64,000 nucleotides of DNA, from positions 7,502,708 through 7,566,707 of the forward strand of contig OZ014412.1 in the NCBI GenBank assembly GCA_963965975.1, written 5' to 3'. Within the stretch, counting starts at the first letter, position 1, and the number at the start of each line of letters is the position of its first letter. The position numbers were made by a program, and so were the translations under genes. The stretch is from Xestospongia bergquistia (taxonomy: Eukaryota; Porifera; Demospongiae; Haplosclerida; Petrosiidae). Below the pieces are notes generated by a model that was not told where the DNA came from, ran no database searches, and was given only the letters and a program-made list of their open reading frames with translations. This document shows, piece by piece, positions 1-64,000 of this stretch.

Positions 1-29
1 CCAGTGTGACAACTTTGGTGTCTGCCAAT

Positions 30-3000
30 ATGATGTGGCCATTGTTTGCAGTGAGTATAGTGACTTGTATTGTTGGAAGTAAGTTTGATTGTATTTGTGA
101 TCATCTCAAAGATCTACTAAGTACAGAATTGATTATTACCCAGAATGTATGAACTAAAATTATCTCTTTAAAGATGTAATTTTAGTGTCTCTCTCCTTGG
201 CAGGTCAAGGGACTCTTACATTCACAACTCATCCAGCTAGTCATGAAGTAGTACTAGGGGGATCTGTAACAATAACATGTAATGTATCAGATCCTAATGC
301 AGAGATCTATTGGCTATATGAGGATGTAGCCATTGACTCTTCAAATACTGACTACACAATTAGTGGTAGCAGTTTGATGATCAGTAATTTCACTATTTCA
401 AAATCAGGACATTATCGGTGTGCTACCAGTAATGACAATAGAGTGACAGTCCTCCTATCACATATTGCTTTATTAACTGCATTTAGTAAGTTGAGTTTTA
501 ATACACTTTCTCAAATGGTGGAAATTTAAATAGAATCATAATGTATAGATTTCTGTCATCAGAACACTTGTACTTCCATGTATTATACAAATATTGTACT
601 AAAGACACTTTTCAGACATCAAACCAATTAGATCTGATATTTGTACACTCCTTCATTGAAACAATGTAGTGTATAGTATATTGTATATGATGTTTACATC
701 TAGTAATGTAAAGTTATTCACTCAAAACTTTAACACATGTGTAGCAATTTCAATGAAGATGAAGGCAAATATTAGTAATAGTTTTGTTTTGTTCTTATAA
801 TTAATTATATAGATAATGGCCATAAATGGTTGTTTTTACTATCAATGTATAATAAAAATTATATATCAGCTTTTTATAATATAAAGGACATATACTAAAA
901 TTTGTCTGATGTAACACATTATGATATTATTTCTTTAGCTCAATGTACCTACTTTATGGAACCTCAAGACTTTACATCTTATCGAGTTCTTACCACACTA
1001 TCTGACAATACTGTACAACCAGTTGGTCGTGCTGCAGTACCGTTTGAATGTGAACTAGGAAAACCTTTTTATGCTACTGTTCGACCAAACATTACATGGG
1101 AAGTTCATTTCTCAAATGGTGAAATGACTGAAATTGTCAACAGTCACCCATTAGATGTTATATATGGAATACAATTCAACAATAAGGGTTATTTGCAAAT
1201 ACATTTTCCAAATGTTAGTCAACACAATGATACCAAAGTAAGATGCATTTCTACAAATCCTTTAAGCCAACAAGAAAAGATCTATAGTAACTGGGCTAGA
1301 GTAATAATATTGGGTAAGTTTAAAGTAAACTGTTTATGTATATATATTTGGTGAATAAAAATTGATTAGTTGATTTAACCAATATATGGATATACAGATT
1401 ATATGTAGCAAATATCTTTGATGTAAAAAGGAAACATAAGTTTGTTCTGTTTATGTATAGCTTATTATGGAAAGAAATAATATTCTTATTTATTCTTAAG
1501 CTAAACAAGATGTTGGGTCACTTCAATGTATTTTGTAGGGATTCATGAAAGCAATGATGTCTATGAATCAGTTAAATGATGACCTATTCATTTTTAAAGT
1601 AATATAATCCAAACTTTGATCATAAGTATTATTAATCTTTAATAAAATTTAAAAAATAATTTTTAAGGTTAAAACAATGGCAGTTTGATTGTATTACTTT
1701 TAAAATAAATATATCATTTTAACTGATTCATAGACAGTGTTTGTTTTGCATGCATCCCTACAAAAGATATTGAAGTAAATAAATTAATTCATCAAAAACA
1801 GTCCTGGCCCAGTTAGCATCTTATTTGTCAATTAAAATCATTTCACTACATAGTATATATAAGTAGCTATCAAAACAGACTTATGTTTAGTTTTGTTACA
1901 TTCAACCTGTACAACCATGTATTGGTTAAATCATCCAATCAGTTTGACTAGTTATATACATATAGTTAGTTCTCTTTGTTGAGGTAGACACAAGTCAGAC
2001 TAATAAGAGTCTAATAAAATTTTTTTCACTGCTAGCATTAAATATCACATTAAAAACTTCATGAGTACAATTAAAAGTAAAGATATTGATCAAACTTTAC
2101 TAGACAAAACTACAAAATTGATGGAGTGACCACTTTTCAAAGATTTAGCCTTACTTTGGATGACTGATATCTTCTAACATACAAATATATTCATACATTA
2201 AAGAATTTTTGATGTGTTAAATAAAAAACATGCCTAATCATTATAATTATGATTATTATATGAACTTTATAATTGTCCTCTATTGACTGTTATTATTATC
2301 ATTCTTTCTGACTTAGATGAGATCTTTCCAGTGTCACAAGCAACATTTTCATATGATGCCATTGTTCAGAAACCTCCACCACATGTATGGGACGAGGGTC
2401 TAGGAACTGGAACAGTCTTGCCATGTCTTAAAGATAATGGTAATTTTAGTGTGCTAACTCCTGGGTGAGTTAATTCTAAGATATTTATAATATTATGCTT
2501 TTAATTAGGTGGAAACTTTCTTCAGAATTTAATATATACTACAATGTTGAAACTTTGAGACCAACAAGATCTGATGTTGCATTTGTAGGATATACTAACA
2601 TGTGGTTAAATCTAACTAACAATAATTTAGTGGGTGATACAATATTTAGTCTTGTAAATAAACAGCCAGGGTCTGGAGTTAATGTGAAAACTACTAAAAT
2701 TATACAACGTATGTCTCTTGTTACATATGCAGTTTAAATATCTTTTGTTTTTTCAGGTCCAGCACACGTTCTACCTCCATTTAAAGTTGACCAACTAACT
2801 AAAGTAGCTTATACTGAAGCACCTATCACATTGTCCTTTGTGGTAACTGATGGTGGGAATATTGAGTCAGTTCAATGGTGGAATGATGGTGTCCTTATTA
2901 CCAATACTGGAAGGTTCTCCATTGATTCAAATACTGGGGCTCTCACTATTAATGATACAACTTTTGATGACTCTTGCTTCTATCAAGCTGAAGTAATGAC

Positions 3001-5330
3001 TGATCAATCTGTTTGTGCTGAGCTCAAAAATTTTCTACTCACTGTAAAAAGTAAGACAAGAACTTAACAACATTTAAGAACATTTTATTAGAAAGAACAT
3101 TATTGATTATGTGGTCTAAAAACCAAACTGTTGTGTTAACCAAAAATGTCCAAACTAGAATTAGCTTTGTTGCAAGACAAGCATAAAAACACACATTCTA
3201 TAAGCTCATGCTACATTATTCAACATTGAGGACACTTCTATACTAAGTACACTGTTCCCAAGATTTCAGTGTCTATTATAGAAATGTTTTGCTTCATTTA
3301 TCATCACACAAGTTTGTTGCAAGAAATATTACTGTAAATTCCTCCATTTCTTTATTGTAGTTGGACCAGCCCACGTCATATCCAGTACTGACAATTTCAT
3401 TGCCCATCAATCATCTAAAATTACATTGGAATGTGTAGCAAGTGGAGTTCCATCCATAACATACTCATGGCGTCAAGATGGTATCGTATTGACCAATGGA
3501 GGACGAATTCAGGGAGCTAACACCTCCCTGCTAGTCATCTTCTCAATGATGGTCACAGATATCGGACATTATGAGTGTCATCCAGAAAATAGTATATATA
3601 CTTTCAACTATTCAACAACTGAAGTTGGCATCAAAAGTGAGTCTATGCTAGAATGAATGGACGGACAGATAGATAGATGAATGGACAGACAGATAGATAA
3701 ATGAATGGACAGGTAGATAGATAGATGAATGGACAGATAGATAGATAGATGAATGGACAAACAGATAGATAGATGAATGGACAGACAGATAGATAGATGA
3801 ATGGATGAATGGGTAGGTAGATGGACAAATAGATTGATGGGGTTCATTCCAAGAAGCCACTTTGTGGTTTCTGTTGTGATAAATTAGAAGTTAGCTTTAA
3901 TTGAAAGATATTGTAATTACTGCTTCACTTTAAAGAAACTGTAGAATTCATTAATTAAGAACTCCATAAGTTACTATATCATTGTAATAGCAAGCCTGTG
4001 CAACCTCCATTATATGTGAGCTGATGATGAACTTAGTGATGTGGTACTTGTGTTAGAATTAATTACAATTACTAATTACTCTACATATATTACTGAGCTA
4101 AATGCTCTATACTTAGATTAGTAATAAATCCATATAAAGTACTTGTCTTAACTCATTCATGCTAGTATACATATCTTGGTATAACACTTGTCCTTCTGTT
4201 TGTAGGAGTAATACTAACAAAGACATAATTTATTGTGATGGAATGTTATTAGTATGATTGTGATATGTCTAGAGAATTTGTAGTTATGTTCTCCCTCTTC
4301 TCTCTCTCTCTCTTTCTCAAACCTTTCTTAACATATTTTCTCATTCAGTATCACTTCCTGTCAATGGATCAACTCCACAGACAATTTCTAGTCTAGTTCC
4401 TGTAGCTCCTAGTGGATATAATATTATTCCACCTAATCCTAAGATCACCTTAACTTCATCTGGAGATTTAAAGACTATGATATTAAGTCCTGGTGACTCT
4501 GGAACCTACACTATTACATCTCCTGATTTCAATGGAACTATCATTATTGAACTGACAGTATTTGGTTAGTGAAAAGTAAACATCATCTACCTTGCACTTT
4601 CACTTCATTTTCATTGTCTAGAACCAGCATATGTTATTGATATTACTGATGATCAAACAGCTGCTAATGGTAGTACAGTTACAATAGAATGTACTGCTGG
4701 TGGTACTCCGAGTGACTTTACCTATCAATGGATGAAAAACAGTGTCATTATTTCAGGAGAAACAGGCTCAACATTAACAATATCTAGTGTTACTACCAGT
4801 GACATTGGACAATATAAATGTACACCTTTTAACTCAAGGGGTAGTACCAACAGTTCCTCTACCATTCTTAGTGTCAATGGTAAGGATTTAAATGGAAAAG
4901 TGTATATCCTAATTTGTTTCTACTTCCTCAGTTCCACTGACTATAAATGGATTATCTCCTCAAACAATACCTGGTCTAGTTCCTATAGCTCCTAATGGAT
5001 ACAGTATTATTCCATCTAATCCTAAGATTACCTTAACTTCATCTGGAGATATAATAACTACAATATTAGATTATAGTGATGCTGGAACCTATACTATTAC
5101 ATCTCCTGATTTTAATGGAGCTAGCGTTATAATTGTACTGACTGTACAAGGTTAGTTTTATATGTTCAAAATGATTTACAATCCTTCTATCAGGAAAAGC
5201 ATATGTTATTGATATTACTGATAGTCAAACAGTTGCTAATGGTAGTACAGTTACACTTGCACTTTGCACTTTCACTTATGACTTTTTTAATGGTAGTTTT
5301 CCTCTATGTTTCACAATTTCTAAGCGATGA
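30..5330 (+). CDS. Ig-superfamily surface or secreted protein (gene A), multi-exon
   Basis: Inferred exons are 30-78, 204-485, 939-1313, 2317-2464, 2509-2708, 2757-3050, 3361-3636, 4349-4564, 4622-4879, 4932-5150 and 5194-5330; joined they give about 817 codons in one frame. Exon 1 starts MMWPLFAV, a hydrophobic signal peptide. Exon 2 (C..W..HYRC), exon 3, exon 7 (C..W..HYEC) and exon 9 (C..W..QYKC) are Ig domains. Exons 4-5, 6, 8 and 10 are Ig-like but lack one or both Cys. Exons 8-9 and 10-11 are a tandem duplicate pair. The last exon matches exon 9 only up to about 5254, then runs into intron-like sequence and stops, so the final Ig domain is truncated. No TM exon follows, although stalk-like remnants do. 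Ig chains like this usually act in adhesion or recognition; the specific role is unknown. Internal exon calls are firm, the 3' end is not. Confidence 0.72.
486..938. other. intron of gene A, no gene seen
   Basis: AT-rich intron between two phase-1 Ig exons. The donor is GTAAGT-like and the acceptor is preceded by TTTCTTTAG. I see no other feature. Confidence 0.6.
1314..2316. other. long intron of gene A with a second copy at 60.2-61.4 kb
   Basis: AT-rich intron without a supported gene. Most of it recurs, diverged, between the decayed exon copies at 60.2 and 61.4 kb, showing that the duplicated segment carried introns as well as exons. The minus-strand open frame at 1320-1508 is low-complexity and is not called. 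Confidence 0.6.
3650..3838. repeat. minisatellite made of 4-nt steps (GATA/GACA/GAAT)
   Basis: Units of roughly 30-36 nt combine gatagatagatgaatggac-type blocks and repeat about five times just inside the intron after the Ig exon ending at 3636. The opposite strand is open in all three frames only because of this short-period composition. Confidence 0.85.
3839..4348. other. rest of gene A intron, with polypyrimidine tract
   Basis: AT-rich intron. A CT-rich run at about 4290-4325 lies shortly before the acceptor at 4347-4348. No gene is seen. Confidence 0.55.
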
Positions 5331-5416
5331 TTCAGATCCTGGTACTTTGAGATTTTATTTACATTGATCATCATTCCATAAATTGTAATCATGTGTTACA
5401 TAATATTCTTCCATAG

Positions 5417-5582
5417 AATTTAAGAATGCCTCAATAACAGGATCATCATCACTTGATTTAACATCTACAGGTATAAACAGTATAATACACTCTAAAATTT
5501 TAAATCTAAACTTCTTTTTTGCAAAGACTTAAAGACTATATCATCAACAAGATTACTTAGTTCATCATCAATCAATACAGAT
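5417..5582 (+). pseudogene. remnant of receptor stalk mini-exons
   Basis: Two Ser/Thr-rich phase-1 mini-exons (5417-5470 and 5527-5582) match the stalk exons of gene F at 32968-33012 and 33072-33149. The second is cut short relative to its counterpart. The DNA then continues as sequence resembling the 3' UTR that follows receptor tail exons (compare 33750-33910), so the TM and tail exons appear deleted. It could still be spliced to gene A as a terminal piece, but no stop or TM exon is arranged for that. Confidence 0.5.
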
Positions 5583-5784
5583 GTAAGCTATACTTACTTT
5601 TATGTTATATGTGACTTCTTTATCCTTACATTGAACATTTTAGTAATAAGAATTTGTTTAGTTATGCATACATTTATCAATGGTCTAATGATCAAGAAAC
5701 ATGTCTATAATATTGAGTTTTGTGTCTAAAATATATTATGTATGTAGACTTTATTATCATGTTGACTGTAAATAGTTTAGCAAA
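5583..5784. other. receptor 3'-UTR-like sequence, displaced
   Basis: The stretch resembles DNA just downstream of the receptor stop codons at 14949 and 33742, including a shared segment reading ctttatccttacattgaaca. No coding region is seen. It ends at a jump into Calx-beta exon sequence. Confidence 0.55.
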
Positions 5785-6990
5785 AACGTTTTCATTACCA
5801 TGTTTTTTAAATGTGACCTTCAGTTTACACAAACAACTACATCACAGAGCTTCTCTATGACATTAGCTACTAGTGGAAACAACTTTGCTCTTGAAGATAC
5901 ACTACATTTTACTCTTGTGTTGTCTGTTACTTCCTCCACCTTCAGTGATTATACAGTTATTGTATTAAGTTCAGCTAATGTTATAATAGATGATTTAGAT
6001 TGTGAGTAAAGCAGATAATTACATGTACATGTGTTATTGTATATGATAACAATATTGATTATAGCCTTGAATATAAATAGAGCAGTGAGAACTATATACA
6101 TATTGATAACTTGCTCCCTATATGCAACTATATAGTTAGTCTGTAATATAAATCAATACTGATCCTTTTTTCTCTCTGTCAATCAGACTATTGCTCTGTT
6201 TTATTAGTTATCAGGATAAGATTTGATGAAGAACAACTTCATGAAGCTCAAGAATCTTCTGGATGAGTGATTAATGATAATACTATAGTAGCACCTAATA
6301 TTGGTATGATAATAATATTATGAATCAGTGATAATTCTAACTGTTACTAGATTATATTGATGGAGAGACAGTTACAAAGACATTTACAGCTGAAAGTACA
6401 GACAATGAAAGAACATTTGAATTTACAATCATAAATGATAAAACTGTTGAACTCTTTGATCTTTTTATAACTGTTAGTGATCTTCGAGTACGAAGCTATG
6501 GTTATGCTGTAATCTCTGATGATGACAGTATGTTGGTATATTTATTGTTTAATATGTTTTTCTTAGAATTTAAGGAAATACAACATAAAATATATGAAGG
6601 TGAAAATGTAACATTGATTGTGGAAGATAAGCAAGGATTTATAGGTGGTGTTAGTGGAGTACTTGAATATCAATTGTTAGGAGTTTCCTAGTACTTTGTG
6701 ATTTTTACAGTTACAACTATAGACAGTAGTATCATTGTTTTTAAAAATGATCTCATTGTGTCATTGTAGATGTTGACTTCATTGTCAATCAAAGTCTATA
6801 TCAGTTAATTTACATATGCTTTTAATAACACTTTAACAGCATTCCTATACTATTTCACAGTCTCAATGGTAACATTATTGAGAGATCTGAAACTGTTGTT
6901 CTAGAAATTAGTCTCCATAAGACTGATAGATTAATTCACGATGATGTTGAATATGTTACTATCGAAATAAAATACTTAGAAAAATAACGC
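5785..6990 (+). pseudogene. decayed Calx-beta receptor fragment (exons 4-8 equivalents)
   Basis: The order matches exons 4 to 8 of the receptors. An exon-4 copy (about 5785-6001, ending IIDDLD) is open. An exon-5 copy near 6211-6306 has an in-frame TGA and an internal deletion. An exon-6 copy (about 6350-6530, ending ISDDDS) is readable. An exon-7 copy (about 6570-6712) ends at a TAG, and an exon-8 copy (6772-6988) is frameshifted. There is no signal peptide exon. The fragment is probably non-functional. Its 3' part is repeated at 61560-62000 and, inverted, at 13415-13885. Confidence 0.75.
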
Positions 6991-8290
6991 GTGTTTACTC
7001 AGAATACTGTGACTATTGAGTTAATACTGAGTTGTCAATGTACATAGCTGAATATATCGAGTCTTACAAACTTATAACTGATAAAAGTGGACAACTATAA
7101 TTTTAATATTTAAACTAATAAACAAACATTAAACATAACTATTGTTTGGTTATTATATGTTCTATGTTGTTCATTGAACATTAGAGGTCTGAATATAATC
7201 TGTATGAGTCCAAAAAGCTGTACTATTTTTCTTGTTTTAAATACTATATGTTTTTAAAACAACAATAGGTTCCTTGTAAGAAAAGAAATATCAATAACAT
7301 GTAACGAGTTCAAGTTTATGCATAATATATATTTAGTAAATTACTTGGGTTAAGTACAATATTAATATCATATTGGACAGTACAGACTAAATGGTAAATA
7401 GTAAAAATATATTATAATACTGGGATATTGTTTCATATTAGTACTAATCAAAGGGGCGTAGGTTTTGAGGAAGCCTTGTCAAGATACATGGCTACATAAA
7501 CCTAATTTATTGTTGTTTATTCATTTGTTAAATATATTAAACTCTTAGTGCAGTAAAACATTTTGTCTAATAACAATGTTACTAATGACGAAATGCCAAC
7601 AGGATGTTATTGGAAATGTTTAGTGTCTAAATATACACAGTTTGTTTGTCTTGCTGAGTGATCTATTAACTGTATGATAGCCTATCGTATCACAATTAGA
7701 AAGGAAAGCATTTGAAAAGAAGTTCATTTGAAAATTAAAGGCTAACCTTACTTTCTGATAGACACTACTGACATTGATATTGTTGATGTTACTACAAATA
7801 TAATACAATATTGTTTATGAAGGAATATGTTGAATGATTCACATATTACTAAGAGAAATCATTGTTTATTGCTTATGGAAAACATTATTATTAAAGTCTA
7901 AATATAATATTATTCACTAGTCTAATGCTATTAGTGTTTGTAAATACATAATTCAACTTGATTTATTAAGTGTCTGATCTTTTCTATATAATGTTTATTG
8001 TTATTAAATATATATTTATATGTAACTATTATCAATAAAATAATAGTAAATACAAGTTAGTCCATTAACAATGTAACTAATGACAAAGAAGTCTACAAGA
8101 AGTTTAGTTTAGTTAAAATATCTGCTTTGTTAGCTTTGCTGAGTGACCCATTAACTAGATAAATAGTCTAGTGTGAAAACAGCAGTACAATCAGACAATA
8201 GAATAACATATTTGGAAGCATCAGATTCACTATCTGGACTGAACTGCTTTAAGAAGAGAACTTGCTAAAGGCTACTAACGTTTTGTTAAG
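6991..8290. other. intergenic, paralogous upstream region of gene B
   Basis: No gene is supported. The stretch is closely similar to 61890-63200 (upstream of gene J) and more distantly to 20450-21833 (upstream of gene E), so it travelled with the gene starts. The last 60 nt hold a block shared among receptor starts, listed separately. Confidence 0.65.
8231..8280 (+). promoter_or_regulatory. conserved block just before the gene B start codon
   Basis: The sequence ggactgaactgctttaagaa and the following agagaact..ctaaaggct recur before the start codons of E (about 21780-21825), F (about 25712-25755) and J (about 63146-63185). It is probably 5' UTR or core promoter. Conservation could also reflect recent duplication alone. 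Confidence 0.45.
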
Positions 8291-11200
8291 ATGACTAATA
8301 CAGCAACTTTCCTGTTGTTCATTCTCTTGCCTACAACAGGTATGCAGGCCCCATTTAATATTATTAACTATATAAGATTGTCAGCACTAGCCCAGGTAAC
8401 ACTCAATGAAGATGATATAGTACAATGTTTCAATGATGTTACATCATGTAATGCTAACAGTAATGTAATGATGATAACTGCTGGACAATGTTGCAATACA
8501 ACTGGAGGACCTTCTAGACGTGTGAGAGTTGTTTCTTTTTGTACTAGTTGTTTTGGTGAGTTTATTATTATAATAAATATAAATTATGTCAAAAGAATCA
8601 ATTTACTGAAATAATTTAGTTATAATATATATAATAATACTTAAATTTAATTAAAGCAAAAACTAATATTTCCATAGAATAATAAAGTGCAAGTAATAGT
8701 AAACAATATTGTAATATTAGACAATTTAACATAAACTCAAAAACTTTCAAGTTTTGTTTGTTTCATTTTGTCAATACATATTATTAATCAGTAAATAAAT
8801 TATTAATATTCTATATTGTGTAGTTGTTACATTCAGTCAGGGATCATATTTCTTTGGACCTGATAGCAAAGGAGAAACTGTTCCTTTTCCAATAACTGTT
8901 TCATATTTTTCTGGTACTGGTAACTATAATGTTAGACTCAGGGTTAAGAATAACCCAGATCCGTTACCAAGTGAGGTCTTTGTTACAATAAAATCAAAGT
9001 TATCATTGTTTTTTAGATCGTCGACGTTTCATTACCACGTTTTCAACAAATTACCTTCAGTATACCCCAACAACTACATCACAAAACTTCTCTATGACAT
9101 TAGCTACTAGTGGAAACAACATTGCTCTTGAAGATGCACTAAATTTTACTCTTGTGTTATCTGTTATTTCCTCCACCTTCAGTGGTGGTTTTACAGTTAT
9201 TGTATTGAATTCAGCTAATGTTATAATAGATGATTTAGATGGTGAGTAAATCAGATAATTACATGTACATGTGTTGTTGTATATGATAACAATATTGATT
9301 ATAGTCCTGAATGTTAGAGCACTGAGAACAATACATATTGATAATTTGGTCCCTATATGCAACCATATAGTCTGTAAAACAAATCTATATTGGTTCTATT
9401 ACCTTCTTTTTTTCTTTCTGTCAATTAAATTTTTTTCTAATGATGCTAATACTGTTATTTACTTTTATTAGCTATCAGTATAACATTGGAAAGAGTATGT
9501 CATGAGACTCCAGAATCTTCTGGACGTGTGTCTCAGGTAGTTAAGCGTGATTCTACTCCATTTGCTACTTCATTTAATGTGACTATAACTACAAGAGAGT
9601 ATAGTGGAGATCCTTCATATTTGTCTCAAGATAAATCAATAGCAACACCTAATTTTGGTATGACAATAATATTATGAATTAGTGATAATTCTAACTGTTA
9701 CTAGATTATATTGATGGTGAGACAGTTACAAAGACATTTACAGCTGAAAGTACAGATAGTGTAAGAACATTTGAACTTACAATCATAAATGATTATACTG
9801 TTGAATTGGATGAACTTTTTGATGTTTTTATAACTGTTAGTGATCCTAGAGTAATTATAGAAAGAGATGTAGTTTTTGCTGTTATCTCTGATGATGATAG
9901 TATGGCTATATATCATATTGTGTGTATACTATATTTTGTTGCTCTATAGAATTCAGTATTGGTTTTAGTCAAACAGAGTACACAACACACGAAGGTAAAA
10001 ATATAAATTTAATTGTAAGTGAGTATCAAGGATTCATTGGTGGTGGTGGACTTGGTGGAGTACCTAAAGAACGTCTAACTGGAACTTTCCTGTTATTTAT
10101 TGATATAGATAGCTCAGCTGATGAAAGTTAGTATTATTTCTAGAAAGAAAGTATCTCATATTGTCACTATAGATGTTGACTTTACAATCAACAAAATCCT
10201 TCCTCAATTCACATACTCTCCTAATAACACTATCAACGATATTTCTGTACCATTTCATAGTATTAATGATGGTGTTCTTGAGAGATCTGAAATAGCTGTC
10301 TTAGAAATAAGACTTGTACAAACTGACCGTTTTATTCTTATTCACAATAGTATTGTCCAATATGTAACTATCACAATTTTGGATAACACTGGTAAGATTT
10401 GCATTACATATGAATATTAAATATTTAGTGGTGAAATTCTCATGGTTGAGAACGATACCTGTGTGTAATTAAATGATTATTAAAATAATCAAAACTAGCA
10501 CACACAAATTCTTGTTACTATAACCTGTATATATATTACATATAAAATATATGTCTATCTATAGTGGCCACAGTGAAGTTGTCTGCTAATAAATATAATA
10601 TATCAGAGTCAGTTGGAATATTTCCAGGAGTACAGGTGTGTGCAGACTTAATTAATTCAACTCTGGGATCTGGTCAAACATTACAAGTTAATTTTCTTCT
10701 TAATGATGGATCAGCATTGAGAAATCGTAAGAGTTGGATAATAAAACTTTAATGTTTATTGAGATACTATTTTTTAGAGGATTATTTTCAAAGTATTTTT
10801 GATTCTAAGTTTTTTACATTTTTTGGACCCGATACACGAGCATGTACTACTATCAGAATTATAGATGACAACATCAGAGAACATTTACTTGAGTTCTTCA
10901 ATATAACATTACTACCTTATGATCCAAATACTAGTCCTACTCCAGGTTATACAGGACTAACTGTAGATACAACTCCTTCAACTATGTGTATAGAAGATGA
11001 TGATGGTAAGTTGATTTGATCAATCTGTCAGTCACATTTAATACCTGAGCAGAAACCGAGGTTAGATTTGAGCGATCATATGTCACATTCTCTGAAGCTG
11101 ATGGTAATCAATATATTTATATTATACTAGATGGAAGACAATTATCAAACAATAAAGTTGTGGAAGTTTTTGATATTAAAACAAGTAATCATTTGCTAGA

Positions 11201-11688
11201 AGTCAATATAATAATATTTAGAGACCTTGATAACTTTCATTTCTTTTTCAGATCAAACATTTGGAACATTTACAATTGTTAGCGGTACACCTCCTCAAAG
11301 ACAAGCTGTTTTTTTTCCTGTTGTCAATAACAATATTGCTCTGGAATTAGATAAATTGACACAACTTGGTTTAAGAAATTACAGTATACTTCCAATAGGA
11401 AATCCATTTACAATGAATGTAACAGTTGTGGATGATGATGGTAAATGAAAAATAAATATCAGAATCTTACTAAGTAAAAGTACTTCTGCTATTTGTTATC
11501 TATGTAATATACCTCACATAATAGAAAGTGGGAGTACATTATGATAGTAAATTAGCATCAACTCCATTGAGCATATCTTCACGCAGATAACCTTTACCTA
11601 GAAATAAAGGACATGTCTGCAACCAGGACAACTTCAGCCTGATGCCAATGAGTCCAGAATAGGGTGGTTCCACTGTGTATATATATGC

Positions 11689-11721
<33 letters not shown>

Positions 11722-12297
11722 TAATTATATATATACATGCATACACATGTGGCCAAAAGAATTATAAGCAAGTAAAAATCAAGTTTTAGCATCATAGCTC
11801 ATTGGAAGAAAGTAGTAATATCATGTATTAATATGTGTCTATCTTTCTATAGTGGCCACAGTGAAGTTGTCTTCTAGTAAATATAATACGTCAGAGTCAA
11901 TTGGAGGAGTACAGGTATGTGCAAACTTAATTAATGCAACTCTAGAATGTGGTCAAAGATTGGAAGTAAATTTTGTTCTTATTAATGGATCAGCATTGGA
12001 AGACCGTAAGAGTTATACAATAAACTTTAATGTTTATTGAGATGTCATTTTTTAGAGGATTATTCTCTATTCCCTTTTGAACATCGTTATTTTACTTTTA
12101 TTGCATCCAGTACACAAGCATGTATTGCTATCAGAATTAGAGATGACAACATTAGAGAACCTTTACTTGAGTTCTTCAATATAACGTTACTACCTTATGA
12201 TCCAAATACAAGTCCTACTCCAGGTTATACAGGACTAACCATAGATACAACTCCTTCAAGTATTTGTATAAAAGATGATGATGATAAGTTTAACTGA
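8291..12297 (+). CDS. Calx-beta receptor-like gene B, ends at a lost splice donor
   Basis: Exons: 8291-8339, 8385-8555, 8824-8970, 9017-9241, 9472-9657, 9705-9899, 9950-10126, 10173-10391, 10565-10726, 10778-11005, 11053-11184, 11252-11440, 11853-12005, 12056-12297; about 824 codons with no internal stop. Order: signal peptide MTNTATFLLFILL with an ALA-Q cleavage site made across intron 1; a Cys-rich module (QCFND..SC, QCC, FC..CF); then six Calx-beta domains, mostly split over two phase-1 exons and closing in DDL/DDD-type ends. The last exon should be followed by a GTAAG donor, but the site at 12284 reads ATAAG, so reading continues to TGA. With no TM exon the product would be secreted. AATAAA lies at 12668. 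Family roles are Ca2+-dependent adhesion or recognition; the exact function is unknown. Gene B and the 3' fragment at 13909 were probably once one gene. Confidence 0.78.
11441..11852. other. intron of gene B with a TA microsatellite
   Basis: The intron contains (TA)n at about 11678-11720 and a conserved stretch (11590-11670) that recurs in the matching introns at 28300-28390 and 30820-30900. No gene is seen. Confidence 0.6.
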
Positions 12298-12490
12298 CCA
12301 ATTTGTCTGCCATCTTTTCATTCTGTTTAGCAGAAACTGTACATGTTTATTTTGATTATATAGTTATATTTTTGATCTTAGTACATTTTATAAAACTAAA
12401 AATGTCTCCATTAAATGTGTGTTCTGATTAATTTAGTGTTTGAATTTAGTTATTTCTGCTTTTAGTAGATTCTAAAAAATATAAAAAGTT

Positions 12491-12532
12491 ACAAAGTTAC
12501 TGATTTATTTGATATTAAATCAGTAACTTTGT
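12491..12532. repeat. perfect 17-bp inverted repeat (hairpin)
   Basis: Arms acaaagttactgattta (12491-12507) and its exact reverse complement (12516-12532) are separated by 8 nt. It could form a stem-loop or be part of a small inverted-repeat element. I cannot assign a family. Confidence 0.8.
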
Positions 12533-12730
12533 ATTTCTCACATTTAAGATGGTACTTCTAGTCAGGAAAAGTGTGTCCTAACATAAATCTAGTGTATAAA
12601 TTATAAAGAGATTTGATTTGTAAATTCAAATCATGGTCAAGAAGTGAAAAGATCTTCATTATAACTTAATAAACCTGATAACATTTGAAAACATAAAGTA
12701 TTATACAGGACCAAAAAGACATGATATTTA

Positions 12731-12804
12731 TTAAATAGTAGCATTCAGCTCTTTATCAGATATAGAATCAGTAAATGAGACTTCTGGCTCTTCAGATACA
12801 TCAT
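12731..12804 (-). CDS. possible minus-strand terminal mini-exon (weak)
   Basis: Read on the minus strand, an acceptor (TTATTACAG) at 12805-12806 opens a 74-nt phase-1 frame ending in TAA, coding a short acidic tail (SEEPEVSFTDS..). An AATAAA on the same strand overlaps the stop (12727-12732). I see no upstream partner exon, so this may be chance or the relic of a moved gene. Confidence 0.25.
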
Positions 12805-13123
12805 CTGTAATAACAAACACATTGTACATTTAATACAAGAGAATAAAGTATAACAATTTAATGTTATAATGTTAAGTTTTTTGCTGCAAGTTTGATACAG
12901 TATATTATATGGTTCATACTACCTACTAGAATTAGTGATTAATTAAAAGATTGCTATAAAATGGTGATAGCACTCAGTAGAATTTACTGACATCTTAAAC
13001 ACACGAAACATCTATAATACAGTTGAGTAAGAACAGGGAGGGCAGGCGGAAAGCCCCCCTTAATAATGGTACAGGAAGGGGACCTACAACACCTACCTGC
13101 ACAAATAATTATCAATTGATTAG

Positions 13124-13365
13124 CTGATATATTTGGTATTATTGTGTTAGTGTTCATTATATTCTTACCAATGCTCTACATACAATTTTATCCATTTAAA
13201 CTATTTCAGAAATTACTGAGCTGTTTACATCTAAGAAAAGAAATACTGATATCATTAGGTGACATGTTCACTGGACCCTATAAAAATGGTTTAAAGAATA
13301 CACGTGATTATCGCTGCTTTGCTGGTTTTTATCTTTTTCTAAGGATCATTGTTTTGTGTTTATAA
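13124..13365 (+). pseudogene. fragment of a multipass membrane protein
   Basis: After a possible acceptor (GATTAG) the frame reads a hydrophobic segment (GIIVLVFIIFLPMLY), then YPFKLFQ, a short loop with D.FTGPYKNG and TRDYRCFAGFYLFLRI, then a stop. From memory this pattern (YPF..FQ, YK.GT, TRD.R.FAG.Y) resembles the C-terminal multipass region of some large invertebrate surface proteins, but I cannot name the family. Neither upstream nor downstream exons are present. It is directly followed by the inverted copy at 13415, so it looks like a relic caught in a rearrangement. Confidence 0.45.
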
Positions 13366-13414
13366 TTTGTACCAAGGAGATGAAGATAATAACAAATCCT
13401 TTCGCTTGAATATT

Positions 13415-13885
13415 ACAATTATAGTTGTCCACTTTTTATCAGTTATAAGTTTGTAAGACTCGATATATTCAGCTATGTACATTGACAACTCAGTATTAAC
13501 TCAATAATCACAGTATTCTGAGTAAACACGTGTTATTTTTCTAAGTATTTTATTTCGATAGTAACATATTGAACATCATCGTGAATTAATCTATCAGTTT
13601 ATGGAGACTAATTTCTAGAACAACAGTTTCAGATCTCTCAATAATGTTATCATTGAGACTGTGAAATAGTATAGGAATGCTGTTAAAGTGTTATTAGAAG
13701 CATATGTAAATTGATATAGACTTTGATTGACAATGAAGTCAACATCTACAATGACACAATGAGATCATTTTTAAAAACAATGATACTACTGTCTATAGTT
13801 GTAACTGTAAAAATCACAAAGTACTAGGAAACTTCTAACAATTGATATTCAAGTACTCCACTAACACCACCTATAAAGGCATAAT
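13415..13885 (-). repeat. inverted copy of the 61.54-62.00 kb segment
   Basis: Reading the minus strand gives the decayed Calx-beta exon-7/8 sequence and its downstream flank, as at 6640-7095 and 61560-62000. The end near 13870-13890 also contains, in reverse, the fusion junction found only at 61540-61575 (ttaatattatgcctttatag next to ggtggtgttagtgg). It was therefore copied from a J-side type segment after that fusion formed. Confidence 0.8.
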
Positions 13886-13908
13886 ATTAATTATATGATC
13901 CCTGACTG

Positions 13909-14949
13909 GGTCCTGGTACAACAATACACATTAAAGATGATGATGGTAAAACGTTTATCAAAAGGATAGTAATATTGAAATATTTTATATTTGTCTTACA
14001 GTTGTTATTGTCAATTTTGGTCAAAGTCTATATTCATACAGTGAGAACCATGGAGTAGTATCAGATATTATTATTATATTAAGTACTGCAATAGCTCAAA
14101 GTCTTACTGTCACTGTATCTGGAGGTATGAAACAATACTTCATTACTGATTGTTTATTTATTTTACATATTATATTAGGACCTGGTTCTCAACCTTCAAA
14201 TGTTGAAATATCTGGTGTTGATGTAAATGAAACTATCACATATGCGGCACATGGAATACAGTCTCAAGGTTTATCTAGTTTTATTATCTTCAATGATACT
14301 GTTGCCCTTGAGACTATTGAACAATATATTCTCTCTTTGAACAATCCATCAATAACCAATAGTTTAATATTGGGTTCTGGTGCACTAATAAGAATTATAG
14401 ATGATGATGGTAAAAAATTATTAGTTAATTTAAATAAACGAGTAAAATTATTTATTCACTTATCCTTCAACTAATGTAAGCATACATATTTGACAGTATT
14501 ACTTCTTATTGTTTAGACTCTATAACTGATCAAATGTTGATGAAAAATTCATCATGTGTTTATGTCACTAATGCTAATATAATGTCTACAGGTAAAGAAC
14601 AAATAACAAACCAGTTTGTTCTATCAATTTCTGTTATAGTTACCTCATCAAGTAATGATGATACTAACATATTATTGTTAGGTAAACCTCATATGAGTAA
14701 TTTTTGTAGGTCAATGTTATTGTTATAGTTGCACTTCCAGTAGTCACTGGTATATTATCATCAGTTATAACTGCTATTATTACATCAGTGATATGTTTGT
14801 TTGGTATAAGAAGGAAACTAGACCCACCAAAAGAAACTAACTCTCATATCTATGATGTTCCCATATGTGATATTCCTGATATTAATACTGCTAGTGTTGG
14901 CAAAACAACAACACTAGAACTAAAAGAAAATGTTGCTTATGGGAAATAA
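13909..14949 (+). CDS. 3' half of a type-1 single-pass Calx-beta receptor (gene C), 5' truncated
   Basis: Exons: 13909-13945 (partial, ending in DDD), 14002-14124, 14179-14409, 14517-14591, 14640-14681 and 14729-14949, all phase 1. Exons 2 and 3 form one Calx-beta domain (start VNFGQSLYSYSE, end IRIIDDD). Two stalk exons follow, then a TM helix (GILSSVITAIITSVICLFG), a basic stop-transfer GIRRK, and a tail with IYDVP, DIPDI and ENVAYGK before TAA. The start is cut by the inverted segment ending at about 13885; the bases before the partial exon belong to that rearrangement. It probably formed one gene with B. It lacks the three extra stalk mini-exons of gene F. AATAAA lies at 15081-15086. No promoter of its own is seen, so expression is doubtful. 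Confidence 0.72.
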
Positions 14950-16862
14950 GTCATTGACGTATTATGACATATTTGACTTCTTTATCCTTGTATTGAGCAT
15001 CTTAATAATAAGTATTTGTTTAGTTATGTATACATTTGTCTAATGTCAAGAAACATGTCTGTAATATTGAATTGTTTGTGAATAAATATATTATGTATAT
15101 ACACTTCATATTGATTGTAAATAGTTTAGCAGAAAGTAATTTTTATTCATAAATTGGCTTCAAAAAGACACCAAAAAGATTATCTTTCATAAAAAGATTG
15201 CCAAATCAAGGTCAAAAGTCTTCAATGTAAATTTCCAAGCCACACTAGTCCTAATACCCTCTTGAACACAATTGAAACCCAATTTTGAAAATTTAATAGA
15301 CCATTCCTAGCAGATTGACCAGCTATTGCGTGCCTGGTAGACTATAAGGGAAATATCCTTAGTAATGAATAATAAACTAGTATCATCATATATGGACACT
15401 AGACCATGTGTTACAAGTATATATAGTGTAGCCAGTTTAGAAGAGATTACATACACTGTATGAAGTAGTTTGTGTTGTCTTCAAATTGTTGTAAAGTAAT
15501 AGGGAATTCTCCATACAGATGTTACCTAAATACTATGTAAGTGTTCTAGATATAGAAAGTCTTTTTAAAGAGGTTATATACATTGTATTCATAGTACAAT
15601 GAAATAGTTTGTTTTGCTTATTTAAATAAAGTTGATGTTTATGTAATACTAACAGAAACTATGTGTGGACTTAGTAATAAGAATTTGTTAAGTTATTTTG
15701 TCACTGGTCTAATGAACAAGAAATATGTCTATAATATTGAGGTTTTTATCATATTATATATGTAGTAGACTTTATTAACATATTGATTGTAAGTAGTTTA
15801 ATGGAAAAGTTAAAAACATAAATTGCTGACGCAGATGTTGTCACAATTTTTACATTTTCAAGTAAATTAAAAAATTTTTAAATGGAGCAAATGTAGACAT
15901 GCATGTTGTTAGTCCCATAGAAAGAATAAATAAATGTGCCTGTACTATTTTTGTAAAGAAAGCTATCACAAGTTACATACACTAGTTTATATAAGACTGG
16001 TAGAAAAATCCACAAGTGTTGATTATTTATTATAAGAGATATTAAATGCTACATTGTAAAATATACACCAGAATGTTGTTTAAATGATGAAACTTACTTA
16101 CTAATAAAAACTTCATTAATGCTTAAAACTACATTGCCATAAGAAGTCAATATAGATACATTGCTTAATGATCCTGTATTGCCAACAGTATATGTAAATT
16201 TATTATATTATTAAAGTATTAAATGAATTTGTTTAATTAATGTATCCATTTGTCACTGCATTGTACAATACTGAGTTTTGTATATAAAATGTATTATATT
16301 TGTAGACATTATTATTATATTGATTGTAAATAGTTTAGCAGAAAAGTTAAACATAAGTTGTTAATACAGAACTTGTCATAAATTTTTAAAAGTACTAATC
16401 AAGGAATAATAACATAGTTTTTCTAAATTGTGTAAAAGTCTAGAATTAAGCACTAAATGAAGTAAGAGCATTAACACTAACTGAAATTATAACTGTCCAT
16501 GAAAATATAATTAATAATAGCAATCAACATTTAAAATGATATAATGTTTATTATTTATCTTAATTAATGTTAACTGTTTTCATAATGCATTAATGCAAAT
16601 TATATACCTTTGATCATCAATGGAAACAGAATTTAAACTTACCTATATGATTCTACATTAGTAGTTGTTGTCTTTATCATAAAGTTTCAGTTAGTATGTA
16701 TACATATCCTATCATATCAAAGATTCTATTAAATAAAACAAACCAGTAGTAAGTTAGTATTACATATTGATGACAGATGGTCTGATGTACACACAATACA
16801 AGAAATATCATATTTAAAAGTTTGATCTATTCTACAGTGAGGAGATTGCTTCAGATCTTAAG
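14950..16862. other. 3' UTR and intergenic region, duplicated at 33743-35736
   Basis: No gene is seen. The whole stretch is nearly identical in order to the region between genes F and G, apart from small indels, marking a segmental duplication. AATAAA at 15081-15086 probably serves gene C. The final 150 nt, shared with gene G, are the likely promoter and leader of gene D. Confidence 0.75.
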
Positions 16863-19590
16863 ATGACTCAGGGAGTATTGGTTGCGTTGTATGTTTTACT
16901 TTCTACAGGTAAGCTTATGCACATATAGATATTTCATTTTATCTTTACTACAATAATATTAGTTAATGTAAGTGGTAATTTCTTTACAGCACTAGCCCAG
17001 ATACCAGCCGTATTAACATTCAATGAAGATGATATGGTACAATGTTTCAATGATGTTACACCATGTAATGCTAACAGTAATGTAATGATGATAACTGCTG
17101 GACAATGTTGTAATTCAACTGGAGGATCTTCTAGACACGTGAGAGTTGTTTTTCAGAGTAATCAAGCTTTTTGTGGCAGTTGTTTTGGTGAGTTTAGTTA
17201 ATTGTTATTTACCATATGTATTTTCATAATCAAAAGAAAACATAGACAAAATATTACAAGCAATAGTGAAACAGCTACAATTAGACAATTCAATGTTCTA
17301 AAGTACTTTCAAAATTATTCTTTTCATTTACAGTGATTTTATGCTAGTGTTTCATATATCTAATGATTGCAGAGTTAATTGTGTAGCCATATATCAAACT
17401 ACTTAACCTTTTACATGTTTTGTAGCCATTACATTCAGTCAAAGATCATACTTCTTTGGACAAGAAATCAGAGGAAAAATAGTCACTTTTCCAGTTACTA
17501 TTTCCTATTTCTCTGGTACTGGTAGCTACAATGTTAACCTTAGAGTTAACCAAAACCCAAATACATTACCAAGTGAGTTTTTGTTAGAGTAAAACAAAGT
17601 TATCATTGATTTTGTAGATGGTGGAAATTTCATTACCAGATTTTCTAAAAGTGATCTTCACTATACACCAACAAGTACATCAAACAACTTCTCTATGACA
17701 TTAGCTATTAGTGGAAACTAGATCGCTCTTGAAAAGGCACTAAATTTTACTCTTGTGTTGCCTGTTACTTCATCCTCCTTCAGTGATTATACAGTTATTG
17801 TATTGAGTTCAACTAATGTTATAATAGATGATTTAGATGGTGAGTAAATCAGATAGTTACATGTACATGTGTTGTATACATAACAATTAGTTATGGAGTC
17901 ATAAGAATCAGTCTTTTTTTATTTTCTCTCTTTCTCTGTAATGCACTATTAAAATGTAATTTTCTTTAGTTATCAGAATAACAATTGACAGATTATCTTA
18001 TGAAGTTCAAGAATCTTCTGGACACGTGTCTGTTGTAATTAATTGTAATACTATTTTATTTGCTACAATATTTAATGTGACTATAACTACAAGAGAGTAT
18101 AGTGGAAGTCCTTCAACTTTGACTGCTGAGCAATCAATAGCAACACCTAATATTGGTATAATAATAATATTATGAATCAATAATAGTTTTAACTGTTACT
18201 AGATTATGTTGATGGTGAGACAGTTACAAAGACATTTACAGCTGAAAGTATAGATACTGAAATAACATTTGAACTTACAATCATAAATGATAAAATTGTT
18301 GAATTTGATGAACTCTTTGATCTTGTTATAACTGTTAGTGATCCTAGATCATTGTTTTAAGAAACAATCTTATTATGTGACTGTAGATATCGACTTCACT
18401 GTCAACAAAAGTGTAGATCGGTTTACATATACTGCTAACAACACTATTAACAGTATTCTTATACTATTTAACAGTCTCAACGATAGCATTCTTGAGAGAT
18501 CTGAAACTGTTGTTCTAGAAATCAGGCTCTATCATACTAGTGGACTTATTCAAATTCACAATGATGTTCGATATGTTACTATTACCATTTTGGATAACAC
18601 TAATAAGACTAAATAAAATACTTAGAAAAATGATGTGTGCTTTGTTACAGCTTTATTTTGTTATTATATAATCATCCTACAACAGACCTCTCCCATTTAT
18701 TATCCTCTCTGTCCTGGAGATAATGTGACATTGACCTGTACTGGTACTGGCACTTACCTCCAATAGATCAATCCTGTAAGTACTAAAAATTCTTTAACTT
18801 TATCATATTCTGCTACTAGTGGTGTTGCTGGTGACTTTACTGTTACTTTTGTCAGTAGTATATCAAATGTTGTGAAATCTGAAGCAAGACTTCAACCTGT
18901 TTCATCTCATCATAATGGTAGTGGCATCATATGTAAGAATGTTGACAAGAATAAGAGTCAGCAGAGAAATGTTCTAATATCTAGTAAGTATACATGCACT
19001 TATATAATTTACATTCTAGGTATTATACAGATATTTCCTCAAATCCACAAAATGTCATTTTCCTAGTACCTCTAGCAGTTTTAATGCAAAATGCCACTAC
19101 TGTTACTTTTGACAAATTTCTAACAACCATTAACATATTCTGGCAGATATAACACATACTGTTAATATGTAATCATTTTAAATAATGCTGTAGTCGAATA
19201 TTGACATTTAAATAAGTACTATATGATATCTCACAATATTAGTGAAGAAAGCATCACTACTATCAATATGACTAATGTCAGATTGTATACAAATTTAACT
19301 GGTAGATTTGTTATTAATGTGTCTGCTGTAAACATATTAGGAGAAGGTCCAGTCAAAACAATAATAGATATAATACAATTATTAATATCAAAAGGTATTT
19401 ACTACAATTTATCTTACTAGTTTTTGTTGGTTGTATTAATATTACTAATGTGTATAATGAGAATAAACAAAACAAATCCTATCATTACATATTGTGCTAG
19501 GTAAACATTATGTCAATTATGTATGTATATTCTTATTAATAACATTGTTAATATAGTATATATCATTTACATTAAATATCACATATACAG
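16863..19590 (+). pseudogene. type-2 receptor D (Calx-beta + Ig + FN3), degenerate
   Basis: Exon 1 (16863-16908, MTQGVLVALYVLLST) and exon 2 (16990-17187, six-Cys module) are intact, as are exon 3 (17426-17572) and exon 5 (17970-18155). Exon 4 (17618-17839) carries TAG at 17719-17721 where paralogs have CAG. In exon 6 (from 18203) the sequence jumps near 18350 into the intron before exon 8, deleting exon 7. The exon-8 copy (18387-18600) has lost its GTAAG donor. The Ig exon (from about 18675) has TAG where gene G has the Ig tryptophan (near 18765). The first FN3 exon is mostly deleted, and the TM/tail exon breaks off into 3'-UTR-like sequence near 19600. It is the degenerate twin of gene G at 35737. 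Confidence 0.85.
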
Positions 19591-21833
19591 TTCAGTTCTG
19601 GTCAGTTGTCATACTTAGTTTCTTGATTTGTAATTCATTAATAACGTTTTATTGCTTTGAATTTTCAAGCTAATAAAAACCAATTCAATAATTGCTTGTA
19701 ATATTATGTTCCAGTTGTCATCCAATGTCTGCATTTCTGTCTGACAAAGCAGTACTATATGCATGTAGTAGCTTTTCTTCTTAAGTGCTATAAATAGTCT
19801 ATAATTATTTATAATAACAATAACTACCTTGTGATAACACAAAATAAAAAATTATAAACAGGCAATAGACTCAAGTGTATAGCAGGATACATATATAACA
19901 TATTTAGTTAAGTGCTGTAAACACTTATTGACACAATAACAATATCGAAATGGTGGTATATTAACTAATTATAAAGTGTCAGTATAATATAGAATATAAT
20001 TAATTGTGTAGTAATTAATATATTAATCACAGATGTGAAGTAAATGTTTTAAAAGAATGAATATCATTCTTCTTTGTTTAGTATTGTTGCTTGTAACATA
20101 AACACTTTATAACAGGAACTGTCCCTGATATGATAAAACATTAGAAATAATAATATTGTCAATAATGTAATAATGGCTTTGCCACAGCACAATTAATGAA
20201 CACACACATAGTATAATAATGAGAAGTACAAATATGGGATGGACCCAGTTTTGATGCTGCTAATTATATTTACGAAAAATCTTTGGAATTAAAGGAAAAC
20301 ATTGGTTAGGGAAAAGTTTTTAAATTAGTGACAATTATTACTGATCATTTATACCATATCAAGTAGAGTGATTTATATTTGAATGCATTATACACATTTA
20401 AAAGTAGTAGTATAGTGGGGTCAAAGAACACTATCAATAAAATTTAATGATGGTTGTTGCTGCTAAAATGTCCAACTATAATATTAATGTTCAAGCTAAT
20501 AAACAAACACCTTAGCATATTTTCAAGTTGTTCCTTGAACACCAGAGGTCTGAATATGTTCTGCGTGGGTTTGACAAAGTAGTACTATGTACATAGTAGC
20601 AGTGCATTTTTTGTGTAAAGTGCTATATATATATATTCTTTAAAACAACAATAGCTTCCTTGTGACTAAAGAAATATCAAGAACAGGTAGTGAGCTTAAG
20701 TTGATATTTAGTTAAGTACTCGAGTTAAGTACAATAGTAAGATCACAATAGAGTGTATTTACTAAAATCGGAAATAGTATGTAATACCATTAATTGTATT
20801 CATGCTTTTAATCCTGATTTATTCATGATTATTTATCATTTTTGTTAGAAAGAGCAGGAATCACAGACTCCTCGTGGTAAGCCATTTCTTTGTCAAAATA
20901 TATGGTTGAAATATTGAAATCAGTTAACTAGAGAGCAATATAATCAGCGGTGCCACAAGTATAAGGATACACAATAATACTAAGATATTGTTTAGTACTA
21001 GTGCTGATCACAGAAGTGAGGATTTTGAGGAAGACTTCTCAAGATGCATGACTACATGAAAGTATTTTTTGTTGTTTATTATTTTGCTAATTACATAAGA
21101 CTATTAGTGCTATATTCTGCCATATAGTATGACAAAATGTTAACAGGATGTTATTAGAAATGCTCATTGTCTAAATATACACAGTTTGTTAGTCTTCCTG
21201 TATGATCTGCTAAGAATATAATGGTCTAGGGTATCACAATTGGAAAGCAAAGCATTAATTTGGAAAGTAAAGGCTAGTCCTGTTGTCTTGGTAGACACTC
21301 CCGACATTGATATTAGTGATTTTAATACAACTATAAGACATTGTTTATGAAGGAATATGTTACTGAATGATTAACATATTACTAAACAAAACATTATTTA
21401 TAGGAAAATATTATTATTGAAATCCAAACATAATATTATTGACTAGTCTAATGTTATTAATGTTTGTAAATATATATATGTCAGCATGATTTTTTAAGAG
21501 TCTGATTTTTTCTATGTAATTCTTATGTATTATAGAATGTATATATATGTACATGTAACTATTATCAATAAAATAACAGTAAACACAATTTAGTCCATTA
21601 ACAATGTAACTAATGACAAAGAAACCTGAAATATATTTAGTAGTTAAACATACCACCTACTTCTTATTTTTGTTGAATGATCCATTAACTGACAGATGGT
21701 TTTGTGTAAAAACAGCAGTACAATCACACAATAAAATAACACAATTGGAAACATATATGCTAAACCATACTCACTAGCTGGACTGAACTGCTGATTTAAG
21801 AAGAGAACTAACTAAAGGCTACTGTCTTGTTAA
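19591..21833. other. intergenic between D and E
   Basis: The first part (to about 20250) matches the DNA downstream of gene G (39940-40690). The part from about 20450 is a diverged copy of the upstream regions of B and J. No gene is supported; the small minus-strand frames are in AT-rich non-coding DNA. Confidence 0.6.
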
Positions 21834-23871
21834 ATGACTAACGAAGCAGCTTTCTTGTTGTTCATTCTCTTACCTACAACAGGTATGCAGGATACATTTA
21901 ATATTATGATATTCAGGAAATGATTATACTACTTTATACCAGTACTATCCCAGTATTCAACATTCAATGAAGATGATATGGTACAATGTTTCAATGATGT
22001 TACATCATGTAATGCTAACAGTAATATAATGATAATAACTGCTGGACAATGTTGTAATTCAACTGGAGGATCTTTTAGACATGTGAGAGTTGTTTTTCAG
22101 GGTAATCAAGCTTTTTGTGGCAGTTATTTTGGTGAGTTTATTTTATAATAAGTATAAATATAGTCAAAATCTATTTACTGAAACAAAAATTTATAATAGG
22201 CTAATTAAGCTTCAATTTGTTTAAAATAAAAACCTATATTACTAGAGTAATCAGTCTAATTATTACAGAATTGATTTTCCATATTGTGTAGTTGTTACAT
22301 TCAGTCAAAGTTCATATTCCTTTGCACCTGAAAATGGAAGAAAAAACTGTACCTTTTCCAAAATTTCCTATTTCTCTGGTAATAGTATCTCTGATGTCAG
22401 ACTCAGTTTTAGAAATAACCTCGATCAATTACCAAGTGAGTTCTTGTTACAGTAAAATGTTATGGTTAACTTCATAGATAGTGGACAATTTATTAGGAGA
22501 TTTACAAATAATAACCTTCAGTATACCCCAACAGCTACATCACAAATCTTCTCTATGACATTAGCTACTAGTGGAAACCAGATTGCTCTGCTCTAACATT
22601 CAGGACTGTAATCAAAATTGTTATGTATACAACAACATATTTAAATGTAACTATCTGATTTACTCACTATCTAAATCATCTATTATAACATTAGCTGAAC
22701 TCAATACAATAACTGTATAACCACTGAAGGAGACAGAAGTAACAGACAACACAAGATTAAAATTTAATGCATCTTCAAATGAGAACAATACATATTGATA
22801 ATTTGCTCCCTATATGCAACCACATAGTCTGAAATACAAACCTATATTGTTTCTATTACCTTCTTTTTTTTTCTTTCTGTCAATTAAATTTTTCTAATGA
22901 TACTAATACTGTTATTTACCTTTATTAGCTATAGGTATAAGATTTGAAAAAATATCTCATGAAGATCAAGAATATTCTGAGCAGGTGTGTGTTTTTCGTT
23001 AAGCGTGATTCTACTTCATTTGTTACTTCATTTAATGTGACTATAACTACAAGAGAGTATAGTGGAGATCCTTCAACGTTGACTAGTGAGCAATTAATAG
23101 TAACACCTAATATTGGTATGACAATAATATTATAAACCATTGATAATTCTAGCTGTTACTAGACTATGTTGATGGTGAGACAGTCACAAAGACATTTACA
23201 ACTTGAATTTACAATCATTTGAATTTACAATCATAAATGATAAAACTGTTGAATTAGATGACTTCTTTGATCTTGTTATAACAACTGTTAGTGATCCTCG
23301 AGTACTTATAAAGAATAAAGTATCTTATGACATAATCATTGATGATGACAGTATGTTGTTCTGTTTATTGTTTAATATGTTTTTTTTAGAATTTAGTTTT
23401 AGGGAAATACAACATACAATACATGAAGGTGAAATATAACATTGATTGTGGAAGAAAAGGAGGATTTGTAGGTGGTCTAGCAATTGGTGGAGTGCTTGGA
23501 GCTTGATGGTTAGGAGTGTTCCTAATATTTTGTAAAGTAGACAGTTCAGCTATAGAAAGTTAGCTTTATTTACGGAAAAATGATATCTTATTATATCTTT
23601 ATAGATGTTGACTTCATGTACTGTCAATAAAAGTCTATCTCTGTTCACATATGCTGCTAATAACACAATTAATAGTATCGCTATAGCATTTCAGAATATC
23701 AATGATGACATTGCTAAGAGATCTGAAAAGGCTGTTTTATCAATAAGGCTCAACGGATTGTTTATCAAACCTGACTCTCAACATGACACTATCACCATCA
23801 CCATCCTGGACAAGAACAGTAAGCATTATGATGACGTGTATTTAATAGAGAAGTCTATCAATTCATCCTAA
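21834..23871 (+). pseudogene. Calx-beta receptor E, disrupted
   Basis: Exon 1 (21834-21882, MTNEAAFLLFILLPTT) and exon 2 (21943-22131, Cys-rich module with the last Cys changed to Tyr) are open. Exon 3 (22292-22435) reads through with two compensating shifts. Exon 4 (from 22478) is broken by an inversion of about 22590-22778 that turns its second half and part of the next intron around. Exon 5 (from 22929) has a one-base frameshift leading to TAA. Exons 6, 7 and 8 (near 23164, 23390 and 23606) carry further indels and stops. No TM or tail exon follows. Upstream DNA matches that of gene F, so E was a full paralog. Confidence 0.85.
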
Positions 23872-24798
23872 AATCAGTTCCCATTAGCTTTGATCATTAA
23901 ATTTTTGCTATAATTTGTCTTGTTTTGTTCAGTTGTCTTTCATGAAGCATTTGAAATAATAATAGAAATTACCTATAATTAAATACCAGCTTACATCAGT
24001 CGTGTAATCATTGCATGAAACAAAAAAACAGATTACTATATTGGTAGTCAACACTAGTTGTTGCTTGTGAAAATTCATATATGTATTCTTTAATTTTCAT
24101 TTTATAGAATGAGATGAAAATATGTGCCTGTACTATGAAGTAGAAGATTGTGTTACATTTCTTGATAACAGGTTTAATACATTACAATACAGATTGTTAG
24201 TCACTGTAATACATTTTAAAAAGCAAAGTATGCTTCTTTTAATCTTAAAGATCATATAAATTCATAATGATTTCTACATGAATACCAAATATATATTAAC
24301 AAACAACACAATGAATAAGTTTTAATATCAACACTAAATTAACTCTATTAATGGTATATTAAAACAGGAAGTTTACAAAGACAAAACGCTTAGCCTTTGT
24401 AATGTAAGGTCAGTTGAGAATACCGTTACAGCTGAAACAAGATTTTTAATTCTATACTTCCAATATATATATATAGCCTCTTTTTATTCAACATAAACAC
24501 CACATCATTTTATCTTTTATTCCTATTCTTCTGTCAGATATTTAAGTTAAAAAGAAAGTGATACTGTACATGTACTTCACAACTATTAATCCTGAATATA
24601 TAAATATTGTAATCATGTAATTATAACTAAGAATGAATGTTTAGATATGTAGGTCTGGCTCATCCAGAAAAAATAAATTGATGTAACAATAAGTCCTTTT
24701 TCATAGTCAGTCTGTTCTGATGCATTCTTTGTGAAACTTGTAACCTTTGTGGGTTGTGGATGGGGCAATCCATCTATTGGTAAGGGTGTAATATATTT

Positions 24799-24858
24799 GC
24801 ACACACACACACACACAAACATACATACATACATGTATGTATGTATGTTTGTGTGTGC
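24799..24858. repeat. palindromic microsatellite (CA)n(CATA)n / (TATG)n(TG)n
   Basis: The cacaca..aaacatacatacatacat arm is followed at once by its reverse complement around acatgt. The near-perfect inverted arms of roughly 27 nt could extrude as a hairpin. Confidence 0.8.
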
Positions 24859-25042
24859 ACATATACACTCAGTAAATCATATTTATGCAAACAACTAACA
24901 TTAATTAAGATAAATAATAAACATTACATCACTTTAATGTTGATTGCCATCATTAACTATCATATCATGGACAGTTATAATACCAGGTTAGTGCTAATAC
25001 TCTTCATTTAATACTAATACTCCGGAATATTTCTACATTATG

Positions 25043-25044
<2 letters not shown>

Positions 25045-25104
<60 letters not shown>
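25045..25104. repeat. (TA)n microsatellite
   Basis: Uninterrupted TA repeat of about 60 nt in intergenic DNA. Similar tracts occur at 11678-11720, 49254-49287 and 59178-59220. Confidence 0.9.
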
Positions 25105-25108
<4 letters not shown>

Positions 25109-27778
25109 CATATATTTTGACTACATACATGTTTGTGGTAATTGCCAATTGACATCCTTTGGTCATCTCATCAATGGAAATAGTTTCCTGCATAGTTTTA
25201 TATTAGTCATTGTATCTGGTACACTATTACAGAGCATTGGTAAGCATGTATAAACATCCTATCATAACAAAATCCCATTTCTTAAAATAACCTAGTCAGT
25301 TGGTCTTACAAGTTGACTTTCTATCTAGGTAAGATGAGCTGATGTGCAGCACAATAAAAAAATAAGAGACAATCATTATCAATATGTTTAGTTTGCTTTA
25401 AATCATTTCTTATTTTTAAAAAATAGTAATAACTATTATTGAACACATTCACTAATGTTATTGGTGTTTGTGAATATAATATATATGTGCATGTAGCTGT
25501 TATTGATAAAATAATGGTAAACACAATTTAGTCCATTAAAAATGTAATTAATGACAAAGAAACCTATATGATGTTTAGTACTTAAGCATACCTACTCTGT
25601 TAGTTTTGCTGAATGATCCATTAACTGACAGATGGTTTAGTGTAAAAATAGGAACACAATCATACAATACAATAACATTTGGAAGCATATTTGCTAAACC
25701 ATACTCATTAGCTGGACTGAACTGCTGATTTAAGAAGAGAACTAACTAAAGGCTTGTTAAAATGACTAATGAAGCAGTTTTCTTGTTGTTCATTCTCTTA
25801 CCTACAACAGGTATGCAGGATATATTTAATATTATTATATTCAGGAAATTATTATACTACTTTATACCAGTACTATCCCAGTATTCAGCTGTATCAACAT
25901 TCAATGAAGATAATATGGTACAATGATTCAATGATGTTACATCATGTAATACTAACAGTAATGTAATGATGATAACTGCTGGACAATGTTGTAATTCAAC
26001 TGGAGGATTGTCTAGACATGTGAGAGTTGTTTTTCAGGGTAATCAAGCTTTTTGTGGCAGTTGTTTTGGTGAGTTTATTATTATAATAAATATAAACTTA
26101 TAAAATGTATAATTATACAATTATATAATTAAATTTGTTTTAAAATATAAACCTAATATTGTTGTAGTATAGTGAATAAAGTACAAATAATAGGAAACTA
26201 TATTATACTATTAGATAATTTAGCATAAAATTAAATACTTTCAAGTTTGTTACATATCATCAATGATTGTATCATTATCTGTTCTTATTATGTAGTTGTT
26301 ATGTTCAGTCAAAGATCATATTCCCTTGGACCTGAAAACAGAGAAGAAATTGTCCATTTTCCAATAACTGTTTCCTATTTCTCTGGTAATGGTAACTACG
26401 ATGTTAGACTCAGGGTTAACAATAACCCTAATCCATTGTCAAGTGAGTTTTTGTTACAGTAAAATGTTATTATTGAATTTGTAGATGGTGGATGTTTTAT
26501 CAGCAAGTTTTCTACAAATAACCTTCAGTATACCCCAACAACTACATCACAAAACTTCTCTATGACATTAGCTACTAGAAGAAACCAGATTGCTCTTGAA
26601 GATGCACTAAATTTTACTCTTGTGTTGTCTGTTACTTCCTCCACCTTCAGTGGTTTTGCAGTTATTGTATTGAGTTCAGCTAATATTATAATAGATGATT
26701 TAGATGGTGAGTAAATCAGATAGCTACATGTACCTGTGTTGTTGTATACATAACAATTAATTATGGAGTCATAAGAATCAGTCGTACTTTTATTTTATCT
26801 CTTTCTTTCACTTAAAATCAGTTTTTGTAATGCACTATACAAATGTTATTTTCTTTAGTTATCAGAATAAGATTTGACAGATCGTTTTATGAAAGTCAAG
26901 AATCATCTGGGCATGTGTCTGCTATAATTAATTGTAATACTATTTTATTCGCTACTACATTTAATGTGACTATAACTACAAGAGAGTATAGTGGAGATCC
27001 TTCAACTTTGACTCAATATCAATCATTAGCAACACCTAATATTGGTATGATAATAATATTATGAATCAGTGATAATTCTAACTGTTACTAGATTATATTG
27101 ATGGTGAGACAGTTACAAAGACATTTGTAGCCTTTAGTACAGATACTGAAAAAACATTTCAATTTACAATCATGGATGATAAAACTGTTGAATTGGATGA
27201 ATTCTTTGATCTTGTTATAACTGTTAGTGATCCTAGAATAATTATAGATAGAGAAGTGAGTTATGCTGTTATCTCTGATGATGAAAGTAAACCTATATAT
27301 CATATTGTGTCTATACTATATTTTGTTGCTCTATAGAATTCAGTGTTGGTTTTAGCCAAACAGAATACACAATATATGAAGGTAAAAATATAAATTTAAT
27401 TGTAAGGGAGTATCACGGATTCACTGGTGGTGTGGCACGTGGTGGAGTGCCTATAGAACGTCTAACTGGATCTTTTCTGTTATTTGTTGATATAGATAAC
27501 TCAGCTGATGAAAGTTAGTATCATTTCTAGGAATAAATTATCTCATATTGTCACTATAGATGTTGACTTTATAATCAACAAAACCATTCCTCGATTCACA
27601 TACTCTCTTAATAACACTATTAACAATATTTCTGTACCATTTCATAGTCTTAATGATAATGTTTATGAGAGATGTGAAATAGCTGTCTTAGAAATAAGAC
27701 TTTTTCAAACTGACCGCTTTATTCAAATTCACAATAGTATGGTCCAACGTGTAACTATCACAATTTTGGATAACGCTG

Positions 27779-28532
27779 GTAAGATTTACATTACATATGA
27801 AATTAATATAATTATTATAGTAGTGCTGTAGAAGTTAAGGTTTAAAAGAATAGTCATGTGTTTCAAGAATTTATTTAAATAGTGGTATACAGAAATCTGT
27901 GTCATATTGATATTATAATTGGAATGACAACACTGGAGTTTTGAAGACTGTGGAACTATTACAAAACATGTTGTAGAAGCTTTAAATTGCTATGTACATT
28001 GGAAGTATAGTTGCTTTTAACTGTTATATTTAACAATAGAACACAGTCTTCAAAATGGTCATAGCCTTATATAATTACTATCAAGCCTCCTTTTATGAAC
28101 TCCCCAAATAACAGAAATTGTCTAACACAGCATAATCGCATGTTGTAGAATGAATCCCAAAACTATATAATATTTGCACATTTGGTAAAGTACTGAAATT
28201 TCCATATTAATTCTGTCCAATAAATTTTTGTTTTCCATATAATAAACAACTACCTCTATAATGGAAAGTGCAGTTGCATGATGGTGGTAAAATATTGAGC
28301 ATGTCTCAGAGCAGGAACCTTTAAATAAAGACATTTCTGCAACCAAGTCAACTTTAACCTGGTCCCAATGAGTCCACAATAGGTGGTTCCATTGTATATA
28401 TAAACATATATATTTATATATGCTTACACATGTGAACCAAAGAGTTATAAACAAGTAAAAATCAAGTAACATAATAGCTCCTGGGAGGAAAGTGGTAGTA
28501 TAATGTATTAACATGATTCCATCTTTCAATAG
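27779..28532. other. long intron of F, repeated at 30224-31045
   Basis: The intron is shared with the second exon block of F and, in part, with introns at 11441-11852 and 37801-38340. It contains a conserved core (about 28090-28400). The 135-codon minus-strand open frame inside it is shortened in the copy at 30579-30854, so it is not called a gene. Confidence 0.55.
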
Positions 28533-29481
28533 TGGCCAAAGTGAAGTTATCTGCTAGCAAATATAACACATCAGAGTCAGCTAGAAGAGTACAGGTGTGT
28601 GCAGACTTAATTAATGTAAATTTGGGATCTGGTCAAAGTTTGCAAGTAAAGTTTGCTTTTATTGATGGGTCAGCATTGCGAAACCGTAAGAGTTAGACAA
28701 TAAAATATTAATATTTATCTAAATGCTCTTTTTTGTAGAAGATTATTCTTATTTACCTTTTCTGCCTACCTATTTTAATTTTATTGGACCCAATACACAA
28801 GTATGTATTACTATCACAATTGTGGATGACAACATCAGAGAACATTTACTTGAGTTCTTCAATATAACATTACTACCTTATGATCCAAATACAAGTCCTA
28901 CTCCAGGTTATACAGGACTAACTGTAGATACAACACCTTCAAGTATTTGTATAGAAGATGATGATGGTAAGTTGATTTGATCAATTTGTCAGTCACATTT
29001 TAATACTTGAGCAGAAGCTGAGGTTATATTTGAGCGATCATATGTCACATTCTCTGAAGCTGATGGTAATCAATATATTTATATTATACTAGATGGAAGA
29101 CAATTATCAAACAATAAAGTTGTAGAAGTTTTTGATATTAAAACAAGTAAATCATTTGCTAGAAGTCAATATAATAATATTCAGAGACATTGATAACTTT
29201 CTTTTTCAGATCAAACATTTGGAACATTTACAATTGTTAGTGGTACAGCTCCTCAAAGACAAGCTGTTGTTTTTCCTGTTGTCAACAATAAAATAGCTCT
29301 GGAATTGGATAAATTGACACAACTTGGTTTAAGAAACTACAGTACACTTCCAGTAGGAAATCCATTTACTATGAATGTAACAGTTGTGGATGATGATGGT
29401 AAATAAAAAATTGATACTAGAACTATATTTTTTAACTCCAATTTATAATTGAACTTACAATTCTATTGTATTTCTCTTTAG

Positions 29482-29526
29482 TTGTTACTGTGAAGTTTAG
29501 TCAGTCCCTATACTCTTACAGTGAAT
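29482..29526 (+). pseudogene. half Calx-beta exon at a duplication breakpoint
   Basis: It starts like the exon at 32000 (VVTVKFSQSLYSYSE) with a good acceptor. It then jumps into the short intron that precedes exon 6 and meets TAA with no donor. It marks where the duplicated exon block of gene F was joined. Splicing from 29398 directly to 29538 would skip it in frame. Confidence 0.7.
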
Positions 29527-32500
29527 AATTTTACCAGATTATATTGATGGTGAGACAGTTACAAAGACATTTACAGCTGAAAGTACAGATAGTGTGAAAA
29601 CATTTGAATTTACAATCATAAATGATAAAACTGTTGAATTGGATGAATTCTTTGATGTTGTTATGACTGTTAGTGATCCTAGAGTAAATATAGAAAGAAG
29701 CTATTGTTATGCTGTAATCTCTAATGAAAGTATGGCTACTATGTATTATATTGTATGTATGCTATATCATGTTGCACTATAGTCTTCAGTATTGGTTTTA
29801 ACCAAACAGAGTACACAATATATGAAGGTGAAAATATAACGTTGATTGTGGTTGAGCATTAAGGACTCATTGGTGGCTTAGCACATGATGGAGTGCCTGA
29901 AGTTCGTCTAACAGGATCTTTCCTAAGATTTTTTGATATAGATAGCTCAGCTGATGAAAGTTAGTATCATTTCTAGAAAAAATTATCTCATATTGTCACT
30001 ATAGATGTTGACTTTACAATTAACAAAATCCTTCCTCGATTCACATACTCTCCTAATAACACTATTAACAATATTTCTATACCATTTCATAGTCTTAATG
30101 ATAGTGTTCTTGAGAGATCTGAAACAGCTGTCTTAGAAATAAGACTTGTACAAACTGACCGTTTTGTTCAAATTCACAATAGCACTGTTCAACGTGTAAC
30201 TATCACCATTTTGGATAACACTGGTAAGATTTACATTACCAATGACATTAATATATTATATAGTATAGTGCTGTAAACATTTAAGGCTTAAGAGAATAAT
30301 CATGTCTTTCAACAATTTACTTGTAAATAGTTAAATGGTGGTATGAAGAAATCAAAATCTGTTTCATATAGATTTTGTTAAGTGCATGCTTAAAAATAGC
30401 ATTTATGACATTATAAATTATGGATTGATTTTATTATAATTGTACAGTAAAACACTGGAGTTTTGAAAGCATATGTCATAAAGTATAAGGTCTATTGGTT
30501 GTTATGTACATTAGCAGTTTAGTTGCTTTTAACTGTTCTATTTAACAATTGAACAAAGTCTTCAAAATGGTCATAGCCTTATATAATTACAATTGAGCTT
30601 CCTTTAATGAACTTCCCAAAAACAGAAACTTGTCTAATACAGACATAATTGCATGTTGTAGAATGAATCCCAAACCATATAATATTTGGACATTCTGTGA
30701 AGTACTGAAATTTCCATATTAATTCTGTCCAATAAAATTTTTGTTTTCCAACAACTACCTCTACTAATGGAAAGTGGAGTTGCATGATGATAGTAAATAT
30801 TGAGCATGTCTCAGAGCAGGAAACTCTTGCCTTTAAATAAGGACATGTCTGCAATCAAGTCAACTTTAACCTGGTCCCAATGAGTCCACAATAGGTGGTT
30901 CCATTGTATATATAAACATATATATTTATATATGCTTGCACATGTGGACCAAAAGAGTTATAAACAAGTAAAAATCAAGTAGCATAATAGCTCCTGGGAG
31001 GACAACGGTAGTATAATATATTAACATGATTCCATCTTTCTATAGTGGCCAAAGTGAAGTTGTCTGCTAGCAAATATAACACATCAGAGTCAGCTGGAAG
31101 AGTACAGGTGTGTGCAGACTTAATTAATGTAAATCTGAGATCTGGTCAAAGCTTGCAAGTAAATTTTGCTCCTTTTTGATGAATCAGCATTGCGAAATCG
31201 TAAGAGTTTGACAATAAAATATTAATATTTATTGAGATGTATTTTTAGAGGATTATTCTTATTTACCTTTTCTACCTACCTATTTTAATTTTATTGGACC
31301 CAATACACAAGTATGTGTTACTATCACAATTGTGGATGACAACATCAAAGAATCTTTACTTGAGTTCTTCAATATAACATTACTACCTTATGATCCAATT
31401 ACAAGTCCTACTCCAGGTTATACAGGACTAACTGTAGATACAACAGCTTCAAGTATTTGTATAGAAGATGATGATGGTAAGTTGATTTGATCAATCTGTC
31501 AGTCACATTTTAACACTTGAACAGAAGCTGAGGTTATATTTGAGCGATCATATGTCACATTCTCTGAAGCTGATGGTAACCAATATATTTATATTATACT
31601 AGATGGAAGACAATTATCAAACAATAAAGTTGTAGAAGTTTTTGATATTAAAACAAGTAAATCATTTGCTAGAAGTCAATATAATAATATTCAGAGACAT
31701 TGATAACTTTCTTTTTCAGATCAAACATTTGGAACATTTACAATTGTTAGTGGTACATCTCCTCAAAGACAAGCTGTTGTTTTTCCTGTTGTCAACAATA
31801 AAATAGCTCTGGAATTGGATAAATTGACACAACTTGGTTTAAGAAGTTACAATATACTTTCAGTAGGAACTCCATTCATTATGAATGTAACAATTGTGGA
31901 TGACGATGGTAAATGAAAAATAGATACTAGAGCTCTGTAAATATATTTATTTACTTCAATTTATAATTAAACTTACAATTCTATTGTATTTCTCATTAGT
32001 TGCTACTGTGAACTTTAGTCAGTCCCTATACTCTTACAATGAGGATCATGGTGTAGTATCAGATATTAATGTTGTATTATCTAAGGAAATTGCTCAAGAT
32101 TTTACAGTAACTGTAACTGGAGGTGATAAATGTTTACTTTGTGATTGTTAGTATCTATAGATTGTTACTGTAGGACCTGGAATTCAACCTTCAACAGTTG
32201 AAATATCTGGTGTTAATGTAAATCAAACTATGAGATTTACAGCACACGGAACACTGTCTGAAAGACTCCCTAGTTTTACTATCATCAATGATACTGTTGC
32301 TTTGGAAACCATTGAACAGTATGGGTTTTTTTTAAGTAACCCATCTATAACCAATGGTATTACACTGGGCCCTGATGCAACAATACATATTATAGATGAT
32401 GATGGTAAACCTTTTATCAAATGGATAGTAATATTGAAATATTTTATATTTATCTTACAGTTGTTACTGTCAATTTTGGTCAAAGTCTATATTCATACAA

Positions 32501-33742
32501 TGAAGACCATGGAGTGGTGTCAGATATTATTATTATATTAAGTACTGCAATAGCTCAAAGTCTTACTGTCACAGTATCTGGAGGTAATGAAGCTATACTT
32601 TACTATTGACTGTTAATATCTTGTTACTTTAGGACCTGGTACTCAACCTTTAACAGTTGAAATATCTGGTGTTGATGTAAATGAAGCTATCACATTTATG
32701 GCACGTGGAGTACTGTCTCAAGGTTTATCTAGTTTTATTATCATCAATGATAGTGTTGCCCTTGAGACTATTGAACAATATATTCTCTCTTTCAATAATC
32801 CATCAATAACCAATAGTTTAATATTGGGTTCTGGTGCACTAATAAGAATTATAGATGATGATGGTAAGAAATTATTAGTTAATTTAAATAAACGAGTAAA
32901 ATTATTTATTCATTTATCCCTCAACTAATCAATTCACAATTATGTCTTATATAATATTCTTTCAAAGAATTTTATAATATCTCAACAACAGAATCATTAT
33001 CCACATCTAAAGGTATAAACAGTATATAATACACGCTAAAATATTTAATCGTAACTTTTTGTATTGCAAAGACTCAGACACAATCTCACCAAAAAGATTA
33101 CTAAGTTCATCATCAATCAATGCAGATACTTTTGGTACAATATCTACAGGTACTATACAGTATAGTTCAATATGAGTTGAGTTACTTTTTACAAAGACTC
33201 TGCTGTTATAACAAGACCATCAGCTGGTGCTAATGTGACTAGTACAATGTCTACAAGTAACATTTTCTTTATGTAAGCATACATATTTGACAGTATTCTT
33301 CCCATTATTTAGACTCTATAATTGATTATATGTTGATGAAAAATTCATCATGTGTTTATGTCACTGATGCTAATATAATGTCTACAGGTAAAGAACAAAT
33401 AACAAACCAGTTTGTTCTATTAGTTTCTGTTATAGTTTCTTCATCAAGTAATGATGATACTAACATATTATTGTTAGGTAAACCTCATATGAGTAATATT
33501 TGTAGGTCAATGTTGTAGTTATAGTTGCACTTCCAATCACTGCTATACTATCATCAGTTATAACTGCTATTGTTACATCAGTGATATGTTTGTTTGGTAT
33601 AAGAAGGAAACTAGATCCACCAAAAGAAACTACCTCTCATATCTATGATGATCCCATATATGATATTCCTGACATTAAGACTGTTAGTGTTGACAAAACA
33701 GCAACACCAGAACTAAAAGAAAATGTTGCTTATGGGAAATAA

Positions 33743-35736
33743 GTCATTGACTCATTATGACGTATTTGACTTCTTTATCCTTGTATTGAACATCTTAATA
33801 ATAAGTATTTGTTTAGTTATGTATACATTTGTCTAATGTCAAGAAACATGTCTATAATATTGAATTGTTTGTGAATAAATATATTATGTATATACACTTC
33901 ATATTGATTGTAAATAGTTTAGCAGAAAGGGATTTTTATTCATAAATTGGCTTCAAAAAAAGACACCAAAAAGATTATCTTTCATAAAAAGATTGCCAAA
34001 TCAAGGTCAAAAGTCTTCAATGTAAATTTCCAAGCCACACTAGTCCTAATACCCTCTTGAACACAATTGAAACCCAATTTTGAAAATTTAATAGACCATT
34101 CCTAGCAGATTGACCAGCTATTGCGTGCCTGGTAGACTATAGGGGAAATATCCTTAATAATGAATAATAAACTAGTATCATGATATATGGACACTAGACC
34201 ATGTGTTACAAGTATATATAGTGTACCCGATTTAGAAGAGATTACATACACTGTATGAAGTAGTTTGGGTTGTCTTCGAATTTTTCTAAAGTAATAGGGA
34301 ATTCGTCATACAGAGGTTACCTAAATACTATGTAAGTGTTCTAGATATAGAAAGTCTTTTTAAAGAGGTTATATACATTGTATTCATAGTACAATGAAAT
34401 AGTTGTTTTGCTTATTTAAATAAAGTTGATGTTGATGTAATACTAATAGAAACTACGTGTGAACTTAGTAATAAGAATTTGTTAAGTTAATGTATGTATT
34501 TTGTCACTGGTCTAATGAACAAGAAATATGTCTATAATATTGAGGTTTTTATCTAAAATATATTATATATGTAGTAGACTTTATTAACATATTGATTGTA
34601 AGTAGTTTAATGGAAAAGTTAAAAACATAAATTGCTGACACAGATGTTGTCACAATTTTTACATTTTCAAGTAAATTAAAAAATTTTTAAATGGAGCAAA
34701 TGTAGATATACATGATGTTAGTCCCATAGAAGGAATAAATAAAAGATATAATCACCAATATTTTATAACTATACATTTTGTAGTATGTTAACATCCTTTC
34801 ATTGTATAAATAAATGTGCTTGTACATTTTTATATAGAAAGTTCTCACAAGTTACATACACTAGTTTATATAAGACTGGTAGAGAAATCCATTAATGTTG
34901 GTTATTAATTATAACAGATATAAAAAGTTACATTGTAAAATATACACCAGAATGTTGTTTATATGATAGAACTTACCAATAAAAACTTCATTAATACTTA
35001 AAACTACATTGATCATGAGAAGTCAACCTAGATACATTGCTTAATGATCCTGTATTGCCAACAGTACTAGTATATGTAAACATATTGTATTGTTAAAATA
35101 TTAAATAAATTTGTTTAATTAACGTATCCATTTGTCACTGCATTGTACAATACTGAGTTTTGTATATAAAATGTATTATATTTGTAGACAATATTATTAT
35201 ATTGATTGTAAATAGTTTAGCAGAAAAGTTAAACATAAGTTGTTAATACATCATAAATTTTTAAAAGTACTAATCAAGGAATAATAACATAGTTTTTCTA
35301 AATTGTGTAAAAGTCTAGAATTAAGCACTAAATGAAATAAGAGCATTAAAACTAACTGAAATTATAAATGTCCATGAAATGATAATTAATAATAGCAATC
35401 AACCTTAAAATGATGTAATGTTTATTATACATCTTAATTAATGTTAACTGTTTTCATAATACATTAATGCAAATTATATACCTTTGATCATCAATGGAAA
35501 CAGAATTTAAACTTATCTATATGATTCTACATTAGTAGTTGTAGTCTTTATCATAAAGTTTCAGTTAGTATGTATACACATCCTATCATATTAAAGATCC
35601 TATTAAATAAAACAAACCAGTAGTAAGTTAGTATTACATATTGATGACAGATGGTCTGATGTACACACAATACAAGAAATATCATATTTAAAAGTTTGAT
35701 CTATTCTACAGTGAGGACATTGCTTCAGATCTTAAG
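33743..35736. other. 3' UTR and intergenic between F and G, copy of 14950-16862
   Basis: AATAAA at 33874-33879 probably serves gene F. No gene is seen. Near-identity over about 1.9 kb with the region between C and D shows recent duplication. Confidence 0.75.
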
Positions 35737-38700
35737 ATGACTCAGGGAGTATTGGTTGCGTTGTATGTTTTACTTTCTACAGGTAAGTTTATACACATAT
35801 AGATATTTCATTTTATCTTTACTACAACAATATTAGTTAATATAAGTGGTATTTTCTTTAGCACTAGCCCAGATACCAGCTGTATCAATATTCAATGAAG
35901 ATGATATGGTACAATGTTTCAATGATGCTACATCATGTAATGCTAACAGTAATGTAATGATGATAACTGCTGGACAATGTTGTAATTCAACTGGAGGATC
36001 TTCTAGACATGTGAGAGTTGTTTTTCAGGGTAATCAAATTTTTTGTGGCAGTTGTTTTGGTTAGTTTATAATTATAATAAATGTAAACTGTGTCAGAAGA
36101 ATCAGTTTACTGAAATAATAATTTATTTATAATATGAATAATTACGCATAGATTAGATTTAAAGTATAAACCTGGTATTGCTAATAAATGAAGTGCAAGT
36201 AATAGGAAGCAATATTATAATATTAGACAATTTAACATAAAATCAAATACTTTCAAGTTTGTTACCTTTAGTCAATATATATCATCAATGATTTTATCAT
36301 TAATATTTTTCTTATTATGCAGCTGTTGTATTCAGTCAAAGATCATATTTCTTTAAGCCTGATAACAGAGGAGAAATTGTCCATTTTCCAATAACTGTTT
36401 CCTATTTCTCTGGTACTGGTAACTATGATGTTAGACTCAGGGTTAACAATAACCCTAATCCATTGCCAAGTGAGTTCTTGTAGCAGTAAAATGTCATTAT
36501 TGATTTTGTAGATGGTGGACGTTTTATCAGACGTTTTTCTACAAGTGACTTTCAGTATACACCAACAATTATATCACAAAACTTCTCTATGACATTAGCT
36601 ACTAGTGGAAACCAGTTTGCTCTTGAAGATTCACTAAATTTTGATCTTGAATTGTCTGTTACTTCCTCCTCTTTCAGTGATTATACAGTTATTATACTAA
36701 GTTCAGCTGATGTTATAATAGATGATTTAGATAGTGAGTAAATCAGATAGTTACATGTACATGTGTTGTTGTATATATAACAATTAATAACGGAGTCATA
36801 AGAATCAGTCATACTTTTATTTTCTTTCTTTCTCTCACTTAAAATAAGTTTTTGTAATGCACTATAAAAATGTTATTTTCTTTAGTTATCAGAATAACAA
36901 TTGACAGATTATCTTATGAAGTTCAAGAATCATCTGGGTGTGTGTCTGTTACAATTAATTGTAATACTATTTCATTCGCTACTACATTTAATGTGACTAT
37001 AACTACAAGAGTGTATACTGGAGATCCTTCAACTTTGACTCAAGATCAATCAATAGCAACACCTAATATTGGTAGGACAATAATATTATGAATCAGTGAT
37101 AATTCTAACTGTTACTAGATTATATTGATGGTGAGACAGTTACAAAGACATTTACAGCTGAACGTACAGACACTGAAAAAACATTTCAATTTACAATCAT
37201 GGATGATAAAGCTGTTGAATTGGATGAATTCTTTGATCTTGTTATAACTGTTAGTGATCCTCGAGTACTTATAGAACGTGATGTGGATTATGTTGTAATC
37301 TCTGATGATGATAGTATGACTATATATTATATTGTGTATGCTATATCTTGTTACTCTATAGAATTCAGTATTGGTTTTAACCAAACAGAGTACACAATAT
37401 CTGAAGGTGAAAATATAACATTGACTGTGATAGAGTATCAAGGATTCACTGGTGGTGGACTTGGTGGAGTGCATGAAGTTCGTCTAACTGGATCTTTCCT
37501 GTTATTTTTTGATATAGACTGTTCAGCTGAGGAAAGTTAGTATCATTTATAGAAAAATATTATTTCATATTCTTACTACAGATGTTGACTTTACAATCAA
37601 CAAAACAATTCCTCGATTCACATACTCTCCTAATAACACTATCAACAATATTTCTTTACCATTTCATAGTCTTAATGATAATGTTTTTGAGAGATCTGAA
37701 ACAGCTGTTTTAGAAATAAGACTTATACAAACTGACCGTTTTATTCTAATTCACAATAGTATGGTCCAACGTGTAACTATCACAATTTTGGATAATACTG
37801 GTAAGATTTGCATTACATATGAAATTAATATAATTATTATATAGTACTGTAGTGCTGTAGAAGTTAAGGTTTAAAAGAATAGTCATGTGTTTCAAGAATT
37901 TATTGTTAAATAATTAAATGGTGGTATACAGAATCTGTGTCATATTGATTTTGTTAGGCGCATATACTTAAGAATAGCATTATGATATTATAATAATACA
38001 GTAAAACACTGGAGTTTTGAAGATTGTGGAGTAATTAGTAAAACATACGTTATATCGTAGAAGCTTTAAATTGCTATGTACATTGGCGGTATAGTTGCTT
38101 TTAACTGTTCTATTTAACAATAGAACAAAGTCTTTAAAATGGTCATAGCCTTATATAATTACAATTGAGCTTCCTTTTATAAACTCCCCAAATAACAGAA
38201 ACTTGTTTAATACAGGCATAATCACATGTTGTAGAATGAATCCCAAAACCATATAGTATTTGCACATTCAGTAAAGTACTGAAATTTCCATATTAATTCT
38301 GTCCAATAAAATTTTTGTTTTCCATATAGTCTATATAGTGTGTATATCAAATTAATAGAATCATACCAAATGTACAGAGCATCAATTACATTGTATGGTT
38401 ATTGTCAATTAATAGAAATCTTGTTAAATCACTGCATTCTCTATTCCTAAAATAATCATTATGTTACAATTTTATTTCATTATTTTATAGTCATCCTACA
38501 ACAGACCTCCCCCACTTATCATCCTGTCTGTCCTGGAGATAATGTGATATTGACTTGTACTGTGACTGGTACTTACCTCCAATGGATCAATCCTATAAAT
38601 ACTAAGAATTCTTTAACTTTATCAAATTCTGCTACTAGTGGTGTTGTTGGTGACTTTACTGTTACCTTTCTCAGTAGTATATCAAATGTTGTGAAATCTG

Positions 38701-39910
38701 AAGCAAGACTTCAACCTATTTCATCTCATCATAATGGTAGTAGCATCATATGTAAAAATGTTGACAAGAATGAAAGTCAGAAGAGAAATGTTCTAATATC
38801 TGGTAAGTATATATACACACATAGAGTTTGTATTCAAGATATTATAAAGATATTTCCTCAAGTCCACAAAATGTCATTTTCCTATCACTCAATTCATCAT
38901 CTCTCATATTACACTGGTCAGTACCACTGGAGAATGGACACTGTATAGTTAACTACATTGTTAAAGTGAACAACACTTGGCAACTAGTAACTGCAAATAC
39001 TTCAGTAGTAATAACTGGTCTATCTGTTGGCTCAATATATGAGATTATAGTAACTGGAAGAGACAGTGAAGGACGACAAGGTGTAAACAGTGACTTACTA
39101 ACTGTTATATGGGATGGTAAGTGATACACTAACTCACTAATACGTTATCTGATATATCTAGTACCTCTACCAGTTTTAATGCTAAATGCCACTACTGTTA
39201 CTTTTGACAATTTTCTACATATTCTGGCAGGTATAACACATAATGTTAATATGTGATCATTTTAAATAATGCTATAGTCAAATATCGACACTTCAAGACC
39301 ACCAGTGCAGTACTATATGATATCTAACAATATTGATGAAGGGAGCGTCACTACTATTAATATGACTAATGTCAACTTGTATACAAATTTAACTGGTAGA
39401 TTTGTTATTAATGTGTCTGCTGTAAACATACTGGGAGAAGGTCCAGTCAAAACAATAACAAGTATAATGTAATTATTAATATCAAAAGTTATTTACTACA
39501 ATTTATCTTACTAGTTTCTGTTGGTTGTATTAATATAACTAATGAATATAATGAGAGTAAAGATAACAAATCCTCATCATTACATATTGTGCTAGGTAAA
39601 CATTATGTCTGTTATGTTTATATATTCTTATTGATGATACTGTTAATATAGTATATGTCATTTACATTAAAATATCACATATACAGTTGCAGTTCTGGTC
39701 AGTGTCATACTATCATCAGTTATAACTATCATCATCACATCAATGATATGTTGGTTTAGTCTAAAGAGAAAGAGACTAACCTCACCACAAAAAGAAACTA
39801 CCCCTCCTCCAATATATGATATACCTGACATTGACGCTGCTAATGGTGGCATAAATAGACTGGAACTAAAAGAAAACTATGCTTATGAAGGAGGAAATGA
39901 TTATTACTGA
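35737..39910 (+). CDS. type-2 receptor G: Cys-rich, three Calx-beta, Ig, FN3, single TM
   Basis: Exons: 35737-35782, 35862-36059, 36323-36469, 36512-36733, 36886-37071, 37119-37313, 37362-37535, 37582-37800, 38491-38802, 38850-39116, 39162-39230, 39278-39461, 39515-39595, 39687-39910. Order: signal peptide MTQGVLVALYVLLST/ALAQ; six-Cys module; three Calx-beta domains; one Ig-like domain (CPGDNV..LTC, W, IIC); FN3 (LHWSVP.., YEIIVTGRD); a second FN3 split by a phase-0 intron; stalk; TM (VILSSVITIIITSMICWF); KRKR; tail PPPIYDIPDID and ENYAYEGG. Exon 39162-39230 is 11 nt shorter than its twin in D, which breaks the frame into the next exon, so this allele may end before the TM. The donor after exon 2 is GTTAGT rather than GTGAGT. 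It is the least damaged of the single-pass receptors here. Confidence 0.75.
37801..38490. other. intron of G before the Ig exon
   Basis: The first 540 nt match the introns after exon 8 of F (27779 and 30224). The rest is specific to type-2 genes and leads to the Ig exon. No gene is seen. The switch point is where the type-1 and type-2 architectures diverge. Confidence 0.6.
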
Positions 39911-40824
39911 ATTAACTAGTCTGTGTGTAGTTAATTCTGATTAGTGCACATTAGAATCCTGTAGTATAGTATAGTGTGTTAATTTCCTTATTTGCATATT
40001 CATTAATAATGTTTTATTGCTTTGAATTTTCCAGCTAGTAAACAACCAATTAAATAATTGTTCATAATATAATGTTCCAGTTGTTACTCAATGGTTGCAT
40101 TTCTGTCTGACAAAGCAGTACTATGTACATGTAGTATTATTTCTTGTTAAATGCTATAAATAGTCTATAATTACTTATAATAACAATAACTACCTCATGA
40201 TAACACAAAATAAAAGAAATAATAATGGACTCAAGTTAATACCAGGATACATATATATATTTAGTTAAGTGCTATAAACATGCACTCATTGACAACAATA
40301 ACAATATCACAATGGTTGTCTATTAACTAATTATAAAGTGTTAACATAGTATAAGAATATAATTAATTGTGTAGTATATATACTGATCACAGAAGTGAAG
40401 TAAATTTTTTGAAGAATCAATATCATTATGTAGTATTGTTGCTTATAACATAAGCACACACTTCATTTAATTTTCATGTAAAAGTAGCATGCACTTATTT
40501 ATGACATGTACATGTAATGACTTTATGTTTATATAATTATACACTAAGTAATGGATCAATCAACATGACTAATTGCAACTGGAACTGTCTCTGATATGAC
40601 ATGATATCAGAAATAACAACATTGTCATTAATGTAATAATGTGTTTGGTTATAGCACAATTAATGAACACATACATAATACAATAATGACTAACAGAACA
40701 AGTTTATATAAAATCTAATTATCATCCACTTTGTTTGTTTGTCTGTTAGATGTTTATAACTAGACAGATGTTCTAGTGTAGATAAGCAGATGGTCTGGTA
40801 AAGAAAAGCATTGCAAAATTACAG
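39911..40824. other. region downstream of G, partly a copy of the gene H upstream region
   Basis: 39911-40250 is 3'-UTR-like and is repeated at 41049-41340. The part from about 40560 repeats the upstream DNA of gene H (41350-41600), including agatgttctagtgtagataa and cagatggtctggtaaagaaa. No gene is seen. Confidence 0.65.
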
Positions 40825-41048
40825 TTGGAGTTCTGGTCAGTTCCATACTATCATCAGTTATAACTATCATCATCACATCAGTGATATGTTGGTTTAGTAT
40901 AAAGAGAAAGAAACTAACCTCACCACAAAAAGAAACTACCCCTCCTCCAATATATGATATTCCTGACATTGACGCTGCTAATGGTGGCATAAATAGACTG
41001 GAACTAAAAGAAAACTGTGCTTATGAAGGAGGAAATTATTATTACTAG
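40825..41048 (+). CDS. orphan TM + cytoplasmic tail exon, type 2
   Basis: An intact phase-1 terminal exon of 224 nt, the same length as the last exon of G (39687-39910). It has a TTACAG acceptor, a TM helix, KRKK, PPPIYDIPDID, ENCAYEGG and a TAG stop. It could be an alternative last exon of gene G, giving a slightly different tail (first tyrosine of ENYAYEGG changed to Cys). Its upstream DNA resembles the start region of gene H, so it could equally be what is left of a receptor whose body was deleted between promoter and TM exon. Confidence 0.6.
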
Positions 41049-41667
41049 TCTGTGTGTAGTTAATTCTGATTAGTGCACATTAGAATCCTACGTGTGTAGT
41101 GTGTTAATTTCCTGATTTGCAATTCATTAATAATGTTTTATTGCTTTGAATTTTCCAGCTAGTAAACAACCAATTCAATAATTGTTCATAATATAATGTT
41201 CCAGTTGTTACTCAATGGTTGCATTTCTGTCTGACAAAGCAGTACTATGTACATGTAGTAGTATTTCTTATTAATTTTTATAAAAAGTCTATAATTACTT
41301 ATAATAACAATAACTACCTTGTGATAACACAAAATAAAAGAAATAATAATTGACTAACTGGAACTGGAACTGTCTCTGATATGACATGATATCAGAAATA
41401 ACAACATCATTAATGTAATAATATGTTTGGTCACAACAAAAATTAATGAACATATACATAATGTAATAATGACTAATAGTACTAGTTTATATAAAATCTA
41501 TTTATCAGTGGTCTTGTTTGCTTTTCTGTTAGATGTTTACTTTAAATATAACTAGACAGATGTTCTAGTGTAGAAAAGCAGATGGTCTGGTAAAGAAAAG
41601 CAGTGGGCTCAGACTAAAAGACCACAGAATTACTTTATTGTTGTGACATTTCTATTGGCTTATCAAA
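41049..41667. other. intergenic upstream of gene H
   Basis: The 3'-UTR-like part duplicates 39911-40250, and the promoter-side part duplicates 40560-40815. No gene is seen. Confidence 0.65.
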
Positions 41668-44600
41668 ATGATTAACACTGCTTTGATGTTGTTCGTTCTT
41701 TTACAAACTAAAAGTGTGCAGCAAAATAATTACCTAATAGTGATCTGCAATTGATTTTTTCTTTAGCACTAGCTCAGATACCAGCTGTATCAATATTCAA
41801 TGAAGATGATATGATACAATGTTTCAATGATATTACATCATGTAATGCTAACAGTAATGTAATGATGATAACTGCTGGACAATGTTGTAATTTAACTGGA
41901 GGATCTTCCAGACATGTGAGAGTTGTTTTTCAGGGTAATCAAACTTTTTGTAGCAGTTGTTTTGGTAAGTTGATGTTATCAGTGATGCAAGTAAATGAAT
42001 GTAAAAGTTCTGATTTCATTAATTCTTTAATTATCAATAACTTACTTACATTATTTTATATACTTTTGTTCATTGTAACTTCTTATACTTGAAGCTCATA
42101 TAAAAAAATAGAACAGACGTAATCATATGTTTCAAAGACTAGTCAAAACTATTTATATAAAATCAAAAAAAAATGTATTAATCGTTTAATTATATAGCTG
42201 TTACATTCAGTCAAAGGTCATACATGTTTGGACCAGATAAAAGTGGAGAAACTGTCCCTTTTCCAATTACTGTTTCCTATTTCTCTGGTACTGGTAGCTA
42301 CAATGTCAGGCTCATGGTTAACAACGATCCTGCTCTCTCTGAATTAGCGAGTGAGTTTTCTTTCTTGATTTTTACGTATCAAAATTTGTTCAGATAGTGG
42401 ACTTTTTATTTACAGATTTTCCTCTGCTGTTCTTCAGCTCACATCTACCATATTAACACAAAACTTTACTATGACATTAGCATCTGGAAATGAGATTGCT
42501 CTTGAAGATGAACTGAGTTTTGATATTGGGCTTTCCGTTTGCTACTCCTCCTTTAATGATTTAACAGTTATTGTATTGAGTTCAACTCATATTGTAATAG
42601 AGGATTTAGATGGTGAGCCAATTAATTTAAAGATATCTAGCTCTATTATGTCTCATCTGTAGTTATCACTATAAAATTTGAAAAAGAATGGATTGAAGCT
42701 CAAGAGTTTTCTGGGACTGTGTCTGTTGTAATTAATTGTGATACTATTTCATTTGCTGCAACATTTAATGTGACTATAACTACAAGAGAGTATAGTAGAG
42801 ATCCTTCAACTTTGACTCAAGATCAATCAATAGCAATACCTAATATTGGTATGACAATAATATTATGAATCAGTGATAATTCTAACTGTTACTAGATTAT
42901 ATTGATGGTGAGACAGTTACAAAGACATTTACAGCTGAAAGTACAGATACTGAAAGAACATTTGAATTTACAATCATAAATGATACAACTGTTGAATTGG
43001 ATGAACTCTTTGATCTTGTTATGATTGTTAGTGATCCTAGAGTAAATATAGAAAGAAGCGATGGTTATGCTGTAATCTTTGATGATGATAGTATGGCTAT
43101 ATATTATATTGTGTGTATACTATATCTTGTTGCACTATAGAATTTAGTATTGGTTTTAACCAAACAGAGTACACAATACATGAAGGTGAAAATATAACAT
43201 TGACAGTGGAAGAAAAGCAAGGATTTGTAGGTGGTCGAAATGTTAGTGGAGTGCCTATAGATCGTCTAACTAGATCTTTCATAATATTTTTTGATATAGA
43301 CAGCTCAGCTGATGAAAGTTAGTATAATTTCTAGAAAAAAAATCTCATATTATCACTATAGATGTTGACTTTACAATCAACAAAACCATTCCTCGATTCG
43401 CATACTCTTTTAATAACACTATTAACAAAATTTCTGTACCGTTTCATAGTCTTAGTGATAGTGTTCTTGAGAGATGTGAAATAGCTGTCTTAGAAATAAG
43501 ACTTTTTCAAACTGACCGTTTTGTTCAAATTCACAATAATATGGTCCAACATGTAACTATCACAATTTTGGATAACACTGGTAAGATTTGCATTACATAT
43601 GAATATTAAATATTAAGTGGTGAAAATCTCATGGTTGAGAATGATACCTATGTGTAATTAAATGATTACTAAAATAATCAAAACTAGCACACACAAATCC
43701 TTGTTACTATAACCTGTATATGTATTTTATATATAAAATATATGTCTATCTATAGTGGCCACAGTGAAGTTGTCTACTAATAAATATAATATATCAGAGT
43801 CAGTTGGATTATTTCCAGGAGTAATGGTGTGTGCAGACTTAATTAATGCAACTCTGGGATCAGGCCAAGAATTACAAGTTAATTTTCTTCTTAATAATGG
43901 CTCAGCATTGTGGAATCGTAAGAGTTGGACAATTTACTTTAATGTTTATTGAGATGATATTTTTTGTAGAGGATTATTTTCTAAGTATTTTTGATTCTCA
44001 TTTTTTTTTTTGGACCCAATACACGACGAGCATGTATTACTATCAGAATTACAAATGACAACATCAAAGAACCTTTACTTGAGTTCTTTAATATAACATT
44101 ACTACCTTATGATCCAGTTACTAGTCCTACTCCAGGTTATACAGGACTAACTGTAGATACAACACCTTCAAGTATGTGTATAGAAGATGATGATCGTAAG
44201 TTGATTTGATCAATTTGTCAGCTATTTTTTAATTCTATCAAGCAGAAGCTGAGGTTAGATTTGAGCTATCAAATGTCACATTCTCTGAAGCTGATGGTGA
44301 TCAATATATTTATGTTATATTAGACGGAGGACAAATATCAAACAATCAAACTGTAGAAGTCTATGATATTAGAACAAGTAATCACATACTGCAACAACAT
44401 ATTAGTTTTATGTTTGAGCTGAGTAACTGATCTTGATGTTTTTTTTCTTTTCCAGACAAAACTTTTGGGATTGTTACATTTGTTGGTGGTGTTCAACCTC
44501 CTCAAAGAGAACCTGTTGTCTTCCCTATTGTTAATAACAATATTGGTATGGAGTTTGACAGATTCATACAACTTGGTTTAAGAAATTATGGTCAACTACA

Positions 44601-44851
44601 AGAAGGAACTCCATTTACTATGAATGTAACAATTGTGGATGATGATGGTAAATAAAAACTAGATTATACAGCCTTTCTAAAAAACAATGAATTATTAAAA
44701 CTTGCAATTCTCTAATATTTCTGTTTATATTTATGTTTATATTTTGGTCAGTCACTATACTGTTACGACGAGGACCATAGTGTAGTATCAGATATTAATG
44801 TTGTATTATCTAATGAAATTGCTAATGAATTTACTGTAACTGTATCTGGAG
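41668..44851 (+). pseudogene. Calx-beta receptor gene H, 3' truncated
   Basis: Exons: 41668-41713 (MINTALMLFVLLQT), 41767-41964 (six-Cys module), 42198-42350, 42394-42612, 42663-42848, 42896-43090, 43141-43317, 43362-43580, 43756-43917, 43970-44195, 44246-44377, 44456-44647, and a decayed exon from about 44745 to 44851. This gives a signal peptide, Cys-rich module and five Calx-beta domains. Exon 43970-44195 is 226 nt instead of a multiple of three; the shift lies at an 11-T run near 44001-44011, so a sequencing error is possible. The acceptor and first codons of the last Calx-beta half are lost and no stalk, TM or GPCR exons follow in order. A GPS-like relic at 46917 suggests that H once had an adhesion-GPCR end like gene I. 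Confidence 0.7.
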
Positions 44852-46916
44852 GTACACATTTACATTATACAACATAGGTGTCTGAGGAAACATTAGTTAT
44901 TAGATATTAGCATTTGAAGAATTTGTCTTTTAATAAGAGCACATCAATTCTTTTGTGTGACAGTCTCTGGGTTCAAATATTTTTAAATTTATTAAATAAT
45001 TTGTTTCTTCTTACTTTTTAGTATGAAATGTACTATTGAATGAAGGAGAAGGTTATAACTTATATATATTGCTTTTTTAATAGTTGTCAGTAGTAAATAT
45101 ATAGACTTGTTTGTATACTCAAGTTCAACAACTATGAGGTTATTATCATGTTTTGAACACAAGTTTATTTTTTTCAGTCTAATGTACTTAAATGAGTTTT
45201 TGAAAATATGTGTATTGTCTTAATATCATACAAAACTATTATTAAGAGCAATTTACTTTAACTATTATAACAGGCTGTTCAATTGAAAGAAAATGGAATC
45301 TTACACTACTAGTCATTATACATTACTTTGATGCACAATCTTAGTGACTAGCCTAATATTGTATGCATGTACTATTGACCATTATCGTCTATGGGGCCAG
45401 ATATATCATATAATGATAGAAACAAACAACACAATATCAAAACAACAGATTAAAAACACATATATTTAAATATTAATAAAACAATCACTAACAAAATTAA
45501 TGGAATAATGATACCAATATAATTTAAGATACATGACTGCTTTGTAAATAAGCTTCCAGAATGCCCTTGCATTCATCAATATTTACAAACATTGTAATGT
45601 TATGACACTAAATAGAACTAAGCTACTCTGTTGAACACATTGTCTGAGAGCAATGTGTACTTTCTTAAATGCATACATGAAGGGAAACGGTCACAACATA
45701 TTTTTCAGTAATAAGATATGCATCATGACACTTGTCAATTTTTCATTAATAATATGTAGACAATGTCATCACTTATATAATACCTCAAGGTTATTATTTA
45801 AAATATACACTCCACATGTTTGTCTTGCTGAGTGCTTCTATCATTAGACAAATGATATAGACTGTATCAAGTGAACTGTGCACTTCCTTATCTTCCTCCT
45901 TTATGATCCTTTTAATCAACATGTTTCTTCATATCTCAGTCTACAGGCTTCTTTTCTCACTCCTCTTAATTGCTCCATCTTTCCATTTAAAACTCAAGAT
46001 ATGACATTACTCTCATGACACTTGCTATCTTAAAAACTCTCAATCAAAATTAAGGACATATGAATTAATAGAGTATGTAAGATCATAATTATACCATGTG
46101 ATGTGCACATCCTATGTGTGTTATGGCTTTCATATTTAAAGAAAATATATTACAAATTATTTCATAGTTCTTTCCCCCAGCTTGGTTGAATTCTATGATC
46201 TCTTAAACTGGAATTTGTTCACTCAATTCTTTCTAGTTACTTTTCTCACTATCTTTCTTGTTTTATAGTTAGTCAATAACATATTCCATCATGATGTACA
46301 TACATTATCTGTTATAACACTAATTAGAACTCCAATTGCAATTGTGTCTGATATGACAGTGTCAACAAATGGTATTGACAATAAACATCTTAAGTGATTT
46401 TTGATTATGTTAGTAATGGAAGAGTGCATTGTTTTTTTTTATAATACCACTGCAATATCTTAATTCTCATAGTTAGCCCAGTAGTGGAGTATATCAAGTA
46501 TTAAAATTCGCATGCAGCTTGAAATAAAGGGATAATTAAAGTTAGTTATTAGTAGACATTATGTCAATATCATTAGATCTACTTATGTGTGAACAATATA
46601 TAATAATATCCATTTTTAGGAGAAATGAACTTTTCTTAACTCTAGACAATTTGACATTTTGATCAACTAGTACAAATCAACAACAGATATTACTTTACCA
46701 AGCAATTTGCTAAAAACCAGTTCAAAATATTAATGATAACTCTATAGAATCACTCATTTAGTCATTTTATTGACTCACTTTCTTAAGGGAAAATAATAAT
46801 TATATAGAGGTTGGTAGTAAGTTGACTGGATTCTCTAATAGGTCACACTTTCATGGTCAATCCAGTGAATTGAAGATTGAGTTTTCATGAACAGTTTCTA
46901 CTATAGAATTAAATGA
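44852..46916. other. gap after gene H, no gene seen
   Basis: AT-rich DNA with short open frames only. No Calx-beta, Ig or TM exon was recognised on either strand. It occupies the place where the rest of H would be expected. Confidence 0.5.
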
Positions 46917-46952
46917 ACCATTTCCACAATTCTGGAATCAATCTTTAGATAT
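46917..46952 (+). pseudogene. relic of a GPS exon from an adhesion GPCR
   Basis: The sequence aattctggaatcaatctttaga, with its CTATAG acceptor and the start aattaaatg, matches the GPS exon of gene I (56864-56915: FWNQSLD). The codons for PQCS before it are partly deleted, removing the GPS Cys. There is no neighbouring 7TM exon. Confidence 0.65.
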
Positions 46953-47389
46953 GACAGTACAAACTCAAATAATTACGATCATGTTGTTTTTTAAAAAATA
47001 TTTGTATGATTTATGATGCATACACCAGGAACCCTTCTGTTGCTTTCGACAGTGAAACTTCTTGTTTGTACAAACTCATGACAACCAGCACTTACATATT
47101 GTTTATTTTGAAGTAATTGTTTATTAATCTATATACCGGAACGCTAGCGTTGTTTTAAATAATGGACCTTCTTTGCCAATACAAACTCAATAATTATTTC
47201 AACTACTTTGACCATAAGAAGTAAACTTAAATACACAGCTTAATGATGGTGATGTTAAGTGCTGTAAACAATACTGGCACTATTATGTATATACACTGTT
47301 CAGTTAAATAAAAGGATCGCACTCAGCAGTTTGAATCAGTTTCTCGTACAATACTACATCTGGAGAAGATTCTCTGATGTCTTGTAAAT
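46953..47389. other. upstream region of gene I
   Basis: No gene is seen. It does not carry the leader block shared by genes B, E, F and J, so the GPCR gene may be controlled differently. Confidence 0.45.
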
Positions 47390-49252
47390 ATGGCTAGTAC
47401 TGCAATGCTTTTGTTCTTTATTTTTTTGTTTGCTAAAGGTTTGTAGATAACGTATTTCTTATAGCTCGCCAAGAATAAATTAATGACGTTTAATATCTTA
47501 ACAGCATGTTATACCCTGTACAATTACTTTTACGTTTCTAGCGATACTAGCACTGACTGTATCAACACTCAATGAAGATGATATGGTACAATGTTTCAAT
47601 GATGATACATCATGTAATACCAACAGCAATGTAATGATGATAACTGCTGGACAATGTTGTAATTCAACTGGAGGATCTTCAAGACATGTGAGAGTTGTTT
47701 TTGGTAATCAACGTTATTGCTGCAGTTGTTTTGGTGAGTTAATTATTATAATAAATATTAAACTAAGAATCCATTGACTAAAATTATATTGGTTTATTTT
47801 TTGTGTGTATGTATACAGCTATTACATTCAGTCAAAGATCATATTCCTTTGGACCTGAAAACAGAGGAGAAATTGTCCCTTTTCCAATAACTGTTTCCTA
47901 TTTCTCTGGTACTGGTAACTATGATGTTAGACTCAGGGTTAGCAATAATCCAGATCCATTACTAAGTGAGTTCTTGTTGCAATAAATGTCATAATTGATT
48001 TTGTAGATGGTAGACGTTTTATCAGACGTTTTTCTACAAGTGATTTTCAGTATACACCAACAACTACATCACAGAACTTCTCTATGACATTAGCTACTAG
48101 TGGAAACAATATTGCTCTTGAAGATGCACTACATTTTACTCTTGAGTTATCTGTTACTTCTTCCTATTTCAGTCATTATACAGTTATTGTATTGAGTTCA
48201 GCTAATGTTATAATAGATGATTTAGATGGTGAGTAAATCTGATATAATCATTATAATGTTTGTAGATATATATCTATGCAAAATTTGTGAAAATAATTAC
48301 TGATGATGTTCTTTCATAGTTTTAAGGATATGGACATCATACCATTACCGCCAGCCTATAAATACTCAAGAATCCAAAAATGTGAATGGGAAAATTTTTA
48401 TTAGTCACTATAACCTTGAAGGATTTGCTGCCAAATTTAATGTCACTATAACGGCAAGTACTGGATCTGATATTGGTATAGATCGAGCAATTGCAACACC
48501 TAATGTTGGTATGGTATTACACAATCCAGACTACTGATAGGTTTTTTATATTAGATTTCATTGATGGTGAGATAGTGACAAAGACATTTACAAACTTTAG
48601 CACTGATACTGAACAAACATTTCAATTCACAATAATAAATGATGAAATTGTTGAACTTAAAGAACATTTTGGTCTCATTATTACTGCTAGTGATCCTCGG
48701 GTTATTATAATGGAACCACTGTTATTGTTCAGTATTAATGATGATGAAAGTACGTGTTATATGGCTTAAATGTTACCATATATCTCTCCCTCAGAATTTA
48801 GTATAGGATTTACAAGTACAAGCTATATAATTAATGAAGGCAAGAGTATAACACTAATAATGGAAGAGAAAACAGGGTACATGGGAGGTGTGGTGAATGG
48901 TGGAGTACCTGAACAACAACTTGGTGGAGCATATCTAGTGATTATTCAATTTGAAGGCATGGCTGAAAAAAGTTAGTAAATAAATCTTAAAAATGGGCTC
49001 ACGTATATATTACCAAATTAAGATGTCGATTATTTACTCAATAAAACTCTGCCTAATTTCACATATACTCCCAACAAGACTATCAACAATATCCCAATAC
49101 CAGTTCAATTTGTCAATGATGACATTCTTGAGGGACCAGAAGAGCTTATAATTGAAATACGACTCCATGACAATGCCAAATTTATTCAAACTGATCATTT
49201 TAGTGCTCGTGTCTTTATTACCATTCTGGATAAGACTGGTAAACTAAACTAA

Positions 49253-49289
<37 letters not shown>

Positions 49290-52200
49290 ATGTATGTGTG
49301 TATGTATTTGTGTATGTATGTATATATATACACATACATTTTATTATGCTATAATTAGGAGTTATTATATAATGAGAAACTCAGCAAATAGTAGTGTGGT
49401 TACTGTTTTAATAAGCTGTACAAAATGTGTATGTTTATCTAAAAGAATTAATAACCTGGTATTGAATGTAAGTTGTATGCAAACATTTGATATCAAATTT
49501 TCAATGATGCTCAACATTTAACAGACCTTATAGCCTTTGTACAGTACACTATTGCTCCAATCATAATAATGACCAAACATTCATACTAATTTTCTTAAAG
49601 TTGCTAGGGCTAAGTTATCTCAGAATATATACAATACTTATGAGTCCACTGAAGTAGTAGAGGTCTGTGTTGACTTGATTAACGCAATTTCAGTGTCCAG
49701 TACAAAATGTTTACAGATAAATTTTGTTTTAAAAGATGGATCAGCAAAAGTAACAGGTGCTAAAGTCAATATTTCAATATTTTTAAATATTAGACTCTTT
49801 TTATAGATGACTATTTTTTGCTTCCTTTTGTTCTTCACACTTTCAATTTTGATTCTAACAACAGATCTTGTCTTAATATTACTATTTCAAATGACAACAT
49901 TAAAGAAGATTTATTTGAATCTTTAACTATAAATTTACTGCCTTATTATTCTCTAAATAGTTCAACTCTAGGATTTTCAGGACTGACAGTAGACACAGCA
50001 TCTTCAAGAATTTACATAGAAGATGATGATCGTAAGTGATTTTATCAATTTATTATCCTTATATTTTATTCTCTTAATCTTAAACAGAAGGAGTAGTGAA
50101 ATTTGAACTAGCAAGTATTATTTTCACAGAAAGTGGTGATCAAAACATCTACATCATACTAGATAGATCACAATCGCCCAAAAATCATAGTGTGGAAGTC
50201 TACAATATTAATACAAGTAATTAATAGTATATACATAATCAGCCTTATTTCAATGAAGTAAATCTTTAATTGGTAATTCAATTCTCTATATTTCAGATGA
50301 AACTGTAGGCATTGTTACATTTGTTGGTGGAGTTCAACCTCCTCAGAGACAGTTTGTTCTTTTCCCCATTGTCAATAACAATATAGCTCTAGAACCAGAC
50401 AAATTGACACAACTTGGTTTGAGAAATTATGGTGAACTACAAGAAGGAACCCCATCCATCATGAATATAACAGTTGTGGAGGATGATGGTAAATGAAAAT
50501 AAAGAAAATATAAAGTTCTTGCTGGTAATGTTTTGTTTTAGCTGTTACAGTACATTTTGGTCAGAGCACATATACTTACAACGAGAGCCATGGAATAGTA
50601 TTGAATATCACAATTGGATTAAGTACTGCAATAGCTCAAAGTCTGACAGTGATTGTGTCTGGAGGTTATTTGAATTTATTATAGTAATTTTAAACATAAT
50701 ACTCACTTCAGGACCTGATAACCAGCCTTCAACAGTTGAAAAATCTGGTGTCAATGTAAATCAAACAGTCATATTTACAGCACATGGAGAACAGTCTCAA
50801 AGACTACCTAGTTTTATTATCATCAATGATACTGTTGCTCTGGAGACTATTGAACAATACAATCTTTCTTTAAGCAACCCTTCTATAACAAATGGTGTAA
50901 TATTGGGCTCGGATACAACAATACACATTATGGATGATGACAGTATGTTGTAATCAGTATTCCATATTTAATTTTTTCCTACAGTACTTAGAATTAACTT
51001 TGATCCAGAAGTATCCTTCTATATGGAAGGACAATTAGATACTCTGAGAGTTATAATGAATTACGTCATTGGTCAAGATTTTAGTGTCGATGTCAATGGA
51101 TGTAAGTCACATGATCTTGATTCTTGTTATATATAAAGTTAGCTTCAGGATCACAACTGAGGGTTAAGAACAATGGTCCCACTATAAATCAAAGAGTGAT
51201 ATTTACTGCTCGTGGGTCACGAACTGTCCAAATTTCATTGAATATTGGAGATGATCTAGTGGCTAGAGAAGATTTTGAAAGCTATCAAGTTGCATTATCA
51301 AATCCCAGTGATGCTATGGTCATTCTGGGAGCATCAGCTACCATCAACATTAGTGACAATGATTGTAAGCGTCTTTTCACAAAATATCTGTCTTGAAAAC
51401 AACTTTTTACAGCTGCCAATATTACTTTTGAAAAGCCTCAATATGTTTTTCTCGAGAATGTAGGACTTACAATGGTTGTAACAGTCATCTTGGACAACGA
51501 AATTGCTGAAGAGTTTTCTGCAAATGTTGTTGGAAGTGAGTCTTCTTTTGTGCAAACTTTGTTTCATTTATACACAGATCCCGGTAAACTACCTCCCACA
51601 ATTGTTAATTCAGGCAGTATTGTTGACTATAACATAACATTTCTAGCATTTGATAATAGTATTGTAAGTTATATTATCTATACTGTTAGGTTATACATAT
51701 CTTACATTCATAGGATAATCTAAGGAAAATAATACCTGTACAAATTGTCAATGATTCAACTTCTGGAGAGCCTAATCAAATGTATGATCTAGCATTAACT
51801 GAAGTACCTACAGGACTGGGAACCAAACAAGTTAACAAATATCCCTATGAAAAGACAACAATAGTGATTATTGATGATGATAGTGAGCACTATAGTGACA
51901 GTTTAAAATGTTGAGTACATTTCATTTATAGTTGCTCGTGTTTTCTTTGACTCAGCTGAGACCACAACACTAGAGTCTAATCAAGGTGCTTATATCACTG
52001 TGGTTCTCACTCTCACTGGTAGTATGTCTCACAATGTTTCAGTAGATGTAGTTGATGACAATGGTAAGTTATTGAATAGTAGTTATAATGTGTTTGTTGA
52101 CATTATATTATCTGTATGTGATCATTGCTAAGGCTGCTAACAAGAGTAGACTTAATATTTTATATTTTTATTTAGGTGAACTTGTAAGAACATTTATATT

Positions 52201-55200
52201 CCAACCAATGGTTAGCACTGGATCAAGACAAACAATGAGGTTATTTGTACCATATCCTGATGACGTGATTGCTCTTGAACCTGATGAGTACTTTAACTAT
52301 TACTTAACGAATCCAGTAGATGTTCTCATCAGTTCACCTCACATTACTCAACATCGTCTAGTTGATGATGATGGTACATCTAATATGACTTTATTTATCA
52401 TCTATATGTCTATGCTTTCTTAGTGCTTACTGTCACATTTGTCCAGTCTGCATATATTTTTAATGAAAGAAATCAATCAGTCTATATTGAGGCAAAAATC
52501 TCCAATTCAATAGCACGTGCATTCACAGTGTCTACAACTTCAAGTAAATCATTCATTCCCATTCGTGCAAGTAGAACTCAGCTTATTTATTTCATGCACT
52601 TTTATTTCTACAGTTGGATCAAACCAACCATTTATTCATATCTCTGGTCCAAGCTTTAATGACACATTAATATTTCAGTCAAATGGGAGTCAAATACTTC
52701 ATATTACTGATACTATACACGATGATATTATTGCTTTGGAAGATGTGGAGATATATTTCATTCAATTTGTGAATCCTAATCCAGATCCCAGGGACAATCC
52801 TTATGTCAGAATTGGCAACGATACACTGATTTCAATAGTCAGTGATGACAGTGAGTTAAATGTAAAACTTAAACTACTATACATGAGGACACTATCATAC
52901 ATTATTATAACACTCAGCTTTGTAACCAAATTGTAATTTGTTCATATTGTGTACATCTCTTCTTCAGTTGTTACCATGAATTTTGGTCAGAGTATATATT
53001 CTTACAGTGAGAATCATGGAGTAGTATCAGATATTACTATTATATTAAGTACTGCAATAGCTCAAAGTCTTACTGTCACTGTATCTGGAGGTAATGATTA
53101 ATGTACTATAACTGTTTAATATCTTATTATTTTAGGACCTGGTACTCAACCTTTAACAGTTGAAATATCTGGTGTTAATGTAAATGAAGTTATCACATTT
53201 GTGGGACGTGGATCTCAATCTCAAAGACTACCTAGTTTTATTATCATCAATGATACTATTGCTCTGGAGTCCACAGAACAATATGGTCTCTCTTTTAGTA
53301 ATCCTTCAATAACTAATTGTGTTACACTGGGCCCAAATACAACAATACAAATTATGGATGATGATGGTAAGCAATTATGAGCTAACTGCTTTCTGTAGTT
53401 ATCATTGAATTAAGAATTTGTGCAAAAAATTTTTATTGCTGATTATCTTTTAAACATGTTTATTTTCTATATCCCTTTCAGTTGTTACAATCAATTTTGG
53501 TCAGAGTATATATTCTTACAGTGAGAATCATGGAGTAGTATCAGATATTACTATTATATTAAGTACTGCAATAGCTCAAAGTCTTACTGTCATTGTATCT
53601 GGAGGTAATGATTAATGTACTATAACTGCTTAATATCTTACTACTCTAGGACCTGGTACTCAACCTTTAACAGTTGAAATATCCAGTGTTGATGTAAATG
53701 AAGCTATTAAATTTAAAGCACATGGTTCTAGATCTCAAAGTCTACCTAATTTTACTATTATCAATGACACTGTTGCTCTTGAGATCACAGAACAATCTGA
53801 TCTTTCTTTTAGTAACACTTCCCTAACTAATGGTGTCACACTAGGCCCAGATACAACAATACATATTATGGATATCATATCAATAATATTAATTTTAAAT
53901 TAATGGATAATTATGTATACTACAATTAATGTAGCTTATTAATTATACATATATCTTAATACAGTATTATATTATATATATATATTAATATTTTAACTAA
54001 CAAAACATGTACATGGTGAGTAAAATGATTCTAAATAGGGTCATTATTTCAAGACTTGGATGAACCTATATAGTTAGACAATACATATATAATACAATCA
54101 ATATCTTTTTAATGCATTAATATTGATCTTTTAATAATTTATAATAATTTAAACACTGACCATGCATACATTTGTTGTAATTTATTACAGTTAATTGTCC
54201 ATATCTATTTTCTTATATCTTAATCTCGTCTGTTTTATTATCTCCAAATCATTCAGTTTTACAACAAACATATACACTTTTAATAGACAATAGGCTTAAA
54301 AGAATTCAGTTTGCTCTCTTCCTTGTTTTTCAGTTAATGCAGTCATAAAGAACAATACTGGAGGATTTGTTGCCAAAGATAAAGAACAAAATGTGACATT
54401 AAACTGTACAGCTGATGGTATTCCACAACCTGTTATTGTATGGAGAAAAAATGGACAACTCTTATTGAACACAAGTAGAGTAACAATTGTATCATCACAG
54501 CAGTCTAATGGTTTTCACACAAACTATATTCCTACTACAAGTATGATAACAATCACAAAATTGAGAGGAAATGATAATGGTAGCTACTCCTGTCGAGCTG
54601 ATAATACAGTTAAAACTGGATCTGTTTTAATGACACCATATGTACTCCAAGTAGTTGAACGTAAGTGACTTAAGTTATTTTCATTTGTAATTGTCTATTT
54701 TCAGCTTTACCGACAAACTACTGTTTAAATTCTCCTTGTGGTGAACATGGTAAATGTCACAGTTTGAGTAATGGACATGTGTGTGATTGTTCTAGTGGAT
54801 ATACTGGTATTAATTGTGAACAAGGTAAGGTAATGCAAACTGATGCATACTGTGTTATATTATCTTTATTTATATAGTTGTGATAATCTACATTTTACCA
54901 GAAATTATACAACCACCTAGAAACACTTCAGGGAATCTTTATTCCACTGCTAACCTTACTTGTAGAGCTACTGGTAATCCTATCCCTACTATTTTGTGGT
55001 ATAAAGATGACGTGTTATTTCCAAATGACAACAATAATTCTTCTGTATTGATGTTTACTGAATTGAATTTAAATGATAGAGGATTCTATCACTGTGAAGC
55101 TAAGAGTATAATTAGAGGAAATATTATCTCAGTGAACTCTTCAAGTGTTATATTAAACATTTCTGGTATTAATGTAGATAAAGTGATAAGTGTTTAATTG

Positions 55201-58200
55201 ACAATTTAATATTCAATATAGATGTTGTTCAATATAAAGCTGAAATGAAAATATCAGAAGATTATGAGACAACCAATATGACTGTATTGGAGATTATCTG
55301 GGATATCATTAATCAGGTAAACCTTGTATATGTGTATGTATATATAAATTTATATATTGTATTTTTCATTTGATAGAGTAATAGTTTACTTTCTGGTAGA
55401 AGGTTGTACAGTTTAAATGCTTTCTTTTTATTCATACAACTTCTTGATTCAAATAACATTAAGTAAATCTGTACTTTAGACTAGTGACATAATATTTCTC
55501 ACTTTAATTTACAGTTACACTGCACAACTTAATACTATTCCTATTGTTGTTACTTTGGTAACAAAGAATGAAGCTACTGAACAACTCAGAGTTGGAGTAC
55601 AACAACAATTGGCTACACTAAGTGTACAAATCAAAGTTAATATTTCATTTGATAAAGTGGAGAGATTTGGTATGTCAATATCATTAACATAACTTGAATA
55701 TTATCACTTTATCAAGATGGTTGTCCTGCTACCAATACTACTATACCATCACATTCTGGAAGACATGATCTTAATATCTCTATTTTGTGGCCTGAAGCTA
55801 ACATTGGAGTACAAGTCATCAGAAGCTGTCCTTGTGGTAACAAGAGTTCAGAAGGAGGGGGGATTCTTCAAGCTACTAGATATTGTGGAGGAGACTTCAC
55901 CAGTGGAGCAATGTGGATTGAACCAAATGTAGCAGCTTGTAATTTTAGTGAACTAACTCATGAAATATGTGGCTTAAGAAATGTTTGTCAATATATTCAA
56001 CTGTAATATTGATTGAAAGTATTACTTTGTTTAGGCACCAGTTGCCAAAAAAGTAAAACAACTGGAGAACCTCACCAGTAATAGCAGTAGATTAGGCTCT
56101 ACTGAAGTGATAGCAAGTGTGAGTGTCCTGATAACAGCTACAGAAGATGTCTCAGGAAATTTTACTGTAAGACCTCTCTTGCAATTGTTCTTACAAACTA
56201 TTTATTATTATATTTATAGTTGTCTACTACATTTTTGGAAGTGGTTGACAATATTATAAATGTCAATCAAGACACTTTACAGACTAGCCAGGAAAAATCT
56301 AACACATCAGCTAAGTCAGTTAACTTTGTATAATATAAGAGATTGATATTGTCTTTTTACATATAGAATGTTAGAAGCTATTGAGTCAGTTGTAGAGAGT
56401 ATACCAATTACTAATATTTCTGAACCAGTTATAATAACACAACAATCATTTGCTGTATCTGTACAACAAGTGAATATTGAAGAATTTACACAATCTGGTC
56501 AAAGATTCAGTGTAAATTATAGAGGATTTTCAGATGGAAATCAAACTCTTAACTCTAATGATTTAGTATTTGGAACAACTAGTCAACAACCAACAGCAAC
56601 TATCAGTTTACCAAACAATTTACTGAGTACAATTCCAACTATTACTAATAATACTAGAATCACTCATTCAGTCTTCACTACTGAGTCTCTATTCTTGAGG
56701 AGAATTAATAAATTTCTTGAGATTGGTAGTATCATCATCTCAACTACTGTTGTAGGAACAGATACAATAAGTGGACTGGATCCTCCAGTAGGTCTTAGTT
56801 TCCAGATTAATCCAGTAAGTATTGTGGTATGTGTTCATAATGAACATTCTAATTTTGTTATAGAATTTAAATGGTTCATCTCCACAATGTTCATTCTGGA
56901 ATCAATCTTTAGACAGTAAGTTGAATTAGTTATTGTATTATGATAACTGTTCCTGTTAGATGGATATGGAGACTGGTCTAATAAAGGATGTCATAACACT
57001 ACTAGTAATAAAACAGAAATTTTTTGTGAATGCAATCATCTTACTAACTTTGCTATATTAATGGTAAGTAATAAAAGAATTAATGTTGCTATTTATTATT
57101 ATAATTTATAGGATGTATCTCCTGTTATTAATGAACCAATAGAACAAACTGAGCTAACACTGTTGTTAAATTCTGTGACTTACATTGGTATCATTGTCTC
57201 TATCTTTTGTGTGACTATTACTATCATTTCTTACTTTGCTAACAAGTATGTTATTAATTCATATTCATTTTATTATATTATCTTGATAGGAAACTACGTA
57301 CTTCTGAACATGGACAACTTCTTCTTAACTTGTGTTTTGCTTTAATGGGTCTCTATATTGCCTTTATTTTTGCAGTTCATAGTCGTACTATTCCTGTTCT
57401 CTGTGCTGTTACAGCTGCTGTATTGCAGTACTTCTTTTTAGTAACTTTCATGATCATGGCTGCTGAGGCTATCAACTTGTATATGAATTTAGTGATTGTC
57501 CTTGGAAGAAAAATTCGTCATTTTGTTTTAAAAGCTACCATATTATCATGGAGTAAGTACTTATTATCATTGACATGATATACTATATAATGATTTCTAA
57601 CTTGAAGTTACTCCATTGTTCATTGTCTTGTTCTGTTCCGCTCCCAATTATAAAAACTATTTGAGTGATCATTTGTAAGTAGTTATATTTGTATATAAAA
57701 TGTTTACATTTTATTATTATATAGTTGTCGTGCCTTTAATGAACCATACTATATTGGTATGATAGTTCCATTTCTGATCATCTATTTGTTCAATTGGGTG
57801 ATATTCATCATCATCATTGTTTCACTTCTACGAAAAAACTTCCAGTCTGATATCAAAAGAAAGAACAATAAAAACATAACATTTGTTCGCCAACAACTTA
57901 TTATAACTGTGACATTGTCTATCTTGCTTGGTCTTGGATGGGGTATTGGATTGTTAGCCACTCAAGATATTCATACCAATAAGTCAGTACGAGATCTCTT
58001 TGCTGCATTGTTTGTGATTACCACTGCTTTTCATGGTCTGTTCATTTTTATAATGCATTGTCTTCGTTCCAAAGAAGTAAGGAATACTTGGAAGCGATGG
58101 TTCTATGGTGTTACAGGCAAAGACTTTAATGAACTCTCATCTTCTGCATTTTTCACCAAGCAAAAAAACATGTTCCTGGTACAACAGGCAGTTTTCGCAC

Positions 58201-58223
58201 AACTATTGGGCAACAAGCAGTGA
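47390..58223 (+). CDS. adhesion GPCR with a Calx-beta repeat ectodomain (gene I)
   Basis: N-terminal exons: 47390-47438 (signal peptide), 47542-47733 (six-Cys module), then Calx-beta exon pairs from 47819 to 53366 (11 domains) plus 53482-53604 and an incomplete 53650-~53880. Next: Ig 54334-54660, EGF 54705-54824, Ig 54878-55165, linker 55222-55316, 55377-55402 and 55515-55669, HormR 55717-55982 (CP..CPCG..TRYCGG..W), GAIN 56035-56166, 56220-56314 and 56367-56814, GPS 56864-56915 and 56960-57063 (CSFWNQ, W..GC, CECNHLTNFAILM with the HL/T cleavage site). 7TM: 57112-57245, 57290-57552, 57608-57674, 57725-58223. Splicing 53366 to 54334 gives about 2,423 codons in frame. The architecture recalls the vertebrate ADGRV1/VLGR1 group, but Ig, EGF and HormR domains and the shared N-terminus differ. 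Probable role: adhesion-coupled signalling at the plasma membrane. Oddities: the last Calx-beta exon lacks a donor, and the tail is cut by a shift in a poly-A run at about 58164. Confidence 0.85.
49254..49287. repeat. (TA)n microsatellite in a gene I intron
   Basis: A TA repeat followed by TATG repeats in the intron between Calx-beta exons 49023-49238 and 49601-49756. Confidence 0.85.
52968..53880 (+). repeat. tandem duplicated Calx-beta exon pair in gene I
   Basis: The pair 52968-53090 and 53136-53366 is repeated as 53482-53604 and 53650-~53880 with few differences, including intron sequence. The second copy loses the terminal DDD codons and the donor (attatggatatcatatcaat instead of attatggatgatgatggtaa). 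Confidence 0.8.
53881..54333. other. intron of gene I before the first Ig exon
   Basis: AT-rich, no gene seen. It ends in a good polypyrimidine tract and CAG acceptor (CTTGTTTTTCAG). Confidence 0.6.
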
Positions 58224-58390
58224 GTGTTTCTGAAACAGCTCTAAGGAGTATAAAGACAGAATCAAAGATAGAAGGTGTCATGTCTGCTGAGACAACATTT
58301 ATTGAAGATGAAAATGAAAAGAAAATGTTGGAAGCTGGAGAAGAGAAACAATATCAGTCACAAAGTGTGTCTAACATCCAGGATTCATAA
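58224..58390 (+). CDS. out-of-frame continuation of the GPCR cytoplasmic tail
   Basis: After the TGA at 58221 a second frame, shifted relative to the 7TM frame, stays open from about 58164 to TAA at 58388-58390. It reads as a typical Ser/Thr/Glu-rich tail (VSVSETALRSIKTESK.., ending VSNIQDS). One extra A in the 7-A run near 58164 would join it to gene I. It is either a sequencing error, an allele-specific tail truncation, or a disused remnant. Confidence 0.6.
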
Positions 58391-58421
58391 ACAAGTTTAC
58401 TAATTGTTATTTTGTGATATA

Positions 58422-58427
58422 AATAAA
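58422..58427 (+). other. AATAAA polyadenylation signal of gene I
   Basis: Canonical hexamer about 30 nt after the outer stop codon at 58390. Its position supports the longer tail being the original 3' end. Confidence 0.6.
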
Positions 58428-59175
58428 TTAAATAGTTTTGTTAGTACAGTTGCAGTGTTTACTTTTTTTATTTAACTTTTTATTATAGTTTGAGTTTTTT
58501 TTAATCTTATTAATACTTTTGTTTTTCAAATGCTTAGAGTTAACTTTTATAAATAAATTTACATGAAACCATTAACTGTTGATGTGTTCAAATCATATTA
58601 TGTTTATATAACAGCTTCAACATAATATATACTGCATTTAACTACTATCAATAACAATAGTCTAGTAGTTTTTAAAAGTGAAGATGATAAACTGATTTTC
58701 TTGCTATTTATTATTATCTACACTTGAGTAGGGGAGTTAATTTTATTCACTCTCACTGATGTAATAAAGGTGGAGTTATATATAATTGGTGATGGTTTAA
58801 TGATAATATTTTGTTATGTCTGCTTGCTATATCTATAAAATGAGTACTTTTTAGAGTATGGAGTGAGAGTTGAATGTCTGTCTATCTGTGCTAACATAAT
58901 ATAATGGAATCTATAATAAAACATTTAATTGACAGATAATTACATCACAATTTACCATGTATCATTAGCACAGAGATATTTAGTATCAGTTTTGTGACAG
59001 AACAAGAATAAAAAAATACATTATTTAGTTAGTTCTTAATTACATAAAATTATTGTATGTCATATTGATTTCCCTCATATATGACAATGGTATGTGTAAT
59101 CAATGGTTAACTTTATTTACATATCTTTTTAATATTTATTACAGATGGGAAATCTTTATAAGGTTATATATGTAT

Positions 59176-59223
<48 letters not shown>

Positions 59224-59262
59224 AATATATAATCATTATAATACATAATTATCTAAATATAT
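58428..59262. other. intergenic after gene I
   Basis: AT-rich without a supported gene. It contains a (TA)n run at 59178-59220. Confidence 0.6.
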
Positions 59263-59441
59263 TTAGTTTGAATCCATGAGTTGAGCCAGTTCTTGCTCTG
59301 AGAGGTCATTGATTTCCAACACCATCTCATCATTGTCCTCAGCTTCCTTTTCTTCTCTTTCTATATGTTCTATCCATATATCTTCTCCAACTTCTGCACC
59401 ATGTACATTTCTGCTCTCAACAAAATATTGAGTGGAATGTT
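59263..59441 (-). CDS. orphan minus-strand terminal exon with an acidic C-terminus
   Basis: On the minus strand a strong acceptor (TTTATTCTAG at 59442-59443) opens a phase-1 frame of 179 nt ending in TAA at 59263-59265. It codes about 58 residues rich in Glu and Asp (IEHIEREEKEAEDNDEM, then EQELAQLMDS). Base composition is less AT-rich than the flanks, which supports real coding. I do not recognise the family. No upstream exon is visible before the duplicated block starting near 59870, so the gene may have been cut by that duplication. Confidence 0.45.
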
Positions 59442-59869
59442 CTAGAATAAAGAAGCTTTGACCAAACTACAAAAAACAATCAAAGTCAAACTTGACACAT
59501 ATGTTAAAAATTCTATTTTAGTCAAATCAAAAATTGTGAAATTGAATAGCTTTAAATACAAAGTGACGTCATACATTCTAGCTTATACTTTCTATATTGA
59601 GAGTCAATACATAAAACACATTTAAAGGGGTCCATTATATAGTTTCAATGCATGATTAAGTATCTTATACAGTATAACAATACTTAAATATGCTAAAATA
59701 AATATAATTAACACTCTTAATTAATTTATTAATTAATACACTTAAAGCCATCAAATAAATTGTACAGATAACTCACATTTGTTACAGATAATATTGTCAT
59801 ATCAGAAGGAAGTCATTATGGCATATAATGCTATTAAGTAATTTAAAACTAAATAAACTATTCTTTGTT
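59442..59869. other. spacer between the orphan exon and the duplicated block
   Basis: AT-rich; no gene recognised on either strand. Confidence 0.5.
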
Positions 59870-61517
59870 CTTGTGTTACCACATCTTATCAAGTTCTTAC
59901 CATACTATCCGACAATACTATATAACCAGTTGGTCGTACTACAATACCATTTGAATGTGAACTATAGGGAAACCTTTTTATGCTACTTTTCGACCAAACA
60001 TTACATGGGAAATTCATTTCTCAAGTGGTGAATCAATTGAAATTGTCAATAGTCAGCCATTAGATGTCATATATGGGATACAATTCAACAATAAGGGTTA
60101 TTTGCAAATACATTTTCCAAATGTTACTCAACACAATGATACCAAAGTAAGATGCATTTCTACAAATCCCTTTAAGCCAAGAAGAAAAGATCTATAGTAA
60201 CTGGGCTAGAGTAATAATATTGGGTAAGTTTAAAGTAAACTGTTTATGTATATATATTTGGTGAATAAAAATTGATTGGTTGATTTAACCAATATATCAA
60301 TATACAGATTATATGTAGCAAATGTCTTTGATGTAAAAAGGAAACATAAGTTTTTTTTGCTTACTGTGGGTTGATAACTAATTATTGGAAGTATTTTATT
60401 TATTTTTAGGCAAAACAAGATGCTGAATCACTTCAATATATTTTGTAGGGATTCATGCAACCAAATAATGTCTAAGAATCAGTTAAATGACCTATTCATT
60501 TAAAAAGTAATATAATCTTAACTTCAATCATATATTAAAAATTAAGTTTTGGATTAATATGATGTAGTTTGGACTATATTACTTTTAAAATAAATAGGTT
60601 GTTTTAACTGATTCATGAACAACATTTGTTTTGCATGCATCCCAAAAAATATATTGAAGTAAATATATAAATTCATCAGTAATAACCCTGGCCCAGTTAG
60701 CATCTTTTTGTCTAATAAATCATTATCACTATTATTTACATGAACAGTCAATTTCATAGTATATATAAGTAACTATCAAAACAGACCTATGTTGAGTTTG
60801 CTACATACTATCTGTATAACAATATATTGGTTAAATCATCCAATCAGTTTTTACTAGTTACATAATAGAGTTAGTTTTTGTTGAGGGAGGCACAATAAGT
60901 GTTTAGCAAAGGTCAGGACAGACCAATAAGATTCTAATTACACTGTTTTGATTGCTAACATTGAAAAGTGTACAAAAACAGTGAAATTTTAGGATTTATA
61001 TAATTAGAAATTAGCTCTCATGTGACTAATGATGATGATGTTTCGTTGATTGAAGAAATAGAGGTTTGAAGCATGAAACTGCCAGAAAAACAAAGATGAT
61101 CAGATTAGAAACTTCATGAGTACAATGAAATTAAGATGCTGATCAAACATTACTTGGTGAAATTGCAGAAGTGGATGGAGTGACCACTATTCATCTTTAC
61201 CAATTATTTAGCCTTACCTTGGATGACTGATAACTACTGACATACAGATATATTCATACATTAAAGAGTTTTTTTTTATGTGTTAATAAAAAAATATGAC
61301 AAATTATTACTATATGAACTTTATAATCATTGTTTGACAATTAATATTATTATTCTTTTCTGATTTAGATGAGGTCTTTCCAGTATCACAAGCAACAAAT
61401 TCATATGATGGCATTGTTCAGAAACCTCTACCAAAAGTATGGGATAAGGGTCTAGGAGCTGGAATGGTCCTGCCATGTATTAAAGACAATGGTAATTTTA
61501 GTGTGCTAACTCCTGGG
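59870..61517 (+). pseudogene. decayed second copy of gene A exons 3 and 4
   Basis: 59880-60222 matches exon 3 of gene A (939-1313) but has an in-frame stop (CAA to TAA-type change near 59930), an extra base near 59970 and another indel near 60175. The intron follows in order, and 61370-61517 matches exon 4 (2317-2464) with an intact frame. The signal peptide exon and first Ig are absent. It is non-functional by itself. Confidence 0.8.
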
Positions 61518-61539
61518 TGAGTTAATACTAAGAAATCTT

Positions 61540-62000
61540 TAATATTATGCCTTTATAGGTGGTGTTAGTGGAGTACCTGAATATCAATTGTTAGGAGTTT
61601 CCAAGTACTTTGTGATTTTTACAGTTACAGCTATAGACAGTAGTATCATTGTTTTTAAAAATGATCTGATTGTGTCACTGTAGATGTTGACTTCATTGTC
61701 AATCAAAGTCTATATCAGTTTACATTGCTTCTAATAACACTTTAACAGCATTCCTATACTATTTCACAGTCTCAATGATAACATTATTGAGAGATCTGAA
61801 ACTGTTGTTCTAGAAATTAGTCTCCATAAAACTGATAGATTAATTCACGATGATGTTCAATATGTTACTATCGAAATAAAATACTTAGAAAAATAACGCA
61901 TGTTTACTCAGAATAGTGTGATTATTGAGTTAATACTGAGTTGTCAATGTACATAGCTGAATATATCGAGTCTTACAAACTTATAACTGATAAAAAGTGG
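61540..62000 (+). pseudogene. Ig-intron to Calx-beta fusion junction and decayed exons 7-8
   Basis: The intron after the exon-4 copy runs at about 61555 straight into a mid-exon-7 Calx-beta sequence (ggtggtgttagtggagtacc), equivalent to 6644 on the left side. About 4.1 kb present at 2.5-6.6 kb is therefore missing here. The following exon-8 copy (from about 61684) is frameshifted, as in the left copy. Confidence 0.8.
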
Positions 62001-63200
62001 ATAACTATAATTGCAAGCTAATAAACAAACATTAAACATAATTATTGTTTGCTTAGTATATGTTCTATGTTGTTCATTGAACATTAGAGGTCTGAATATA
62101 ATCTGTATGGGTCCAAAAAGCAGTACTATGTACATGTTGTAGTAGTACTTTCTTGTTTTAAGTGCTATATGTTTCTTAAAACAACAATAGGTTCCTTGTG
62201 AGAAAAGAAATATCAATAACATGTAACGAGGTCAAGTTTATGCATAATATATATTTAGTTAAGTACTTGGGTTAAGTACAATATTAAGATCATCATCTGG
62301 ACTGTACAGACTAAATGGTAAATAGTAAAAATATATTATAATACTGGGATATTGTTTCATATTAGTACTGATCAAAGGGGTGTAGGTTTTGAGGAAACCT
62401 TGTCAAGATACATGGCTACATAAACCTAATCTTTTGTTGTTTATTCATTTGCTAAATATATTAGACTCTTAGTGCAGTAAAGCATTTTGTCTAATAGCAA
62501 TGTTACTAACGAGAAAATGCCAACAGGATGTTATTGGAAATGTTTAGTGTCTAAATATACACAGTTTGTTTGTCTTGCTGAGTGATCTATTAACTATATG
62601 ATAGTCTATAGTATCACAATTAGAAAGGAAAGCATTCATTTGGAAATTAAAGGCTAGCCTTACTGTCTGATAGACACTACTGACATTGATATTGCTGATG
62701 TTACTACAATTACAATACAATATTGTTTATGAAGGAATATGTTGAATGATTCAAATATTACTAAAAGAAATCATTGTTTATTGCTTATGAAAGACATTAT
62801 TATTAAAGTCTAAATATAATATTATTCACTAGTCTAATGCTATTAGTGTTTGTAAATACATCATTCAACTTGATTTATTAAATGTCTGATCTTTTCTATA
62901 TAATGTTTATTGTTATTAAATGTATATTTATATGTAGCTATTATCAATAAAATAATAGCAAACACAAGTTAGACAATTAAAAATGTAACCAATGACAAAA
63001 AGTCTACAAGAAGTTTAGTACCTAAAAATACGTGCTTTGTTAGCTTTGCTGAGTGACCCATTAACTAGATAAATAGTCTAGTGTGAAAACAGCAGTACAA
63101 TCAGACAATAGAATAACATATTTGGAACCATCAGATTCACTATCTGGACTGAACTGCTTTAAGAAGAGAACTTGCTAAAGGCTACTATCGTCTTGTTAAG
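62001..63200. other. intergenic upstream of gene J, copy of 7095-8290
   Basis: No gene is seen. It is co-linear with the upstream region of gene B and ends with the same leader block at about 63141-63185. Confidence 0.7.
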
Positions 63201-64000
63201 ATGACTAATACAGCAACTTTCCTGTTGTTTATTCTCTTGCCTACAACAGGTATGCAGGCTACATTTAATATTATAATTATATATAAGATTGATATATTAA
63301 CTTTTACTTTACCAGCACTAGCCCAGGCAACACTCAATGAAGATGATATGGTACAATGTTTCAATGATCAGTCGTCATGTAATACTAACAGTAATGTAAT
63401 GATGATAACTGCTGGACAATGTTGTAATTCAACTGGAGGATCTACTAGACGTGTGAGGGTTGCTTCTTTTTGTACCAGTTGTTTTGGTGAGTTTATTATT
63501 ATAATAAATATAACCTATGTCAAAAGAATCAATTTACTGAAATAATTTAGTTATAATATGTATAATAATACTTAAATTTAATTAAAGCAAAAAACTAAAT
63601 ATTGCCATAGAATAATAAAGTGCAAGTAATAGTAAGCAATATATTAGACAATTTAACATAAACTCAAAAACTTCAAGTTTTGTTTGTTTCATTTTGTCAA
63701 TACACATTACTAATCATTAAATAAATCATTAATATTCTATATTGTGTAGTTGTTACATTCAGTCAGGGATCATATTTCTTTGGACCTGAAAACGGAGGAA
63801 AAACTGTTACTTTTCCAACAACTGTTTCATATTTCTCTGGTACTGGTAACTATAATGTTAGACTCAGGGTTAACAATAACCCAGATCCATTACCAAGTGA
63901 GCCCTTGTTGCAGTTAAATGTTATGGTTGACCCTATAGATGGGGGACGTTTTATCAGTAGATTTTCTAATAATATTGTTCAGTATACACCAACAACTACA
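63201..64000 (+). CDS. Calx-beta receptor gene J, N-terminal part (runs off the window)
   Basis: Exons: 63201-63249 (MTNTATFLLFILLPTT), 63316-63486 (six-Cys module: QCFNDQSSC, QCC, FCTSCF), 63750-63896 and 63939 onward (first Calx-beta domain, GGRFISRFS). All are in frame without lesions. Closest to gene B: both lack the five-residue FQGNQ-type insertion found in D, F, G and H. The rest of the gene lies outside the window, so its signalling end is unknown. Confidence 0.8.

Follow-up and report, generated by a model that had tools for sequence, protein, structure and literature searches.

Genes and gene fragments of the locus

The window, that is, the whole stretch of 64,000 nucleotides analysed (Xestospongia bergquistia, contig OZ014412.1, positions 7,502,708 to 7,566,707), contains the features below (SP, signal peptide; CB, Calx-beta domain; TM, transmembrane segment; AF, aggregation factor).

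33..5582, + strand: gene A, an Ig-array receptor with a different ectodomain type
8291..14949, + strand: gene B (initially B and C), with SP, six-Cys module, CB1-5, one CB6-type domain, linker, TM and the tail SHIYDVPICDIPD...ENVAYGK
8385..8555, + strand: six-Cys exon of B
14729..14949, + strand: TM and YDxP tail exon of B
16863..19461, + strand: D, a broken relative of G
21834..23818, + strand: E, a fragmented copy with its CB1b piece inverted (22669, minus strand)
25762..33739, + strand: F, a B-type gene with CB2-CB5 duplicated internally and the tail SHIYDDPIYDIPD
35737..39910, + strand: gene G, with SP, six-Cys, CB1-3, Ig-like, FN3-like, TM and the tail PPPIYDIPD...ENYAYEGGNDYY
40827..41045, + strand: second copy of the TM and YDIP tail exon of G (90% identity)
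41668..44864, + strand: H, with a possible SP, six-Cys, CB1-5 and half of CB6
47390..58223, + strand: gene I, with SP, six-Cys, a Calx-beta array and Ig-EGF-Ig-HormR-like-GAIN/GPS-7TM
50985..52850, + strand: CB7-CB10 of I (61-84% identity to the AF-like gene on C12)
53882..55897, + strand: a 2,016-bp tract of I with an exact match, in introns as well as exons, in J (window coordinate 68103-70118)
57112..58223, + strand: 7TM exons of I
63201..64000, + strand: 5' part of J, with SP, six-Cys and CB1; the gene runs beyond the window to a 7TM end

Gene models were built from start to stop under the guidance of homologous exons and replaced the output of a splice-site gene finder, in which the whole + strand was a single gene. 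Since the builder permits only GT-AG introns and avoids stops, the GT-AG introns and open frames of the models are by themselves weak evidence. Seven models are open over their full length (B, G, I, J and the genes U1, U2 and U3 beyond the window). In U1, U2, U3, I and J the exon hits are also open independently of the models; the exceptions are a single weak Ig hit of J and those U2 and U3 linker hits that span an intron. For U1, some small exons of the model look spurious, and re-splicing by hand broke the frame.

The shared front end

The initial annotation had proposed that the same series of SP, six-Cys module and Calx-beta domains begins B, D, E, F, G, H, I and J. All eight six-Cys exons were found in the window, with 78-100% identity to that of G, and each is followed by Calx-beta exons; three of these genes (D, E and F) are broken, and for H no membrane end could be found. 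The six-Cys module has no match in Pfam. Calx-beta scores were over the Pfam cut-off of 27 bits in U2 (64.2), I (74.5) and the final model of B (45.4), and under it in G (19.8); an earlier model of B reached 77.9 bits, with its best stretch inside a degenerate duplicate that was then still included.

Three types of membrane end

For the single-TM type, the initial annotation had placed a YDxP tail on F and on a separate gene C. Both tails are present, and C is not a gene of its own: it is the 3' end of B, because the upstream genes U2 and U3, in which the front end is joined to a single TM and YDxP tail, reach the same tail from their SP within 5-6 kb, and the frame of B extends to 14729-14949 once a degenerate duplicate is left out. 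The model of B, with 17 exons and 923 aa, skips this duplicate, which lies at 11853-12287 and has its donor GT mutated to AT; with the duplicate CB4 exons spliced in directly, 25 stops result, and under a splicing hypothesis the frame would be restored by skipping them. F is broken by a TGA at 25924-25926 within its six-Cys exon.

The second type, Ig and FN3 with a YDIP tail, had been assigned to G and D and holds for G (14 exons, 805 aa), although its Ig_3 and fn3 scores lie under the Pfam cut-offs (14.0 of 30 and 13.1 of 25). D carries a stop in each of two exons, CB1b and the Ig exon, and its CB3a and TM/tail exon were looked for and not found. Past the half CB6 of H nothing was found, and there was no TM/tail exon before gene I.

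The third type, the Ig-EGF-Ig-HormR-GAIN-7TM end ascribed to I, was borne out, with 7tm_2 (93.5), GPS (59.4) and Ig_3 (76.8 bits) over their Pfam cut-offs, and EGF (18.0 of 21.5) and HRM (15.8 of 26.2) below. The model of I has 43-44 exons and 2526-2547 aa; the longer form omits an intron of 63 nt placed within the first Ig exon, which is unneeded in both the I and J models, as both stay open without it. Gene I has the GPS/GAIN part and the class B2-type 7TM of adhesion GPCRs (aGPCRs), and J and U1 are 93-95% identical over the GAIN, GPS, TM1 and TM7 exons. J, previously listed for its front end alone, can be added as a GPCR whose end lies beyond the window. CB7-CB10 of I was not the best match in any other receptor copy mapped.

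D, E and F are broken, no membrane end was located for H, and J ends beyond the window, which leaves a single open model for each type of end inside it (B, G and I). Beyond the window, U2 and U3 extend the single-TM type and U1 and J the GPCR type, and the type of G is represented by G only.

All three ends have relatives elsewhere. The GAIN exon has 84 matches in the genome and is part of a very large aGPCR expansion; the Ig exon of G has 33 matches, and aligns with 27 exons in a cluster elsewhere on C2 (5.90-6.23 Mb); the single-TM tail is common to front-end genes and Ig-array genes, and upstream relatives of gene A terminate in the same linker, TM and YDxP tail as the B type. Judged by these matches, the three membrane ends belong to larger receptor families.

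The YDxP motif was present in all eight own tails, against 0.027 expected in each of them on shuffling, in 18 of 24 close database tails, being absent in the other six, and in 7 of 11 further ones. No ITAM (YxxL/I pair) was found in the eight own or the 24 database tails. The ITIM-like pattern [ILVS]xYxx[ILV] occurred in two of the eight own tails (A-type genes only; chance 0.17 per own tail) and in 14 of the 24 database tails. The C2 tails are not those of ITAM/ITIM immune receptors.

The front end as a probable aggregation factor N-terminus

Sponge AFs are secreted proteins that cells use for recognition, adhesion and sorting, and in Amphimedon five AF genes are clustered. AFs, among them the AqAF genes reportedly described by Grice in 2017, carry a Wreath domain at the C-terminus.

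Genome-wide, the six-Cys front end has 13 matches at E ≤ 0.001, 12 on C2:7.28-7.57 Mb and one on C12. A broad presence of the module in unrelated housekeeping proteins, which the initial annotation had named among the outcomes that would speak against its reading, was checked for, and the sole match outside the cluster starts an AF-like gene. This C12 gene is open, with 3385 aa in 53 exons (51 of them with a phase 1 start), and has SP, six-Cys, a Calx-beta array, and VWD-like and C-terminal domains; an SP is present and no TM is apparent, both judged by eye. Two parts of it, with 738 and 705 of the 3385 residues, were scanned for Calx-beta and scored 49.1 and 61.2 bits (cut-off 27). Its own VWD stays at 15.2 bits, under the cut-off of 22.9, which is exceeded before three sister C-terminal exons (C12:6841145, 32.9; C12:6844106, 23.1; C8:1223963, 24.4), and its C-terminus scores 20.4 bits with Pfam ITI_HC_C (cut-off 27). 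The C-terminal exon family has seven matches, five on C12:6.799-6.844 Mb and two on C8. This layout of SP, Calx-beta array, VWD-like and C-terminal domain in a cluster of five is one we take to be the sponge AF architecture; naming the C12 gene an AF relies in part on general AF features such as the Wreath domain.

From SP through six-Cys to CB1-5, the C12 gene and the C2 receptors match exon for exon with mostly the same splice phase, at 33-86% exon identity over CB1-CB5. No VWD or C-terminal exon match was found at E ≤ 0.01 in C2:7432708-7616707, and in the modelled C2 genes a TM or 7TM takes the place of the AF C-terminus. As the C12 copy starts a gene with AF architecture, the front end is most likely an AF N-terminus, joined to the ends of larger receptor families.

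Selection tests and gene conversion

Eleven Calx-beta exon families with 5-8 genes each (U1, U2, U3, B, G, H, I and J where present) were tested. In the M1a/M2a comparison, run without D, E and F, CB4b (p=0.0013) and CB2a (p=0.031) were significant and the other nine families were not; CB4b (5 genes) alone survives correction for 11 tests. The one-ratio omega, computed without the same copies, was below 1 in all 11 families. The pairwise dN/dS comparison took in broken and fragment copies, and on exclusion of D, E, F and I the share of CB2a pairs with dN above dS drops to 11 of 21. Values of dN/dS above 1 also occur outside the ectodomain arm, in families of 1-6 pairs (lnkF, TMt_G, A_6, Ig1_I and Ig1b_I). 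These are modest, unproved signs that Calx-beta domains 2 and 4 may be under diversifying selection; gene conversion, to which the identical 2-kb tract of I and J relates, can mimic selection.

Comparison with known systems

The C2 receptors share SP and Calx-beta array with sponge AFs (MAFp3/p4, AqAF), with exons homologous one by one to the C12 gene, but AFs are secreted, whereas the C2 proteins end in a membrane part with a signalling motif. The adhesion GPCR ADGRV1/VLGR1 has a Calx-beta array ahead of GAIN/GPS/7TM, as has gene I, which differs in its intervening Ig-EGF-Ig-HormR and in a GAIN/7TM end from the large aGPCR expansion; the EPTP/EAR and LamG features of ADGRV1 were not among the 18 Pfam families found for gene I at E ≤ 0.5. 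Paired immune receptors, Hydractinia Alr and Botryllus fuhc are likewise clustered genes with a single ectodomain type on varied signalling ends, but their ectodomain is Ig-like, whereas that of the C2 genes is AF/Calx-beta, with no ITAM and with a GPCR as one output. Amphimedon aGPCRs combine Ig, EGF, fn3, HRM, GPS and 7TM domains; in the main text describing them, 'Calx' occurs 0 times and no AF-like front end was noted (PMC4302439). Among the matches listed from the open-access literature, none described signalling receptors with an AF front end by title or start of abstract.

Proposed mechanism and alternatives

The distribution of one front end over tyrosine-motif and GPCR outputs is upheld by the gene models and the genome-wide spread of the parts, with fewer intact genes than first counted and with the tail of D not found. 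The fact that the sole match outside the C2 cluster starts an AF-like gene makes a role in adhesion or self-recognition more plausible, and we infer a recognition role for the C2 genes. With confidence a little above even, we favour receptors whose outer half is the AF N-terminus and which are predicted to sense AF contact through YDxP and GPCR ends, with CB2 and CB4 giving specificity. The AF-like arm would co-assemble either with AF in its secreted form or with the same module borne by an adjacent cell, so that AF-mediated contact would be sensed intracellularly. Phosphorylation of the YDxP tails would let them bind Crk/Nck-type SH2 adaptors acting on actin and the adhesion machinery, the GPCR form would signal the same contact via GAIN-domain tension and G proteins, and the divergence of Calx-beta 2 and 4 between copies would provide specificity. 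The Crk SH2 domain is reported to bind p-YxxP (PMC12071665), and AF is described as polymorphic and as linking cells via specific transmembrane receptors, stated without gene names where the review treats AF (PMC8066720). Counting against the AF reading, genes of AF-mediated adhesion are reported as not significantly enriched in an Amphimedon graft transcriptome (PMC5450542). More tentatively, the C2 cluster could encode the AF receptors themselves, the ligand (the C12 AF cluster) and the receptor having a homologous N-terminal recognition arm.

It seems unlikely that these are immune pattern-recognition receptors, with an AF-derived arm co-opted for microbes or glycans and a cluster diversified by pathogen or symbiont pressure and not by allorecognition. 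A tandem cluster containing broken copies and an identical tract, and a GPCR end from a very large aGPCR expansion, would suit such receptors, and a GPS-domain GPCR and Calx-beta genes are reported as differentially expressed in another sponge given microbial molecules (PMC6208332); against it stand the AF-like nature of the front end and the lack of a Pfam match for its six-Cys module. We give a similarly low probability to general surface anchors of AF that do not discriminate individuals, their end type being determined by cell type or developmental stage. AF is described as linking cells by way of transmembrane receptors (PMC8066720), the six-Cys core shows strong conservation (of its 66 columns, 27 do not vary across 12 copies) and omega is below 1 in every Calx-beta family; the excess replacements in CB2 and CB4 argue against plain anchors, as does copy turnover, since 26 of 29 database modules are inexact relative to this genome (best own match 58-95% identical, intron read-through included). 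Broken D, E and F, H without a found membrane end and the decayed duplicate in B are what a mostly decaying tandem array would leave, with chimeras from exon shuffling and three outputs that are gene-model artefacts, but this is highly improbable given the seven start-to-stop models and the exon hits, mostly open without these models, in U1, U2, U3, I and J. In addition, contigs not in this genome carry the module and tails together, one of them (716 kb) with both single-TM tail types.

Implications for sponge recognition

The C2 cluster is a clear instance of a single recognition module fused to three signalling ends, and it supplies concrete, cloneable candidate genes for sponge AF or self-recognition receptors, which makes the receptor side testable. 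If the tentative ligand and receptor relation is true, allorecognition would be the matching of a secreted against a membrane-bound module, read out in parallel by YDxP docking and an adhesion GPCR.

Front-end module and its copies

The six-Cys exon was matched at 13 places in a genome-wide search (E <= 0.001; 146.5 Mb, 21 contigs), with eight in the window (C2:7502708-7566707, GC about 30%), four upstream on the same contig, C2 (7284655, 7449105, 7471320 and 7493864), and one at C12:6811895. The eight window exons belong to B, D, E, F, G, H, I and J, the genes to which the initial annotation had assigned this common start, and all were located. In the alignment of 12 of the 13 copies, from which F, with a TGA in its six-Cys exon, was omitted, 27 of 66 columns were invariant, including CFND and ITAGQCC. 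Exon-family mapping (C2:7432708-7616707) gave the order signal peptide (SP), six-Cys, CB1a-CB3b, then mostly CB4, CB5 and CB6-type, where each Calx-beta (CB) domain of the CB1a-CB3b series occupies two exons. Phase-1 exon starts made up 19/20 in the upstream relative U2 and 12/14 in G, and were fewer in the GPCR-end genes (31/44 in I, 24/36 in J). Exon symmetry in the same phase permits module shuffling without frame loss.

Three membrane ends

Gene models carrying the front end (positions with C2 are contig positions, others window positions)
C2:7471191-7476580, U2, compact gene, transmembrane (TM) and tail end
C2:7493292-7499120, U3, compact gene, TM and tail end
8291-14949, B, plan as in U2 and U3, TM and tail end
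35737-39910, G, CB1-3 followed by Ig-like and FN3-like exons, TM and YDIP tail
47390-58223, I, Ig, EGF, HormR-like, GAIN, GPS and 7TM end
C2:7448997-7462050, U1, Ig, EGF, HormR-like, GAIN, GPS and 7TM end
From 63201, ending beyond the window, J, Ig, EGF, HormR-like, GAIN, GPS and 7TM end

The proposal that one front end leads to three ends held for at least one open model of each type (U2/U3/B; G; I/U1/J), all seven models being free of internal stops, but not for D, E, F and H. D contains stops and the YDIP tail ascribed to it was not found, E is a fragmented copy, and no membrane end was found for H by exon-family mapping. C, previously listed as a separate gene, is the 3' end of B. In I, Pfam scores for Calx-beta, GPS, 7TM and Ig exceeded the cut-off, as did those for Calx-beta in B and U2; scores fell below it for Calx-beta, Ig and fn3 of G and for EGF and HRM of I. 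An inverted CB3b fragment (13553-13764, minus strand) lies within the long intron of B. A second open exon encoding TM and a YDIP tail (40827-41045) lies 3' of G, and is perhaps an alternative last exon of G or the remnant of a lost gene.

YDxP was present in 8/8 tails of this genome, 18/24 close database tails (E <= 4.1e-8; 24 of 219 matches at E <= 1) and 7/11 of the next database tails, compared with 0.027 in shuffled tails of this genome. Phosphorylated YxxP is a ligand of the Crk SH2 domain (PMC12071665). A second tyrosine context, ENxAYG/E with near variants, occurred in 8/8 own and 23/24 close database tails; an ITIM-like fit was found in 2/8 and 14/24, and an ITAM in none of these 32 tails. 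Remoter database tails from other assemblies (P0057, P0058, P0060, P0062) have two to four ENVAYGG-type repeats after a single YDTP.

Origin of the parts

Type A Ig-array receptors
33-5582, window copy
C2:7480162-7490639, upstream copy, ending with linker, TM and YDxP tail

In genome searches, the 12 matches of the tail exon fell in C2:7.468-7.544 Mb (eight), C2:6.157-6.218 Mb (three) and C1 (one); the Ig exon of G gave 33, including 27 within C2:5.90-6.23 Mb, and the GAIN exon gave 84. Six GAIN matches at >= 93% were all in C2:7.276-7.574 Mb, eleven at 84-89% were in C2:10.96-11.45 Mb, and the remainder were mostly on other contigs. These distributions indicate that the front end is local and that the back ends belong to larger receptor families. 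Type A Ig-array genes at C2:7463991 and 7480335 finish with the same linker, TM and tail as the Calx-beta receptors, so this end is common to two ectodomain types. The C2:7480162-7490639 gene has nine Ig units of the A_7 type, one partial; the window copy yielded no TM exon. The gene A region is partly duplicated at 59961-61893, 5' of J, echoing the A-B layout at the window start.

Relationship to the aggregation factor

C12:6812159-6798323, minus strand, aggregation factor (AF)-like gene, 53 exons, 3385 aa

This gene starts with a module copy and has phase-1 starts in 51/53 exons. Its SP is 88% identical to that of B, its six-Cys exon showed 71% identity in the six-Cys search, its CB1-CB5 follow the exon order of the receptors (33-86% identical by exon), and its CB7-CB10 are 61-84% identical to gene I. 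Also present are several CB6-type domains and additional Calx-beta domains, along with a VWD-like exon and a C-terminal domain. The C-terminal exon has seven genome matches (five in C12:6.799-6.844 Mb, two in C8:1.224-1.227 Mb), and Pfam VWD exceeded the cut-off directly before three of these exons (C12:6841145, C12:6844106, C8:1223963), while the VWD of the C12 gene itself scored 15.2 against a cut-off of 22.9. Work by Grice in 2017 reportedly described AFs as Calx-beta, VWD and Wreath proteins encoded by a cluster of five similar genes. The C12 gene is very probably an aggregation factor and, judged by sequence, the front end of the receptors is most likely an AF N-terminus. The presence of AF-like genes also points to a demosponge as the likely source of the genome.

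Selection tests, possible gene conversion and copies in other assemblies

Pairwise dN/dS was 1.74 for CB2a and 1.35 for CB4b, broken copies included in both, and 0.22-0.42 in HRM, GPS and 7TM exons (GAIN 0.89); values above 1 were also obtained for Ig1 (1.16), Ig1b (2.97), A_6 (2.04), lnkF (1.98) and TMt_G (2.50), from 1-6 pairs each. One-ratio omega was below 1 in 11/11 exon families (0.24-0.93), and site models were significant for CB4b (p=0.0013, 5 genes) and CB2a (p=0.031, 8 genes) and not for the other nine families. When D, E, F and I were excluded, dN was greater than dS in 19/21 pairs for CB2b and 11/21 for CB2a; dN of CB2a (0.214) and CB2b (0.143) was higher than the divergence of the adjacent short introns (0.073, 0.093) and lower than that of the five introns pooled (0.247). 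These values are suggestive of diversifying selection and do not prove it. I 53882-55897 and J 68103-70118 (window coordinates) are exactly identical over 2,016 bp from Ig1 to HormR, introns included, which reflects either recent gene conversion or assembly collapse; further downstream, identity per 200-bp window is 87-98.5%, and directly upstream the two genes differ.

A profile search found 29 public proteins with the six-Cys exon (90%-cluster representatives), of which three (B, J, U3; 497,641-bp contig) were exact to this genome. The best own matches of the other 26 were 58-95% identical, a range that includes intron read-through and is no measure of polymorphism, and one-to-one orthology is therefore not evident. 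Six of the proteins lie on one 716,283-bp contig. Tails were found on 716,283-, 173,754- and 550,196-bp contigs that carry modules too, the contigs being equated solely by the same printed bp figure; the first has both B-like and G-like tails, with 2/4 lacking YDxP.

Interpretation

An AF-like arm in common and three membrane ends are seen in the sequence. With open models for every end beside the broken D, E and F, it is very improbable that the array is a decaying artefact. Two papers state that demosponge allorecognition (e.g., in Amphimedon) is controlled by an AF gene cluster with a Calx-beta domain (PMC10815962), and that the AF is highly polymorphic and bridges cells via transmembrane receptors (PMC8066720). 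That the genes encode plain AF anchors is unlikely, and a role as microbial receptors is doubtful to the same degree.

GAIN/GPS receptors can be activated by a pull on the ectodomain. We lean towards AF-linked recognition receptors, in which the AF arm would take part in AF-mediated contacts and the membrane ends would report them.
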